DNA of 64,000 nt, from NCBI RefSeq assembly GCF_003094615.1, contig NZ_QDKO01000025.1:124001-188000 (forward strand), in the 5' to 3' direction. Both the position numbers and the translations under genes were made by a program. Origin of the DNA: Caulobacter radicis (GTDB lineage: Bacteria > Pseudomonadota > Alphaproteobacteria > Caulobacterales > Caulobacteraceae). Below the pieces are notes generated by a model, which had not been told where the DNA came from, did not search any database, and worked only from the letters and a program-made list of their open reading frames with translations. Of this stretch, positions 1 to 64,000 are shown one piece after another (the first letter of the stretch is position 1; every line of letters begins with the position of its first letter).

Positions 1-52
1 GGGCCTCGTCGGGCTCTACGTCACCCGCCTCTTCCCCGCGGGTCTGGCGTGA
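1..52 (+). CDS. C-terminal end of an upstream gene, cut by the window edge
   Basis: Reading from base 2 gives 16 codons ending in TGA at 50-52. The peptide is hydrophobic and ends PAGLA, as in a membrane protein tail. Its stop overlaps the GTG start of the next gene (GTGA), so the two are probably co-translated. Too little remains to name the family. A respiratory oxidase or oxidase-assembly protein would fit the next gene, but that is a guess. Confidence 0.45.
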   Translation, partial: GLVGLYVTRLFPAGLA

Positions 53-354
53 ACACCTGGCTTTCCCTGCTGGGCGGTCTTGCGCTCTGGGCGGCGCATT
101 TCCTGGCCGCCTATGCGATCGCCAGTCTGGTCGACATATCCTCGTACGAGCACCAGGCCCCGCTCACCTGGCTTCTCGCGGGCCTGACGCTCGCCTGTGT
201 CCTGGCGGCAGTCGCCTTGGCCGTTCGGGCCTGGCGGGCCTCCCGCCGCCCCGGTCTCGGCGGAGTGTTCGTACCGCGCCTGTCGGCCCTGGCGTCGACC
301 CTCGCCGCCATCGCCATCGTTTGGCAATCAGCGCCATTCCTCTGGCGTCACTAG
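49..354 (+). CDS. small inner-membrane protein of unknown function
   Basis: 101 residues from a GTG start that overlaps the previous stop by four bases. Three hydrophobic stretches are visible at about residues 5-28, 37-60 and 77-96. Between the second and third lies a basic loop (RAWRASRRPG) that would face the cytoplasm. There are no catalytic motifs. Small three-helix proteins of this kind sit beside cytochrome oxidase genes in many alphaproteobacteria, so an accessory role in a respiratory complex is possible, but nothing in the window shows it. The gene ends 12 bases from the stop of the convergent TIGR02588 gene. Confidence 0.65.
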   Translation: MNTWLSLLGGLALWAAHFLAAYAIASLVDISSYEHQAPLTWLLAGLTLACVLAAVALAVRAWRASRRPGLGGVFVPRLSALASTLAAIAIVWQSAPFLWRH

Positions 355-366
355 CGTTCAACGCCG

Positions 367-816
367 TCAGGACGCGTCGGCGAAACCCGTCGCGCGCAGC
401 ATCAGCTCGCCAGCCCTCGGATCCCTCTCGAAGACCAGACCGCCCGACGCCTTGGAGCCCTCGGCGACATAGTCGATCGTGAAGCCCGAGGTCTGCTGCG
501 CGCCCTTAATCGACAGCACGCCTTCGATCTGGACCTGGGCGGCCGGCTCGCCGCCGTGATTGAACGCCTCCACCTGCGCGACATAGCCGTGAGCCGTCGG
601 CGTAACCTCGATCAGCTTCACCTCGATCGCCGGCGGCCCCTCGGCGCCGAACAGGGCGTCCCAGGCCGTGAAACCGATTGCGGTGGCGGCAAGCACCAGC
701 CCCACGGCCGCCGAGGCCCATTCCAGGGCCGGCGTTCCCTTCGCCGGCGCCGGCTTGGACGAGGCCTTCGGTTTTGAGGCCGGCGCTGGAGTTGCGGTTT
801 TGGGCTTCTGGGCCAT
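367..816 (-). CDS. TIGR02588-like membrane-anchored protein
   Basis: 149 residues. An Ala/Pro/Lys-rich N-terminus (about residues 1-28) is followed by one membrane segment (about 32-53, ending FTAWDALFG) and a beta-rich outer domain of about 95 residues (VQIEGVL, GLVFERDPRAGEL). This is the pattern of the TIGR02588 family, which is normally encoded next to a TIGR02587 membrane protein, as here. Function is unknown. The ATG at 816 shares one base with the upstream stop (TGATG), which implies translational coupling; a GTG one codon earlier is the alternative start. It should be transcribed from the stress promoter at 1660-1685. Confidence 0.75.
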   Translation of the reverse strand: MAQKPKTATPAPASKPKASSKPAPAKGTPALEWASAAVGLVLAATAIGFTAWDALFGAEGPPAIEVKLIEVTPTAHGYVAQVEAFNHGGEPAAQVQIEGVLSIKGAQQTSGFTIDYVAEGSKASGGLVFERDPRAGELMLRATGFADAS

Positions 817-1631
817 CACACCACCAGGCGAGCGGTGGCCGCGCCGATGGCGGCGGGGAAGCCAAGGACGACCGTCATGGTGGCGACCTCATGGGCGGCG
901 ACCCCATCGGTGCGCCCGAAGGTCCAGAGCAGGTAGAGGCTCATCAGCAGTGCGACCCCGTAGCCGGGGCAGGTGAAGGCCACGAAGGTGCGGCGAAAGT
1001 CGCCCGCCTGCCGACGCCGCGTCTCGCCCGGAAAACCGAGCTGATAGACGAAGACGTGCAGCAGCAGGATGGAGATCGCCACCAGGGCCAGGGTGGCCCA
1101 GGGCCCCATCTGGTAGGCGATCAGCACCATCTCCTCGGTCGGGGCGACATTGAAGGCCAGGAACGCCGCCCCCACCGCCATCAGGAAAAGCTCGCTGAGC
1201 GGTCCAGCCCTCTCCTTCTCGCGCGCGCCTGGTCCCCGCTCGCCCAGCTGCTTGCCGGCCAAAAGCGCGCCCACCGCCGCGGGGGCGGCGCACAGCGCGA
1301 TCTTGCCAAGACCGGCCTGGGTGCAGATTTCGTCGCCTCGAAGCACGCCAAAAACGGCCAGCAAGACGGCGGCCAGCAGGAAACCGACGCCGAAGGCGGC
1401 CAAGGCGTCGAGCACCTCGTCCTTCAGCCTGAAGGTCGGTTCGAAACCGGCGTAGTAGGAAAGACCGATCAGCATCGGCACGGTCAGCAGCAGAAAGATC
1501 AGGAGCCGCCAGCGCTCCACCGCCATCCCCAGCGACCACATCTCCATGGTCATCAGCAGCGGAAAAGAAAACAGCAGGGCCCCGCCGAAGGCCCGGCTCA
1601 AGGCCCGGGCATAAACCGCGTTCGCATCCAA
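816..1631 (-). CDS. TIGR02587-like multi-pass membrane protein
   Basis: About 271 residues with six to eight hydrophobic helices. The conserved patch NVAPTEEMVLIAYQM lies in the middle of the protein, and the C-terminus is a hydrophobic pair of helices. The sequence and the adjacent TIGR02588 gene together match the TIGR02587 family of putative integral membrane proteins, whose role is not known. I place the start at TTG 1631. A GGGAGG ribosome site lies just upstream, whereas the longer frame (TTG at 1661) would begin inside the -10 element of the promoter at 1660-1685. The promoter makes it a likely general-stress gene. Confidence 0.75.
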   Translation of the reverse strand: MDANAVYARALSRAFGGALLFSFPLLMTMEMWSLGMAVERWRLLIFLLLTVPMLIGLSYYAGFEPTFRLKDEVLDALAAFGVGFLLAAVLLAVFGVLRGDEICTQAGLGKIALCAAPAAVGALLAGKQLGERGPGAREKERAGPLSELFLMAVGAAFLAFNVAPTEEMVLIAYQMGPWATLALVAISILLLHVFVYQLGFPGETRRRQAGDFRRTFVAFTCPGYGVALLMSLYLLWTFGRTDGVAAHEVATMTVVLGFPAAIGAATARLVV

Positions 1632-1659
1632 GACGCCATCCCTCCCGTCTCGCCGTGCC

Positions 1660-1685
1660 AACGGTCAGGCTTGGCCGCCGGTTCC
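1660..1685 (-). promoter_or_regulatory. SigT/EcfG-type promoter for the TIGR02587-TIGR02588 pair
   Basis: On the minus strand GGAAC (1685-1681) is followed by 17 bases and CGTT (1663-1660). This is an exact match to the alphaproteobacterial general-stress sigma consensus. The predicted transcript starts about 23 bases before TTG 1631 and contains its GGGAGG ribosome site. Confidence 0.72.
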
Positions 1686-1756
1686 TGGCAGGCCAGCAGG
1701 CCATGTTGATTTGCAGGGACACGAGGGCCTGGCGACCTGTCGCAAGGGGGACTTCG

Positions 1757-2239
1757 TCACCCGCGGGCGCCCCACGGCTGACGCGTGAAGAAGGCGATGG
1801 TCGCCACGCCCGCGGCGACTACCAGGGCGTCCTCGACGAGGCCGCTGGGCGTCTGGCCAAACTTGATCATGGCCCGCTTGCGTCCCGCCAGGGTCAGGTA
1901 GGCCAGCGGCACGGCGGTCGCGATCGCCACGCTCGCCCCGGCCTTCTCGCGACCGCGCGGCGCCAGGGCCGCGCCGGCGATGCCGGCGCTGGCGATCCGG
2001 GCCAGCAGGCCCAGGAAGACCGTGCGGTCGGGCGCGGTTTTCATCTTGTCGCCCAGCAGCTCGCCGATCCCCATGGCCAGGGCGCCGAACTTGAACAGCG
2101 GATGGTCGAGCAGGACGAGCTTGCCGGGCGTTGAACGCCCCGCAAGGCGGGCCGAGGCGATAGTGGCCATCGGGGTCATCGACCGGGCGCTGGCGACGGC
2201 GCCGATGAGGGCGGAGGGGATCAGGGCGGTGTTGGTCAT
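1757..2239 (-). CDS. DUF4126-like membrane protein
   Basis: 160 residues, rich in Ala and Gly, with short hydrophobic helices throughout and the repeated small-residue pattern typical of DUF4126-type membrane proteins (LIGAVASARSMTP near the start, LGDKMKTAPDRT in the middle). I start at the ATG in front of TNTALIPS; a frame extension of six residues upstream adds nothing family-like. Function is unknown. It stands alone on the minus strand, 125 bases downstream of the TIGR02587 promoter region and 91 bases from the stop of the MarR gene, with which it could be co-transcribed. Confidence 0.6.
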   Translation of the reverse strand: MTNTALIPSALIGAVASARSMTPMATIASARLAGRSTPGKLVLLDHPLFKFGALAMGIGELLGDKMKTAPDRTVFLGLLARIASAGIAGAALAPRGREKAGASVAIATAVPLAYLTLAGRKRAMIKFGQTPSGLVEDALVVAAGVATIAFFTRQPWGARG

Positions 2240-2330
2240 GTCGGCTGAACACCCCACCCGCCCGCGAGGTTCAGAGCTTTAACAATGAATTGGTCGATCC
2301 TGGCGCGAGGAGGTCGTCTAAGAGCGGCGA

Positions 2331-2822
2331 TCAGTCTCGGAGCGCCGTCAGCAGCGCCTCGTTCATCGCCTGCAGCTCGCTGCGCAAGGCGGCGACTTGA
2401 GCGTCGGTCAACGGCAACTGGCGCACGACGGAGCGCCGCGCCTCCAGGGCCTTCTCGCGCAGGGCCCAGCCTTGGGGCGTCAGATCGACCCAAACCCTGC
2501 GTTCGTCCAGGTCATCGCGCGAGCGGACAAGCAGGCCCTTGCTCTCCATGCGTTTGACCAACGGTGTGACAGCGCCGGTGTCCATGCACAGGATTCGCCG
2601 AAGGTCGCCCATCGCCGCCCGACCATTCTCCTGCCACAGCGAAATCAGAACGAGATACTGCGGATGGGTAAGGCCCAAGGGCGCGAGCATCTCGCGATAG
2701 AGCCTCGTCACCAGGCTGTCTGATGTCTGCAGCGCCAGGCAGAGCTGTTGATCGACCCGCAATTCGTCGAACGCGCCTTGCGACCCGATCGGGAACGCGG
2801 TGACAGGATCTTTCTGCGCCAT
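2331..2822 (-). CDS. MarR-family regulator, OhrR-like
   Basis: 163 residues, longer than most MarR proteins because of an N-terminal tail of about 20. The segment LRVDQQLCLAL places a cysteine where OhrR proteins carry their peroxide-sensing cysteine, and LGLTHPQYLVLISLW is the typical OhrR first helix pair. The wing of the winged helix is visible as RSRDDLDERRVWVDLT. In OhrR, oxidation of this cysteine by organic hydroperoxides releases DNA. No ohr gene is in view; the only divergent neighbour is the hybrid kinase at 2931. The shared gap holds a perfect inverted repeat that could be its operator. Regulation of the kinase, itself, or both is inferred from position only. Confidence 0.82.
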   Translation of the reverse strand: MAQKDPVTAFPIGSQGAFDELRVDQQLCLALQTSDSLVTRLYREMLAPLGLTHPQYLVLISLWQENGRAAMGDLRRILCMDTGAVTPLVKRMESKGLLVRSRDDLDERRVWVDLTPQGWALREKALEARRSVVRQLPLTDAQVAALRSELQAMNEALLTALRD

Positions 2823-2878
2823 ATGTCAGGTTCTAGACCAACTTCGCCAAGACATCAAAAGGTCGGCCGGAGTCGAGA

Positions 2879-2894
2879 ATATCGACATCGATAT
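2879..2894. promoter_or_regulatory. candidate operator, perfect 7-base inverted repeat
   Basis: ATATCGA-CA-TCGATAT sits between the divergent MarR gene and hybrid kinase gene, 36 bases before the kinase start. The size and symmetry fit a MarR-dimer site, and the flanks are AT-rich against a GC-rich background. Binding by the adjacent MarR protein is an inference. Confidence 0.45.
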
Positions 2895-2930
2895 AATCGA
2901 CTCTTAAGCACCTGCATGTGAACTAGGACG

Positions 2931-4730
2931 ATGAGCTCGCGCACATCCTCGTCCTCACCCCAGGGCCACACCCCGCCCAACCATGTCGTTCTGGTCGCTC
3001 CGGCCGAAGGTGACGGCCGGGCGAGCGTATCGACGATCGTCATCGCCCAGGGCCTTCGCTATTGGCTGTTGGCGGCCTGGGCCCTGTCGCTCGGCGTGTG
3101 CTGCGGCCCTTCTGTCGCCCTGGGCTGGTTCGCCGGCTGCTGCGTCTTGGGATTGGTGCGGGGACGGGTTGAGCGCGCCTTGACGCGGAGCGCCCGGGTC
3201 AGCGTCGGCGCCGAGCTGACCGTTATCGCCACCCTGACCTCGGCCGCCTGGGCCCTGGCCCCGCTATGGGCGTGGCGAACGCACGGCCCCTGGTCCTTGG
3301 CCGCGACCATCACCTTCCTGTTCGCCGGGGTGCTGCTGGTTGCGACGCAGTTTCGACATCTGCCCAGACGCGCCCTGATCGTTGCGACGCCTTATCTGGC
3401 GGTGCTGGCCTATGTGCTGGCGACGGCGCGCAGCGAGCCGGGACGCTGGGCGCTGCTGGCGGCCGTCGGCGTGGCGGGCTCGGCGATCCTCACCAAGGCT
3501 TTCTTCGGACGGGTTCACAAGGCGCAGATCGACGCCTTCCAGGCCGAGCAGGCCCGCTTGATCGCGGCTCTGGAGATCGCCCGCGACGAGGCGACCGCGG
3601 CCAGCGACGCAAAGTCGGCGTTCATGGCCGTCATCAGCCACGAGTTGAGGACGCCCATGAACGGGGTGCTGGGCGCAGCGCAGTTGTTGCGCAACGGCGC
3701 CTTGGACGAGCCGGCGCAGGAACTGGTTGCGGTCATCGACGAGCAGGGTCGCACCTTGGCGTGCCTGCTGGACGACATCTTGGATTTCGCGCGCATCGAG
3801 GCGGGCAAGCTCGAGGTTTCGCTCGTCGATGTCGAGCTTGCGCCGCTTGTGCGCCGCATAGCGGCGCTTTGGACGCCGAGGGCTCAGGAGAAGGGGCTGG
3901 CGCTTGACGTGACGTTTGCGCCGCAGGCCCCGGAGGCTTTGCTCTGCGACCCGATCCGTCTCAGCCAAATGCTTCACAACCTGCTGTCCAACGCGGTGAA
4001 GTTCACCGACGCCGGCGCCGTAAACGTCCATGTCGAGGCGGCCCAGTCGCCGGGGTCCGAGCGCTTACGGATTACGGTCGCCGACACCGGTCCGGGCGTG
4101 ACGGCCGCCGGCCAGGCCCGCCTTTTCCAGGCTTTTAGCCAGGTCGACAGCTCCAGCACGCGCCGCCATGGCGGGGCGGGTCTTGGCCTGGCGATTTCGC
4201 GACGGGTGGCCGGCCTGCTGGGCGGGGATCTTCACCTTGAACCGAGCCAGGCAGGCGCACGGTTCGTCATCGATCTGCCGCTCGTCCGTTGCGCCGCGCC
4301 CCAGATCCTCTCTGAGCCCGAGGCGCCAGATGCAGATTCGCCGGCGCGCCGGGTCTTGGTCGTCGAGGATCACCCGGCCAACCAGCGCATCCTCGCCGCC
4401 TGGCTCGAGGGCCTTGGGCACCTGTGCGTCGTTGCCGAGAACGGCGCGGAAGGCCTGGCGGCCGTGCGTCAAGGCGGCTTCGACCTTGTCCTCATGGACG
4501 TCAACATGCCGGTCATGGACGGCTTGGAGGCCGTCCGAGCCATACGGCTCGAGGGGTTTTGCGTGCCCATCGTGATGCTGAGCGCCAGCGCCGGGGAGAC
4601 CGACCGGGCGACGGGCCTGCAGGCGGGAGCGGACGGCTATATGGCCAAGCCGGTGCAGTTTGCCGCGCTCCACGCGGTGATGAGCCGCCTTGGCTCGCAT
4701 GTTCGCGTTCCCGAAGTCGGCGCGGCATGA
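2931..4730 (+). CDS. membrane hybrid histidine kinase with C-terminal receiver
   Basis: 599 residues. The N-terminal third is hydrophobic (about residues 35-190, roughly six helices) and has no recognisable periplasmic sensor domain, so it may sense membrane state. A short coiled linker leads to a HisKA domain with the H-box SHELRTPMNG (His near 237), then an HATPase with ADTGPGV and GGAGLGLAIS. A receiver follows (VLVVEDHP, phospho-acceptor Asp in LMDVNMPVMDG near 523, MAKPV). It would autophosphorylate and pass phosphate to its own receiver, then presumably through a phosphotransfer protein encoded elsewhere. It is divergent from an OhrR-like gene and shares its control region. No output regulator is adjacent. 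Confidence 0.88.
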   Translation: MSSRTSSSSPQGHTPPNHVVLVAPAEGDGRASVSTIVIAQGLRYWLLAAWALSLGVCCGPSVALGWFAGCCVLGLVRGRVERALTRSARVSVGAELTVIATLTSAAWALAPLWAWRTHGPWSLAATITFLFAGVLLVATQFRHLPRRALIVATPYLAVLAYVLATARSEPGRWALLAAVGVAGSAILTKAFFGRVHKAQIDAFQAEQARLIAALEIARDEATAASDAKSAFMAVISHELRTPMNGVLGAAQLLRNGALDEPAQELVAVIDEQGRTLACLLDDILDFARIEAGKLEVSLVDVELAPLVRRIAALWTPRAQEKGLALDVTFAPQAPEALLCDPIRLSQMLHNLLSNAVKFTDAGAVNVHVEAAQSPGSERLRITVADTGPGVTAAGQARLFQAFSQVDSSSTRRHGGAGLGLAISRRVAGLLGGDLHLEPSQAGARFVIDLPLVRCAAPQILSEPEAPDADSPARRVLVVEDHPANQRILAAWLEGLGHLCVVAENGAEGLAAVRQGGFDLVLMDVNMPVMDGLEAVRAIRLEGFCVPIVMLSASAGETDRATGLQAGADGYMAKPVQFAALHAVMSRLGSHVRVPEVGAA

Positions 4731-4767
4731 TGCGCTAGCGTCTTGGACAGCTGCGGCGATGATGGCC

Positions 4768-5046
4768 TCAGGCTGAGCGACGTTCCAGAATCGTCTTGGA
4801 AATCAGGATCGCCGCCGACAGTCCCAGGCAGACGAGATTGCTGAGCACCAGCGGCCAGCCTCCCCGCAAGACGCCGTAGACCGCCCACAGGGTGAAGCCG
4901 GCGACCGTCAGGGCGAACATTCGCAGCGAGACGGCCGAAGCATCGCCCTCGCGCCAAATCTTGATCAGCTGAGGCACGAAACTACTCATCGAGCAGAGGG
5001 CAGCGCCCAGTCCGATCAGCGCCACGGGGTCAAGATGTGTGGTCAT
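4768..5046 (-). CDS. SemiSWEET family small-solute transporter
   Basis: 92 residues forming one PQ-loop triple-helix bundle, the size of bacterial SemiSWEETs. The signature SSFVPQLIKIW with its Pro-Gln pair is at about residues 21-31. The second and third helices are LTVAGFTLWAVYGVL and VLSNLVCLGLSAAILI. SemiSWEETs dimerise and carry sugars such as sucrose or glucose down their gradient across the inner membrane; the substrate here cannot be read from sequence. It converges with the kinase gene and is probably monocistronic. Confidence 0.85.
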   Translation of the reverse strand: MTTHLDPVALIGLGAALCSMSSFVPQLIKIWREGDASAVSLRMFALTVAGFTLWAVYGVLRGGWPLVLSNLVCLGLSAAILISKTILERRSA

Positions 5047-5212
5047 TCAGGCCAGCCTGTCTGTCATCCGGCGCAATAAGCGATCGGGGCGCCGATAGTT
5101 TCACGCTGCAGCGGGCTGGGCCAAAATCACCTTCCTCGCCTATCAAAAGATGGCTGCGGCTAAAGAAGGCAAGCTGTGGCTTCGCGCCTTCATCGCCCAC
5201 CGTCCCTCGCCA

Positions 5213-5238
5213 GGAACCGTCTGGCGAGTGCTGTGGTT
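5213..5238 (+). promoter_or_regulatory. possible SigT/EcfG-type promoter (GGTT variant)
   Basis: GGAAC (5213-5217), 17 bases, then GGTT (5235-5238), which differs from the CGTT consensus at one base. It lies 68 bases before the start at 5306. The same GGTT variant occurs upstream of three other likely stress genes in this window. Confidence 0.45.
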
Positions 5239-5305
5239 TGGCCTGATTAGCGGGACGGCCAGACCTTTTGGCGTGTCCAGACTCAAGGCGCGGGAGGGAG
5301 GTTTC

Positions 5306-5650
5306 ATGGTCCGGGTATTGACCGACCATTGCGGTGGCGAGACCCGCGCGGCTTTGGAGGCGCGCGGCTGGGAGGTCGTCGATGCCGAGCAGGCTGATCT
5401 GGATCGCCTACGGACGTTGTCGCAGGTGGATTTGGTGATCGCCGGTCTGCGGCCCGACCATTACGAGGATGACCTGCGCCGGCTCGCCGTCCTCAAGGCC
5501 CTGTCTCCTGATTTGCCGCTGGTCGCGATGGCCGAAACCATCGAGCACGACGGCGTTCTTGCCGCCGATGTGCTGATCGACGTTCCGATCATCCGCGCAG
5601 GCGCGAGCCAGGACCTTCTGAAGATCGCCCTCGCCGCCGCCGAGACTTAA
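5306..5650 (+). CDS. hypothetical protein, receiver-like fold
   Basis: 114 residues. I choose the ATG at 5306 because a strong GGGAGGGAGG ribosome site precedes it; the frame is open 52 codons further upstream but that part is poor coding sequence. Alternating hydrophobic strands and helices (VRVLTDH, VDLVIAGLRPD, LPLVAMAET, ADVLIDVPII) suggest a CheY-like or Rossmann fold. The usual acidic pocket, phospho-acceptor Asp and switch Lys of receivers are not evident, so I do not call it a response regulator. A possible stress promoter lies upstream. It has no close gene partner. Confidence 0.6.
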   Translation: MVRVLTDHCGGETRAALEARGWEVVDAEQADLDRLRTLSQVDLVIAGLRPDHYEDDLRRLAVLKALSPDLPLVAMAETIEHDGVLAADVLIDVPIIRAGASQDLLKIALAAAET

Positions 5651-6018
5651 AGACCCCTCGAGATCCGAGGTTCGTGCAGACGGTCGCCAAGCGCGGCTCG
5701 TCGCCGACGGCGGGGCGGTCGAGCCGCTGCGAGCCGGACATTCTACGCCTTGGGTGCGCCGATCCTTAGACGGAGCGCCTCGGATCGCGGGACGGCTGGA
5801 CACACGGAGCACCCGGCGGCGTTAGGCCTGCACACCGATGCTGAGCTTAGCCAGGAAATCAGGACTGGTCGCCGCCAATCCGGCCTTGTGGCCGCGCTAG
5901 ACACCAGCGCGGCCTTATAGAGCTGGCGGCTTATCAGACCCGCTTGGCCCAGTTGGTCCGGGCGTCTCGTCCAGGACGACCTGCCCCGGCCATCAGGGCG
6001 CGGGGCTTACCTCCAAGA
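5651..6018. other. intergenic stretch without a supported gene
   Basis: About 370 bases. No frame has both a start with a ribosome site and convincing coding character. The only structure I see is the hairpin at 5890-5914. It separates a plus-strand gene from a converging minus-strand gene. Confidence 0.5.
5890..5914. terminator. GC-rich hairpin, possible terminator between convergent genes
   Basis: A perfect 9-base-pair stem (GGCCGCGCT with AGCGCGGCC) encloses a 7-base loop. It lies between two genes that converge, 240 bases beyond the plus-strand stop and 105 bases beyond the minus-strand stop. There is no clear T-run after it, so a role as an intrinsic terminator is uncertain. Confidence 0.35.
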
Positions 6019-6318
6019 CTAGGGCCGGGTGGTGGCCGGCACGCGGACGTAGACGGTGCGCGGACCGCGCAGCAGCAGGCCCAGCAGGACGCCGACGCCG
6101 ATCGCGGCGGTCAGCGCCAGGGTCGGCCTTTCGCGAACCTTCTCCTCGATGACCTGGCGGCCGTCCTGGAAATGTTCGCGGCCGCCGGCATAGAGCTCTT
6201 CGGCGCCGGTCCGGAGGCTGCCATAGGCGTCCTTGGCCGACGCGCCGGCCGCGCCAAGCTGCTCCTTGGCCTTGTCGCGATGGCGTACATTGGCTTGAGA
6301 AATGCCGGTGTCGGTCAT
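6019..6318 (-). CDS. YqjD/ElaB (DUF883)-like membrane-anchored stress protein
   Basis: 99 residues from the ATG before TDTGISQ, which follows an AAGGAG ribosome site. The first 60 residues are polar and helical (KAKEQLGAAGASAKD, YAGGREHFQDG). One C-terminal hydrophobic helix (LTAAIGVGVLLGLLLRG) anchors it in the inner membrane, followed by a short tail. This tail-anchored layout with the RERP motif just before the helix is that of YqjD/ElaB/DUF883 proteins, some of which bind ribosomes in stationary phase. A stress-type promoter stands 37 bases upstream. Confidence 0.7.
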   Translation of the reverse strand: MTDTGISQANVRHRDKAKEQLGAAGASAKDAYGSLRTGAEELYAGGREHFQDGRQVIEEKVRERPTLALTAAIGVGVLLGLLLRGPRTVYVRVPATTRP

Positions 6319-6354
6319 GAGGGCTCCTTGCAGGTTGTTGGCTTCGCCTGCCAC

Positions 6355-6379
6355 AACCACGGGCAAGCCCGCCGGTTCC
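6355..6379 (-). promoter_or_regulatory. SigT/EcfG-type promoter (GGTT variant) for the DUF883-like gene
   Basis: On the minus strand GGAAC (6379-6375), 16 bases, then GGTT (6358-6355). The only mismatch to consensus is the first base of the -10 element. A transcript would begin about 30 bases before the start codon at 6318 and include its AAGGAG site. Confidence 0.58.
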
Positions 6380-6904
6380 CTCACAGCCGCAGCGGCTCGC
6401 CGGGCAGGCCTGATTGATCTCTTCAGGGGCCTGCGCCTTCACCACGCCTCCTCACCGCGCCCGTCCTCCTCGGCTTCCGCTTCACCGACGCCCCGGACGG
6501 CCTGAGGGTCGTCCTTGACCTTGATCCGAGCGCCGACGAGGAGGCCGCTATTATAGGCGGCAAGTCAGGCCACATAGATGCGAGGCTCAAGGCCTTCAGC
6601 AGCTTGTCCCATGATCCTCATCCTTAAAGGCAGGGGTTCGGCATCGAACCCATGCCCCTCGGCGAGAGCGGGTGTGCAAGCGGAGGGGCGGCCTCGCGGG
6701 GACCCGGCTGCAGGGTCCGAAAGGACCCAAGCTGGGCGGAAGCCGATCCGAAGCGCGCTGAGGGCGGCGCCCTGAGCTGCGGCCGCGGCAGAGGTCGGGA
6801 CAAGGGTGGCGTCCGACCGCGAGCGGCGATGACGGTCACAGCCGCCTGGCCACCGGGCGGACGGGCCGATCTTCTTTCGCTCGCCGACGTATCGGCAGCT
6901 TTCC
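6380..6904. other. gap without a supported gene
   Basis: About 525 bases. Open frames cross it on both strands but none has a start with a ribosome site and a family-like protein. A plus-strand frame (6418-6627) and a minus-strand frame ending in an acidic tail (about 6434-6560) each show some coding bias, so a decayed small gene is possible. The part from 6650 to 6830 is very GC-rich and looks non-coding. Confidence 0.4.
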
Positions 6905-7297
6905 TCAAAGACGATGGTCTCCGCCGGGTAGCGCAATCAGCACCCATTGATGCGCGCGATGCTCGTAGAACGACACGGTCGGCGCCGGGAACGAAGGGTC
7001 GGCGAATGCGCCGATGGGGATGGCCACCAGATCAGGCTCGCCTTCATTGACGTAGGCAATCGTGTCGCCGCAGTGCGGGCAGAACATGTAGAGGACCCTG
7101 GAACCGCTATCGGCCGTCCGAATATAGGTGCTGGTCCGACCGCCGATGGCGACCGAGGACTCTTCAAATCGAGCTTGGGACGCCAAAACGCTGCCGGTTC
7201 TCCGCTGGCAAGCAAGACAATGGCAGACCGAAACGCGCACAGGCTCTCCCATGCACTGGGCGGACACCGACCCGCATCTGCATCGAGCGATACGCAT
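6905..7297 (-). CDS. GFA / CENP-V-like zinc protein
   Basis: 130 residues with the three cysteine clusters of the GFA (Mss4-like) fold: CRCGSVSAQC at the N-terminus, CHCLACQRRTG at about 25-35, and FCPHCGDTI at about 73-81. These bind zinc. The founding member was reported to speed glutathione-formaldehyde adduct formation, but most members have no proven substrate. It stands alone, though a zinc alcohol dehydrogenase of formaldehyde-dehydrogenase type is encoded 4 kb away. A truncated relative is found at 56269. Confidence 0.85.
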   Translation of the reverse strand: MRIARCRCGSVSAQCMGEPVRVSVCHCLACQRRTGSVLASQARFEESSVAIGGRTSTYIRTADSGSRVLYMFCPHCGDTIAYVNEGEPDLVAIPIGAFADPSFPAPTVSFYEHRAHQWVLIALPGGDHRL

Positions 7298-7450
7298 GCT
7301 AAATCTCCATGCTGCACTGCAAACAGTTCAGCATGACCTAGGTTGCATGGCGCTCGCTTAGCTCAAACGTCGATGAGGGTCCCCAGGGGGTTCCGCGGCA
7401 GGGGTTTCTCCTGGTCACGGATTGAGGTTTGGCTTCTGCCGCGGTTGCGA

Positions 7451-7963
7451 TCACGTGGAGACCGCGACGGCCAGCATGTCCATGGCGATCGCCAGGCATG
7501 CCAGCCGGAAGTCTTGGCGGCCGATGACACCAAGTTCGGCCTTACGATGATGGGTCGGCCTGTCGCGTCGCGCGCAGGCGAAATGCACCAGTCCGCCAGG
7601 CTTTTCAGGATCGCCCATGTCCTCGGCCCAGCCCGTCACCGCCAGGATGATGTCGGCCTGGGAGCGGGCCAGGGCGGCGCTGGCCATGGCCAGGACGACG
7701 TCCTGCGACACCGCGCCGCCCCCGGCCAGCTTTTCGAGGGGGATGCCCAGTTGCTGATGCTTGGCGTGGTCGGAATAGACCACGAAGCCTTGTTCGAACG
7801 CGTGCGAACAGCCGGGCACGTCGGTCAGCAGGGAGGCCAGCAGACCTCCCGTGCAGCTTTCCGCCGTACCCAGCTTCAAGTCCTGGGCGCAGGCCCTCTC
7901 CAGAACTCGTCGCGTCAAGGCGTCCAGTTGCGGCGTCAGGATAGGGTCTAGCGCCTCGGCCAC
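7451..7963 (-). CDS. CinA-family protein (PncC-like amidohydrolase domain)
   Basis: 170 residues, the size of stand-alone CinA C-terminal domains, which hydrolyse nicotinamide mononucleotide to nicotinate mononucleotide in pyridine-nucleotide recycling. AESCTGGLLAS carries the family serine, and VVYSDHAKHQQLGI carries the Tyr and Lys usually found there. The loop that normally reads TGIAGPxGG is changed to TGWAEDMGDPEKPGG, so activity or specificity may differ. The start lies three bases after the hemerythrin stop, so the two are probably one transcript. A link between hemerythrin and NAD recycling would be new but is only positional. Confidence 0.8.
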   Translation of the reverse strand: MAEALDPILTPQLDALTRRVLERACAQDLKLGTAESCTGGLLASLLTDVPGCSHAFEQGFVVYSDHAKHQQLGIPLEKLAGGGAVSQDVVLAMASAALARSQADIILAVTGWAEDMGDPEKPGGLVHFACARRDRPTHHRKAELGVIGRQDFRLACLAIAMDMLAVAVST

Positions 7964-7966
7964 CCG

Positions 7967-8491
7967 TCAGTTCGCTCGCTCGGCGCCCATCGTCGCCATC
8001 AGCTCTTCCTTCCGAGCCTTCAGGCGCTCGCCCATGGCGTCCAGATCCTCATCGCCCTTCTTGGCTTGGGCGAAAATGCCACCCGGCTGCTCCTCTTCCT
8101 TGACGTGGTGCTTGATATATTCGCCCAGCACCTTGACCTTGGCGTCGTAGAACTCTTCGCCCGGCTGCATCGCCTCGATCTCGGCGATCAGCTTCTTGGC
8201 GCCGTCGTGCTCGACATAGGCCTCGTCCAGCATGTCGTCCTCCACCTCGCCGCGCTCTTCCGGATAGAAGATTTCCTCCTCGATCTGGGTGTGGACCTTC
8301 AGGGCCAGGGCGATCTTGTTGAACAGGGCCAGTTTCTCTCTGTCGTCCTCAAGCTGCTCGTACTCGTCGAACCAATCCTCGACTTGGCGATGGTCCTTCT
8401 TGAGCAAGGTGATGGCGAGGGGATCGCGACGCCCGGTGCGTCGCGTGCGGCGGGTCTTGGCGGCGGCTTTGGACTTGGCGGCGGCGATCAT
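7967..8491 (-). CDS. hemerythrin-domain protein (copy 1)
   Basis: 174 residues. A basic Ala/Lys tail (1-25) is followed by a four-helix hemerythrin domain. Candidate di-iron ligands are His in KKDHRQVEDW, His and Glu in KVHTQIEEEIFYP, His in YVEHDGAK and the pair in IKHHVKEEE. Such proteins bind oxygen, nitric oxide or peroxide and are common in stress regulons. A second copy with the same core but a different tail is encoded at 21293. A weak stress-type element (GGAAC without a good -10) lies upstream. It leads a two-gene transcript with the CinA-like gene. Confidence 0.85.
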   Translation of the reverse strand: MIAAAKSKAAAKTRRTRRTGRRDPLAITLLKKDHRQVEDWFDEYEQLEDDREKLALFNKIALALKVHTQIEEEIFYPEERGEVEDDMLDEAYVEHDGAKKLIAEIEAMQPGEEFYDAKVKVLGEYIKHHVKEEEQPGGIFAQAKKGDEDLDAMGERLKARKEELMATMGAERAN

Positions 8492-8586
8492 GGGACGCTC
8501 TCCTCAAAGAATTGAAATGGTTGTTGAAATAAGACACGTAGAGAAGGGCCGTTCCTTTGGCCGAGCTAGCTGAGAGTCGGTCTTAA

Positions 8587-9900
8587 TCAAGTTGCTCCCA
8601 GGGCCGTGCCAACCAGCATCGCGCCGGCTGCGAGCGCCATCACCGCTGTCGCCAGCCATCCGAAACCTTTTAGCCAGGGTCCGGCGGTGAAGCCGCCCAT
8701 CCGGTCGCGGCGCGAGACCACCAGCATCATCACCACCATCATCGGCACGGCGATGACGCCGTTGATGACCGCGCTCCAGAACAGCGCCTTGATGGGGTCG
8801 ATCCCGGCCAGGTCGATACCGATGCCCAGAAGCGTCGCCGCCCCGATTACCGCGTAGAAGCCCACGGCCTCCCAGGGCTTTTTGTCCAGGCCGCACTTCC
8901 AGCCGCGCGTCTCCCCCACAGCGTAGGCGGCCGAACCGGCCAGCACGGGGATCGACAGCAGGCCCGTGCCCACGATGCCCAGGGAAAACAGCAGGAAGGC
9001 GAAATGGCCGGCGGCCGGCTACAGAGCCTTGGCTGCGTCCGCGGCGGTGGCGATCTCGGTCTTGCCCTGGGCGTGCAAGGTGGCGGCCGTGGCGATCATG
9101 ATCGCCAGGGCGATCAGGTTTGAAACCGCCATGCCCAGAAAGGTGTCCAGCTTGATGCGGCGCAGTTCCGGCCTGGCCTGCTCCGGCGCCGATCGCAGCG
9201 GCAGGGCGTCGTCATCCTGATCGACTTCCTCCACCTCCTGGGCGGCCTGCCAGAAGAAAAGATAAGGGCTGATTGTGGTCCCGAAGATCGCCACGATCGT
9301 GGTGATCGCTTCCTTGGATCCGAAGACGCCCGTATCGGGCCACACCAGCCCGCGCCCCACCTGCGTCCACTCCAACTTCACCACCATCAGAACGGCGACA
9401 TAGGCAAACAGAACCAAGGTCAGCCATTTGAGAAAGCGGACGTAGCGCCTGTAGGGCACGAACATCTGCAACAGTAGCGACAGAATGGCGAAGCCGGCCG
9501 TGAACCAATGGGAGCCGCCGCCAGCCAAGAGTTGAGAGGCCGCGCCCATCGCCGCCAGATCAGCGCCGATGTTGATGGTGTTGGCTATGAACAGGAGCGC
9601 GACGAGGCCGGTGACCAAGGGCGCTGCGATCACTCTTCCCATGTTGCGCGCCAGACCCCGGCCCGTGACCCGTCCGATCTCGCCGCTCACCAGTTGGATG
9701 GCGCTCATCAGCGGATAGGTCAGCAACATCGTCCAAAGCAGGCCGTAGCCGAACCGCGCGCCTGTCTGGGAATAGGTCGCGATACCAGAGGGGTCATCGT
9801 CAGCCGCCCCGGTCACGAGGCCAGGACCGAGTTGCTCGAAAAGGGCGATCGATCGTATGCGCCGACGCAGCCCGCTCATCTCGGGCCGCTTTGAGAGCAA
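8587..9900 (-). pseudogene. Nramp-family metal transporter split by an in-frame amber codon
   Basis: Two segments lie in the same frame. The first (9900-9022) gives 293 residues starting in GPGLVTGAADDDPSG and ending AADAAKAL. Then comes a single TAG at 9021-9019. Reading goes on in frame as PAAGHFAFLLFSLGIVGTGL to the true stop at 8587. A GAG (Glu) to TAG change at that codon would explain the break. Without it the protein would have about 437 residues and some 11 helices, a normal Nramp length. Helix 1 has DPSG rather than DPGN, and helix 6 (TTISPYLFFWQA) lacks the usual metal-binding Met, as in the divergent Nramp branch with altered metal choice. The product as read lacks roughly the last three to four helices. 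Confidence 0.85.
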
Positions 9901-9937
9901 TTTCTGGCCATCGGATCCTTCCTGCGCGTGAAGACCG

Positions 9938-9962
9938 AAAGCGGAGCGATGGGCCTCGTTCC
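9938..9962 (-). promoter_or_regulatory. weak SigT/EcfG-like element upstream of the Nramp gene
   Basis: GGAAC (9962-9958), 16 bases, then CTTT (9941-9938) on the minus strand, one mismatch from CGTT. It lies 38 bases before the TTG at 9900 and 59 before the alternative ATG at 9879. Confidence 0.3.
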
Positions 9963-10037
9963 GCGGCCATCAAATGAAGGTTGTCCGGTAGAACCGTCGA
10001 CGAAAGCGGGATCAGAGGTCCCGCGTGTCGCCACGAC

Positions 10038-10220
10038 CTAGGGGGCCTTGCCCTTAAACGTGTCGCCGACCTCGGCGGCGCTGGGGCCGTCGGGTCCGGC
10101 GGCTTTCTGCTCGGCCTTGCCAGTGCGAACAGTTCCCTTCTCCGAGACCAACCCAGGTCGCTCTCCCGGCGGCAACGCCGCGTTGGACTGGCGCAATTCA
10201 GTATTGGGCTTGTCGCTCAT
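10038..10220 (-). CDS. small hydrophilic protein of unknown function
   Basis: 60 residues after an AGGAGAAGG ribosome site. The sequence is polar and low-complexity (NAALPPGERPGL, GKAEQKAAGPDGPSAAE), with no hydrophobic core, so it is probably disordered. It begins 44 bases after the stop of the 50-residue gene and looks like the last gene of the SRPBCC - dehydrogenase - SDR operon. Disordered, highly charged small proteins in stress operons sometimes act as desiccation or chaperone-like protectants; that role is only a suggestion here. Confidence 0.6.
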   Translation of the reverse strand: MSDKPNTELRQSNAALPPGERPGLVSEKGTVRTGKAEQKAAGPDGPSAAEVGDTFKGKAP

Positions 10221-10264
10221 AACCTTCTCCTATCGCCGTGAAGCCACCGCTTGGTGCTGTTCCC

Positions 10265-10417
10265 TCAGTCCGCGCCGTTGCCCGGATCGTCAGCCCTCGG
10301 GTCGCAGGTCGCATCTGTCTTGCGGTTCGGGTCGAGCGCTGGCGGCGGCGGCGCCTCAAGGCCCCCATCCCTGTCCCCAGCCTTCGGCGAAGCCTCCGGC
10401 TCTTGGGCGCCGATCAT
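10265..10417 (-). CDS. 50-residue Pro/Asp-rich protein, paralogue 1 of a new small family
   Basis: The start ATG at 10417 overlaps the SDR stop (ATGA), and a GGGAG ribosome site lies inside the SDR gene. The protein is hydrophilic. Its C-terminal half reads GGLEAPPPPALDPN, then KTDAT and ends DPGNGAD. The same words in the same order occur in the separate gene at 52320-52478, which shows both are real and selected. It contains one Cys that the paralogue lacks. No known domain is visible and it is probably disordered. Expression should follow the stress promoter at 13036-13060. Confidence 0.72.
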   Translation of the reverse strand: MIGAQEPEASPKAGDRDGGLEAPPPPALDPNRKTDATCDPRADDPGNGAD

Positions 10418-11208
10418 CGGTCTCCCGACCCCGGTTCGGCCATCTTGCGATGCTGCTCGGCCAGCACGCTCTGGGGCGTCACCGCCGCCATCGCCGCTTG
10501 CAGCTTGTTCTTGAAGCCGGCCACGACGTCGCCCTCGCCTTTTTGCATGGCGCGATAGCCCGCGAGCGCGACATCGGCCGGATCGGCCTTCTTGGGATCG
10601 GCCCCGACCTTGGTGTCGAGCATGTCGGCACGGTCGAAGAACTCCGTGTCGGTCGGACCCGGCATCAGGCAGCTGACCGAAACGCCGGTGTCCTTGAGCT
10701 CGTTGCGCAACGCCCAGGCGAAGCTGTCGAGGAACGCTTTGGTGGCGTTATAGACGGCTTGGAACGAGCCTGGCATCAGGCCGGCGATCGAGCCGGTGAT
10801 CAGGATCCGCCCGCGGTCGCGATCGCGCATGTCCCTTGCCACCTGCTGGATCAGATAGACCGTGCCGGTGATGTTGGTGTCGATTACGAACCGGGCCTCG
10901 TTCCAGTCCTGGTCAAGGAAGCCGTCACCCAGGCCCCGGCCGGCGTTTGCCATCAGGGCGTCCACGGAGCGATCGCCGATCAGGTCCAGCAGTTGGTCGA
11001 CGCCTTGCGTGGTCGACAGGTCCACCTGCAGGGATTGAACCCGCGTGCCGTGCTGTTCGAGACCGGTATGGGCCTCGACGATGGAAGGTTCGTCGGCGGC
11101 GATCACCAGGTCGTAACCGTCTTCGGCCGCCAGCTTGGCCAGTTCGTAGCCGATGCCCGACGAGGCGCCGGTAATCACGGCCAGGGGGCGCTGTTCCTCG
11201 ATCATCAT
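10414..11208 (-). CDS. short-chain dehydrogenase/reductase
   Basis: 264 residues. The N-terminal [12 protein letters not shown] binds NAD(P), NANAGRG-type sequence follows in strand 4, and the catalytic set is Ser in ITGSIAG plus YNATK. It is a classical SDR; the substrate is not evident. The gene overlaps the dehydrogenase gene upstream (ATGA, 11205-11208) and the 50-residue gene downstream (ATGA, 10414-10417), so all three are translationally linked. Working with a zinc alcohol dehydrogenase, it may help clear reactive aldehydes or ketones under stress, which is inferred from the pairing only. Confidence 0.85.
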
Positions 11209-12395
11209 GCGGCTTCCTTCTGCCAGTCGGGCTTGAGGACGACCTTGGTCACCTCGTTCTGGTTTTCCTTGAACATCTTGTAGCCGTCAGGAGCGCTCTC
11301 CAGCGGCAGGCGGTGGCTGATCAGGAAGGTGGTGTCGATGACCCCCTCGCCGATCAGGTCGAGAAGCGGCCGCAGGTACTTGTGGACGTGGGTCTGGCCA
11401 GTGCGGATCTGCAGGCCCTTCTCCATCAGGGCGCCGATCGGGATCTTGTCGCCCATGCCGCCGTAGACGCCGGGGATCGAGACCCGCCCGCCGGTGCGGC
11501 AGGCCATCAGCACCTCGCGCAGAACATGGGCTCGGTCGGTGCCGATCCGCGTGGCCACTTTCACCGCGTCCACGACATTGTCGATCGAGAAACCGTGGCT
11601 CTCCATCCCCACCGCGTCGATGCAGGCGTCGGGGCCGATGCCGCCGGTCATGGCCATCAGAGCCTCGCGGACCTTGACGTCATGATAGTTGATCACCTTG
11701 GCGCCCATCGACCTGGCCAGCTCCAGGCGGTGGGGATGATGGTCGATGGCGATCACCTGGTGCGCGCCTTGGATCAGCGCGCTCTGGATCGCGAACAGAC
11801 CGACTGGGCCGCAACCCCAGACCGCCACGGTGTCGCCCGGCTCGATCTGGCAGTTCTCAGCCGCCATCCAGCCGGTAGGCAGGATGTCGGACAGGAACAG
11901 CACCTTGTCGTCCTCGAGCCCGTCAGGAATGACGATGGGACCGACGTCGCTATAGGGCACGCGGACATATTCGGCCTGGCCGCCGGCATAGCCGCCGGTC
12001 ATGTGCGAATAGCCGAACAGGCCCGTCATCGCCGTGCCATAGGCGATCTCGCCCAGGTCCTGGGTTTCGGCCGGGTTGGAGTTCTCGCATCCGGAAAACT
12101 GCTGCTTCTCGCAATGGAAGCATTTGCCGCAGGCGATCACGAACGGGACGACGACGCGCTGGCCCTTCTGCAAGGTCGAGCCGGGACCGGTCTCGACGAC
12201 CTCGCCCATGAACTCATGGCCCAGGATGTCCCCGCGCTCCATGGAGGGGATCATGCTGTCGTAGAGGTGAAGATCGGAACCGCAGATCGCGGTCGAGGTG
12301 ATCTTGATGATCGCATCGCGGGGATTGACGATCTTGGGGTCTGGAACGGTGTCCATCCGCACGTCGTGTTTGCCGTGCCAGGTCAAAGCGCGCAT
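11205..12395 (-). CDS. zinc-dependent alcohol dehydrogenase, formaldehyde-dehydrogenase-like
   Basis: 396 residues from ATG 12395 ([12 protein letters not shown]), which has GGAG six bases upstream; an in-frame ATG four codons earlier lacks a ribosome site. Catalytic zinc ligands are visible as CGSDLHLY and [10 protein letters not shown]. The structural zinc loop is [15 protein letters not shown]. The nucleotide-binding glycines are in VWGCGPVGL. The length and the extended loop after [14 protein letters not shown] match the glutathione-independent formaldehyde dehydrogenase branch of medium-chain dehydrogenases. The substrate in this operon is not known. It starts 26 bases after the SRPBCC stop. 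Confidence 0.88.
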
Positions 12396-12421
12396 CGGCG
12401 GCTCCATCAATTGGGTTGGGG

Positions 12422-13009
12422 TCAGCCTTGCGGCGCGGCGTTGGAGGTCTTCGCGGTGGAGATCTCGCCCGTTTCCATCAACTGCTTGAAACGGCGCAGT
12501 TCTCGGCGCGCCTGGATCTTGGGCTCTTTCTGGAACAGCTTGGCGATCAGCTTGCCAAGGTCTCCCCCCGGCGGCTCGTAGACGATGGTGGCGGTCACCT
12601 CGGTGCCCCGTCCGGGGGGACCATCGCGAAACTCCACCCGCCCGAAGTTCTTGATGTCGGCGCCTTCAACCGACTCCCAGGCCAGGAGCTCGTTGTCGAC
12701 CTCGTCGGTGAGGACGCTTTCCCACTCCACGGTCTTACCCGCCGGCGCCTTGACCACCCAGCGCCAGCGGCGATCGTCGCTGGGCGTGACGCTTTCGACG
12801 TTCTCAATGAAGCGCGCCAGGTTTCGAAAATCGCGCCAGAACGCATAGAGCTCGGCGCGCGGCCGATTGATGGTGACGGTGCGCCCCACCAAGGCGGCCT
12901 GGCGCCAGCCGCGCTCCTCGGCGACCTCGTGGGCGATGTCGCGCTGGTGCACGGCGGCGGTCAGCGGCGCGTCGCTTTGCAGCGCGCGGCCGATGGTCTC
13001 TTCGGACAT
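12422..13009 (-). CDS. SRPBCC-fold (cyclase/dehydrase-like) protein
   Basis: 195 residues after an AGGAG site. The central part (about 40-160) is a START-like SRPBCC domain: [46 protein letters not shown] and [15 protein letters not shown]. Homologues are annotated as polyketide-cyclase-like and often carry a YgaP or DUF2892 partner; here the partner is a dehydrogenase. It would bind a small hydrophobic ligand in its cavity. It is the first gene of a five-gene transcript, with its promoter 27 bases before the start. Confidence 0.82.
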
Positions 13010-13035
13010 CCTCGATCTCCTGGGTTCGGCGGATC

Positions 13036-13060
13036 AACCGCCCGCCGTCGCCGTTGTTCC
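13036..13060 (-). promoter_or_regulatory. SigT/EcfG-type promoter (GGTT variant) for the SRPBCC operon
   Basis: On the minus strand GGAAC (13060-13056), 16 bases, then GGTT (13039-13036). The predicted start of transcription is about 20 bases upstream of the SRPBCC ATG and includes its AGGAG site. Confidence 0.6.
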
Positions 13061-13179
13061 GAAGGCGAAGGTCCAGGCGTATGGCGCCCATCAAATGACA
13101 GACGCCCGATGAACCCTCGCGCCGCCAAGGAAAAAGGCCGTTTCGCGAGGCTCAGTCGCTGAGCCGGCCATCCGACATT

Positions 13180-13204
13180 GGAACGCGCGCTTGGACCTCT
13201 CGTT
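13180..13204 (+). promoter_or_regulatory. SigT/EcfG-type promoter for the redox-enzyme operon
   Basis: GGAAC (13180-13184), 16 bases, CGTT (13201-13204): an exact consensus match on the plus strand. It is back-to-back with the GGTT-type promoter at 13036-13060, so two stress operons diverge here. Confidence 0.75.
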
Positions 13205-13257
13205 TGTGCTGCTCGCCGCCGGTGACGCGGCCAGTGCAACCGCGGGAGACGGTAAGG

Positions 13258-14244
13258 ATGCGCAATCTGCATTCACGCCCAACCGGCTCCCGCCCGATCG
13301 GAGTGCAAACCATGTTTGGTGGCGATCGCCTATCGCGCCTTGGCGCCTTCAGCCCGCAGTTTCCTGACGCCGACGCCCTGCACAAGGGCCTGGCGCACTG
13401 GAACCACTATCGCCTGTCGCCCGAGGCCCCGAGCGCTGACTGGCGCGACGCGATCGCACGAGAGCGCCTCATGAAGGAGGTGGAGGGCGAGTTCATCGAA
13501 GCCTTCCGCGCCCACGTCGCGCCGCTGGTCGAGACGGTCCCGAAGGAGGCCGAAGCCTTCGTGTCCTGGTTCGAGGCGCTCAAGGACCATGGTCCCGGCC
13601 AATGGGACCCGTTGTTCGACTGGCTGCAGGGCGCGGCCAGCCTCGAGGACATCAAATGGTTCCTGACCCAGGAGGCGGCGGGCGAGGCCGGTTTCGACGA
13701 TCTGGTCGCCTTGACCCAGGTCAAGATTCCCGACCGCGCCAAGCTGGAACTGGCCCGCAACTATTGGGACGAGATGGGTCGCGGCAGCGTCAAGGGCATG
13801 CACGGCCCGATGCTCTCGCGAACGACCGCGACCCTGGGCCTGACACCGACCATCGACACCACCCTGTGGCAATCGCTTTGCCTGGCCAACACCATGACGG
13901 CTTTCGCCACCACGCGCCGCTATGCGTGGCACTCGGTCGGCGCTTTGGGCGTGGTCGAACTGACAGCGCCCGGCCGGGTGACCTGCGTCGATGCTGGTCT
14001 CAAGCGTGTCGGCGTCTCGCCAGAAGCCCGAAAGTACTTCGCGCTTCACGCCCATCTGGATGTCGAGCACTCCAAGGCCTGGAACACCGAGGCCCTGCTT
14101 CCGCTCGTGGCGGAGGATCCCATGCGCGCCCGGTACATCGCCGAAGGCGCGGTGATGCGTCTGATCTGCGGTGAGCAGTGCTTTGAGACCTATCGCGCCC
14201 ATCTTTGGGCCCACGCCCGCCCATTGGTCTACGCGGCCGAGTGA
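13258..14244 (+). CDS. iron-containing redox enzyme family protein (haem-oxygenase-like fold)
   Basis: 328 residues from ATG 13258, which lies downstream of the promoter and has GGGAG upstream; the ATG at 13312 is an alternative. The protein is almost all helical and carries Glu and His residues of the PqqC/haem-oxygenase-2 type: LMKEVEGEFIEAF, EAAGEAGFDDLV, ELARNYWDEMGRG, and HLDVEHSKAW near the C-terminus. Members use a non-haem di-iron centre for oxidations or desaturations. Its substrate is unknown. Two small genes follow with 5 and -4 base spacing, forming one transcript from the promoter at 13180. Confidence 0.78.
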   Translation: MRNLHSRPTGSRPIGVQTMFGGDRLSRLGAFSPQFPDADALHKGLAHWNHYRLSPEAPSADWRDAIARERLMKEVEGEFIEAFRAHVAPLVETVPKEAEAFVSWFEALKDHGPGQWDPLFDWLQGAASLEDIKWFLTQEAAGEAGFDDLVALTQVKIPDRAKLELARNYWDEMGRGSVKGMHGPMLSRTTATLGLTPTIDTTLWQSLCLANTMTAFATTRRYAWHSVGALGVVELTAPGRVTCVDAGLKRVGVSPEARKYFALHAHLDVEHSKAWNTEALLPLVAEDPMRARYIAEGAVMRLICGEQCFETYRAHLWAHARPLVYAAE

Positions 14245-14249
14245 TCGCC

Positions 14250-14486
14250 ATGACGACCCTCTTCGATGTCCTGCCCTACGATGGCGGGTGGTGCGTGAAG
14301 ATCGCCGATACTGGCGAGGTTCTGTTCTTCCCTGCGCGCCGGCGTGCGATTGCAGAGGCCAGGCGCCTGGCGCGCCTCTGGCCCCGACCGGCCAGGATCA
14401 AGGTTCATGTGCGAGATGCGCCAAGCCCCCAGGCCTGGCGTCAGAATCCGGACGGCTTTGCCTATCCGCTGGGCGCGCCGGCATGA
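14250..14486 (+). CDS. small hypothetical protein, DUF2188-like
   Basis: 78 residues starting five bases after the redox-enzyme stop. The first strands FDVLPYDGGWCVKIADTGE followed by ARRRAIAEARRLARLW and IKVHVRDA give the beta-beta-alpha-beta pattern of DUF2188-type proteins, which usually read 'sequence, gap, A..A...A, strand'. The gene at 57531 has the same overall design. Function is unknown. The stop overlaps the next start (ATGA). Confidence 0.65.
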   Translation: MTTLFDVLPYDGGWCVKIADTGEVLFFPARRRAIAEARRLARLWPRPARIKVHVRDAPSPQAWRQNPDGFAYPLGAPA

Positions 14487-14743
14487 CCGCGCCGGGGTCC
14501 TGCGTCCAGTCGGCGGTGGTCGGGCAGGCCGGGATCGGCGCGGACGATGCGATCTTCCGTTTCACGATCTCGCCTAGCCAAGGCCAATGGCTTTGGCGGA
14601 CCTTCGAGCGTGACGGACGAACGCGCGCGCAGGGCCTGGCCCAAAGCCGAAAGCACGCCGCCGCGCTGATCATCCACGCCATCCTCCGATCGCGCGCTCC
14701 CGCCGCGGCGCCCACGATCAGCACGCCCTCCCGTGCGGCCTGA
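14483..14743 (+). CDS. small hypothetical protein, third gene of the redox operon
   Basis: 86 residues from an ATG that overlaps the preceding stop by four bases. The core (DDAIFRFTISPSQGQWLWRT, then FERDGRTRAQGLAQSRKHAA) again suggests two strands and a helix, a distant echo of the preceding protein. I recognise no family. Coupling and shared promoter suggest it works with the iron-containing redox enzyme. Confidence 0.55.
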   Translation: MTAPGSCVQSAVVGQAGIGADDAIFRFTISPSQGQWLWRTFERDGRTRAQGLAQSRKHAAALIIHAILRSRAPAAAPTISTPSRAA

Positions 14744-14857
14744 GGCGCTGATCGTGAGCTGGAAGGCTGATTGTCAGGCTCGCTTTTGGCTTCCCAGCGA
14801 CCTGATAATTATCGGGGGCCGCAAGCCTTGGTCACACAACCCTCATGGCCGCGGCGA

Positions 14858-15592
14858 TTAGACGGGATCGTTCTGAAGGCGCAGATAGGCTGGGTCGAAC
14901 TGGCCAAGCCGCGCCAGGGCCTCCCAGTCGTTGACGGTCACGTGACCCGCCTTCCAGTCCAGGAGCCCCTGGCGACGCAGGTCCATCAGCACGCGATTGA
15001 CGTGCACCTGGGTAAGACCCAGCACGTCACCAAGGTCGACCTGGGTCATGGGCAGAGAAAACCTCAAATCCGACGCGATGCCCGCCGCTTCGAGCCGCAG
15101 ATAGAGCTCGCAGATCAGGTGCGCCAGGCGGCTGGCCGCGTTCTGTTGGCCAAGCGCCACCAGCCACTGCCTGTGGATGGCCGCATCGACCACCGTCTCC
15201 AGCCATAGCAACCGCGTCAGGTGGGGATGCTGTTGGGTGAGGCGTCGCAGGTCCTCGTGGGCGGCCGGCGCGACGACGCAGTCGGCCAAGGCCACGACGC
15301 CGTGGTCCATCTGCCGCATCAGAAGGCTGTGCAGGTCCACGAAGTCGCCGCCGATATTGATCTGGGTGAGCTGGCGCCCGCCGGTCGGCGTCAGCGTAAA
15401 GCGGGCGCAAAAGCCGCTGACCACGAAGGTGCTGAAATTGGGCCGGTCGCCGGGCTCCACCAGCGCCTTGCCGGCGGCGACCCGCCGCGTCGCCCCCAGG
15501 AGATTGGCCAGCGCCTCGCGCTCGATCGGAGTGATGACGTCGCGCCTGGCCATCTTTTCGATGAGCGGCGTGATCATGGGGGCTTGCGACAT
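14858..15592 (-). CDS. Crp/Fnr-family transcription regulator (1)
   Basis: 244 residues. The N-terminal cyclic-nucleotide-type beta barrel (about 25-130) has RPNFSTFVVSGFCARF and GGDFVDLHSLLM. The C-terminal winged helix has MTQVDLGDVLGLTQVHVNRVL as its helix-turn-helix. There is no N-terminal cysteine cluster for an Fe-S centre and the cAMP-binding RxS signature is not evident, so the effector is unknown. It diverges from the 66-residue gene and the second Crp/Fnr gene at 15723-16678. A 10-base palindrome (GATAATTATC, 14804-14813) follows the gene. Confidence 0.85.
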   Translation of the reverse strand: MSQAPMITPLIEKMARRDVITPIEREALANLLGATRRVAAGKALVEPGDRPNFSTFVVSGFCARFTLTPTGGRQLTQINIGGDFVDLHSLLMRQMDHGVVALADCVVAPAAHEDLRRLTQQHPHLTRLLWLETVVDAAIHRQWLVALGQQNAASRLAHLICELYLRLEAAGIASDLRFSLPMTQVDLGDVLGLTQVHVNRVLMDLRRQGLLDWKAGHVTVNDWEALARLGQFDPAYLRLQNDPV

Positions 15593-15722
15593 GGCGAGTT
15601 GGGGGACCTCCCCTCTCCCTTCAAGGACGACGCATTTTAGGCCGTCAAACGTTCTGGCCGATAACCTAGATCAACGCGGACCTGCGGCGATGGGCCTAGA
15701 ATCCCTGCGCCTGGAGGATTCC

Positions 15723-15923
15723 TTGATCAGTCCGCTCATCTTTATTGGCGTCACAGACGATTGCAGGACAACGTTCGTCGACCTGGACATCGAGACGATC
15801 GACCCCGTGCAGCGGGCCAACGCCCTGCTGGCCGAGCACCGCAGTTGTGACGAGATCGAGGTCTGGCGCGATGACATTCGGATCGCCGTCATTGCGCGCG
15901 CCCCAGCGGATTCGCCATCTTGA
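15723..15923 (+). CDS. 66-residue hypothetical protein, coupled to a Crp/Fnr gene
   Basis: I start at TTG 15723, which has a strong GGAGG seven bases upstream; the ATG at 15690 is an alternative adding 11 residues. The protein is acidic (TTFVDLDIETIDPVQRANAL, EIEVWRDDIRIAVIA) with a strand-helix-strand pattern. Its stop overlaps the TTG start of the following Crp/Fnr gene (TTGA), so the two are made together. No family is recognised. Confidence 0.5.
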   Translation: MISPLIFIGVTDDCRTTFVDLDIETIDPVQRANALLAEHRSCDEIEVWRDDIRIAVIARAPADSPS

Positions 15924-16678
15924 ACCGCCTTTTGATCGCCAGTCTCGACCGGTTCGGGCCTTTGCGCGAGGGCGTGCGCGAGCGCCTGTCGACGTGCGCG
16001 CTGACGTCGGAGACGTTCGAATCTGGCGATCTCATCATGGCGGCCGGCGAACGCTCTTGCCTGCGGCTCCTGGCGCGCGGGTTGGCCATTAAGCAAACGG
16101 TCTTGAGCGACGGCGGTCGCCAGATTTTCAGCGTTGCCACCCCGGGCGACCTGATCGACCTGGCCGGCCTCTTCGTAGAAAGCGATTACGAGGTGCGGGC
16201 GCTGGCGTCTTGTGAAGTGCGCAAACTGAGCCCGCTGGAGCTTCGGGCCATGCTGCGCGATCACGCCAGCTTTCTGGCGACCCTCTGCCGGGCGGTGCTG
16301 ACCGAGGCGCGGGCGCAGCGCAATCGCCTGATTAGCCTGGGCCGCCGGTCTGCGGCGGCCCGCACGGCCAATCTCTTTTGCGAGATCTATTGGCGCCAGA
16401 AGAGCTTGGGCCTGGCCAAGGACAACCGTTGCGCCCTGCCGGCGGTACAAGGCGACATCGCCGACGCCCTGGGCCTCTCGGTCGTGCATATCCATAGGGT
16501 GCTGCGTGGTCTTCGCGACGATCACATGGCGGTCGTCAAGAACGGCGTCCTGCAGATTCTCGATTGGGATCGACTATCTGCGCTGGGCGACTTTGATCCA
16601 GAAGCCTTTCAGCCCCAGACCGACGCGGCTGACGGGCCTGTCAGCAGGCGGCAGAGCTCCAGCGAGCACCGGGCGTGA
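15920..16678 (+). CDS. Crp/Fnr-family transcription regulator (2)
   Basis: 252 residues from a TTG start inside the previous gene's stop. The sensor barrel includes SDGGRQIFSVATPGDLIDL and the helix-turn-helix is VQGDIADALGLSVVHIHRVL. It lacks an Fe-S cysteine set. The TTG start and coupling predict low, linked expression with the 66-residue protein. A perfect 12-base palindrome (GATCAATTGATC, 16693-16704) begins 15 bases after the stop and could be a regulator site for what follows. Confidence 0.83.
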   Translation: MNRLLIASLDRFGPLREGVRERLSTCALTSETFESGDLIMAAGERSCLRLLARGLAIKQTVLSDGGRQIFSVATPGDLIDLAGLFVESDYEVRALASCEVRKLSPLELRAMLRDHASFLATLCRAVLTEARAQRNRLISLGRRSAAARTANLFCEIYWRQKSLGLAKDNRCALPAVQGDIADALGLSVVHIHRVLRGLRDDHMAVVKNGVLQILDWDRLSALGDFDPEAFQPQTDAADGPVSRRQSSSEHRA

Positions 16679-16874
16679 CGCATGGGCGGCGTGATCAATT
16701 GATCGTCGCGGAGCCTTCGGGGAACGCCCGGCCGCGCGGCGGCCTTCTTTCAAACCCGGCTCGAGCCAGCCGCTCGACTGGCGGCGCAAGCTACGGAGAG
16801 GTCCGGGCTCGCCCGCCCGCCCAGGTCGGCGGCCGAGGATTAAGGGCGCTCCATTCATCGAGGATTTCTGTTCG

Positions 16875-17045
16875 ATGACCCTGTCCACCAACCGCTCTGA
16901 CGCCCAGCGCCTTGATCGCTGGTCCAGACTTCGTCGGGCTGAAGGCTGGCGAGGCGATAGCGCCGGTTTCAGGCGTCGGCCAAGGGCTGGGCTGACCCGG
17001 GAGACCGCGCGCGTCATTCAAAGCCCTCCGAGCTTGCGGCCATGA
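16875..17045 (+). CDS. possible 56-residue Arg-rich peptide
   Basis: ATG 16875 follows a GAGGAT sequence, and the stop TGA at 17043-17045 overlaps the next start (ATGA). The product is basic (WSRLRRAEGWRGDSAGFRRR) and has no recognisable fold. Support rests on the overlap and the ribosome site only, so it may equally be non-coding leader. Confidence 0.33.
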   Translation: MTLSTNRSDAQRLDRWSRLRRAEGWRGDSAGFRRRPRAGLTRETARVIQSPPSLRP

Positions 17046-17281
17046 GCACCTTTCACTTCGACATCGACAGCGACGGCGCAACGACGACCGAAAAGGTCGA
17101 GGCCGTCGACCAGTTCGCAGCGATCAGGCAGGCCTTGCTGCTGGTCTCCGAAATCCTTCGCGACCATGCCCTTTGCGATCACACCACGATCTGCCTGCGC
17201 ATCAGCGTCCGCGGCCAGGATGAACGGATCGTGTGGAAAGGCAGCGCCCGCAGCCTACAGCCCGACGCGCAGGAAAACTAG
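17042..17281 (+). CDS. small hypothetical protein, DUF6894-like
   Basis: 79 residues. The start MSTFHFDID with the later DQFAAIRQALLLVSEILRD helix and the closing strand ICLRISVRGQ give the strand-helix-strand pattern of DUF6894-type proteins, which are frequent in alphaproteobacterial genomes and have no known function. The gene is free-standing except for the possible upstream peptide. Confidence 0.6.
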   Translation: MSTFHFDIDSDGATTTEKVEAVDQFAAIRQALLLVSEILRDHALCDHTTICLRISVRGQDERIVWKGSARSLQPDAQEN

Positions 17282-17451
17282 GCCTCTCCCCCGCGATCGT
17301 TCGAGCAGACCGGCCACGCACGAACCCGACAAGCCGGTACAGAGGCGTTCGGTGGCTCGCCCTGACCCCATCGCTCGACCCCGTCCGGGCGCCCGATCCG
17401 ATGCCCATGGGCGCCCTGCCCCTTCCGAGGATCGGAGCGCGCGGAGAGCCC

Positions 17452-17871
17452 TCAGCCTGCCGGCGGCGGCTTCATCCACACCTCGACCTTGTGGACCGCG
17501 CCAGAGCCGTGTTCGTTGAGGGCGATGTCGGCGCGCCAGGCGGCTATCTCTGGATGACGGTCGAAAAACCCAAGGTCTTCGGCCGCGTGCACCTCGAAGA
17601 TATTGTCGGCCGGACGCTTGGGGACCTCGCCGCGCTCGGCCGGGCCCGAAGCCTCCTTGAGGTCCGGCTTGAGCCAGATCAGCACTTCCCAGTCCTCGAC
17701 CAGCGCTTGGCCTGCCTTCATCGCCACCTTGTAGCGCTCGATGTCCGGATGCTGGTCCCAGAACGCCTCGTCGTGCGGCTTGCCGCGGATCAGCAGGTCG
17801 GCGCCCTCAGGGGCGGCTGGCGCGGGAATGGGCCCTGCCTGGGCGGGATCGGACAACGGCGCCTCGAACAT
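17452..17871 (-). CDS. hypothetical acidic protein
   Basis: 139 residues from the second of two adjacent start codons. It contains two related segments: HDEAFWDQHPDIERYKVAM with EVLIWLKPD, and FFDRHPEIAAWRADIAL with VEVWMKPP. This internal repeat (Phe-[WF]-D-x-HP-[DE]-I then strand ending W-[LM]-KP) suggests a duplicated alpha-beta unit. I do not recognise the family. No stress promoter is evident upstream. It diverges from the DUF6766-like gene. Confidence 0.6.
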   Translation of the reverse strand: MFEAPLSDPAQAGPIPAPAAPEGADLLIRGKPHDEAFWDQHPDIERYKVAMKAGQALVEDWEVLIWLKPDLKEASGPAERGEVPKRPADNIFEVHAAEDLGFFDRHPEIAAWRADIALNEHGSGAVHKVEVWMKPPPAG

Positions 17872-18074
17872 CAAGCTTCTCCTTGCGGCGATACCAAGCG
17901 CGGCTCGCGCCGCGCCCTCATCTCAACGCGCAGGAGGGCGGTGGGTGTCGGGGAGATCCCATCAAGCGTCGTCCGACATCGACCATCCCCCTCCGGCAAG
18001 CCGGTGGGCTGGATGCGCCGTCCACGCAAATGAGGGTCGTGGAACCAACCGGCCTGCCAGGCGACTTTTCCCAA

Positions 18075-18725
18075 ATGGTTCGGTTCCTGAAGCGCAACGG
18101 TTTGACGATCGTGCTGATGGCGATGTTCGCCGCCAGTCTCGTCGGTCAGTGGCTGACGGGATGGCGTGTGGCGCTGCAGGATCTGCGGCGCCATGGCGAG
18201 CCTGGCATCGGACTGATCAGCTACTTATCCGACCCTGCCTTCATCTCGACCGTGTTTGAGAACTGGGAGAGCGAGTTCCTGCAGATGGCCGTCTACGTCG
18301 TGCTGACGGCCTATCTCTTCCAGCACGGTTCTTCGGAATCCAAGGACCCTGACGCCCCTGAGCGCGATGTCCTGCCCAGCAAGGCGCAGGACGCCCCGCC
18401 GCTGGCCCGCCGCGCCGGGCCTCTGGCCTGGCTCTACGCCCACTCGCTCGGACTTGTCCTGGCTCTGCTGTTCATGGCCGCTTTCGTCCTGCACTGGGTG
18501 TTCAGCGCCAAGCAGGCCGCCCAGGAGGCGGCCGAGCACGGTCAGGCGGCCCAAGGCGTTCTGGCCTATCTCGCCGACCCGCAACTTTGGTTCGAATCCT
18601 TCCAGAACTGGCAAAGCGAGTTCCTCTCGACCGCCGTGCTCGTGGTCCTGTCGATCGTCCTGCGCCAAAAGAACTCGCCAGAATCCAAGCCCGTCGCCGC
18701 GCCGGACAGCAAGACGGGCGCCTGA
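18075..18725 (+). CDS. DUF6766-like membrane protein with internal duplication
   Basis: 216 residues in two similar halves. Each half has two hydrophobic helices. The first half has FENWESEFLQMAVYVVL and SSESKDP; the second has FQNWQSEFLSTAVLVVL and SPESK. The linker between helices in each half carries an AYL/AYLxDP segment. This matches DUF6766-type membrane proteins of unknown function. I start at ATG 18075 before VRFLKRNGL; an ATG 15 codons earlier is possible and neither has a good ribosome site. Confidence 0.75.
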   Translation: MVRFLKRNGLTIVLMAMFAASLVGQWLTGWRVALQDLRRHGEPGIGLISYLSDPAFISTVFENWESEFLQMAVYVVLTAYLFQHGSSESKDPDAPERDVLPSKAQDAPPLARRAGPLAWLYAHSLGLVLALLFMAAFVLHWVFSAKQAAQEAAEHGQAAQGVLAYLADPQLWFESFQNWQSEFLSTAVLVVLSIVLRQKNSPESKPVAAPDSKTGA

Positions 18726-18846
18726 TCAAGCCTGGGCCGCGGCTGTCGCAACCGAAGCTTGGCTTTGACGTTGTCGTCGCAGATGGGCTGCTGCATGCAA
18801 GGGCGGCCCGACTCTCGACCTCCCCTTGCCGGATCACCGCCTCGCT

Positions 18847-21157
18847 ATGAGCTTCAAACTGTCCAAAATCCTGGCGGGTGGCGAAGTGGCGAGGCTGCTA
18901 GAGGCCGATGGCGTCATCGCAGGGATAGGCCGACCCTCCGCATGGCCTCAGCCCCTGCGCCAGCAGATCGAAGTGCTGCTGGGCGCGGCGTTCCCGATGT
19001 TCCTGATCTGGGGTCCCGAGCGGATCCTCATCTATAACGACGCCTATCGCCCCATCCTCGGCGACAAGCACCCAGGCGCTCTGGGCCAGCCATTCTGGAC
19101 CGTGTGGCCCGAGGTGCGCGCCACCATCGAGCCGATCATCGAGGCGGCTTTCAGCGGCGCGGCCGCGTTCTATGAGGATCTGCCGGTCACCCTTCATCGG
19201 AAAGGCCAGGCCGAGCCGGCATGCTTCACCTTTTCCTACAGTCCGATACCGGTTGCGGACGAGGTTCCTGGCGTCCTTTGCGTGTGCGTCGAGACGACAT
19301 CGGCCGCGCAGGAACGCGCCCGCCGCGAGGAGAGCGAGCGCACGCTTCTCTTTCTTGATCCTGACCCGCGCCACATCGACCCTGCCCAGCGCCGAGGCGG
19401 TGATGATGCGCGCGGCTCAGATGATCGGCGAGCACATGGGCGTGGCCATCTGCGCCTATGCCGACATGGATCCCGACCAGGACGGTTTCACCATTCGCGG
19501 CGACTGGGCCGTATCCGGCTCGACCTCCATCGTTGGCCGTTACCGCTTGGCCGACTTCGGCGAGATGGCGGTGGAGAACCTCTCGCGTGGCTTGCCGCTG
19601 GTCATCAACGACAATCTCGCGGAAATCGCCGCCCACGAGGCGGCCACCTTCCAGGCGATCGGCATAGGCGCGACCATCTGCATGCCGTTGGTGCGCGACG
19701 GCCGCCTTCGAGCGCTGATGGCCGTTCACCACAAGGGCCCGCACTTCTGGACCGACCGCGAGTTGGCCTTGGTGCGCGAGGTCACCGAGCGCTCTTGGGC
19801 GTTCGTGGAACGGGTGGCGTCCCAGGCTGAGCTGGCCGACAGCGCCGCCGAGCTGCGGCGGATCACCGACGCCGCCCCGGTGCTGATCGCCTATATTGAT
19901 CGCGATGAGCGCTACCGGTTCGTCAATCGCGGGTACGAGGCGTGGTTTGGACGCCCACGCGAGGCGCTGCAGGGCCAACGCGTGCACGCGGTGCTCGGGG
20001 CGGCCTACGATCGGGTCAAGCCGTACCTGGAGGCGGCCCTGGCCGGGGAACGGGTGACGTTCGAAAGCCGCGTGGACTATCCCGCCAGCGGACCGCGCGA
20101 TGTGCAGGTCGATTATATTCCGCGGCGCGGCGTCGACGGCGGGGTGGTCGGCCTTTACGCGGTGATCTCGGACGTCACTGAACGCATCGAGGCCGAACGT
20201 GCGCTTTTGCAAAGCGAGACGCGCCTGCGACTGGCCACCGAGTTTGGCGAGGTGGGGCTGTGGGACGTCGATAACGGCGATGGCGCTCTCTACTGGGACG
20301 ACCGGGTCCGGGCGCTCTTTGGCCAGTCGCCCGGCGTGCCGGTCACCCTCGACGACTTCTACGGCGGGCTTCACCCCGACGACCTGGAGCCGACATCCAG
20401 GGCCTATGCGGCCGCCTGCGACCCGGCCGCGCAGGACCTCTACGACGTCGAATATCGCACCATCGGCGCGGAGGATGGGATAGAGCGCTGGGTGGCCGCC
20501 AAGGGGCGCGGGGTGTTCGACGCCGAGGATCGGTGTCTACGCGTGGTCGGCACGGCCATAGACATCACCGCCCGCAAGCACGCCGAGGCCGCGCGCGATT
20601 TGCTGATGCGCGAGGTCGATCATCGGGCCCGAAACGCCCTGGCCATCATCCAGTCGATCGTGCGCCTCACCGATGCGGCCGACCCCGCCGAGTTCCGTCA
20701 GGCCATCCACGGGCGCATCGAGGCCATGGCGCGGGCGCAGTCGGCGCTGGCCAGGACCCAATGGCGCGGCGGAACCATCGCCGAGGTGGTGCGAGAGGAG
20801 TTGGCCTCCGCGATCAGCACCGGGGCGCGGGTGCGCCTTTCGGGCGGCGAGATCGCCCTGCCCGCCGACCAGCTCCAGCCCCTGAGCATGATCCTCCACG
20901 AGCTGGCGACCAACGCCACCAAGTATGGGGCGCTGTCGGTGCGCGGGGGCCGCCTGGAGGTCAGTTGGGCCAGCGAGCGACAAGGCTGGTCGCTGGCCTG
21001 GGAGGAGCACGAAGGTCCGTCGGTGACCGCGCCATCGCGCTCGGGTTTCGGCTCGCGGCTAATGGCCAACCTGGCGCGCCAGCTCGACGGCCAGATCGAC
21101 TTCGACTGGAACCGCGACGGGCTGTCGGTGCGCCTCAGGGCGGGCGCTCCGCCCTGA
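18847..21157 (+). pseudogene. HWE-family sensor histidine kinase broken by a frameshift
   Basis: The N-terminal part from ATG 18847 (PAS-like: FLIWGPERILIYNDAYR) reads well to SERTLLFLD at about 19359. The matching continuation LTRATSTLPSAEAV then lies in the next frame. A loss of two bases (or gain of one) between about 19354 and 19362 explains this; two added bases would restore a FLDALTRAT-type junction. The second part holds a GAF domain, two PAS domains and an HWE kinase core (MREVDHRARNALA, HELATNATKYGAL, GFGSRLMANL) up to 21157. As it stands, translation from 18847 stops at 19830 without the kinase domain. HWE kinases feed the general stress response in Caulobacterales. Confidence 0.82.
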
Positions 21158-21233
21158 GGGGCCATTCCCAGCCCCCTTGCTGATCGGGAGGGATGCGGGG
21201 CGGCCCGCCCTGACCCATCGTTTGATCATCGCC

Positions 21234-21258
21234 GGAACGGCCGGATGGGCGGGCGGTT
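21234..21258 (+). promoter_or_regulatory. SigT/EcfG-type promoter (GGTT variant) for hemerythrin copy 2
   Basis: GGAAC (21234-21238), 16 bases, GGTT (21255-21258), 35 bases before the ATG at 21293. The catalase gene downstream may be read from it as well. Confidence 0.6.
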
Positions 21259-21292
21259 AAGACCGCGTCCTTCCCCAACCGGAACATCAACC

Positions 21293-21829
21293 ATGGCCGT
21301 CACGGCGAAGACCAAAGCCAAACAGAAATCCGCACGGGCCGCCACCAAGGCGCAGGCCGCCCCCAAGACGCGCGGCCAAGACGCCATCGCTCTGCTGGAG
21401 GCCGATCACCGCCAGGTCGAGGACTATTTCGAGGCCTATGAGGGTCTGACCGACCCGGCCGCGAAGAAGGCCCTGGCCGACAAGATCTGTCTGGCCCTGA
21501 AGGTCCACACCCAGATCGAGGAAGAGTTCTTCTACCCACCGGCCCGAGAGGCGACGGGCGATGGCGATCTGATCGACGAAGCCATCGTCGAGCATATGGG
21601 CGCCAAGACCCTGATCGCCCAGATCGAGGCCGGGGCGCCGGACCAGCCGCTCTATGACGCCAAGGTCAAGGTGCTGGGTGAGCAGGTCCGCCACCATGTC
21701 GAGGAAGAGGAAAGCGAGCTCTTTCCCGAGGTGCGCGCCAGCGACCTGGATCTCGTCGCGCTCGGCGCGAAGCTTTCGGCCCGCAAGGCCGAACTGATGG
21801 CCCAACTCGCCCCGCCGTCCGCGCCTTAA
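21293..21829 (+). CDS. hemerythrin-domain protein (copy 2)
   Basis: 178 residues from ATG 21293 (MAVTAKTKAKQK); an earlier in-frame start would lie inside the promoter spacer. A Lys/Ala-rich tail precedes a hemerythrin core with the candidate ligands EADHRQVEDYF, KVHTQIEEEFFYP, IVEHMGAK and VRHHVEEEE. The core is closely similar to copy 1 at 7967, including the identical word LALKVHTQIEEE. It differs in the tail and in genomic partner: here a catalase follows 66 bases later, which points to peroxide defence. Confidence 0.86.
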   Translation: MAVTAKTKAKQKSARAATKAQAAPKTRGQDAIALLEADHRQVEDYFEAYEGLTDPAAKKALADKICLALKVHTQIEEEFFYPPAREATGDGDLIDEAIVEHMGAKTLIAQIEAGAPDQPLYDAKVKVLGEQVRHHVEEEESELFPEVRASDLDLVALGAKLSARKAELMAQLAPPSAP

Positions 21830-21895
21830 GGCCCGCCGGCCAGCATAACCATCGCCCAGGCCTTAGGCCCCGCTTCAAATCGTCAGGATCTTCTC

Positions 21896-24034
<2,139 letters not shown>

Positions 24035-24623
24035 GGCATTCGCCCTTGGCCTAGCGAACGCCTGGCCAAGGGCGGCCGGTCGACCACCGGCCTTTTGGTG
24101 AGTTTCGCGCCGGCCAGGAACGATGCGCCGCCCCGGAACTTATATCTGCGTCCACACAGCGCCTTTCCTGGCCCTGGGGACGCCAGCGGCCCGGCCAGAC
24201 GCCCCCCGACGATCGCCGGGCCGCACTCTTCCCTTCGTTCAAACCCGCGCCGAGCGCGCAGGAACCCTGACCCTGTGGCCATACCTCCCCGGGTCGCCGC
24301 ATGCCGCGCAAGGCGTGCTGACGGTGGGCCGCCAGATCGACCGGGCGACGTTCGAAATCCCCTACGTCGGCTCCCGAAGCCAGCGCCTGGCCGAGGGCGG
24401 GGTCGGCGGTGATCCACGCGCGAGGCGTTGGGGCGGCGCCGCGACGGGCTGACGCTCGACGGCGGCGAGGATTTCGAAGTGGCGATACCGGCGCCGGCTG
24501 ACGGCAGGCCCACCGCCTAGTTCGAGAGCGCCGGCGAAATCCGCTGACAGGCCTGGCAGCGCCTGGTCGGTCGCCTTGAATCCTTCGGCGGCTTCGCGCG
24601 TTGATGCCGCCAGGAGACCCGTG
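24035..24623. other. gap with a possible decayed coding segment
   Basis: About 590 bases. A plus-strand frame from about 24123 to 24430 has high G/C at third positions in its latter half (peptide words LTLWPYLPGSPHAAQG, RQIDRATFEIPYVG). A neighbouring frame then gives DGLTLDGGEDFEVAIPAP to a stop at 24520-24522. Together they could be the remnant of one gene with a frameshift. I recognise no family and cannot exclude chance. Two GGAAC words here (24119-24123 region and 24139 region) lack a -10 partner. Confidence 0.3.
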
Positions 24624-24869
24624 ATGACCAACACCACGCACGACGACCGGCGTTTCAGCGTTCACGCGCGCCACGCTGGCCCCCATCATGGGCGCATCGT
24701 GCGCGAGCCTTCCTTTGAGGCCGCCGCCGTCGCCTATGTCGAGGACCTCGCGGTCGCGCCGGACGAGGACGGCCAGATCAGCGTGGTGGTGCGTGACCTC
24801 GATACCGGCGGCGAGCACTGCTTCCGCATCGACCTGGAAACCGGCGAGACCGCGCCCTGCGGCGTTTGA
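24624..24869 (+). CDS. small hypothetical protein, DUF5961-like
   Basis: 81 residues after an AGGAG site. The order of words (RRFSVHARHAGPHHGRI, EPSFEAAAVAYVED, ISVVVRDLDTGGEHCFRIDL) gives two strands, a helix and two strands, as in the small DUF5961-type proteins of Caulobacterales; the family name is from memory and not certain. It stands just upstream of ku, in the same direction, with a 62-base gap, so it may be co-transcribed with it. Confidence 0.6.
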   Translation: MTNTTHDDRRFSVHARHAGPHHGRIVREPSFEAAAVAYVEDLAVAPDEDGQISVVVRDLDTGGEHCFRIDLETGETAPCGV

Positions 24870-24931
24870 GAACGAAACAGGCCGACCATCGTTTTCTCCC
24901 TGCGCCCCGGTGGGCGGCAAGGATGCTCGAC

Positions 24932-25828
24932 ATGGCTTATCGTCCAACCTGGCAAGGACATCTTCGGCTTTCGCTCGTGACCTGCCCGGTGGCGCTGTAC
25001 ACCGCCACCAACAGCGGTGGCGAGGTGCATTTCAACCTGATCAATCCGGACACCAACAACCGGATCAAGATGGTCACCACCGACCCTGACACCGGGCCGG
25101 TCGAGCGCGCCAAGCTGGTCAAGGGCTATGAGGTCTCCAAGGGCGAGTACATCCTGCTGACCCAGGACGAGATCAACGCCGTGAAGCTGGAGAGCACAAA
25201 GACCATCGACATCGAGCGCTTCGTGCCCGCCGAGGAGATCGACCGGATTTACTGGGACAATCCCTATTATCTGGCCCCCGACGGAAAGCTCGCCCAGGAA
25301 GCCTTCGCTGTGATCCGCGAGTCGATGGAGCGCTCGGGGCAGATCGCGCTGGGACGGGTCGTGATGTCGACCCGCGAGCGCCTCCTGGCGCTGGAGCCCC
25401 GCGGCAAGGGCATCCTGGCCTATACGCTGCGCACCGACGCCGAAGTGCGCAAGGAGGACGAGGTGTTCGGCTCGATCAGCGACAAGGCCGCCGACCCTCA
25501 AATGATCGCCATCGCCCAGAAGATCATCGAACAGCAGGAAGGCCCTTTTGACCCGGGCCAGTTCGTCGATCGCTACGAAGAGGCGCTCAAGGACCTGATC
25601 AAGGCCAAGCAGAAGGGCCACAAGATCGCCAAGGTCGAGGAGCCCGAGGACACCAATGTCATCGACCTGATGGCCGCCCTGCGCGCCAGCCTGGGCGGGA
25701 AGGACGCCGCGCCCGCCAAGTCCTCAGCCAAGCCCAAGCCCGCGGCCAAGGCGGCGACCAAGCCCGCCGTCAAGGCCAAGACCACCTCCAAAGCCGCCTC
25801 GCCCCACAAGGCCCGCAAGGCAGGCTAG
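24932..25828 (+). CDS. ku: Ku protein, non-homologous end joining
   Basis: 298 residues from ATG 24932 (MAYRPTWQGHLRLSLV), with AAGGA nine bases upstream; an ATG three codons earlier is too close to that site. The single Ku core domain runs to about residue 235 (CPVALYTATNSG, GYEVSKGEYILLTQDE, RIYWDNPYYLAPDG, LQ/HELR-free helical end). A Lys/Ala/Pro-rich tail of about 60 residues follows, which in bacterial Ku helps bind DNA and LigD. The homodimer rings broken DNA ends and recruits LigD, encoded convergently just beyond. The stop overlaps the neighbour's stop within CTAG. Confidence 0.93.
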   Translation: MAYRPTWQGHLRLSLVTCPVALYTATNSGGEVHFNLINPDTNNRIKMVTTDPDTGPVERAKLVKGYEVSKGEYILLTQDEINAVKLESTKTIDIERFVPAEEIDRIYWDNPYYLAPDGKLAQEAFAVIRESMERSGQIALGRVVMSTRERLLALEPRGKGILAYTLRTDAEVRKEDEVFGSISDKAADPQMIAIAQKIIEQQEGPFDPGQFVDRYEEALKDLIKAKQKGHKIAKVEEPEDTNVIDLMAALRASLGGKDAAPAKSSAKPKPAAKAATKPAVKAKTTSKAASPHKARKAG

Positions 25829-26376
25829 GCGTCACCGCCCGCGGCGCGATAGGACCGGCGCGCCGCTTCCAAGGCCGTCTCGGCCGTCTTGCGGGCCTTG
25901 GCCCACGCCTGGCGCGCGGCCAGCTCCTCAGCCTCAAGGGCCTTGCGCCGACGCTCAAAGTCCTTCTCCTCGTCCAACCGCCGGGCGTTGATCGACGCGA
26001 GCGCCTTTTGCGCGGCGTCCAGCGCCGAACGATCGGGCGGCGAGCCCGCCAGCGCCACCGGCGCGGCCTTCGCCAGGACCTTCAAGGCTGGCTTGCCGCG
26101 CGGCGGCGGATCGGGAACCTGAGGCAGTCCGGGGTCGAGACTGAACGGGTCCTGGGAGCCCACCGCGCGACGCAGCGGGACCTCAGGATGCGCCAGCGCA
26201 ACGGCCGCGGCGTGGGGATCGTCGCTGACCTTGGCCCGCCCCTCGGCGAAAAGATTCTGGCGCGTGCCCCAGGCGGCCAAGGCCGCGGCTTGGTTTGGCG
26301 CGGCCACCACGCTGTCATGGAAGCCGAACTGGGCCTGATAGACCTTCAGCCGGCGAGGCGCGGGGGCCCTGGCCAT
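25825..26376 (-). CDS. hypothetical protein in the ligD transcript
   Basis: 183 residues beginning three bases after the ligD stop, so almost certainly co-transcribed. The N-terminal 75 residues form a compact segment (LKVYQAQFGFHDSVVAAP, AALAAWGTRQNLF, ALAHPEVPLRRAVGS), a Pro-rich linker follows, and the C-terminal 70 residues are a charged coiled coil (ARRLDEEKDFERRRKALEAE). No known domain is recognised. Its tight linkage to ligD and convergence with ku make an accessory role in end joining a reasonable guess. Lys/Ala content resembles TolA-type annotations, which are compositional only. Confidence 0.65.
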   Translation of the reverse strand: MARAPAPRRLKVYQAQFGFHDSVVAAPNQAAALAAWGTRQNLFAEGRAKVSDDPHAAAVALAHPEVPLRRAVGSQDPFSLDPGLPQVPDPPPRGKPALKVLAKAAPVALAGSPPDRSALDAAQKALASINARRLDEEKDFERRRKALEAEELAARQAWAKARKTAETALEAARRSYRAAGGDA

Positions 26377-26379
26377 CTC

Positions 26380-29019
26380 CTAGACCTTCCCTAGCCGACG
26401 GATAGCCGCCTCCAGCGGCCGCTCGCCCTCGCAGTAATCTTCCCAGGCTGCGAGCCTGCGCACCAAGCCCGGCGTCGTACGGACCGTATACTTGGCCGGA
26501 TCGAGGCCCTTTTTCACCTGGCTCCAGGTCAGCGGCATCGACACCGGCGCGCCCGGCCGCCCGCGCGGCGACAGCGGCGCCACGGCCGTGGCCATGCGGT
26601 CGTTGCGCAGATAGTCCAGGAAGATCTTTCCCCCGCGCTTGGCCTTGGCCATGACGATCAGATAGTTTTCCGGATCGTCGTGGGCCATGGCCTTGCAAAC
26701 GTCGCGGGCGAACGCCTTGGCGATGTCCCAATCCAGCCCTTCGGCCGATAGAGGCGTGACTACGTGCAGGCCCTTGCCGCCCGTGGTCTTGCAGAACGAC
26801 ACCAGGCCAAGGTCGGCCAGTCGGTCACGCACCTCGCGCGCGCCTTCGATCACCCGCTCGAACGGCACGTCCGGGGCGGGGTCGAGGTCAAAGACCAGGC
26901 GCCCCGGCTGCTCGGGCAGGAAGGGCTCACAGTTCCAAGGGTGTAGCTCCAGGGCCCCGACCTGGGCGGCGGCGACCAGAGCCTCGATCTTGTCGAACTG
27001 CAGATAGGGTTTGCGGTCGCCCCAGACGCTCACCTCGGAGATCAGGGCCGATTGACCCTGGCCGGCATGGCGCTGGAAGAACTTCTGCTCGCCCTGGACG
27101 CCATCGGGCATGCGGATCATCGAGCAGGGCCGGCCGCGCAAATGCTCGATCATCCAATCTCCCACCGCCTCATAATATTGCGCCAGATCGAGCTTGGTGA
27201 CCGGCCGGCCGTCGGCCGCGTCAGGCCAGAGCGCCTTGCCCGCGTTGGACAGGGTCTGGCCCATCACCACCGCCGAGCCCCGGGGACTGACACTGGCCGC
27301 CTTGACCGTGACGCTCGCGCCCTTCTGGGCCCTGGGCTCGGCGAGCGCCGTCGCGGGGGATGCGGGCGCTTCTGCCTCGACCTCGGCGGCGGGCTTGTCC
27401 TCGCGCAGGCCCTTGAAGGCGGCTTGGCGCAGGAGCCCGTCGGCCGTGAAGCCCTCGTATTCGATCTCGGCCACCAGGTCGGGCCGCAGCCAATGAACCT
27501 CGCCAACGCCGCCGCGGGACGGGCCCTTGCTCGCGAACGGGCTCTTGGCGGTCTCCAGGGCCTTAAGCCTCGGCAGCAGGATCGAAAGCTTGTCGCGGCC
27601 AAACCCGGCGCCGATCCGACCGACATGGACCAGTTGACCGTCGCGATGGACCCCGGCGATCAAGGACCGAAATGCGCCGGCGGTGGTCGTATAGCCACCG
27701 ATCACCACTTCATGGCCGGCCCGGCACTTGGACTTGGTCCAAGCTTCACCCCGGCCCGAGCGGTAGGGCGCGTCCAGGCGCTTGGAGACGATGCCCTCCA
27801 GGTCCATCCGGCAAGCCGACAGCAGCACCGCATCGCCTGCGGTGATGAAGTGATCGACGAAGCGCAAAACCCCGTCGCCCCCGGCGACGTGGCGGGCCAG
27901 CCGCGCCTTGCGGGCCGACAGCGGCAGGTCACGCAGGTCCTCCAGGCCGTCGAACAGCAGGTCGAAGACGAAGAACACCAGGTTTACGGTGTTCTTTTGC
28001 GAGATTGCCGCCTGTAGGGCCGCGAAGTCGGGGGCGCCGGTATGATCGAGCGCGACGACCTCGCCATCGATGATCCCGTCGCCTAGGCCCGCGCCAGCCT
28101 GGGTGATCTCCGGGAACTTGGTCGACCAGTCCAGCCCTTTGCGGGTGCGTAAGGCCGCCTTGCCGCGTTCAGTGCGCAACTGCATCCGGTAGCCGTCGAA
28201 CTTGATCTCGTGGGCCCAACCGGGTCCGGACGGCGGCTTGTCGGCGGGCTTGGTCAGCTGCGGCTCGATGAAGACCGGCAGCACCTTGGCGCGCTTGACC
28301 TTCGCCTGGCCACCCCTCGTCTGGGATTCGTCCGGCGCGATCAGCCCCGGCGGCGCGCCGTCGTCGCGATCGCTCTGCCAGATCGCGCCGGCCGGCGCCC
28401 CCTCCCCGGTCATGAACGGCGTGGCGGCATTGCCCTTGCCGCTGGCGATCTCGGCCATGGTCCGTCGCGAGGCGATCGAGCGATCCGCATCCGTGGGTCC
28501 GGACCGATTGCCCGGCTGGGCGGCCTCGTCGCGGTGCTTGATCAGCATCCAGCTAGCCCGTCCCCGAGCGTCGCGCTTGGTGCGTACGATCACCCAGGAG
28601 CCATGCATGCGGCCGCCTTCCATGACGAACTTCAGCTCGCCCTTGGCCAGGGCCGCGCCGATCTTTTCGAACCCCTTCTCCGGCGCCCAGTAGCCGCGAT
28701 CCCAAAGCATCACCGTGCCGCCGCCGTATTGCCCCTTGGGAATGGAGCCTTCGAAGTCGCCGTAGTCGAGGGGGTGGTCCTCCACCTCCATGGCCAGCCG
28801 CCGGTCGGCCGGGTCGAGCGAGGGTCCCTTGGGCACGGCCCACGATCGGAAGGTCCCGTCATACTCAAGGCGCAGGTCGAAATGCAGGTGACTGGCCGCG
28901 TGCTTCTGGATGACGAAGCGCAAAGCCTGCGAGGGAGCGATCCTGGCGCGCCCCGACGGCTCGGCCGTCTTCGAGAAATCGCGCATCGCCTGGTACTGTT
29001 TGAGCTTGTTATCCGCCAT
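26380..29019 (-). CDS. ligD: multifunctional DNA ligase LigD
   Basis: 879 residues from the ATG before [11 protein letters not shown], with AAGGAG upstream. Domain order is phosphoesterase, ligase, polymerase, as in Pseudomonas LigD. The phosphoesterase (about 30-170) has [16 protein letters not shown] and [19 protein letters not shown]. The ATP-dependent ligase has the adenylated Lys in EIKFDGYR (near 272) and GEVVALD, followed by an OB fold ending [12 protein letters not shown]. The polymerase/primase (about 590-879) has [11 protein letters not shown] and the metal-binding VFDLDPAPD. With Ku it trims, fills and seals double-strand breaks. A 126-base gap separates it from the DUF3597 gene. 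Confidence 0.95.
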
Positions 29020-29145
29020 GGCCGCTCCTTCGAGGAGCCAAACGGCCAGGCCGCGCCGGTGATCCGTCGGAGGGGCGACGCCGAGGCTGCGATCCAGAAG
29101 GAAAGCCACTGGCGGCTCGGATGAGCCCGCGCCGCCAGCAAAGCG

Positions 29146-29535
29146 TTACCGGTACAGGCTATCGGGGACTTGGCCGCCGTTCTCGGCCAGCTTCTTCATC
29201 ACCGCCTTGTGCAGCGCGATGTTCTGTTCGGCGCTCCCGGCCTCACCGACATGGACGCCCAGTTCGTCGGCCAGCCCCTTGCGGGCCTCCAGGCTCGAAT
29301 CCAGCTTCAGAAGCTTCAGCAGGTCGACGATCGAGCTGCGCCAATTGCCGCCGCCGCCTTCGATCTCAGCCATCGAGGTCAGGACCGCCTCGACATCGAC
29401 CGGGACGGGGGTCGGAGCGGGGGCCGGAGCCGGCGCGACCGGGGCGACCGCGCTCGCCGTAGCCGGCGCGGCCGGCGCGGCCTTGGCCTGGTCGTGATGG
29501 AAGATCCTGTCGACGATCTTGGAAAAAAGACCCAT
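29146..29535 (-). CDS. DUF3597-domain protein
   Basis: 129 residues. MGLFSKIVDRIFH is the usual N-terminus. An Ala/Pro linker (about 18-48) leads to a helical domain with EAVLTSMAEIEGG, NWRSSIVDLLKLLKLDSSLE and ARKGLADELGV, which is the DUF3597 signature. Function is unknown; the structure known for this family resembles LysM-associated or small helical folds. It begins 27 bases after the DUF4142 gene and should share its stress promoter. Confidence 0.82.
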   Translation of the reverse strand: MGLFSKIVDRIFHHDQAKAAPAAPATASAVAPVAPAPAPAPTPVPVDVEAVLTSMAEIEGGGGNWRSSIVDLLKLLKLDSSLEARKGLADELGVHVGEAGSAEQNIALHKAVMKKLAENGGQVPDSLYR

Positions 29536-29562
29536 GGGGACGCGTCTCCTATCAAATGATGC

Positions 29563-30168
29563 TTAGTGGACGGCCGAGGCCAGGCCCTGGACGTGGCTGA
29601 GGTGGGCCTTGATCTTGGGCAGGGCCTTGGCCGCCCCACCCTTGAGGCCGCCATCGTCGCCGTGATCGGCATAGCCCTGCATCAAAGTGAGGGCCTCCTT
29701 GTGAGCGGCTTCCTGCTGGGTCAGGTAGACCTTGTCGAAGTCGGCCGGGGCCGCAGCGTTGAGATTGTCGATCAGACCCTTGCGGCGCTCATCCAGCGCA
29801 GCCGGCGCCGACTTGCCTGCGGCGACGACGAGCGGTTTGAGGGCGTTGGAGAGCGCGGTGTGGTCGGTGACCATTTGCTTGCCAAAATCCTTGACCGCCT
29901 GGGTCTGGCCCTTTTGTTGAGCGATTTGGCCGGCCTGGATCTCGTACATGTCGCTGATCGCGGCGTTGGTTACGAAGGCCTCGGTCGACATCGGCCCGGT
30001 TACGGCCGCGGCCGTCCCCACGGCGGTGGATGCGGCGTCCTGCGCGGCGTTGACGGCCGCGTTGCTCGTGCCCGGATCGGCCGGGGCGGGCTCGGCGTCC
30101 TTCTTTTGACATGCGGCGAGCGTCAGGGCGGCCAGGGCGGCGGCGGTCAAAAGTGCGTAACGGGCCAT
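29563..30168 (-). CDS. DUF4142-domain lipoprotein
   Basis: 201 residues from the ATG before ARYALLTAAAL, with GGAG upstream. A lipoprotein signal is clear: a short hydrophobic stretch ending LTLAACQKK, so the mature protein starts at the Cys and sits in the outer or inner membrane facing the periplasm. The rest is a ferritin-like four-helix DUF4142 domain (EAFVTNAAISDMYEIQAGQI, VKDFGKQMVTDHTALSNAL, HKEALTLMQGYADHG). Members are induced by stress but their activity is unknown. It is read from an exact stress promoter 52 bases upstream. Confidence 0.88.
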   Translation of the reverse strand: MARYALLTAAALAALTLAACQKKDAEPAPADPGTSNAAVNAAQDAASTAVGTAAAVTGPMSTEAFVTNAAISDMYEIQAGQIAQQKGQTQAVKDFGKQMVTDHTALSNALKPLVVAAGKSAPAALDERRKGLIDNLNAAAPADFDKVYLTQQEAAHKEALTLMQGYADHGDDGGLKGGAAKALPKIKAHLSHVQGLASAVH

Positions 30169-30219
30169 GGTCGGCGTCTCCATCGGTTTCGCGATCGCTC
30201 CCGGGCGGGGCGGCAACTG

Positions 30220-30244
30220 AACGGCGCGGCTTGCCCGACGTTCC
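30220..30244 (-). promoter_or_regulatory. SigT/EcfG-type promoter for DUF4142-DUF3597
   Basis: On the minus strand GGAAC (30244-30240), 16 bases, CGTT (30223-30220), an exact match. It is divergent from the exact match at 30307-30331, with 62 bases between the two -35 elements. Confidence 0.78.
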
Positions 30245-30306
30245 CGCCAGACGCCGTCGTGGCGCGACCAGATCAGGGCGGCGGTAAAGACCCCCGGCCT
30301 CTTTTC

Positions 30307-30331
30307 GGAACGGCCAAGGCGAGCGCTCGTT
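30307..30331 (+). promoter_or_regulatory. SigT/EcfG-type promoter for the flavoprotein gene
   Basis: GGAAC (30307-30311), 16 bases, CGTT (30328-30331), an exact match, 32 bases before the ATG at 30364. Confidence 0.78.
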
Positions 30332-30363
30332 AAGGCGCCTCTAGCCACCGGACGAACGCGCCC

Positions 30364-31317
30364 ATGACGAGATCTTCTGCTTTGCCGGACGCAGCCAAGA
30401 TCGATGAGTACGACGTGATCGTCGTCGGCGCGGGTCCCGCCGGGCTTACGGCGGCGACGTACCTTGGGCGCTTTCGCCGCAAGGTGCTGATCCTCGACGG
30501 CGGGCGTCCTCGCGCCGACTGGATACCCGAGAGCCACAATACGCCAGGCTTCCCCGGAGGCGTCGGCGGGCGCCGGCTTCTCGCCGACATGGGCCGACAG
30601 GCAAGTCTCTACGGCGCCGAACGCAGGGCTGGGCGGGCCGTTCGTCTGTCACGCCAAGCCGAGCGCTTCGAAGTCATGCTGGAGACAGCTGGCGGCGATC
30701 CGGGCGCTCCCCCCCGCGTGTTCGCGCGCTTCGTGCTGCTGGCGACAGGCGTCGTCGATCGGCTGCCGGACTTGGACGGAGTGGAAGCGGCGATCCGGGC
30801 GGCCAAGGTGCGCATGTGCCCGATTTGCGACGCCTACGAGGCCATCGATCAGGCCATCGCCGTGCTCGGCGAGGGCGATCTGGGAGCGCGCGAGGCCGCC
30901 TTCCTGACGACCTATTCGCAGAGGGTGACGCTGCTGCACCTTGGCGATCCGGCCACGCTCACCGATCGTCAGGCCCTCGACGACCACGGCGTGGAAGTCT
31001 TGCCGATCACGCTGGGCGACCTTGCCGTGGGTAGAGAGGCGGTCAAGGTGGGGCGCGGCGGTGCGGCGCAGAGGTCCTTCGATTGCCTCTACCTGGCGCT
31101 TGGATGTGAGATGCAAAGCCGCTTGGCGTTGGCTTGCGGCGCGGCTCACGACGCCGACGGCAACCTCCTGGTCAGCGCCCATCAGGAAACCTCGATCGCC
31201 GGCCTCTACGCTGCGGGCGATGTCGTGCGCGGGCTAAATCAGATCGCCGTGGCCTCAGCCGAGGCCGCCATCGCCGCCACTGACATTCACAGGCGTCTAA
31301 GAGCTCTGACCCAATGA
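30364..31317 (+). CDS. thioredoxin-reductase-like FAD/NAD(P) oxidoreductase
   Basis: 317 residues, the length of bacterial thioredoxin reductases. FAD-binding VIVVGAGPAGLTAATYLGR is at the N-terminus and the second FAD motif is IAGLYAAGDVVRGLNQIAVA near the end. A CPIC pair (in VRMCPICDAYEA) lies where the redox-active CxxC is found, though the intervening residues differ from the usual AT. The NAD(P)-binding glycines are weak (IAVLGEGDLGAREAA), so the electron donor is unclear. It probably reduces a disulfide or a small electron carrier in the cytoplasm under stress, given its promoter. It is single-gene and divergent from DUF4142. Confidence 0.83.
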   Translation: MTRSSALPDAAKIDEYDVIVVGAGPAGLTAATYLGRFRRKVLILDGGRPRADWIPESHNTPGFPGGVGGRRLLADMGRQASLYGAERRAGRAVRLSRQAERFEVMLETAGGDPGAPPRVFARFVLLATGVVDRLPDLDGVEAAIRAAKVRMCPICDAYEAIDQAIAVLGEGDLGAREAAFLTTYSQRVTLLHLGDPATLTDRQALDDHGVEVLPITLGDLAVGREAVKVGRGGAAQRSFDCLYLALGCEMQSRLALACGAAHDADGNLLVSAHQETSIAGLYAAGDVVRGLNQIAVASAEAAIAATDIHRRLRALTQ

Positions 31318-31336
31318 GCGGCCAGTCCGCTTCCCG

Positions 31337-32578
31337 TTAGTCCTGGCCCAGACCCAGGGCGTAACGCCGACAATGCTCGAGATAGGCCGCCTCGTGCACG
31401 GCCACCAGATCCACGACGCTGGACCACAGCCAGGAGGGGGCGTCCAAGGCGCCGGAACGATTGCGCGACAGGTCGGCGATCCAGGCCTTGCGCGCGGCCC
31501 CGTCCATTTGCCGGCCATGGGCATGCCCCACCACGCCGGCCAGGGCGCGAGCGGCGTCCATGGCCTGGGCCGGCGCCAGCCCCACGATCTCCAGCTTCAT
31601 GTCTTGGGGCATCAGTTCACGGACGAACACGGCCTTGTCGAGCAGACGGCCGGAAGCCATGCGCTGGCCAAGATGGGGAGACAGGGCCAAGGCCCCCGCC
31701 ACCACCCGCTCTGCGTTGTCGCGCGGCATGGCCGCGTCGCGATCGCGTGGCGCGGCGGCCTTGATGGCTTCCTTGATGTCGAGGAAGCAGATGTCGGGTG
31801 CGTCGCCGCCGCCATCGACTTCCAGCAGCACGGCAAAGCGCAGCCGGCCCAGCGAACTGCAGCCCTTTACCCAATAGGCCGCGTCCAGCATCCGGATGTC
31901 GTCCTTCTTGCTGCGGGACTTGAGGCTGGTGACCAGCGCCCTGACCGGATCGCTGGCGCAGATCGCCTCGATCTCATCGCGCTCGGTCCTGGTGATCGGC
32001 CAGAAGCGCCGGCCGATGGGGATCACAGGCTGCGCGCCGCGCAGACGATCGGCCGCCAGATGCTTCCAGGTCCGACGCTCGGCCTCGCGCACCACCGCAC
32101 CGATCATCGGCGGATGCGAGGCTTCGGCCTCGAAATCACCGGCCAGGGCGTCCTCGTAGCCATCGACCATGGCCTCCATCATCTGGGCGGTGATGACGCC
32201 GGGCAGGTCCGAGCCGCGCGCCGCGCAGGCCAGTGACAGGCCAAGCCGGATAAGGTCGTGAGCCGGATTGCCGATGACGGTCTGATCCAGATCGCGGATC
32301 TGGATGTCGACATCGCCCGTGGCGCTCGCCAGAGGCCCCAGATTGCCCAGGTGGCAGTCGCCGCAGATCCACACCGGCGGGCCGCTGGGCAGACTCGAAG
32401 GCCGAGCCTCCAACCAGTCGTAGAACTTGACCGTGCTGCCGCGGACGTAGGCGTGGGCCGATCGGGCCATTTTGAGATTGCGCGTGCGCGCCAGCAGTGG
32501 GCCGCGCTTGGCGGGGGTGGGTGCGCGGGCCTCTCGCGAAGCGGCCTTGGCGCGGGCGATGCGATCGTCCCGGGCCAT
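31337..32578 (-). CDS. DUF2252 family protein
   Basis: 413 residues. The DUF2252 pattern is clear and resembles a kinase-like fold: KMARSAHAYVRGS, WICGDCHLGNLGP, DLDQTVIGNPAHDLIRL and the later ELMPQDMKLEI. HGDxHxxN-type sequence (CGDCHLGN) and DxD sequence (DIQIRDLDQ) are the residues expected for phosphotransfer chemistry, but no activity is established. Its ATG shares a base with the DUF1206 stop (TGATG), so the two are coupled and read from the promoter at 33498-33523. Confidence 0.86.
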   Translation of the reverse strand: MARDDRIARAKAASREARAPTPAKRGPLLARTRNLKMARSAHAYVRGSTVKFYDWLEARPSSLPSGPPVWICGDCHLGNLGPLASATGDVDIQIRDLDQTVIGNPAHDLIRLGLSLACAARGSDLPGVITAQMMEAMVDGYEDALAGDFEAEASHPPMIGAVVREAERRTWKHLAADRLRGAQPVIPIGRRFWPITRTERDEIEAICASDPVRALVTSLKSRSKKDDIRMLDAAYWVKGCSSLGRLRFAVLLEVDGGGDAPDICFLDIKEAIKAAAPRDRDAAMPRDNAERVVAGALALSPHLGQRMASGRLLDKAVFVRELMPQDMKLEIVGLAPAQAMDAARALAGVVGHAHGRQMDGAARKAWIADLSRNRSGALDAPSWLWSSVVDLVAVHEAAYLEHCRRYALGLGQD

Positions 32579-33444
32579 CAGGCGAGCGCCTGGGCGGGAC
32601 GGATGCGCCGGAACGCCGCCTCGACCAAACCAAAGAGGCCGAAAGCCGCCAAGCCCAAGGCGATCAGGCCCAGGACCCAGGATCCGAGCGGCTGGCGCTC
32701 AAGCGCCTGCAAGGCGCCGCCCCAACTATGGACGTCGGCGCTACGCGCTTCCAGCCCCGCCTTGATCAGGAAGACGCCGGCCGGCAATGTGGCCAAGCCC
32801 CGCGCTCCATAGCCGATCCTGGCCAGGGGCGCGACCACCCGGCACAGCCGCGCATCACATGAAAGGCGCTTGGAAAAATCCTGCATCAGGCCCTGGATGA
32901 CGTTGCCTATACCGACCCCGACAAGGGTCAGCCCCGCCAGCAGCAACAGCGTCTCGCCGTAGGGCCAGTTCAGGATCGCGGCAGCCGCGCCGTGGGCGGC
33001 CTGTTCCTCATCGGCTTCTCCAACATCCTCGAAGGCGTCGAGCAGTTCCAGGCCGCAGAGCCCAAGGCCGCCGTAGATTAGTCCGCTGACGGCTTGGCCG
33101 ACGCGCACGGCGATAGCCTTGGGCGAGACGCCCTGGCGATCGGCGTCGAGGCCTGCCTGCAGGCCGCGCCAGACCGCAAAGCCCAGCAGACCCAGCGACA
33201 CCAGAGCCACGATCACCAGCCCTGGCGGCCAAGCGGCCCAGGCCGCCAGCATCGCCTTGGCGCCGCGCGCCCGCGGCGTCATATCGACCGCGGCTAGGAG
33301 AACGATCGCGCCCAGGCCGAGATAGACGACGCCACGCGCGGCGTAGCCGAGCCGACCGGCCCATTCGAGCCCCTGAATGATCTCGTCCCGCGCCGCCAGG
33401 CGCCTCAGACGCCGCGCCCAAGGCTGTGCTTGTGCTGATCCCAC
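32578..33444 (-). CDS. DUF1206 membrane protein
   Basis: 288 residues from GTG 33444, with GAGGA upstream. There are six hydrophobic helices in three repeated pairs; each unit opens with a segment like LGYAARGVVYLGLGAIVL, VGQAVSGLIYGGLGL or IGYGARGLATLPAGVFLI. That triple Ala-Arg-Gly repeat is the DUF1206 signature. Function unknown. It is the first gene of a two-gene stress transcript with DUF2252, suggesting a membrane protein paired with a cytoplasmic kinase-like enzyme. Confidence 0.87.
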   Translation of the reverse strand: MGSAQAQPWARRLRRLAARDEIIQGLEWAGRLGYAARGVVYLGLGAIVLLAAVDMTPRARGAKAMLAAWAAWPPGLVIVALVSLGLLGFAVWRGLQAGLDADRQGVSPKAIAVRVGQAVSGLIYGGLGLCGLELLDAFEDVGEADEEQAAHGAAAAILNWPYGETLLLLAGLTLVGVGIGNVIQGLMQDFSKRLSCDARLCRVVAPLARIGYGARGLATLPAGVFLIKAGLEARSADVHSWGGALQALERQPLGSWVLGLIALGLAAFGLFGLVEAAFRRIRPAQALA

Positions 33445-33497
33445 TTTCCGATCCTCGCGCGTTCGCCAACGGCCAAGCGCTGCCGTCGGGCAGGCTG

Positions 33498-33523
33498 AAC
33501 GACGCCCTCGCGGCTAACGTTCC
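33498..33523 (-). promoter_or_regulatory. SigT/EcfG-type promoter for DUF1206-DUF2252
   Basis: On the minus strand GGAAC (33523-33519), 17 bases, CGTT (33501-33498), exact to consensus, 54 bases before the GTG start. Confidence 0.75.
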
Positions 33524-33665
33524 GCGCTCGATGCTGCGCCCTGTCAAAAGATCGCCGGGCGCCCCTTTGGGCTTCTTCCAGGTCAGCGTGTGCAACCTCT
33601 CCTAGCACGAGGTGTTTCGGCCCTGCTCGCGGCGGCGCGGGCCCGTCTCCCAGAGTTGTTCCCCC

Positions 33666-36600
33666 ATGTCTCAGGTCGCCAGCCCCGCCCCTGCCGTTGG
33701 CGAAACCCTGGCGCCAGGCGCGCGCAACCACCGCGCCTTAAGCGCGACGAGGCTCCAGGCCCCGGCTTCTGCGGTGGCGCTGATCCTGTCGCGCAAAGCG
33801 GCCAAGGGCGGGTCGACCGTGGTTCACCTGGCGTCCAGTGAGCGCCGGGCCGAGGAAATCGGTCGGGCTCTGGCCGGCTTCGCCCCCGACCTCGAGGTCC
33901 TGGTGCTGCCGCCATGGGACTGCCTGCCCTATGATCGCGCCTCGCCGTCGCGCGATGTGATGGGGCGGCGCATGGCCATCCTTGGACGACTTGCCCAGCC
34001 GGCCGGCCGGCGGGTTTTGGTCACCTCGCCCGAGGCCATCGTCCAGAAGCTCCCGCCGGCGGCGCTGGCGCACGAGACGTTGTTCGACCTTCAGCGCGGC
34101 GCCGTGCTCGATCGCCGGGCCCTTGGCGATTTCGCCGCCGCCGCCGGCTATGTCGCAGACGACCGTATCGACGAGCCCGGCGAGATCGCCTTCCTGGGCG
34201 AAGTCATCGATATCTTTCCTGCGGACGCCGCCTGCCCGGTGCGTATTGCGCTCGACGCCGATCGGATCGCCGAGATGCGACCCTACGACCCTTTGAGCCA
34301 GCGCTCGACAGGCGAGCTCGAGACCCTGCGCCTTGGCCCGGCGAGCGAGCTGATCCTCAAGCCCGGCGCCGATGGCGCAGCACCCGAACGCTTTCCCGGG
34401 GCCGAGCACGCTATGGCCCGCCACTACGGCGCCCTGGTTTCGCTGTTCGAGCTTTTGCCCAAGGCCAGGCTTTCGATGGACGTCAAGGCCGCCGCCCGTC
34501 TTGCCGAGGTCGAGGCCCATGTGCTGGACGCCTTCGAGGCGCGCAAGACGCTTGGCGGCGCGGGTCCTGAGCCCGGCGCTCCTGATGAGCTCAACCTGCT
34601 GGGCGCAGACCTCAAGGCGGCCCTCGCCAGCTGGTCGGTCGTGCGCCTGGAGACGCGCGGCTTCGAACTGGTGGCGAACCTGGCCCTGCAGCGCAACCCT
34701 GGCCGGGCCTTTTGTGATCTCGTCGACCATCACCGCCAAGCCGGGCGTCGGGTAGTTTTGACGGGATTGCGCCAGGAGCTTCGGCCGCTCGCCCGGGCTC
34801 TCGCCCGCGGGCTCGACCTCAAGCCTCAGCCCTGCGCGGACTGGGCGCAGGCGCTCGCCAGCTCCGCGGGCGCGGTCGTCAGCATCGAGCTGGATCTCGA
34901 CACCGGCTTCATCCACGCGGCCAGCCAGCTCGCCGTGATCGCCGCCAGCGACGTGGTTGGGGGGCGCACGGCCGCACGCGGCGCGACCAACCTGCAGGAT
35001 CTTCTGGCCGAACCCGACCTTCGTCCCGGCGACGTCGTCTTACATGAGGACCATGGGGTAGGCGTGCTGCGTGACCTTACGAGGATCGAAATCGACGGCG
35101 TGGATCATGACACCCTGCAGCTGGAGTATCACGGCGGCGACAGTCTGCAGGCGCCCGTGGAGGAGATCGGCCGCATCTGGCGCTATGGGGCCGAAGAAAG
35201 CGCGGTGACCCTCGACCGGCTCAACGGCGAGGGTTGGGCCAAGCGACGCGCGCAGGTTCATCACCACCTGGAAGCGGCCGCCGCCCGCCTGGTGGCCCTG
35301 GCCAAGGCGCGCGAGGAAAGGATCTGCCCGTCCATCGTTCCGCCCAAGGCCGCCTACGCCAGGTTCGCCGCCCGCTTTGCCTATCCCGAGACGCCCGATC
35401 AGTCGGCGGCGATCGAGGCGGTTCTGGCCGACCTCGCCAGCGGACGTCCCATGGACCGGCTGGTGTGCGGCGACGTCGGCTTTGGCAAGACCGAGGTGGC
35501 CTTGCGGGCCGCCGCCGCCGTGGCCTTGAGCGGACGCCAGGTGGCCCTGGCCGCGCCGACGACGGTCCTGGCTCGCCAACACGTCGAAACCTTCAAGCGG
35601 CGGTTCGCCGGCACGGGGATCGGCGTTGCCCACCTGTCGCGCCTGGTCAGTCCCGCCGAAGCCAAGGCGGTCAAGCAGGGCCTGGAGGCGGGCCAGATCG
35701 GCGTGGTGATCGGCACCCAGTCCCTGGCGGGCAAGGATATCGGCTTTAGCGATCTTGGGCTGATGATCATCGACGAGGAGCAGAAGTTCGGCGCAGCGTT
35801 GAAAGAGAGGTTGCGCGGCATGGCCAGGGACGGCCATCTCCTGACCCTGACGGCCACGCCAATTCCCCGCACCCTGCAAGCGGCGATGATCGGTGTGCAG
35901 GACGTCAGCGTCATCGCCAGTCCGCCGGCCCGTAGGCGTCCGATCCGCACCTTTCTGGCGCCCTTCGATGCGGCCACCCTGCGCATGGCGCTGATGCGCG
36001 AAAAGCGCCGGGGCGGACAGAGCTTCGTCGTCGCACCGCGCATCGAGGACATCGGTCAGCTCCAGGCTCAGCTGGCCAGCCTCGTCCCAGAGCTTGAAGT
36101 GCGCGTGGCCCATGGCGATCTGGCCGCCGAGACGGCGGATGCGGTGATGGTCGGCTTCGCCGATGGCGACGGCGACGTGCTGCTGGCCACCAACATCATC
36201 GAAAGCGGGCTGGATGTGCCGCGCGCCAACACCATGATCGTCTGGCGGCCCGACCGATTTGGCCTGGCTCAGCTTCATCAGCTGCGCGGCCGGGTCGGCC
36301 GCGGTCGCATTCAAGGCGTGGCCTATCTGTTGTCGGATCCGCAGGAGGACCTTTCCGAGGCCACCCGCGCGCGGCTTTCGACGCTGGAGGCGTTCGATCG
36401 TCTGGGATCAGGCCTGGCGATCAGCGCCCGGGACCTGGACCTGCGCGGCGGCGGGGATCTGGTCGGCGAGGATCAGGCCGGACATATGCGGATGATCGGC
36501 GCCGGGCTTTACCAGCGCCTGCTGGCCAGGGCGCTGCGGGTCGCGCGCGGCGAGACCGAGGCCGAAGACTGGACGCCCGATCTGCAGCTTGGCGAGCCGG

Positions 36601-36995
36601 GCGCGATCCCGACCGTCTACGTGCCCGACGCAGTGACCCGGATCAATCTCTATGCCCGGCTGGCGAGACTCGAAGACCAAGGCCAGATCGACGCTTTCGA
36701 GGAGGAACTGGAGGATCGCTTCGGCGCCCTTCCCCCGCTGACCAACACCCTGCTCGACCAGGCTCGATTGCAGCGCCTGGCCAAGAGCGCCGGGGTCCGT
36801 CAGGTGCGCGCCGGCCCCAAGGGGGTGTCGCTGACCCTGGCCACGCCCGCGCCGGCCAAGGCTAAGAGGGCCCTATCGCGATGGCGCGACGTCCTGACGG
36901 TGCGCGAGGACAAGCTGGTCGTGGCCCTGGCCTGCGACAGCGAACCCGAGCGGCGAGCGCTGGCTCAGGCTCTGCTTTCCGCGCTGAGCGGTTGA
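33666..36995 (+). CDS. Mfd-family (transcription-repair coupling factor-like) translocase
   Basis: 1109 residues, close to normal Mfd length. The N-terminal UvrB-like region has VLVLPPWDCLPYDRASPS. A CarD-like RNA-polymerase-binding domain follows (GDVVLHEDHGVG, near 453). The superfamily 2 motor has Walker A GDVGFGKT (near 601) and a motif II of DEEQ where Mfd proteins normally have DEEH. Motif VI region QLHQLRGRVGRGR is normal. A C-terminal TRCF-type domain is present (RLQRLAKSAGVRQVRAGP). It should push stalled RNA polymerase off DNA, but the divergence suggests a second, specialised copy. It diverges from DUF1206. No strong ribosome site precedes the chosen ATG. Confidence 0.85.
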   Translation: MSQVASPAPAVGETLAPGARNHRALSATRLQAPASAVALILSRKAAKGGSTVVHLASSERRAEEIGRALAGFAPDLEVLVLPPWDCLPYDRASPSRDVMGRRMAILGRLAQPAGRRVLVTSPEAIVQKLPPAALAHETLFDLQRGAVLDRRALGDFAAAAGYVADDRIDEPGEIAFLGEVIDIFPADAACPVRIALDADRIAEMRPYDPLSQRSTGELETLRLGPASELILKPGADGAAPERFPGAEHAMARHYGALVSLFELLPKARLSMDVKAAARLAEVEAHVLDAFEARKTLGGAGPEPGAPDELNLLGADLKAALASWSVVRLETRGFELVANLALQRNPGRAFCDLVDHHRQAGRRVVLTGLRQELRPLARALARGLDLKPQPCADWAQALASSAGAVVSIELDLDTGFIHAASQLAVIAASDVVGGRTAARGATNLQDLLAEPDLRPGDVVLHEDHGVGVLRDLTRIEIDGVDHDTLQLEYHGGDSLQAPVEEIGRIWRYGAEESAVTLDRLNGEGWAKRRAQVHHHLEAAAARLVALAKAREERICPSIVPPKAAYARFAARFAYPETPDQSAAIEAVLADLASGRPMDRLVCGDVGFGKTEVALRAAAAVALSGRQVALAAPTTVLARQHVETFKRRFAGTGIGVAHLSRLVSPAEAKAVKQGLEAGQIGVVIGTQSLAGKDIGFSDLGLMIIDEEQKFGAALKERLRGMARDGHLLTLTATPIPRTLQAAMIGVQDVSVIASPPARRRPIRTFLAPFDAATLRMALMREKRRGGQSFVVAPRIEDIGQLQAQLASLVPELEVRVAHGDLAAETADAVMVGFADGDGDVLLATNIIESGLDVPRANTMIVWRPDRFGLAQLHQLRGRVGRGRIQGVAYLLSDPQEDLSEATRARLSTLEAFDRLGSGLAISARDLDLRGGGDLVGEDQAGHMRMIGAGLYQRLLARALRVARGETEAEDWTPDLQLGEPGAIPTVYVPDAVTRINLYARLARLEDQGQIDAFEEELEDRFGALPPLTNTLLDQARLQRLAKSAGVRQVRAGPKGVSLTLATPAPAKAKRALSRWRDVLTVREDKLVVALACDSEPERRALAQALLSALSG

Positions 36996-37076
36996 AGGCT
37001 GCTCGCCGCCCTCCTGCAGCTTTGCCGTCGCAGAAGAAATCGGCGGATCGACCAGCCTGGGCCCCGCCTCAAGCGT

Positions 37077-37102
37077 GCAACATTGCCGTGCGCCGGCGCG
37101 TT
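37077..37102 (+). promoter_or_regulatory. weak SigT/EcfG-like promoter
   Basis: GCAAC (one mismatch, 37077-37081), 17 bases, CGTT (37099-37102), 33 bases before the ATG at 37135. Position and gene type fit; the mismatch makes it uncertain. Confidence 0.35.
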
Positions 37103-37134
37103 GGCTCTTTCTGCTCACATCAAGAGGACCCGCG

Positions 37135-37644
37135 ATGACCAAGGAACGCAGCGACGACAATCCCCAGCCGCCGCACGAGGTCGCCGACCGGATCTGGGAG
37201 CTGGCGGAAAAGATCGACATCGCGATGTTCACCACCTGGGACGGCGAGCAACAGCACAGCCGGCCGCTTTCAGCCCGAGTGCGCCGTGGCGAGCACGCCG
37301 TCTATTTTCTTGTCGACGCCGAAGGCGGCAAGAATAGCCAGGTCGAGCACTTCCCCGCCGTCTCCTGCGCCTGGGCCGACAACGGCCATTACAAGTACGT
37401 GGTGATGTCGGGCTCGGCGCGTTTGAGCAACGACCGCGAAAAGATCGCGGCGCTGTGGTCTGATTTCGACAAGGCCTGGTGGGAGGACGCCAGCGACCCC
37501 TCCATTCGCCTGATGACCTTCACACCCGACCAGGGCGAGCTTTGGGACAGCCCCGGCAAGACCGTCGCGTTGGTCAAGATGGTGCTGGCGGCGGTGACCG
37601 GGGCCGCACCGCAAATGGGCGACAACGCCAAGGTAAATCTCTGA
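37135..37644 (+). CDS. general stress protein, pyridoxamine-phosphate-oxidase-like flavin fold
   Basis: 169 residues from ATG 37135 with AGAGGA upstream. The split-barrel flavin-binding fold is seen in DIAMFTTWDGEQQHSRPLSA, AVYFLVDAEGGKNSQVE, VSCAWADNGHYKYVVMSG and FTPDQGELWDSP. These are the marks of the general stress protein 26 group, distinct from true PdxH. It would bind FMN or F420-like cofactors or haem; the substrate is unknown. It is a single gene. Confidence 0.86.
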   Translation: MTKERSDDNPQPPHEVADRIWELAEKIDIAMFTTWDGEQQHSRPLSARVRRGEHAVYFLVDAEGGKNSQVEHFPAVSCAWADNGHYKYVVMSGSARLSNDREKIAALWSDFDKAWWEDASDPSIRLMTFTPDQGELWDSPGKTVALVKMVLAAVTGAAPQMGDNAKVNL

Positions 37645-37929
37645 GGCCACGGCTGATCCCTACGGGGAAGAGCGTCGAGACCTGGCCACCGCAAGCGCCC
37701 TGCTCGCGCGCTTGGCCTGCCGTTGGCCAACCTTCCGTGGCGCCATGCCCCCCCCGCCACGGAGGGTGCATACGCATGTCCCGCTTGCACGCCGTCGAAG
37801 GGGGGCGGGCCGCGCCTGGCAGTCTGGGCAACGCCCTGCCCGACGCAAAGCGGCCTGGATCGCCAAGTCAGGATCGCCAGCGAGGCCGATGAGAAGGCGC
37901 TGCATCTCCGCGGTCGTGCGCCCGCGGCC

Positions 37930-38130
37930 TTAAGGCCCCCGACCAATCGCCAGCGGCGCGGACGCCTGGCTGACATCAACCCAGCTGAAGCTTTCACCCC
38001 GCGCGAGGGCCTCCTCGCAAAGCCTTGTCGCGCAGGCTCTCGCCATGTCGACCTGATCGAATTCCTCAACCAGGTCGCTCCCCGCCAGGACGCCGAAACC
38101 TGCTCTCGAACGCGCGACGATAATGATCAT
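37930..38130 (-). CDS. possible small hypothetical protein
   Basis: 66 residues. MIIIVARSRAGFGVLAGSD, MARACATRLCEEALARGE and SFSWVDVSQ give a strand-helix-strand pattern like that of the DUF2188-type proteins at 14250 and 57531. The codon use fits the genome. The ribosome site is weak, and it lies between two longer non-coding stretches, so the call is tentative. Confidence 0.45.
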   Translation of the reverse strand: MIIIVARSRAGFGVLAGSDLVEEFDQVDMARACATRLCEEALARGESFSWVDVSQASAPLAIGRGP

Positions 38131-38578
38131 TTGATAGGATCGCGCAGCGCCGCGATCGGTTTCAGCCGCCGACCTCGAATTTTGGCGGCGCCGAACTACA
38201 CGCTAAAATCGACAAAACTGGGAGCGACATGCGGCTCAACCCGGTCGTCAGGCGCCACCGCATCGCAGCGCCCTTTTTTCGCTGCGCTTGGCGATCGGAG
38301 CGCCAGGATCCCACGGGTCCGACAGCGCAACCGCGGCAAGATTTGGGGGGATCGGTCGGTCCGCGTCCACCTTGGACATCCTCGATAGGCGCCCGTCGCC
38401 TTTGGGCCGACGGCCCCCCGACAGGCTTTGCTTGCGCTCTGGCAATTTCCGGCGCCTGGTCGGCCGCCTTGGAAAGATTAGACCCGCGCCCCCGATCGCT
38501 GGCGGCCTGGCTGTTCGATCGTCGCAAACCATAACCTAGGATAATGCGCGAGCTTGGGTTCTTGGCGATCGGGGACCC
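38131..38578. other. gap without a supported gene
   Basis: About 450 bases before the third Crp/Fnr gene. Open frames on both strands lack starts with ribosome sites and give Arg/Pro-rich non-family peptides. A hairpin (CGCAGCG with CGCTGCG, 38264-38286) encloses a 9-base T-rich loop; I assign no function to it. Confidence 0.4.
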
Positions 38579-39337
38579 ATGGATGAGCAAGCAGCGGCGC
38601 AGGCCGGCGCGCCCGGGGCGCCGAGGGGATACCTTGACGAAGTCTTCGATCTTAACAGCGCCGAACGCGCGGCGCTGGCGGCCGTCTTGGGCCCTGCGCA
38701 GCACCTCCCGCGCGACCATGTGCTCAAGCGCGACGGAGCCGAGCCGACCCACCTCTTCTTACTCGTGGACGGTTGGGTGGCGTCGTCCATCACCGTAGCG
38801 TCCGGCCGCCAGCAGACCGTCAAGATTCACCTGCCGCGAGATGTCCTGGGCGCGCCAAGCCTTTGCGTGACGCGGACGGCCGAGTGCCTGACAGCGATCA
38901 CCCCGATCATCGTGAGACCGGTGTCGCGCGGCGACCTGATGGGGATGCTGGCGCGCTTCCCGCGCATTGCGGCGGCGCATTTTCTGGGCGCCCAGCGCGA
39001 GCGCGTTACACTGATGGAGGCCCTGGCCCTGATGGGGCAGACCGACGGATCGGTTCGCATCGCCGGCATGCTGGTCGAGCTTTTCGACCGCTTGAGCGCG
39101 CTTGGGTTGACCGAGCAAGAAACCATGCCGTTCCCACTGACGCAGGGGCAGGTGGGCGATCTGGTGGGCCTCAGCCCCGTCCATGTGAGCCGAAAGTTCG
39201 GCGCGATGGAGCGCGCAGGCCTGATCCAGCGCGGCACCCGAACGATCAACCTTCTGGACCTTCGGCGGCTTCGGTCGATGACCGGCTTGCCTCAGCACGC
39301 GCTTGTACGTGAGCCGGAGTGGATCAATTTCGCCTGA
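38579..39337 (+). CDS. Crp/Fnr-family transcription regulator (3)
   Basis: 252 residues. Sensor barrel with AEPTHLFLLVDGWVASS and HLPRDVLGAPSLCV; helix-turn-helix with TQGQVGDLVGLSPVHVSRKF near 190-210. It has Cys at CVTRTAEC but not the Fnr cluster arrangement, so oxygen sensing through Fe-S is not supported. The start ATG follows a weak GGGG. It is free-standing between a stress gene and the glycogen cluster; its targets are unknown. Confidence 0.85.
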   Translation: MDEQAAAQAGAPGAPRGYLDEVFDLNSAERAALAAVLGPAQHLPRDHVLKRDGAEPTHLFLLVDGWVASSITVASGRQQTVKIHLPRDVLGAPSLCVTRTAECLTAITPIIVRPVSRGDLMGMLARFPRIAAAHFLGAQRERVTLMEALALMGQTDGSVRIAGMLVELFDRLSALGLTEQETMPFPLTQGQVGDLVGLSPVHVSRKFGAMERAGLIQRGTRTINLLDLRRLRSMTGLPQHALVREPEWINFA

Positions 39338-39367
39338 CCGGGACTGGAGCCGCCACAGGCGCGCCCG

Positions 39368-39604
39368 CTAGCCGCCAGCCTGCTCGGCGAGGTCCAGGCC
39401 GCTGATCAGCAGATCGACGGGAAAGCTCGAAAGCCGAACCACGCCGCCTTGCGCCGCTGGCCCGTCGGGAAATTGGCTGGCGTCGATCCTGGCGACGTCG
39501 GCTAGCTTTTCGCACGCCCGGCCCATGGACGGATCCGCCGGGATCAGCACCACGGCCTGGGGATGGCACGCCTGCAGCAGCTTGATCAGTTCGGCGACAA
39601 TCAT
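39368..39604 (-). CDS. small hypothetical protein coupled to glgA
   Basis: 78 residues whose ATG overlaps the glgA stop by four bases. The pattern MIVAELIKLLQACHPQAVVL followed by SFPVDLLISGLDL suggests a small alpha-beta protein, similar to phage- and plasmid-type helix-strand modules of the 'LL.....P.A.V' kind. No function is known. Coupling to glgA predicts co-expression with glycogen synthesis. Confidence 0.6.
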   Translation of the reverse strand: MIVAELIKLLQACHPQAVVLIPADPSMGRACEKLADVARIDASQFPDGPAAQGGVVRLSSFPVDLLISGLDLAEQAGG

Positions 39605-41265
39605 CGCTCTTCAATCCGACGAAGGCTGGGGGTCGCCGCCTTGGTCCTGGGCGAGATGCGGCGGGATGGGGCGCGCCGGGGCGCTGGACCGGGGGAGCCG
39701 GCCTCTCCCGCGTCGTAGGCGGCGAAGCTGCGCGGCTCGCCAGGGCTCGCAGGCGCGACCGGCGCAACGCCCGGGGTCGTTACATCATTGGCGGGGGCGC
39801 GGACCGTCTGGGCCGCCAGTCGCGCAAAAAGCGCGGCGTATTCGGCCGCGGACACGCGCCATGAACTATCGGAGGCCATGGCGTTGAGCTGGACGCGCCG
39901 CCAGCTGACCGGATCGCGGTAAAGAGCGCAGGTTCGGCGGATGGCGTCTTCAAGCATGTCCTGGGTGGCCGGCGCGAACTGCACGCCGGTGGCGGCCGAA
40001 CGGGCGATCCCGGCTGTGTTGGCGTCGATGATGGTGTCTGACAATCCACCGGTGCGCGAGACGACCGGGACGGCCCCATACCGCATGGCGCAAAGCTGGG
40101 TGAGGCCGCAGGGCTCGAAACGCGACGGCGCCAGGATCGCGTCAGCGCCAGCCTGGATGAGATGGGCGAGGTCTTCCCGGTAGCCCAGGAACCTGCCCAT
40201 GGCGCCGGGATAGCGCTCGGCGGCCTGCGAGAACCCGGCCTCGTACCGCGGCTCGCCCTGGCCGCAGACGATCAGCTGGGCGCCCTCGGCAAACAGCACC
40301 GGCAGGGCGCCCAGCAGCAGATCGACGCCCTTCTGGTCGGTGAGCCGGCTGAGGATGCCAAAGAGCGGGGCTTCGGCGTCCGGACGAAGGCCAAATTTGG
40401 CTTGAAGAGCCAGCTTGTTGATGGCGCGACGTTCGAGCGTCTCTGCCGTATAGCGAGCGCTGATGTCGGTGTCTGTCTCAGGGTTCCAGACGTCCGCGTC
40501 GATGCCATTGAGGATGCCGACCAGCGATTTGGCGCGGGTCTTCAAGAGCCCGCCCAGGCCCATGCCGCCCTCTTCGGTGGTGATCTCCGCCGCGTAGCTT
40601 GGAGAGACGGTGGTGACCTGATCGGCGAACTGGATGCCGGCTTTGAGAAAGCCGATGTCGCCCCAGTATTCGACGCCGTCGATAGCCATGGCCTCCGCCG
40701 GCAGCCCGAGCTTGGTCCGCAGGCTTGCCGGGAACAGTCCCTGAAAGGCCAGATTGTGGATTGATAGGACGACCGGCGGCGCCCGGAGCCGGCGTTCTTT
40801 CTGCGCATAGTGGAGATAGGCAGGCGTCAGGCCGGCGTGCCAGTCGTGAGCCTGGATCACATCGGGGCGGTAGTCAGCCAGGAGGCCCAGGCCGATTTCG
40901 GCGGCGACCTTGGCCAGGGCGGCAAAGCGCTGACCGTTGTCAGGCCATTCGACTCCCGGCGCCTGCAGATAGGGATTGCCGGGTCGATCATAGAGGTGAG
41001 GCGCGTCGATCACCAGGAGGTCCAGAGCGCCCGCCCTCGCACGCAGCAGCCGGGCCGGCGCGCCCATCAGGCTGGCGAAACGGTGTACCATGTTGGGCGT
41101 TTCCAGCGCGGCTTTCACAGCCGGATAGCCGGGGATCAGGGTCACGACCTTGACTCCCTCGCGCGCCAGAGCCAGCGGCAGCGCCCCGACGACGTCGGCC
41201 AGGCCGCCGGTCTTGATCAGGGGGAAAATCTCCGCGGCGACCGAAAGGATGCTGGCGGCGCTCAT
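39601..41265 (-). CDS. glgA: glycogen synthase (ADP-glucose type)
   Basis: 554 residues, about 70 longer than usual. The ADP-glucose-binding KTGGLADVVGALP is at about 18-30, HDWHAGLTPAYLHY is in the first domain, and the GT5 signature FEPCGLTQLCAMRYG lies in the second. The typical protein ends near residue 480; the extra tail is Pro/Ala/Arg-rich (RRAPSRRISPRTKA) and probably disordered. It extends alpha-1,4-glucan chains from ADP-glucose. It diverges from glgB with a 206-base control region, where a weak stress-like element (GGAAC-N16-TGTT, 41394-41370) faces glgA. glgC is not in the window. Confidence 0.94.
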   Translation of the reverse strand: MSAASILSVAAEIFPLIKTGGLADVVGALPLALAREGVKVVTLIPGYPAVKAALETPNMVHRFASLMGAPARLLRARAGALDLLVIDAPHLYDRPGNPYLQAPGVEWPDNGQRFAALAKVAAEIGLGLLADYRPDVIQAHDWHAGLTPAYLHYAQKERRLRAPPVVLSIHNLAFQGLFPASLRTKLGLPAEAMAIDGVEYWGDIGFLKAGIQFADQVTTVSPSYAAEITTEEGGMGLGGLLKTRAKSLVGILNGIDADVWNPETDTDISARYTAETLERRAINKLALQAKFGLRPDAEAPLFGILSRLTDQKGVDLLLGALPVLFAEGAQLIVCGQGEPRYEAGFSQAAERYPGAMGRFLGYREDLAHLIQAGADAILAPSRFEPCGLTQLCAMRYGAVPVVSRTGGLSDTIIDANTAGIARSAATGVQFAPATQDMLEDAIRRTCALYRDPVSWRRVQLNAMASDSSWRVSAAEYAALFARLAAQTVRAPANDVTTPGVAPVAPASPGEPRSFAAYDAGEAGSPGPAPRRAPSRRISPRTKAATPSLRRIEER

Positions 41266-41471
41266 CGGACGGCGCCGAATTCAGGCCCCTGATGCGCCTC
41301 CTCGCAACTGCACAATAAACTCTGCCACGCCCCGAACGCCATAGCCGCTACTCCCTGAGATGCCTCGGAAACAACGGGAGAGAGCAAGGGTTCCGGGAAT
41401 ATTTTTTGATGGCTCCCGGCACAGATTGATCGCCTGATCGTTGTGCACTCGCAGCAATTTGGAGATGTCGG

Positions 41472-43609
41472 GTGGGGTTGGAGAGTGCGGTGTCCTGGGC
41501 GTCCGATCCGTTCGGCTACCTTGGACGCCACGGGGACGTTGTGCGCACCTTTCAGCCCGGCGCGGCGGGTGTCGAAGTCATCTCTCGCAAGAGCCGCCGA
41601 CGCCTTGGCCGCCTCCAGGAGGCCTCGCCGGGCCTCTTCGTCGGCGAAATCAAGCCGACCGCAGACTACGCCCTGCGCGTGCTGTGGCCCGACAGCGCTT
41701 GGGAAACCGAGGACGTCTATAGCTTTGGTCCGGTGCTCTCAGAGGCCGACCTGACCGCGATCATACGGGGCGAGGTCACCGGCATGGCCGATCGGCTCGG
41801 CGCCGTCCCCCGCGCGCTTGAAGGCGTCGAGGGCGTGGCGTTCAGCGTTTGGGCGCCCAACGCCCGGCGGGTGAGCCTAGTAGGCGACTTCAACAGCTGG
41901 GACGGGGAGCGCTATCCCATGCGCCTGCGCCATGAGGCGGGCGTCTGGGAGATTTTCATTCCGCGCCTCGCCGCTGGCGCGCGCTACAAGTTCGATGTCG
42001 AGGGCGCCGACGGGTCCGTGCGCCGCAAGGCCGACCCCCTCGCTCGCGCCACCGAGATCCCGCCGGCCACCGCCTCGATCGTCGCGCCCTTACTCGACCA
42101 TGCCTGGGGGGACGACGGCTGGATGGCCGACCGCGCCGCCCGCCATCACGCCGGCGCGGCGATCTCGATTTACGAGGTCCACGCCGGATCCTGGCGACGC
42201 CCCTGGGACGGTCACCAATGTCACGACTGGGACGCCCTGGCCGACCACCTGATCCCCTACGTCGCCGGCCTCGACTTCACCCATGTTCAGCTGATGCCGA
42301 TCATGGAGCATCCGTTTGGCGGCTCCTGGGGCTACCAGCCGCTCGGGCAGTTCGCGCCTTCCGCACGCTATGGCGCGCCCGAGGGACTGGCCCGCTTCGT
42401 CGATCGCTGCCATCAGGCGGGACTGGGCGTCATTCTCGACTGGGTCCCGGCCCATTTTCCCAGCGACGCCCACGGGCTGGAGCGCTTCGACGGCACGGCC
42501 CTCTACGAACATGCCGATCCGCGTGAGGGCTTTCACCCGGACTGGAACACCCTGATCTACAATCTGGGCCGAGACGAGGTCGCCAGCTTCCTGGTGGCCT
42601 CGGCCCTTTACTGGCTGGATCGCTTCCACATCGACGGCTTGCGTGTCGATGCGGTGGCCTCGATGCTCTACCGCGATTACAGCCGTAAGGCCGGCGAGTG
42701 GACGCCCAATGTCCATGGCGGGCGCGAGAACCTGGAATCCATAGCCTTCCTGCGTCGCCTCAATGCGGCGGTCAGCGAGCACTTCCCAAGCGCCATCACC
42801 ATCGCCGAGGAGTCGACCGCCTGGCCGGGCGTGACCGCGCCTGTCGATCAGGGCGGTCTTGGCTTCTCGTACAAATGGAACATGGGGTGGATGAACGACA
42901 CCCTGCGCTACATGCATCGTGATCCGGTCCATCGCGGCTGGCACGGCGGAGACCTGGCCTTTGGCCTCACCTACGCCTTCACCGAGGGCTTCGTCCTGCC
43001 GCTTAGCCATGACGAGGTCGTCCACGGCAAGGGCTCGCTGCTGTCGAAGATGCCGGGCGACCGCTGGCGCCAGTTCGCCAACCTACGCGCGCTCCTGGCG
43101 CTGATGTGGGCCCATCCTGGCAAGAAGCTGCTGTTCATGGGCGGCGAGATCGGCCAGTGGCGCGAATGGGACCACGACGGCGAGCTCGATTGGGCCTTGC
43201 TCGAGACGCCTGAGCACGCCGGGCTGCAGAGCCTGGTCGGCGATCTCAACCGTATCTATCGCCAGGAAGGCGCTCTGCATCACACTGACGCGGATGCGCG
43301 CGGTTTTGGCTGGATCGCCGAGAACCACGATCGCGACGGCGTCTTTGTCTTCGAGCGCCGCTCCTTCCATGGCGGCGCGCCCTTGATCGTGGCCGTCAAC
43401 ATGACGCCCGAGCCGCAGATGCGGCGAGTGCGCGTTCCGCTGGAAGGCCGCTGGACCGAGATCCTCAACACCGACGCGGCCGTCTATGGCGGCGGCGACC
43501 TTGGCAACCAAGGCGGGGCGAGCGCCTTTCCCAATCCCGACGGCCCGGCCCTGGACCTGACCTTGCCGCCGCTGGCCGCTGTCTATCTCCGTTACGAAGG
43601 ACCTAGCGC

Positions 43610-43613
<4 letters not shown>
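41472..43613 (+). CDS. glgB: 1,4-alpha-glucan branching enzyme
   Basis: 713 residues from GTG 41472, with GGAG nine bases upstream. An N-terminal extra domain and CBM48 (FSVWAPNARRVSLVGDFNSW) precede a GH13 barrel. Catalytic residues are Asp in LRVDAVASML, Glu in TIAEEST and Asp in PLSHDEVVHGKGS. It makes alpha-1,6 branches in glycogen. It is the first of five genes whose ends all overlap by four bases. Confidence 0.95.
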
Positions 43614-45708
<2,095 letters not shown>

Positions 45709-45712
<4 letters not shown>

Positions 45713-47436
45713 ATCACGGACCCGCCTGGCTTGGCGATGGGCGTGTCCGCTTGCGCCTCTGGGCGCCGGGGCAGGAGCGCGTCGCCGTGGACCTCGACGG
45801 GCAAGGCGTCTTCGTCATGAACCGGCTGGCTGATGGCTGGTTCGACTACGAGACTGAAGCTGCCGACGGGCAGAAGTACCGGTTTCGGATCAACAACGAC
45901 CTCGTCGTGCCTGATCCGGCGGCTCGCGCCCAGGCCGACGACGTGCACGGCTGGAGCGTCCTGGTCAGCCCTGAAGGATATGCGTGGCGCAATCCCGAGT
46001 GGCTTGGCCGGGCCTGGTCGGACGCAGTGATCTATGAAGTTCACCCCGGCCTGCTGGGCGGTTTCGCCGGTGTAACCGACCGGCTGCCCGCGCTTTCGGG
46101 CCTAGGGATCACGACGTTGCAACTGATGCCGGTGAACAGCTTTTCGGGGTCGCGCAACTGGGGCTATGACGGCGTCCTGCCTTACGCCCCCGCCGGCGCC
46201 TATGGCTCGCCGGACGACCTGAAGGCCCTGGTCGATGCGGCCCACGGCCTGGGGATGATGGTGCTGCTCGACGTGGTCTACAACCACTTTGGCCCCGACG
46301 GTAACTACCTGCCGGCCTACGCAAAGTCCTTTTTCGACGAAGCGCGTCACACCCCGTGGGGACCGGCCATCGCTTTTGGCGAGGAACCCGTGGCGCGGTT
46401 CTTCATCGAAAACGCCCTCTATTGGCTGGAGACCTTCCGTTTAGATGGGTTGCGCTTCGACGCCGTGCACGCGATCGCAGACAACCACTTTCTGGACAGG
46501 CTCGCCGCGGAGGTGCGCGCCCGTTGTCCAGACCGCCACATCCATCTCGTACTGGAGAATGAGGGCAACGACCCTGACCGGTTGTCGGGCGGCTATGACG
46601 CTCAGTGGAACGATGATTTTCACAACGTAATGCATGTTCTGCTGACGGACGAGACCAGCAGCTACTACCAGGACTTCGCCGATCGGCCCGCCGAGCGTCT
46701 GGCTCGCAGCCTGGCGGAAGGCTTCATCTACCAGGGCGAGGGTTCGCCCAATCACGACGGCAGGCCGCGGGGCGCGCCCAGCCGGCATCTGCCGCCGACC
46801 GCCTTCGTCAATTTTCTGCAGAACCACGACCAGGTCGGCAACCGGGCGCTCGGCCAGCGGCTGACGACGCTGGTTGCTCCCGAACGCCTGATGGCGGCTA
46901 TGGCGCTCCTTTTGATGTCGCCGCAAATCCCCATGCTGTTCATGGGCGAGGAGAGCGGCTCGGAAACCCCGTTCCTGTTCTTCACCGATTTCCACGACGA
47001 TTTGGCCGACGCCGTGCGCGAGGGCCGTCGGCGCGAATTCGCCAAGTTTCCAGCCTTCGCTGATCCGCAGGCCAGAGCGGCCATTCCAGACCCCAACGCC
47101 GCCCCCACCTTCGAGGCCTCGCGTCCATCGCCCGGCCCGGACGCCGAAAGCTGGCGTCAACTGATCGCAACCCTGCTGCGCCTGCGGCGCGATAATCTGG
47201 CGCCCCACATCGACGGCGCAAGCAGCCTTGGCGCACGCGCGATTGGCGCCAAGTCCGTACAAGCCGCCTGGCGCCTGGGCAGCAAGACCTACACAGTGGC
47301 CGTCAATCTTGGCGAGGTCGCCGCGCCACTCTGCCCCGCCCCGGCTGGACCTCCACTCGTCGTGGTGGGCGATCGGCAGCTGAACGGCCAGATACCGCCG
47401 GCTTCGTTCGCCGCCTGGCTGGCGCAAGAACCATGA
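45709..47436 (+). CDS. treZ: malto-oligosyltrehalose trehalohydrolase
   Basis: 575 residues, ATG overlapping the glgX stop. Short CBM48-like N-terminus (VRLRLWAPGQERVAVDLDG), GH13 barrel with VYEVHPG-type start, Asp in LRFDAVHAI, Glu in LVLENEGND and Asp in FLQNHDQVGNRA. The C-terminal barrel (about 480-575) fits DUF3459. It releases trehalose from the malto-oligosyltrehalose made by TreY. It is separated from treY by malQ, an unusual but seen order. Confidence 0.94.
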
Positions 47437-49388
47437 GCGACACCGCGCTGTTGGCGCTAGCGGACGCGGCGGGCGTGCTGGTCGAATGGACCGATTTCAA
47501 CGGCCGCGACCGTCGGGTCGAACTGGACACCATTCGAGCGGTGCTGGTTGCGCTCGGCCACGATGTCGCCTCGCCCAGTCACGCCCTGGCGGCCATTCGA
47601 GAGCGATCGTCCCCGAAGCTGCTGATCGGGCGGGTCGATACGCCGATCAGGTTTGCAGGCGCCCGCCGGGGTCGTGTTATCCTGGAGGACGGACGCACCC
47701 GGGACGCCGCCTCAGACGCCGATGGTCTGACCCTGAGCGTCTCCGAACCAGGGTATCATCGCCTCGAGCTGGACGACCGCACGCTGGAGCTGGCGGTCTG
47801 TCCCCCCCGCTGCCTGACGCCACGCGATCTGTTGGGCCGCGACGCCTGGGGACTGACCACCCAACTCTACGGCTTACGTGAGCATGGGACCTTCGGCGAC
47901 TTCAGCGCCCTGGCCGTCCTCGCCCGCGCGGCCGGCCAAGCCGGCGCCGACGCCCTGGCGATCAGCCCGACCCATGCGCTCTTTCCCAGCGCGCCACAGC
48001 GCTGCAGTCCCTACTCACCGTCGAGCCGCGACCACCTCAATATTCTCTATGCAGATCCCGCGGCCCTCGGCGCGGCCCCCGCAGCTCGGGGCGGGCCTGA
48101 GCTGATCGATTGGCCGCAGTCGGCGGCCGCCAAGCTCGCCAGGCTGAACGCTGCCTATCACGCCTTCGCCGGCGAGCAGCGATTTACGGACTTCGTCGCG
48201 GTTGGCGGCCAGGAACTTCGTCGCCACGCGATCTTCGAGGCGCTCGAGGAGCGCCTGGCGCATATCTTCGGCGCGGGCGGCTGGCGCCGCTGGCCCGAGG
48301 CGTACAAGGACGTCGCCCACGCCGAGGCCGTCGTGGAGCAGCTTGGTCTTGGCGACAGGGTCGGCTTTTTTCTGTTCGCACAATGGCTGGCCGACCTTGG
48401 CCTGCAGCAGGCTCAGGCCTCGGCCAAAGGCGCCGGCATGGGCATAGGACTGGTCTCGGACCTCGCCGTGGGCCTCGACCCCGGCGGCTCGCACGCTTGG
48501 AGACGGCCCCAGGAGCTGATGCTCGGCCTGACTCTGGGCGCTCCGCCTGACGCCTTTCAGGCGGCCGGACAAGGCTGGGGTTTGACCAGCTTTGCTCCCG
48601 ACGCCCTTCGAGCCGCCGGCTACCAACCCTTCCTCGACACCTTGCGCACGGCGTTGCGGCACGCCGGCGGGGTCCGTATCGACCACGCCCTGGGCTTGGG
48701 GCGGCTGTGGGTGATCCCGGATGGAGCATCCCCCGACCAGGGCGCCTATCTGCGCTATCCCATCGATGATCTGCTGGCGCTCATCGCCATGGAGTCGCGC
48801 CGGGCCGGAGCGGTGATCATCGGCGAGGATCTGGGCGTCGTGCCGCCAGGTCTGCGCGAAGCCCTCGACGAGCATGGGCTGCTGGGCATGCGGGTCTTGC
48901 CTTTCGAGCGCGAGGAGACCGGGGCCTTCATTCCACCTGAAAACTGGGACCGGCGCGCCGTGGCCATGACCAGCACCCACGACCTGCCGCCGGTCGCCGG
49001 CTGGTGGCGCGGACGCGACATCGAGTGGCGCGAGCGCCTGAATGCGCCCGGCGACCGCCAGGCCGAACGTGTCGAGCGCGTTGACGACCGGGCCGCGCTT
49101 TGGACGATGGCCTCGCAATCCGACCTGGCCCAGGGCCCCGTTCCCTCGCCGCACAACCCTGATCCCGCCGTCGAAGCCGCGATGGCGATTGTCGGGGCGA
49201 GCGCCTGCGAGTTGGCGCTGATCCCGATCGAGGATGTGTTGGGCCTGGAAGAGCAGCCCAACCTGCCCGGCGTCGTCGATGTTCATCCCAACTGGCGCCG
49301 GCGACTGCCGGTGGCGAGCGAGGCGCTCCTGGCCGCTCCCGTCGTCACCAGCCGGATCGCCCGCCTGAACGTCCAGAGACCCCGATGA
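47433..49388 (+). CDS. malQ: 4-alpha-glucanotransferase
   Basis: 651 residues, ATG overlapping the treZ stop. GH77 features: SPTHALFPSAPQRCSPYSPS, the nucleophile Asp in RIDHALGLGRLW, acid Glu in IIGEDLGVVPPGLREAL and Asp in TSTHDLPPVAGWW. The N-terminal region of about 130 residues before QLYGLRE is longer than in short MalQ and is like that of the plant DPE2/E. coli type. It joins short maltodextrins into chains long enough for TreY and for recycling. Confidence 0.94.
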   Translation: MSDTALLALADAAGVLVEWTDFNGRDRRVELDTIRAVLVALGHDVASPSHALAAIRERSSPKLLIGRVDTPIRFAGARRGRVILEDGRTRDAASDADGLTLSVSEPGYHRLELDDRTLELAVCPPRCLTPRDLLGRDAWGLTTQLYGLREHGTFGDFSALAVLARAAGQAGADALAISPTHALFPSAPQRCSPYSPSSRDHLNILYADPAALGAAPAARGGPELIDWPQSAAAKLARLNAAYHAFAGEQRFTDFVAVGGQELRRHAIFEALEERLAHIFGAGGWRRWPEAYKDVAHAEAVVEQLGLGDRVGFFLFAQWLADLGLQQAQASAKGAGMGIGLVSDLAVGLDPGGSHAWRRPQELMLGLTLGAPPDAFQAAGQGWGLTSFAPDALRAAGYQPFLDTLRTALRHAGGVRIDHALGLGRLWVIPDGASPDQGAYLRYPIDDLLALIAMESRRAGAVIIGEDLGVVPPGLREALDEHGLLGMRVLPFEREETGAFIPPENWDRRAVAMTSTHDLPPVAGWWRGRDIEWRERLNAPGDRQAERVERVDDRAALWTMASQSDLAQGPVPSPHNPDPAVEAAMAIVGASACELALIPIEDVLGLEEQPNLPGVVDVHPNWRRRLPVASEALLAAPVVTSRIARLNVQRPR

Positions 49389-51883
49389 TCCCCTCAGCGA
49401 CCTATCGCGTGCAGTTTCACGCCGGCTTCACCTTCTCGAACGCGGCGGCTTTGGCGCCCTACTGGGCCAGACTGGGGGTGAGCCACGTCTATGCCTCGCC
49501 GATCGCCACAGCCCGAGCAGGCTCCGCCCATGGCTACGACGTGGTGGATCCCCTCAAGATCAATCCAGCACTGGGCGGCGAACAGGGCTTTCGCGACATG
49601 GTCGAGGCGCTGCGGGCCCAGGGCCTGGGCGTCGTCCTCGACATCGTGCCCAATCATCTGGCTGTCGGCGGCGGCGACAACGCATGGTGGCTGGATGTCC
49701 TGGAGAACGGCCGGGCCAGCCCCTTCGCCCGGATGTTCGACATCGATTGGGCGCCAGCCGATCCCGACCTGGCAGGAAAGCTGCTCGCTCCGTTCCTCGG
49801 AGCCCCCTACGCCGAGGCTCTCGCCGCGGGGGCCATCCAACTGGACATCGAGCCCGACCGCCTCTCCGTCCTGGCTCATGGCGCCCACCGCTTCCCGCTG
49901 CGCCGCTGCGACTACGCCGAGGTTCTTGCCGCCGCGGACGCCTCGCGGATAGAGGACGTCGATCCTTTCCGCCTGGCCGCCGCCTACGATCCAGCAACCG
50001 AGAACGGGCTGGCGCGGTTGCACGATCTTTTGGAGCGTCAGCACTACCGCCTGGCCTGGTGGCGGACGGCTGGCGACGCGATCAACTGGCGGCGTTTCTT
50101 CGACATCACTGAGCTGGCCGGGCTACGTATCGAAGATCCGGTCGTCTTCGAGGCGGTGCATGCCCTGCCCCTGCGCCTCTATCGCGAAGGGCTGATCGAC
50201 GGTCTGCGGGTGGACCATGTCGACGGCCTGGCCGACCCGCCGGCCTACTGCCGGCGACTGCGCGAGGCGCTGATCACGGCCGATCCGGCGCGCAAGGCCT
50301 GGCTGGTGGTCGAAAAGATTCTTGGCGCGGACGAGCGCCTGGCCGCCGACTGGGGCGTGGACGGAACCACCGGCTACGAGGTCATGAACGATCTGTCGGC
50401 GCTGCAACACGATCCCAAGGGCGCTGGTCCCCTGGCCAGTCTTTGGCGACAGATAAGCGGACGTCCGGCCGATTTCGAGGCCGAGGAGCTCGACGCCAGA
50501 CGCGAGATCCTCTCGGGCGGGTTCGCCGGCCAGCTGGACGCGGCGGCCATGGCCTTCCACCGGCTGGCGCGCTGGAACGTCGCGACGCGGGACCTGCCTC
50601 TTCCCGCCCTTCGCCGGGCCCTGGCGAGCTTGGTCGAGGCCTCCAGAAACTACCGCACCTACGCTGCCGACACCCGACAGCCGCCCCTCAAGGCCCTGGC
50701 CAGCGCCAAGGCGGCGCAGCCGGCGTCGAGCCTGGCGCTGGATCAGATCGCCGCCTGGCTCCGCGGCGAAGGCGAGGTTCCCGCCGACCTTCGGACCGAC
50801 GCCGTGCGGCGCCTCGAGCAGCTCTCGGCGCCCGTCGCCGCGAAAGCTGTAGAGGACACCGCCTTCTATCGCTACGGCCGGCTGCTCTCGCGCAACGATG
50901 TCGGCTTCGATCCGGCCCGGCTCTCGATGTCTCCGGCGCTGTTTCTACGGCAGGCGACACAGCGGGGAGCAGCGTTCCCATCCAGTATGCTGGCGACGGC
51001 GACGCACGATCACAAGCGGGGGGAGGACGTGCGCGCCCGGCTGGCGGTGCTCAGCGAGATTGCCGCGCTGTGGGCGCAGCGGGCCAGGGCGTGGCTGTCG
51101 CTGACGCCGCTTGAAGGCGTCGATCCGGGCGATGCGCACATGCTGCACCAGATGATCGTCGGCGCCTGGCCGCTGGACCTCGAGCCGGCGGACGCAAAGG
51201 CGATGGCCGCCTTCGCCGAGCGTCTGGGCGGCTGGCAGCGAAAGGCGCTGCGCGAGGCCAAGCTGCGGACGTCTTGGACGGTGCAGGACGAGACCTACGA
51301 GGCCGCCAGCGAAAGCTATCTTCGCCGGCTGCTGGTCGACGGCGACGGCGCTTTCCGGCAGGACGCTCACCTCTTCGTCACCCAGATCTCGCCCGCCGGC
51401 GTCGCCAACAGTCTCGTCCAGACCGGCCTGAAACTCACCTTGGCGGGCGTGCCCGACTTCTACCAGGGAACCGAGTTCTGGGATTTCAGCCTCGTCGACC
51501 CCGACAATCGCCGACCTGTCGATTACGACCAGCGTCACGCGATGCTCGATCATGAAGGCGATGGAGACTGGCGCGCGGGCGCGACCAAACAGGCGCTCAT
51601 CCGAGACCTGCTAAAGGCCCGGCGCGACCATCCGGACCTGTTCGCGGCGGCCATCTCGCCGCTGGAGATCAAGCGCCCCGTCTCCGATAACGCCGTGGTT
51701 TTCGAGCGCACCGCCGGCGAGCGCCGTCTGCTTGTCGTTGCGGCTATAGGCTGCGCCGACGCCTGCATCGCTCGCAACGCGCCGGTGGTGGATGAGACCT
51801 GGTGGCGCGACGCCGCCTTGCCGGACGGCCGACAGATCTCGCGCCTCACCAACGGTTCGCCGTTCTGGTGGGCGATCGAATGA
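49385..51883 (+). CDS. treY: malto-oligosyltrehalose synthase
   Basis: 832 residues, ATG overlapping the malQ stop. N-terminal TYRVQFHAGFTFSNAAALAP and GSAHGYDVVDPLKINP are the TreY signatures. Catalytic Asp in LRVDHVDGLADP, Glu in LVVEKILG and Asp in ATATHDHKRGEDVRARL. It turns the reducing end of a maltodextrin into a trehalose unit by intramolecular transglycosylation. With TreZ it makes trehalose straight from glycogen, with no sugar nucleotide cost. Confidence 0.95.
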   Translation: MIPSATYRVQFHAGFTFSNAAALAPYWARLGVSHVYASPIATARAGSAHGYDVVDPLKINPALGGEQGFRDMVEALRAQGLGVVLDIVPNHLAVGGGDNAWWLDVLENGRASPFARMFDIDWAPADPDLAGKLLAPFLGAPYAEALAAGAIQLDIEPDRLSVLAHGAHRFPLRRCDYAEVLAAADASRIEDVDPFRLAAAYDPATENGLARLHDLLERQHYRLAWWRTAGDAINWRRFFDITELAGLRIEDPVVFEAVHALPLRLYREGLIDGLRVDHVDGLADPPAYCRRLREALITADPARKAWLVVEKILGADERLAADWGVDGTTGYEVMNDLSALQHDPKGAGPLASLWRQISGRPADFEAEELDARREILSGGFAGQLDAAAMAFHRLARWNVATRDLPLPALRRALASLVEASRNYRTYAADTRQPPLKALASAKAAQPASSLALDQIAAWLRGEGEVPADLRTDAVRRLEQLSAPVAAKAVEDTAFYRYGRLLSRNDVGFDPARLSMSPALFLRQATQRGAAFPSSMLATATHDHKRGEDVRARLAVLSEIAALWAQRARAWLSLTPLEGVDPGDAHMLHQMIVGAWPLDLEPADAKAMAAFAERLGGWQRKALREAKLRTSWTVQDETYEAASESYLRRLLVDGDGAFRQDAHLFVTQISPAGVANSLVQTGLKLTLAGVPDFYQGTEFWDFSLVDPDNRRPVDYDQRHAMLDHEGDGDWRAGATKQALIRDLLKARRDHPDLFAAAISPLEIKRPVSDNAVVFERTAGERRLLVVAAIGCADACIARNAPVVDETWWRDAALPDGRQISRLTNGSPFWWAIE

Positions 51884-51962
51884 GACCCTTGGTCGCGCCA
51901 GCGTCATGTTGACAGGACTCGCGTTCGGCGCGTCCATGGCCTGGCTTCTGGGGAGGGGCGCC

Positions 51963-52307
51963 ATGGCCAAGTTCGAAATCGACTACGAAGAGAAGCTCTA
52001 TCTGGCGCTCGCCGCTCTGCGCGGCGCCGGCTACGCCCCTCTTCGTCTGGTGCTGGATCGCGCCGAGCGTCTGGGTCCCACGAGCATCGAGCGGCTTGGG
52101 ACCGGAGCGGTCCGCGCGCTCGATATCGAAGTGGACGTTCGGCCCGACGAGACCCCTCACATCGTCGCCAGCAAGGACGGTCTGACGCTCCTTGCCCCGG
52201 TGGCGCTACGCCGGCTGGCGCGCTGGCTCGCGGCCGACGGAGGTCAGGCTGAACCCATGGCGCTCGTTCCCGCCTACCGCGTGCCGCCGCTTCGGGTCGT
52301 GAGTTAG
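51963..52307 (+). CDS. hypothetical protein downstream of treY
   Basis: 114 residues from ATG 51963, with GGGGAGGGG upstream. The start MAKFEIDYEEKLYLALAALR and the later IERLGTGAVRALDIEVDVRP and LLAPVALRRLARWLAADG suggest an alpha-beta fold with no motif I know. It begins 79 bases after the treY stop on the same strand, so it may be the last gene of the operon. An in-frame ATG 19 codons earlier lacks a ribosome site. Confidence 0.6.
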   Translation: MAKFEIDYEEKLYLALAALRGAGYAPLRLVLDRAERLGPTSIERLGTGAVRALDIEVDVRPDETPHIVASKDGLTLLAPVALRRLARWLAADGGQAEPMALVPAYRVPPLRVVS

Positions 52308-52319
52308 GAAAGCGCTGGC

Positions 52320-52478
52320 CTAATCGGCCCCATTGCCTGGATCTCCGGCCGTAGGGTCGTGGGTGGCGTCCGTCTTCTGGTTTGGATCAAGAGCCGGATG
52401 CGGCGGCGCCTCCAGGCCGCCTGGCTGCGTCGCCTGCGGCTGTTGCTCTTGTGGCCTGGCCTGATCCTGTTTGGTCAT
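52320..52478 (-). CDS. 52-residue Pro/Asp-rich protein, paralogue 2 of a new small family
   Basis: ATG 52478 is preceded by AAGGAGGATG, an almost ideal ribosome site. The N-terminus is Gln-rich (ARPQEQQPQATQPG). The C-terminal half repeats the words of the gene at 10265 in order: GGLEAPP, PALDPN, KTDAT, DP, DPGNGAD at the very end. No hydrophobic core is present. It stands alone, with its stop 12 bases from the convergent gene's stop, and no stress promoter is evident. Short length is the reason such genes are usually missed. Confidence 0.72.
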   Translation of the reverse strand: MTKQDQARPQEQQPQATQPGGLEAPPHPALDPNQKTDATHDPTAGDPGNGAD

Positions 52479-52616
52479 CGGCATCCTCCTTTGTCATAAG
52501 AAGACAATCCCGAACGCGTCGACTGGCTTCCCTCGCGGCGAAAGAAACCGCGCGCGGTGAGCCGGGTTGCGTGGAGGCCGACGTCGGCGAGAACGGATTT
52601 CATCACATCCTAGCGC

Positions 52617-54300
52617 TCATAGACCCCTGATGACGCACGTCACGCCCGTAGGAGCGAAGGTGACGTCTATGCCGCCGTCCACGTCACGATCCAGGGCGCG
52701 GGTCAGCAGCCGCATCCCGAAGCCGATCTGCCGGGGCTCTTCGACGGGCGGCCCGCCCCGCTCGCGCCATTCCAGCCTCGTGCGCCCATCAGCGTCCTCG
52801 CAATCGATGGACACGCGTCCCTGCTCGCGTGTCAGAACACCATACTTGACCGCATTGGTGGCGAGTTCATGCAAGGCCATCGCAACGGCGACCGCCTTCT
52901 GCGTCGGCAGTTGGACATCTTCCCCGCCAACGGCGAAGCGCGCCGCGCCGAAAGGTTCGATCGCCTCATGGATGATCCGCATCAGGCTGGCGGTGCGCCA
53001 GTCGGCCTGGGTGAGGACATTATGGGCGCGCGACAGGGCCAAAAGGCGGCCCTCGAACGCCTCTCTTGCCCCAGGCTGGGCCGCATCTCCGCAAAAGGTC
53101 TGGCCCGCCAAGGCTGAACCGTCGCCAGAGTGTTCTTGACGCGATGATTGGGCTCATTGACCAGCAAAGACTTGGCGTCGAGGGCCTGCCTCAGGTCGGT
53201 GAAGTCGGTGAAGGTGCAGACAGCCAGAGGTCGTCCGGTTCCATCCGCGACCCGCTTGCAATCCCCCGATAGTCGCACGATCCGTCCATCAGGACGGCGG
53301 TAGAACTGCTCCTCTTTCTCAATCGTCTCGCCTGAAAGCGCGCGGGCCCCAGGATAGTCCTCAGAAGCAAACGGGGCGCCGTCGGCGTGCATGGCGCCAT
53401 AAACGCCAAATTGTTCCGCCGAGCGGGTCAGAACGTCGTGGCCGACGATGAGCGATGCGGCCCGGTTGTAAAGAACGACCTGGCGAGTCTCGAGCGAGAG
53501 CAGCACCTCCCCCACCGGCATCTCCTCCATTACAGTGTGCAGCTGGGCTTCCGCCTTCTGATTCTCCTGGCTGGTCAGGACCGCCTCGGTGACATCGAGC
53601 GCCTGGACGAAGAGCCGCGCCTGGCCATCGGACGCAGGCTCGATCCGCCGAAGCAGAATGTCGAAATAGCGCTCCTCCGGCGGGACGTCAGGACGGGCTT
53701 GGAAGGGCGTGCGCATCTGGCGCCCCACATAGGGCTGGTCACCGTCCATGACCCTGGTCATCAGCGCGAAAAGTGCTGGCGCTGTTTCAGGCGCGACCTG
53801 ACGATAGGAGCGGTCCTGTATCTCGCCGCGTCCCCGGAATTCGACAAGCTCGGCGCTGGCGAACGCCACCACGAGGTCATGACCTCGATAGATCGCCACC
53901 AAGCCCGGCGCATTGCGGAAAAGCTCGACGAACCGAGCGTCCTCCTCGGCCTTGCGGCGGGCGGCCCCATCACGTTCGGCCAGCAGCTGCCGGCTGATCG
54001 CTCTTTAGGCCTCGTGACTACGACAACCAGCAGGCCCGAGGCCGCGTAGAGACAAAGCGCCGAGAGTTCGCCTGACGAGACATGGGCAAGATCGCCCCGG
54101 CTCGGCATCATCAACATCCAGACCCCGACCAGTCCGGTCGCAAGGGCGCTTAGGCCGCCCACGCGGCCCAAGACCAGACAACTCAGGAGGATCGTAGGGA
54201 AGAGAAGCGCAAAGCGCGCTCCGCCGGGCCAGACCCGCTCGGTCAGAGTATGCAGCCAGAGCGCCAGAAGCGCCGCTAGAGCGCCGCCGATCAGTCGCAC
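52617..54300 (-). pseudogene. membrane HWE-family sensor kinase with two single-base deletions
   Basis: Three frames must be joined. The first (from GTG 54300, or from an ATT at 54354 if the real start was lost) gives a four-helix DUF4118-like membrane domain ending VVVTRPKE. Loss of one base near 54000 shifts to a frame with QLLAERDGAARRKAEEDAR, a PAS domain (VVLYNRAASLIVGHDV) and the HWE box NHRVKNTLATVQ. Loss of one base near 53110 then shifts to AGQTFCGD, FEGRLLALSRAHNVL and the HATPase (ALHELATNAVKYGVL, GFGMRLLTR) ending at 52617. The box reads NEPNHRVKN where NELNHRVKN is normal. An exact stress promoter still drives it. Confidence 0.82.
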
Positions 54301-54388
54301 CGCCCAGGGCAGATCGCGACTGGCCAGGCGCGTGAAGGCCTCGAGCTTGAAAATGGCAGACCCCGTCTAAACATTGACCGCGTCGCTG

Positions 54389-54413
54389 AACGCCAGCTTG
54401 GCCACAACGTTCC
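54389..54413 (-). promoter_or_regulatory. SigT/EcfG-type promoter for the broken HWE kinase
   Basis: On the minus strand GGAAC (54413-54409), 16 bases, CGTT (54392-54389), exact to consensus. The transcript would start about 30 bases before the ATT at 54354 and about 83 before GTG 54300. Confidence 0.75.
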
Positions 54414-54565
54414 GCCAGACTTTAACTGCCTTTTGCGCAGCGACAGCTGCCTTCGATTGGAGCGGCGAACTTCACGCCGCCAGATACGAAAGCGTCGGCG
54501 GCCCCTTTGCAGGAACCTATCCGAAGCCAGCGCATATTAGCCGCCAGTCATTTTCGGGGACATCC

Positions 54566-56206
54566 ATGCACGAAAACGCTGGGCGCCGCGCGCGCGCCGA
54601 GGACCTGACCGACGTAGACGCCCTGGTTCGCGCTTACGCCGATCGGCAGCCGGACATGAGCGACGTCGGCCAGCGGGTCGCCTTCGGCACCTCGGGACAC
54701 CGCGGCTCCAGCGCCGACGGCGCCTTCAACGAAGGCCACGTCCTGGCGATCACCCAAGCCATCGTCGAGCATCGCGCCGCCCAGGGGATCAACGGGCCGG
54801 TGTTCGTCGGCCGCGACACCCACGCCCTCTCCGAGCCGGCCTGGCGCTCGGTCCTCGAGGTGCTGGCCGGCAACGGCGTCGAGGCCCTGATCGACGCGGC
54901 CGACGGCTTCACGCCGACTCCGGCGGTGTCCCACGCCATCCTGACCCATAACCGCGCCCACCCCGGCCAGGCCGACGGCATTCTGCTGACCCCGTCGCAC
55001 AACCCGCCGCGCGACGGCGGCATCAAGTACAACCCGCCATCCGGCGGTCCCGCCGGCGGCGAGATCACCTCGGCCGTCGCAGCCCGGGCCAACCAACTTC
55101 TCGAAGGCGGGCTGCGCGACGTCCGCCGCGTTCCGTTCGAGCGCGCCAAGGCGGCGGCCAAGGGCCATGACTTCCTCGGCCGCTACATCGACGACCTGCC
55201 CTCCATCCTCGACCTGGACGCCATCCGCTCGGCCGGCGTGAAGATCGGGGCCGATCCCCTGGGCGGGGCGAGCGTCGCCTACTGGGGCGAGATCGCCGAC
55301 CGCCACCGGCTGGACCTGACCGTGGTCAACGACAAGGTCGATCCGCAGTGGGCCTTCATGCCGCTCGACAGCGACGGCAAGATCCGCATGGACTGCTCGT
55401 CGCCCTGCGCCATGGCCAACCTGATCGAGATGATGAAGGGCCAGACGCGGTTCGACGTCGCCGTCGGCAACGACGCCGACGCCGACCGCCACGGCATCGT
55501 CACGCCGGACGGCGGCCTGATGAACCCCAACCACTATCTGGCGGTCGCCATCGCCTACCTCTTCGCCCACCGTCCGCAGTGGGGCCAGAACGTCGCCGTC
55601 GGAAAGACCCTGGTGTCCTCCTCGATGATCGACCGGGTCGTGGCGGGGCTCGGCCGCCGCCTTCTGGAGACGCCGGTCGGGTTCAAGCACTTCGTTCCTG
55701 GCCTGCTGGACGGGTCGGTCGGGTTCGGCGGCGAGGAATCGGCCGGCGCGGCGTTCCTGCGCAAGGACGGCTCGGTCTGGACCACCGACAAGGACGGCAT
55801 CCTGCTGTCGCTGCTGGCGGCGGAAATCCAGGCCGTCACGGGCAAGAGCGCCAGCCAGCTCTATGCCGGCCTGGCCGAGCAGTACGGCGCCCCCTCCTAC
55901 GCCCGCATCGACGCCCCGGCCGATCGTCGGCAAAAGGCCCGCCTAGCCGCGCTCAGCCCGTCGGACGTGTCGGCCCAGGTCCTGGCCGACGAGACGATCA
56001 CCAGCGTCCTGACCGCCGCCCCGGGCAACGGCGAGGCGATCGGGGGCCTCAAGGTCACCACCGGCAACGCGTGGTTCGCCGCCCGCCCCTCCGGCACTGA
56101 GGACGTCTACAAGATCTATGCGGAATCGTTCCTGGGTCCCGACCACCTGAAGGCCGTGCAGACCGAGGCCCGCGACCTGGTCGGCAAGGCGCTCGCCACG
56201 ACCTAG
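54566..56206 (+). CDS. pgm: phosphoglucomutase, alpha-D-glucose specific
   Basis: 546 residues from ATG 54566 with GGGGA upstream, the same length as E. coli Pgm. The family start is seen in [12 protein letters not shown]; the phosphoserine is in [13 protein letters not shown] (near 143); the metal loop is [11 protein letters not shown]; the sugar loop is [10 protein letters not shown] and the phosphate-binding [12 protein letters not shown] is near the C-terminus. It interconverts glucose 1- and 6-phosphate, linking glycogen turnover to central metabolism. It is a single gene next to the glycogen/trehalose operon. Confidence 0.95.
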
Positions 56207-56268
56207 CGCTTCCCGCACGCTCATGCGCAACCCGTCCAAAGCACGGGCGCCGGGGCGGCGGCGATCGT

Positions 56269-56622
56269 TCAGTCTCCCTGCCTGCTGGCTTCAGACTGCG
56301 GAACCCACAGCGGCTCCAGCCAAGGCTCCCGATGTCTGGTCCAGCTCTCATACTGCGGAACAAAGACGCCGGCCTCGTCGAAGCGGCCAAGGGATACTTC
56401 GTACTCGCGCGTTTCGTCCGCGCCGGCGTTCTCGGCGAAGACTCTGGAACCGCAGCGTGGGCAGAAGTAGCGGACATAGCCGGGCGAACTCGACCAACCG
56501 ACAACATCACCCTCGATGGTGACCTGGCTTGGGGCGAACACGACAAAAAGGTTGAACGCCGATGCATGGGCCTTGCGGCAGGTCAACCGCGCGGCAAGGC
56601 TCTCCAGCTCATCTTCGTTCAA
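56269..56622 (-). pseudogene. N-terminally truncated GFA-family gene
   Basis: The frame gives LTCRKAHASAFNLFVVFAP, YFCPRCGSRVF and DEAGVFVPQYESW, which is the middle and end of a GFA-type zinc protein. The first 25-30 residues with the CxCG motif and the first Cys of CHCxxC are missing; only a TTG with no ribosome site starts this frame. An intact relative is at 6905. A decayed gene is the simplest reading; a separate functional short form is less likely because zinc ligands are lost. Confidence 0.6.
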
Positions 56623-57530
56623 GGCTTATCCAGGTTTCGCGCCAAGTCGCCTCCTTCTCTATCGCCTTTGCCGCCCGGGAGACAACGCAAGGCGCGGCTT
56701 TGCCCGCTCGTCCCATCCAGGCGCCGCCTCGGCGTTGACCGCCTTCACGGCCATGAAACCCATCTGGCGAGCATGTCCGCCGTGGCCGCCCCGGCTAAAC
56801 CCTCGTCGCCCGCCAGCAGGACGGTCGCACCGCCGCCAGAGGCCGCGATCGGTCCTCGCGAACCGGAACGCCTCGCGAATGGCGCCTCGCGGCCGACGGG
56901 GCCAGAGCGCCACTTTCGCTTCCCCCTTGGTGACGATCTTGGCCCAAAGTCGGGCCCTTCCAACGGAGGCGTCCACTCGATCGGGCCCGCGCGGCTTCAA
57001 ACCGTCATAGAGCGGAAAGAAGCGAACGATTGGGAACAAGCGCTACCGTTCAGGGTTTGATCCTACGTCAAATCACCTTTGACGATCCGCCGCTCTGTTC
57101 CCCCTTCGGGGCGGCGTCAGCAGGCAGGACGCACGATCCGCCAGGAGCGACCGTCCTCCTCTGTACTGGGCTCTGGCGCATGCACGTTGTCGCTGGAGCC
57201 CATATCTTCCGGCAGGAGCTATTGCGCCAACGAGCCCGCCGGTTCGTCCTTGCAGACTTCCACTCTGCGGTCAGCGTGAGCTTCCAGCGCGCCGAGCGGC
57301 CTTCAACGTCGCCAGGTAGGCGCGAACTCGTGAGACGTTCACGCCCATCAGTGGACTCCAGTACGCAGCGGACCGGTCGTTCATCTCTACCTCGTAACCA
57401 GCATGTTTTTTCCTCTTCGAAGGAAGTCTCAGCAATGACTGGCGTTCCCTCTTGCGGATGAGCGCTCGCCGCCCAAGATCTCAATCCATGGCGAAGCCGC
57501 GCCCCTTTTTGGCCGGCCATCTCGCGGCGC
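56623..57530. other. 900-base gap without a supported gene
   Basis: No frame combines a start, ribosome site and family-like protein. Minus-strand frames between 56745 and 57039 have some coding feel (LYDGLKPRGPDRVDAS in one, ATVLLAGDEGLAGAA in another) in different frames, as in a decayed gene next to the truncated GFA gene. From 57040 to 57470 the sequence is less GC-rich than its surroundings and contains the inverted repeat at 57066-57084. Confidence 0.4.
57066..57084. repeat. perfect 7-base inverted repeat in a less GC-rich gap
   Basis: CGTCAAA-5 bases-TTTGACG. It could be a protein-binding site or small hairpin. No gene start lies close by on either strand. Confidence 0.35.
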
Positions 57531-57800
57531 TCAGGCAGCCTGCGCTGTATTTTCAGGCTCGATGAGCGACACGCCGCCGGCCGCCACGCACCAGCGTCCG
57601 ACCAATCGCTCCAACCGGTCATAAACCCATACTTCTCCGGCCCCATGCATGGCGTGCGCCTGCCGGGCCAGCGCCATCGCACGACGCTCGGCCTGACCAC
57701 CGCTTTCAAAGCATGTGACTTCACCGCTGTCGGCGTTCGACAGGCGCCACCCGCTGTCGGGATTGGGCTGAACGATGAAAACGCCGAGTGCGCCGCGCAT
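57531..57800 (-). CDS. small hypothetical protein, DUF2188-like
   Basis: 89 residues from ATG 57800 with GAGGA upstream. Two strands (GVFIVQPNPDSGWRLSNADS), a helix (ERRAMALARQAHAMHG) and two strands (GEVWVYDRLERLVGRW) make a small alpha-beta protein of the same design as the one at 14250. It is read from an exact stress promoter 53 bases upstream. Function unknown. Confidence 0.7.
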   Translation of the reverse strand: MRGALGVFIVQPNPDSGWRLSNADSGEVTCFESGGQAERRAMALARQAHAMHGAGEVWVYDRLERLVGRWCVAAGGVSLIEPENTAQAA

Positions 57801-57852
57801 GAGGTCCTCGAAAGAATGGCCAGCGCCAATCGGCGCAGTACTGAGCCGCCCA

Positions 57853-57878
57853 AACGTCGCTCGCCTCGAACCCGTTCC
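57853..57878 (-). promoter_or_regulatory. SigT/EcfG-type promoter for the DUF2188-like gene
   Basis: On the minus strand GGAAC (57878-57874), 17 bases, CGTT (57856-57853), exact to consensus. Transcription should start about 45 bases before ATG 57800. Confidence 0.72.
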
Positions 57879-58047
57879 TGGTGCGTTGATCCTCACTCCC
57901 CCTCCCGGTTGGAGGCCGAACCAGTGGTGAAGCCTTGGCGCCTTCGTGCGGCGTCCGGAAGCGGTTCGAAAGGGATATCGCCGCGCCGCCAACCAGGCCC
58001 GATTGGTGGTGAGGTTCTCTCGACGATTTTATTTCACCTGTGCGATG

Positions 58048-58072
58048 GGAACCTTTGCCTTAGCATCGCATT
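58048..58072 (+). promoter_or_regulatory. weak SigT/EcfG-like element upstream of the signalling operon
   Basis: GGAAC (58048-58052), 16 bases, CATT (58069-58072), one mismatch. It lies 153 bases before the kinase start, farther than the other sites, so it may not be the main promoter. Confidence 0.33.
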
Positions 58073-58224
58073 TGCACGCCAGCGTTCGCCGGGGGAAAAG
58101 ATGAATTTCGTACGATCGTCATCATAGGCGTTGATCGCCCGCGATTTCCCGGCGCGCCCAAGCGACTTTTCCCTCCCCTTTTTCATTTCTTGCGCGCGGT
58201 TGGCGTGCCTGGCGTTCGAGTTCA

Positions 58225-61200
58225 ATGCCCCAGAACACTTTTCGTCGCGCCGGATCGCGGGCCGACGTAGATCTTTGGACCATGCTAGGCATGGTCCTGG
58301 TTTTGGCCTTCTTCCTGATCAGCGGGTCGATCGCCTTCCGGAACATCCAGGTGCTGCGCAACAACAACCAGATGATCCTGCACTCGCATCAGGTGCTGAT
58401 CGCGCTGGATGATCTGCTGTCGACCGCGCAAGACGCCGAAACCGGGCAACGCGGCTATCTCCTAACCGGCAACGACCGCTATCTGGAACCTTACCAGAGC
58501 GCGGTCACGGCCGCCGGCTCACGCATTGAGGCGGCCAGATCGCTGACCACAGACAACCCCGTCCAGCAGGCCAATATTCGCCAGTTGGAGCGGCACATCG
58601 ACGCCAAGCTCGCCGAACTGGACGAGACGATCAAACTACGCCGGGTGAACGCCCAGGCCGCCATGGCGGTCGTGGCCACCGATCGCGGCAAGACGGAGAT
58701 GGACGCCATACGCAGCCAACTCGACGTCATGCGGCGCGAGGAGGACCGGCTGCGCGACCTGCGCCTGGCCGAGATGGACCAGGCCTATCGTACGGCGACG
58801 GCAAGCGGCGTGCTGTCGGGACTGCTGGGCGCGATCCTGACCATCGCCGTCTTCGTCCTGGTGCGCCGGGCCGCATCGGCCCGCGCGCGCGAAGACTGGC
58901 TCCAGTCCGGCCAGGTGGGCCTTTCCGAGGCGATGATGGGCGACAAGTCGGTCGAAGGCTTGTCCGAGGCCGTACTCGCGTTTCTGTCTGACTATCTTGG
59001 CTTCCAGGCCGGGGCGCTGTTCAAGGGTGAGAACGGGTCCTTCTACCGCGCCGCCGCCCTGGGCCTTCCAGCAGACGCTCATTCTCCGCTGCGGTTCGAC
59101 CTCAAGGAAGGTCTGCTCGGCAAGGTCGCCGCCGAGGGCCGCTCGACGATCGTTCGCGACGTCCCTGACGGCTACATGACGATCGGTTCGGCGCTCGGCC
59201 ACGACAAGCCGCGCCACCTCGTGCTGGTGCCGACCCATGCCGACGAGACGGTGAACGCCGTCCTCGAGCTGGGCTTCCTGCATCCGGTCGACGAGCGGGT
59301 GCTTCATCTGCTCGATCAGGCGGCCGCCTCGATCGGCATCGCCCTGCGTTCGGCCCGCTACCGCGCAGAGCTTCAGAACGCCCTGGAGGAAACCCAGCGA
59401 CAGTCGGAGGAACTGCAGGTCCAGAGCGAGGAGCTTCGCGTCTCCAACGAGGAGCTGGAAGAGCAGAGCCGGGCGCTGAAGGAAAGCCAGGTGCGTCTGG
59501 AACAGCAGCAGGTCGAGCTTGAGCAGACCAACAGCCAACTGGAGGAACAGGCCCAGACCCTGGAACACCAGAAGGATGCCCTGGAGCGCACCAGCGAGGA
59601 GATCACGCTCAAGGCGCGTGAGCTCGAACGCGCCAGCCAGTACAAATCTGATTTCCTGGCCAATATGAGCCATGAACTACGCACGCCGCTCAATTCCATG
59701 CTTATCCTCTCGGGCCTGTTGAAGGACAACCCGGACGGCAACCTCACGGAAAAGCAGGTCAGTTTTGCTCAGACCATCGTTTCCTCGGGAAATGATCTCT
59801 TGGTGCTGATCAATGACATTCTTGATCTGTCCAAGATCGAGGCGGGCCACGTCGAGGTGTTGGCCGAGCCCCTGTCCCTCCAGCGCCTGAGCTCGGATCT
59901 GAGTGGACTCTTCCACCCCATGGCTGAAGATCGCGGACTGGGCTTTGAGATAGATCTCTCCCCGCAGACGCCGCATACGATCCACACCGACCGCCAGCGC
60001 CTTGAGCAGATCCTCAAGAACCTGCTCTCGAACGCCTTCAAGTTCACCCAGACGGGCGGCGTGCGTCTGGCCATAGCGCCCAACCTGGCGGGCGGACTGT
60101 CATTCAGGGTCGAGGACACCGGCATCGGCGTCCCGCCCGAACACCAGGAGAGCATTTTCGAGGCTTTCCGGCAGGCCGACGGCACCATCAGCCGGCGCTA
60201 TGGCGGCACCGGTCTGGGCCTTTCCATCTCGCGCGAGCTGGCGCGCCTGCTTGGCGGCGCCATCACCCTGGAGAGCCGCCCCGGCGAGGGCAGCATCTTC
60301 ACGCTCAGCATCCCACTGGCCTACGATCCTTCGCAAGTCTCGCCCCGCCAGGCGCTGGTCGCGGCGCAGAACCCAGCGCCTGACCTGTCTTCGTCCACGC
60401 CCATGCAGAAGGCCAACCTGCCAGCCGCCAGCGTTGAGGACGATCGCGACCGTCTCAGCAGCGCCCGCCGCGTCCTGTTGGTGATCGAAGACGACGCCGC
60501 CTTCGCCGCCATCGTTCGCGACCTGTCGCGCGAGATCGGTTTCCAAGCCCTGGTGGCGGGAACGGCCGATGAAGCGCTGACACTGGCCCGACAGTTCAAA
60601 CCCAGCGCCGTCGTGCTCGACGTCGGCCTGCCCGATGAATCCGGCCTGATGGTGCTCGATCGGTTGAAACGTGACGACGCCACCCGCCACATCCCAATCC
60701 ATGTTGTTTCGGCCAACGACCATGCCCAGACCGCATTGTCGCTGGGCGCTATAGGCTACATGGTCAAACCGGTTCGCCGGGAGGATCTGACGGAAGTCCT
60801 CCACGGCCTGCAGGCCAAGCTTTCCAGCGCCGTCAAACGTGTGCTGGTCGTCGAGGATGACGTAACTCAACGCGAGGCCGTGCGGCATCTGCTGTCGGCG
60901 GGCGACGTCGAGACGGTGGGCGTCGGTACGGCCGCCGAGTGCCTTGAGGCGCTACGCGCCCAGACCTTCGACTGCATGGTGCTGGACCTGTCGCTGCCGG
61001 ACGCCTCGGGCTATTCGCTCCTGGAAACACTGAGCCAGGACAGTGAGCGCGCCTTTCCTCCGGTGATCGTCTACACCGGCCATGACCTGTCGGCCGACGA
61101 CGAGCAGCGGCTGCGCCGCTACTCCAGTTCGATCATCATCAAGGGCGCCAAGTCGCCCGAACGGCTGCTCGACGAGGTGTCGCTGTTCCTGCACCAGGTT

Positions 61201-61653
61201 GTTTCGGAATTGCCGCCCGAGCAGCAGAAGATGATTCAGAAGGCGCGCAACCGCGACGCGATGCTCGAAGGGCGTCGGATCCTCATCGTCGAGGACGACA
61301 TCCGCAACGTCTACTCGCTGACCAACCTGCTCGAACCCAGAGGCGCGATCATCCAGATCGCCCGCAACGGCCAGGAGGCCATAGAGGCCTTGGACCGCGC
61401 CTCGCAGGACTCGTCTGCGGCGGTCGATCTGGTCTTGATGGACGTGATGATGCCGGTCATGGACGGCCTGTCGGCAACCCGCCAGATCCGCCAGGATCCT
61501 CGCTGGCGCAAGCTGCCGATCCTTATGCTGACCGCCAAGGCCATGCCCGACGACCAGGAGCGCTGCATCGCCGCCGGCGGCAGCGACTACATGGCCAAGC
61601 CCATCGACGTGGACAAGCTGCTCTCGCTGGTCCGGGTCTGGATGCCGAGATAG
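58225..61653 (+). CDS. CHASE3-GAF hybrid histidine kinase with three receivers
   Basis: 1142 residues. One N-terminal helix, then a CHASE3 periplasmic domain (TAQDAETGQRGYLLTGNDRY) and a second membrane helix near 190-210. A GAF domain (about 230-385), then a long Gln/Glu coiled coil (about 385-470). HisKA with SHELRTPLNSM, HATPase with VEDTGIGVPPEHQ and GGTGLGLSIS. Three receivers follow: VLLVIEDDAAF with VVLDVGLPDESG, VLVVEDDVTQ with MVLDLSLPDASG, and ILIVEDDIRNV with LMDVMMPVMDG. CHASE3 domains sense unknown extracytoplasmic cues. It heads an operon with CheR-like, CheB-like and a receiver-kinase. The ribosome site is weak. Confidence 0.92.
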   Translation: MPQNTFRRAGSRADVDLWTMLGMVLVLAFFLISGSIAFRNIQVLRNNNQMILHSHQVLIALDDLLSTAQDAETGQRGYLLTGNDRYLEPYQSAVTAAGSRIEAARSLTTDNPVQQANIRQLERHIDAKLAELDETIKLRRVNAQAAMAVVATDRGKTEMDAIRSQLDVMRREEDRLRDLRLAEMDQAYRTATASGVLSGLLGAILTIAVFVLVRRAASARAREDWLQSGQVGLSEAMMGDKSVEGLSEAVLAFLSDYLGFQAGALFKGENGSFYRAAALGLPADAHSPLRFDLKEGLLGKVAAEGRSTIVRDVPDGYMTIGSALGHDKPRHLVLVPTHADETVNAVLELGFLHPVDERVLHLLDQAAASIGIALRSARYRAELQNALEETQRQSEELQVQSEELRVSNEELEEQSRALKESQVRLEQQQVELEQTNSQLEEQAQTLEHQKDALERTSEEITLKARELERASQYKSDFLANMSHELRTPLNSMLILSGLLKDNPDGNLTEKQVSFAQTIVSSGNDLLVLINDILDLSKIEAGHVEVLAEPLSLQRLSSDLSGLFHPMAEDRGLGFEIDLSPQTPHTIHTDRQRLEQILKNLLSNAFKFTQTGGVRLAIAPNLAGGLSFRVEDTGIGVPPEHQESIFEAFRQADGTISRRYGGTGLGLSISRELARLLGGAITLESRPGEGSIFTLSIPLAYDPSQVSPRQALVAAQNPAPDLSSSTPMQKANLPAASVEDDRDRLSSARRVLLVIEDDAAFAAIVRDLSREIGFQALVAGTADEALTLARQFKPSAVVLDVGLPDESGLMVLDRLKRDDATRHIPIHVVSANDHAQTALSLGAIGYMVKPVRREDLTEVLHGLQAKLSSAVKRVLVVEDDVTQREAVRHLLSAGDVETVGVGTAAECLEALRAQTFDCMVLDLSLPDASGYSLLETLSQDSERAFPPVIVYTGHDLSADDEQRLRRYSSSIIIKGAKSPERLLDEVSLFLHQVVSELPPEQQKMIQKARNRDAMLEGRRILIVEDDIRNVYSLTNLLEPRGAIIQIARNGQEAIEALDRASQDSSAAVDLVLMDVMMPVMDGLSATRQIRQDPRWRKLPILMLTAKAMPDDQERCIAAGGSDYMAKPIDVDKLLSLVRVWMPR

Positions 61654-61660
61654 TCTTGCC

Positions 61661-62485
61661 GTGCCCGAAGACATCGTCGACCTCGAAATCCAGCTGCTGC
61701 TGGAAGCGCTCTATCAGCGTTACCATTACGACTTTCGCCACTACGCCAGGGCGTCGTTGAAACGACGCCTGACGCAGGCGCGTGACCAGCTGGGCTTTCC
61801 CACGCTCTCGGCGCTTCAGGATCGCCTGCTTCACGACGCGGCGTTCCTGCCGCGCCTGCTCGACTACCTGACCGTCCAGGTCAGCGAGATGTTCAGGGAC
61901 CCGTCCTATTTCCGCGCCTTGCGAGAGAACGTCGTGCCGCACCTGCGCACCTATCCGTCGTTGAAGGTGTGGGTCGCCGGCTGCAGCAACGGCGAGGAGC
62001 TCTATTCGATGGCGATCCTGTTCCGCGAGGAAGGCCTTTACGATCGCACGCTGTTCTATGCGACCGACATCAATCCCGAAGCCCTGGCGGCCGCGGAGGC
62101 TGGTGTCTATCCGCTCGACCGTGTCCGCAAGTTCACCCAGAACCACCAGCAGTCGGGTGGGCGTTCGTCGCTGTCTGACTACTACACCGCCGACTACGGC
62201 CGGGCGGCCTTCGACAAGAGTCTGCGCGAACGGGTGGTGTTTTCCGACCACAGTCTGGTGACCGACGCGGTCTTTGGCGAGATGCACCTGATCTCCTGCC
62301 GCAACGTGATGATCTATTTCGATCGCCCCTTGCAGGACCGTGCGATCGGCCTTTTTCACGACTCCCTCGCCCGCAAGGGCTTCCTGGGCCTGGGCTCGAA
62401 GGAAAGCCTGCGCTTTTCCGCCCACGCCGAGGCCTTTGCGGCCTTCAGGCCGAGCGAGAAGATCTATCAAAGGCGCGATCTATGA
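61661..62485 (+). CDS. CheR-type methyltransferase
   Basis: 274 residues from GTG 61661, seven bases after the kinase stop. The N-terminal helical domain (RYHYDFRHYARASLKRRL) leads to the SAM-binding domain with VWVAGCSNGEELYSMAI, YATDINPEALAAA and LISCRNVMIYFD. These are the residues that bind S-adenosylmethionine in CheR. No chemoreceptor is in view, so the target is unknown; the coiled coil of the hybrid kinase is one possibility. The stop overlaps the CheB-like start. Confidence 0.9.
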   Translation: MPEDIVDLEIQLLLEALYQRYHYDFRHYARASLKRRLTQARDQLGFPTLSALQDRLLHDAAFLPRLLDYLTVQVSEMFRDPSYFRALRENVVPHLRTYPSLKVWVAGCSNGEELYSMAILFREEGLYDRTLFYATDINPEALAAAEAGVYPLDRVRKFTQNHQQSGGRSSLSDYYTADYGRAAFDKSLRERVVFSDHSLVTDAVFGEMHLISCRNVMIYFDRPLQDRAIGLFHDSLARKGFLGLGSKESLRFSAHAEAFAAFRPSEKIYQRRDL

Positions 62486-63060
62486 GCGCGTCGCCCCCCA
62501 GGGTCGTCGTCATCGGCGCCTCGGCCGGTGCGGTGCAGGCGCTGATGGCGATCCTGCCCCCCCTTCCCCACGACTATCGGCTGCCGATCCTCGTGGTCGT
62601 GCACGTCCCGCCCGATCGCGACAATGTCCTGGCGCCTTTGCTCGAGGCCAAATGCCGCCTGACGGTCAAGGAGGCCGAGGACAAGGAGCCGATAGCCGGC
62701 GGCGTGGTCTATCTGGCGCCGCCGGACTATCACCTGCTGGTCGAGACCAACGGCGCCCTGGCCCTGTCGGCCGACGCGCCCGTGAACTTCTCCCGCCCCT
62801 CGATCGACATCCTGTTCGAAAGCGCCGCCGACGTCTTCTCCGACGGTCTGGTGGGCGTGGTGCTCACCGGCGCCAATCAGGATGGCGCGGCGGGCCTGCG
62901 CGCGGTGGCCAAGGCCGGCGGCGCGGCGATCGTGGAAAATCCTGCCAGCGCCCAGGCGTCGGCCATGCCGCAAGCCGCGCTCGCAGCCACGCCGACCGCA
63001 GCCGTCATGTCCCTTGATGCAATCGCATCCTACCTCCTGAGTTTGGGAACCGAGCGATGA
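62482..63060 (+). CDS. CheB-type methylesterase domain protein
   Basis: 192 residues, only the esterase domain; there is no N-terminal receiver. The catalytic Ser is in VIGASAGAVQAL, the His in VVVHVPPDRDN and the Asp in VVLTGANQDGAAGL, a variant of the usual GMGxDG. It would remove methyl groups added by the CheR-like protein. Lacking its own receiver, it may be controlled through the adjacent receiver-kinase. Starts and stops overlap by four bases on both sides. Confidence 0.9.
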   Translation: MSASPPRVVVIGASAGAVQALMAILPPLPHDYRLPILVVVHVPPDRDNVLAPLLEAKCRLTVKEAEDKEPIAGGVVYLAPPDYHLLVETNGALALSADAPVNFSRPSIDILFESAADVFSDGLVGVVLTGANQDGAAGLRAVAKAGGAAIVENPASAQASAMPQAALAATPTAAVMSLDAIASYLLSLGTER

Positions 63061-64000
63061 TCGCCGATCCGCCGATCAACTTCCTCCTGGTCGATGATCT
63101 GGACGAAAACCTCCTGGCGCTAGAAGCCTTGCTTCAACGCGACGGGCTCCACTGTCTGAAGGCGCGCTCGGGCGAAGAGGCGCTGGAGCTGCTGCTGGTC
63201 CACGACGTGGCCCTGGCCCTGCTCGACGTGCAGATGCCCGGCATGGACGGTTTCGAGCTCGCCGAGTTCATGCGCGGCAGCGAACGGGCCCGCCATATCC
63301 CGATCATCTTCCTCACCGCTGGCGCAGCCAACCTTCAACGCCGCTTTCGGGGCTATGAGGCCGGGGCCGTGGACTTCATCCAAAAGCCCATCGAGCCCAC
63401 CATTCTTCGCAGCAAGGCCGAGGTGTTCTTCGATCTCTACCAGCAGCGCCAGCAGATCGAGCGCCAGCGCGACGAGCTGGATGCGCTGGCCCAAGCCCTG
63501 CGGCGCGCCGACCGTCACAAGGACAATTTTCTAGCTGTGCTGGCGCATGAGCTGCGCAATCCGGTCGCCGCCCTTGGCGGGGGCCTGCACCTGCTCAAGA
63601 AGGACATTCCAGCCGAGCGCGCCAAGGACATCCGTATCCGTATGGACAGGATGCTGGCGCACCTTTCCCACCTGATCGACGATCTGCTCGATGTCTCTCG
63701 CGTCAGCCAGGGCAAGATTTCGCTCAAGAAGGAACAGGTCGAACTCGGCGATGTGCTGAAATCCGCGATCGAGGCCAGCCAGCATCATATCGACGCGGCC
63801 GGCCACGTGTTCGTCACCGATCTGCCGCCAGGCGAGATCTGGCTCGACGCCGATCACACCAGGCTGGCCCAGATCGTGGCCAACCTCCTCAACAACGCCG
63901 CCAAGTACACGCCGCCGGGCGGAACCATCACCCTGTCGGCGCGGCCGATGGAAGAGAACGTGGAGATTCGTATCGCCGACACCGGCGTCGGCGTGCCGCG
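63057..64000 (+). CDS. receiver-histidine kinase, cut by the window end
   Basis: 314 residues are visible. An N-terminal receiver (INFLLVDDLDENLLALEALL, phospho-acceptor Asp in ALLDVQMPGMDG, FIQKPI) is followed by a coiled linker, HisKA with LAHELRNPVAALGGG, and an HATPase beginning IVANLLNNAAKYTPPGG and ADTGVGVPR. The rest lies beyond base 64000. ATG 63057 overlaps the CheB-like stop. A receiver placed before a kinase often gates that kinase, so it could receive phosphate from the upstream hybrid kinase. Confidence 0.9.
   Translation, partial: MIADPPINFLLVDDLDENLLALEALLQRDGLHCLKARSGEEALELLLVHDVALALLDVQMPGMDGFELAEFMRGSERARHIPIIFLTAGAANLQRRFRGYEAGAVDFIQKPIEPTILRSKAEVFFDLYQQRQQIERQRDELDALAQALRRADRHKDNFLAVLAHELRNPVAALGGGLHLLKKDIPAERAKDIRIRMDRMLAHLSHLIDDLLDVSRVSQGKISLKKEQVELGDVLKSAIEASQHHIDAAGHVFVTDLPPGEIWLDADHTRLAQIVANLLNNAAKYTPPGGTITLSARPMEENVEIRIADTGVGVP

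What the first reader, a model, noticed from the sequence alone, without database searches (positions are those of the whole stretch)
1660..57878. A dispersed SigT/EcfG regulon packed into one 64-kb region
Seven exact GGAAC-N16/17-CGTT sites (1660, 13180, 30220, 30307, 33498, 54389, 57853) lie 25-85 bases before genes and point the right way. By hand estimate at about 68% G+C, chance gives about one such site on both strands of 64 kb. The genes they serve include several of unknown function, so the sites link them to the general stress response.
Basis: partly seen in the sequence, partly recalled or inferred. Interest (0 to 1): 0.72.

Follow-up and report, generated by a model that had tools for sequence, protein, structure and literature searches.

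The report
Stress-response promoter island in Caulobacter
A stretch of a Caulobacter chromosome carries many switches of the bacterium's general stress response, in front of repair, redox and unknown genes, and such a switch appears also to drive a second, accessory copy of the repair motor Mfd.

Summary
All seven sites exist; shuffles give 0.80 on average, never seven. Spacings 14/15 and 18/19 have no match in the window. The genome-wide total (68) is not above spacing controls (73 and 36); placement, clustering and conservation carry the case. Of 135 homologous loci in the genus, 64 keep an exact site upstream; none has one at 16 wrong spacings. The genome has the sigma-NepR-PhyR core elsewhere. 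I conclude that these are EcfG/SigT-type promoters of an accessory stress island: DUF2391, haem-oxygenase-like, DUF4142-DUF3597-LigD, flavoprotein, DUF1206-DUF2252, a broken HWE kinase, a 90-residue unknown. Variant boxes add hemerythrin-catalase and others.

Unexpected: the window's 'mfd' is an accessory Mfd (found in 11 of 75 genomes), not the housekeeping one. An EcfG-like promoter precedes it in 13 of 13 loci, against 0 of 12 housekeeping mfd genes; plasmid relatives repeat this less uniformly (11 of 14). A residue that belongs to E. coli Mfd's UvrA-contact triple is changed in 27 of 27 copies. Transcript starts and sigma dependence are untested.

The parts
1660..1685 (-). Site 1, GGAAC-N17-CGTT, before DUF2391
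   Evidence: exact site in 13 of 20 DUF2391 loci
816..1631 (-). DUF2391/TIGR02587 membrane protein
   Evidence: Pfam; NCBIfam (272 bits, cut-off 183.7)
13180..13204 (+). Site 2, GGAAC-N16-CGTT
   Evidence: exact site in 22 of 30 loci, three of them over 340 bases upstream
13258..14244 (+). Haem_oxygenas_2 protein (ATG 13258 or 13312)
   Evidence: Pfam; starts
30220..30244 (-). Site 3, GGAAC-N16-CGTT, before DUF4142-DUF3597-LigD
   Evidence: also before DUF4142 in C. zeae (L057), C. endophyticus (L058), G022 (L285), G005 (L277)
29563..30183 (-). DUF4142 protein, lipoprotein-like start
   Evidence: Pfam; reading frame
29146..29535 (-). DUF3597 protein
   Evidence: Pfam
26380..29109 (-). LigD (ligase, phosphoesterase, primase-polymerase); operon with DUF4142-DUF3597 inferred from gaps under 40 nt
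   Evidence: Pfam
24869..24893 (+). Weak variant AGAAC-N16-CGTT, 29 nt before Ku; kept in C. zeae and G022, absent in three other relatives checked
24923..25828 (+). Ku
   Evidence: Pfam
30307..30331 (+). Site 4, GGAAC-N16-CGTT
   Evidence: exact site in 8 of 30 loci, paralogues included
30364..31317 (+). Thioredoxin-reductase-like flavoprotein
   Evidence: Pfam; NCBIfam TIGR01292 135 bits, below cut-off 343
33498..33523 (-). Site 5, GGAAC-N17-CGTT, before DUF1206-DUF2252
   Evidence: exact site in 15 of 30 DUF1206 loci; a divergent exact site is present in 9 of 13 Mfd2 loci
32578..33444 (-). DUF1206 protein
   Evidence: Pfam
31337..32578 (-). DUF2252 protein
   Evidence: Pfam
33592..33616 (+). 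Promoter-like site of Mfd2: GCAAC-N16-TGTT
   Evidence: G[GC]AAC-N16/17-NGTT in 13 of 13 Mfd2 loci, 0 hits at 20 other spacings, 0 of 12 housekeeping mfd
33666..36995 (+). Accessory Mfd (Mfd2)
   Evidence: Pfam; PDB match 2eyq; TIGR00580 781 bits, cut-off 800; 36% to the genome's housekeeping mfd over the first 600 residues
54389..54413 (-). Site 6, GGAAC-N16-CGTT
   Evidence: two intact kinase homologues (L329, L330; 55-56% identical, elsewhere in their genomes) have an exact site upstream, three weaker ones (L331-L333) have none
52617..54300 (-). HWE histidine kinase broken over three frames (DUF4118, PAS, HWE, HATPase pieces)
57853..57878 (-). Site 7, GGAAC-N17-CGTT
   Evidence: exact site in 6 of 25 loci, some one-mismatch site in 18 more
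57531..57800 (-). 90-residue protein of unknown function
   Evidence: 17 of 75 genomes have a match; start
21234..21258 (+). Variant site GGAAC-N16-GGTT
   Evidence: kept in C. zeae, G022 and G005
21293..24034 (+). Hemerythrin-domain protein and long catalase
   Evidence: Pfam
37077..37102 (+). Variant site GCAAC-N17-CGTT before a pyridoxamine-oxidase-like gene (37135-37644)
   Evidence: kept in C. zeae and G022
13036..13060 (-). Variant site GGAAC-N16-GGTT before a polyketide-cyclase-like gene
   Evidence: kept in G022, the one relative in which one search found the gene
6355..6379 (-). Variant site GGAAC-N16-GGTT before a protein with a weak glycine-zipper match
   Evidence: kept in G022
5213..5238 (+). 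Variant site GGAAC-N17-GGTT; weak, not kept in G022
41370..41394 (-). Variant site GGAAC-N16-TGTT, 104 nt before glgA (39601-41265)
   Evidence: kept in G022

Best explanation
The seven sites are promoters read by the general-stress sigma factor (EcfG family, called SigT in Caulobacter). They form an accessory stress island away from the sigma factor's own locus. Under stress, HWE/HisKA2 kinases lead to phosphorylation of PhyR, PhyR takes NepR away from the sigma factor, and RNA polymerase with that sigma starts at these sites. The products protect or repair: catalase and hemerythrin, a redox flavoprotein, membrane proteins, end-joining ligase LigD, and a second Mfd that clears stalled RNA polymerase. 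Shown here: sites, spacing, placement, clustering, conservation of both boxes, presence of sigma, NepR and PhyR genes. Taken from the literature: the partner switch (PMC6599016, passages) and the motif in Caulobacter (PMC4287350, passages). Inferred: that SigT rather than a related sigma reads them, that the genes are stress-induced, and what each product does.
For: Seven exact sites against 0.80 expected; none at spacings 14/15 or 18/19 in the window. 38 of 68 genome-wide N16/17 matches are promoter-placed, against 4 of 35 for N14/15. Clustering: 7 in 57 kb, 0.2% of random placements. Conservation: exact site upstream in 64 of 135 homologous loci, none at 16 wrong spacings. Core locus: NepR, EcfG-like sigma, PhyR (NF006623, 374 bits, cut-off 240), HWE/HisKA2 kinases, with 8 exact sites around. 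C. crescentus SigT motif GGAAC-N16-CGTT lies at the -35 region of mapped starts (n = 26; PMC4287350, passages). In Sphingopyxis granuli ku-ligD is in the regulon, up to 14 different -10 boxes occur, and GGAAC and GCAAC are the two most frequent -35 boxes (PMC7083833, passages). Mfd2 promoter.
Against: The genome-wide count of the motif is no higher than spacing controls, and 16 of 68 matches lie in coding DNA. In the 20 relatives searched the count is mostly not above the tool's reversed-pattern control either. Homologue counts are not independent, because relatives share descent; flavoprotein and orf90 homologues beyond close kin mostly lack an exact site (8 of 30 and 6 of 25). C. hibisci has no exact site in the 22.7 kb held around its LigD. 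I saw no expression data for this strain.
Confidence: 0.9

Rival explanations
1. The sites are promoters, but a related ECF sigma factor (an EcfG paralogue or a downstream one such as SigU) reads some of them.
For: Two EcfG sigma factors act in Rhizobium etli and in Sphingopyxis (PMC3892343, PMC7083833; passages). SigU is itself a SigT target in C. crescentus (PMC3073932, passages). Many orf90 homologues carry TGAAC-N16-CGTT instead of GGAAC, which may mean another reader.
Against: The exact consensus equals the one assigned to SigT in C. crescentus; the core locus carries 8 copies. I did not count the ECF sigma genes of this genome.
Confidence: 0.08
2. The packing is incidental: stress genes, each with its own promoter, collected in a variable region of the chromosome; nearness has no regulatory meaning.
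For: In G005 the homologues of DUF2391, the flavoprotein and orf90 lie hundreds of kilobases apart; those of DUF2391 and orf90 keep an exact site, that of the flavoprotein does not. In G022 LigD is missing while DUF4142-DUF3597 and the site stay. Neighbouring sites run on both strands.
Against: A recognisable version of the block, ending at Mfd2, recurs in G022 and G005, and 9 of 13 Mfd2 loci keep the divergent site with DUF2252.
Confidence: 0.6
3. Chance matches in G+C-rich DNA.
For: The genome-wide total is not above spacing controls.
Against: 0 of 100 shuffles reach seven; by my gene calls none of the seven lies inside a gene; spacer letters diverge between species while both boxes stay.
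Confidence: 0.02

Closest known systems
SigT/EcfG general stress response regulon of Alphaproteobacteria (Caulobacter crescentus SigT, Sphingopyxis EcfG, Sinorhizobium RpoE2)
   Same: Same boxes and spacing; sigma, NepR and PhyR genes at one locus; catalase, ku-ligD and an HWE kinase are among the targets reported for Sphingopyxis granuli (PMC7083833 passages).
   Different: Here at least seven promoters form an accessory cluster about a second Mfd, apart from the core locus; DUF2391, DUF4142, DUF1206-DUF2252 and orf90 were not met in the passages that I read.
Mfd, transcription-repair coupling factor
   Same: Pfam domains of Mfd including the RNA polymerase-interacting domain, helicase and TRCF domains; 558 bits to E. 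coli Mfd 2eyq.
   Different: Below the curated Mfd cut-off (781 against 800), 36-38% to the genome's housekeeping Mfd, F185 position changed in 27 of 27 and R165 position in 13 of 27 examined copies, and an EcfG-like promoter.
Ku-LigD non-homologous end joining
   Same: Ku and LigD with ligase, phosphoesterase and polymerase domains, one gene apart.
   Different: LigD lies after two DUF genes behind a stress promoter; in other lineages an exact site stands at about the start of Ku (L098, L106) or 44 bases before the LigD match (L108, L121).

Membership tests
EcfG/SigT promoter | -35 GGAAC and -10 CGTT with 16-17 bases between | tested here: met
   7 of 7 exact; N14/15 and N18/19 absent from the window
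EcfG/SigT promoter | Placed shortly before a gene, in its direction | tested here: met
   28-88 nt (one 53 or 107) for 7 of 7; site 6 serves a broken gene; 5 of 7 by the automatic caller
EcfG/SigT promoter | Kept in related species | tested here: met
   64 of 135 loci for five of the genes, 0 at 16 wrong spacings; site 3 in four relatives
EcfG/SigT promoter | Genome encodes EcfG-type sigma, NepR and PhyR | tested here: met
EcfG/SigT promoter | Transcript start after the -10 box that depends on the sigma factor | not testable with these tools
   needs start mapping in wild type and mutant
Mfd (TIGR00580 equivalog) | Score above the curated cut-off | tested here: not met
   Window 781, L359 774, L360 734, L369 749.5, cut-off 800; housekeeping copy 1006
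Mfd (TIGR00580 equivalog) | UvrB-homology, RNA polymerase-interacting, helicase and TRCF domains | tested here: met
   Pfam; alignment to 2eyq (residues 230-376 not aligned)
Mfd (TIGR00580 equivalog) | UvrA-contact residues R165, R181, F185 (E. coli numbers) | tested here: not met
   R165 position: L 12, Q 1 in Caulobacter Mfd2, R in 14 of 14 plasmid Mfd2 and 12 of 12 housekeeping; R181 kept in all 39; F185 position: F in 0 of 27 Mfd2 and 12 of 12 housekeeping
Mfd (TIGR00580 equivalog) | Displaces stalled RNA polymerase and recruits UvrA | not testable with these tools
   biochemistry
Mobile genomic island | tRNA border, integrase, odd base composition | tested here: inconclusive
   No tRNA in the window; G+C 64-70% in 4-kb steps; integrases were not searched for as such

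The most novel reading that the evidence does not exclude
Alphaproteobacteria of at least three orders carry a second Mfd lineage that belongs to the general stress response. It is switched on by the EcfG sigma factor, lies in some cases in accessory or plasmid-borne stress regions near end-joining genes or HWE kinases, and has a changed UvrA-contact surface, so that under stress it removes stalled RNA polymerase without the usual hand-over to excision repair, at least in Caulobacter, where both the R165 and the F185 position are changed.
Probability: 0.35. Interest if true: 0.75.

Novelty: new member of a known kind. Interest (0 to 1): 0.5.

Why it matters
The regulon itself is of a known kind, but it suggests testable stress functions for several conserved unknown families (DUF2391, DUF1206-DUF2252, DUF4142-DUF3597, orf90). 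If the accessory Mfd is really under the stress sigma factor, some alphaproteobacteria keep a separate RNA polymerase-clearing motor for stressed cells. That would make it testable whether a cell uses different coupling factors for growth and for stress, and whether stress repair is uncoupled from UvrA.

Tried and rejected
The tool's reversed-pattern control (65) has another composition and was not relied on.

A common promoter for LigD in all relatives was rejected: of 80 LigD loci, only C. zeae and C. endophyticus show the window's arrangement (site, DUF4142, DUF3597, LigD); C. hibisci has no exact site in the stretch held. G005 has the arrangement too.

Bidirectional use of sites 3, 5 and 6 was considered, since their reverse complement reads TGAAC-N16/17-CGTT. 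For Mfd2 I dropped it: a GCAAC site nearer to the gene is better conserved, and TGAAC on that side is not kept in all loci.

Loss of UvrA binding in all Mfd2 was rejected as too strong: 14 of 14 plasmid copies keep R165 and R181.

A tree (38 rows) splits Mfd2 from the Caulobacter housekeeping Mfd at full support, but it is a quick FastTree run that warns of long branches and holds no rhizobial housekeeping Mfd, so it does not date the split. One partial copy (L344) was left out.

The absence of Mfd2 from 64 of 75 genomes is soft: the search scored at most 17 candidates per genome, used E 1e-60, and found no Mfd of either kind in 24 of 75.

Literature: in the listings of my ten searches I saw no paper that ties an Mfd to EcfG. 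In one search, 0 of 25 listed of 193 papers hold the term transcription-repair coupling factor. The main texts of PMC7083833, PMC3616915, PMC3892343 and PMC6180224 hold neither mfd nor helicase. Supplementary tables could not be opened, so a listing there is not excluded.
Full report
CHECK OF THE OBSERVATION. In 100 dinucleotide-preserving shuffles the mean is 0.80, the largest 5. In the window the exact boxes occur 4 times with 16 and 3 times with 17 bases between, and 3 times in all at spacers 12-15 and 18-22. Genome-wide controls with N14/15 (36 matches) and N18/19 (73 matches) have no match in the window. Distances to a plausible start codon are 28-88 nt, for site 2 53 or 107 depending on the start.

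GENOME-WIDE PICTURE. The genome (5.57 Mb, 47 contigs) has 68 exact matches, no more than spacing controls. With a home-made gene caller, 38 of 68 are promoter-placed, 1 lies near a start but in coding DNA, 16 in coding DNA and 13 elsewhere; for N14/15 the numbers are 4 promoter-placed, 23 coding and 8 elsewhere of 35 (36 matches, one lost to my removal of duplicates); of N18/19 only the 11 that fell into fetched DNA were classed, none promoter-placed. An earlier, looser version gave 43 promoter-placed, 17 coding, 8 other; there two of the window's seven (54389, 57853) counted as 'other', because the caller missed a broken gene and a 90-codon gene. The densest cluster, 8 sites within 9 kb of contig C19, surrounds NepR, an ECF sigma gene, PhyR and two HWE/HisKA2 kinases: the core of the general stress response. 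The window is next: 7 in 57 kb, reached by 0.2% of random placements of the 59 sites left when the core contig's nine are set aside. G005, a complete relative, likewise has a core cluster and one further cluster (8 in 105 kb, 1.2% of placements), at a place other than its version of this island.

CONSERVATION. For five of the downstream genes I took homologous loci from 75 genomes of the genus: 30 of 48 listed matches for the haem-oxygenase-like gene, 30 of 35 for DUF1206, 30 of a much longer list for the flavoprotein, all 20 for DUF2391, all 27 for orf90, of which 25 aligned. An exact site lies within 400 bases upstream in 22 of 30, 15 of 30, 8 of 30, 13 of 20 and 6 of 25: 64 of 135. At 16 wrong spacings there is none in any of the 135. 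Spacer letters differ widely between orthologues and even 16 and 17 alternate, while both boxes stay. Three of the 22 lie over 340 bases upstream. The loci are related by descent, so these are not independent trials.

VARIANT SITES. GGAAC-N16/17-[AGT]GTT occurs six times in the window, five of them 26-104 nt before a gene; at nine other spacings 1 of 4 is so placed. In all own DNA fetched (window included) 9 of 20 are promoter-placed, against 0 of 8 for N14/15 and 1 of 9 for N18/19. The one before hemerythrin-catalase (21234) is kept in G005 at 85% protein identity; GCAAC-N17-CGTT before a pyridoxamine-oxidase-like gene (37077) is kept in C. zeae and G022; that before 5306 is not kept in G022. 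Flexible -10 boxes, and GCAAC as a frequent -35 box, are reported for Sphingopyxis granuli (PMC7083833, passages).

THE ISLAND. G022 has it with LigD missing, and G005 a diverged version that keeps the haem-oxygenase-like gene, hemerythrin-catalase, Ku, LigD, DUF3597, DUF4142, DUF2252 and ends at the same kind of 'mfd'. In other lineages an exact site stands at about the start of Ku (L098, L106) or 44 bases before the LigD match (L108, L121; their true starts were not determined). Ku-ligD control by EcfG is known from Sphingopyxis.

A SECOND MFD. The gene that I first took for housekeeping mfd is not that one. Copies like it (54-100% over the first 600 residues) were found in 11 of 75 genomes, 13 copies; the genome's housekeeping mfd is on another contig at 36%. 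Around the 13 copies (250 kb) there are 20 exact sites, against 19 for 16 wrong spacings together; around 12 housekeeping copies (230 kb, 8 of them from Mfd2-bearing genomes) 4, against 18. In 9 of 13 a divergent exact site serves DUF2252, with DUF1206 between in 5. On the gene's own side, G[GC]AAC-N16/17-NGTT begins 48-86 bases before the start in 13 of 13 (GCAAC in 12, GGAAC in 1), never at 20 other spacings, and in 0 of 12 housekeeping genes, one of which has a looser TGAAC match. That pattern was chosen after looking, so I tested it on relatives (45-51%) from plasmids: 14 of the 20 listed hits (of 110 records), leaving out five near-copies and one fragmented hit; starts were annotated for 8 and extrapolated for 6. 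11 of 14 have it at 16/17 against 5 hits at 20 other spacings. Of the 11, 8 begin 48-103 bases upstream, one lies 13 bases inside the annotated start, two lie over 200 bases off. By group: 9 of 10 rhizobial and 2 of 4 sphingomonad copies.

WHAT MFD2 MIGHT DO. The motor motifs, the RNA polymerase-interacting domain and the D7 DRFG motif align with E. coli Mfd. In E. coli, changing R165, R181 and F185 together disrupts the UvrA interaction and strand-biased repair, while RNA polymerase displacement stays and ATPase rises (PMC3025350, passages). The F185 position is never F in 27 Mfd2 and always F in 12 housekeeping copies; the R165 position is L or Q in all 13 Caulobacter Mfd2 but R in all 14 plasmid ones; R181 is kept throughout. 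I placed these numbers by an inferred offset of three residues in the 2eyq chain; all three letters then agree. I infer a changed, perhaps lost, hand-over to UvrA in Caulobacter Mfd2; single changes were not tested in the passages that I read. All four Mfd2 scored fall below NCBI's Mfd cut-off, which may be why 12 of 20 listed plasmid records name it DEAD/DEAH box helicase.

VERDICT. The kind is known (EcfG regulon); the members are new. The accessory Mfd behind its own EcfG-like promoter is the part worth following.

Noticed in passing
window 52617-54300 (-): HWE histidine kinase broken over three reading frames while its stress promoter (site 6) is intact; intact homologues in G082 and G045 (L329, L330) also have an exact site upstream. 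Assembly error not excluded.
   Followed up: partly
L247-L273 (orf90 homologues): More distant homologues of the 90-residue protein often carry TGAAC-N16-CGTT about 50 bases upstream instead of GGAAC; may mark another sigma factor.
   Followed up: no
window 30218, 33496, 54387 (+): Sites 3, 5 and 6 are near-palindromic: their reverse complement reads TGAAC-N16/17-CGTT.
   Followed up: partly
G000:C9:742659-743524 (L155): Second DUF2391 copy (79% identical) with its own exact site.
   Followed up: no
L285 (G022:C44:60001-80000): LigD absent although DUF4142-DUF3597, Ku-side genes and both sites remain.
   Followed up: partly
L098, L106, L108, L121; the 41 LigD loci classed 'Rhiz/other': Exact stress sites at about the start of Ku (Caulobacter) or just before the LigD match (Rhizobium). 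In the 41 mostly rhizobial LigD loci (903 kb) spacer 16 occurs 23 and 17 occurs 10 times, against 1-10 for each other spacer from 10 to 24.
   Followed up: partly
window 39601-47436: Glycogen block (glgA, branching enzyme, two amylase-family genes) beside Mfd2.
   Followed up: no
L359 (Pararhizobium qamdonense plasmid p3): Plasmid Mfd2 followed by an HWE kinase and a few kilobases from treY/treZ, on a plasmid typed conjugative.
   Followed up: no
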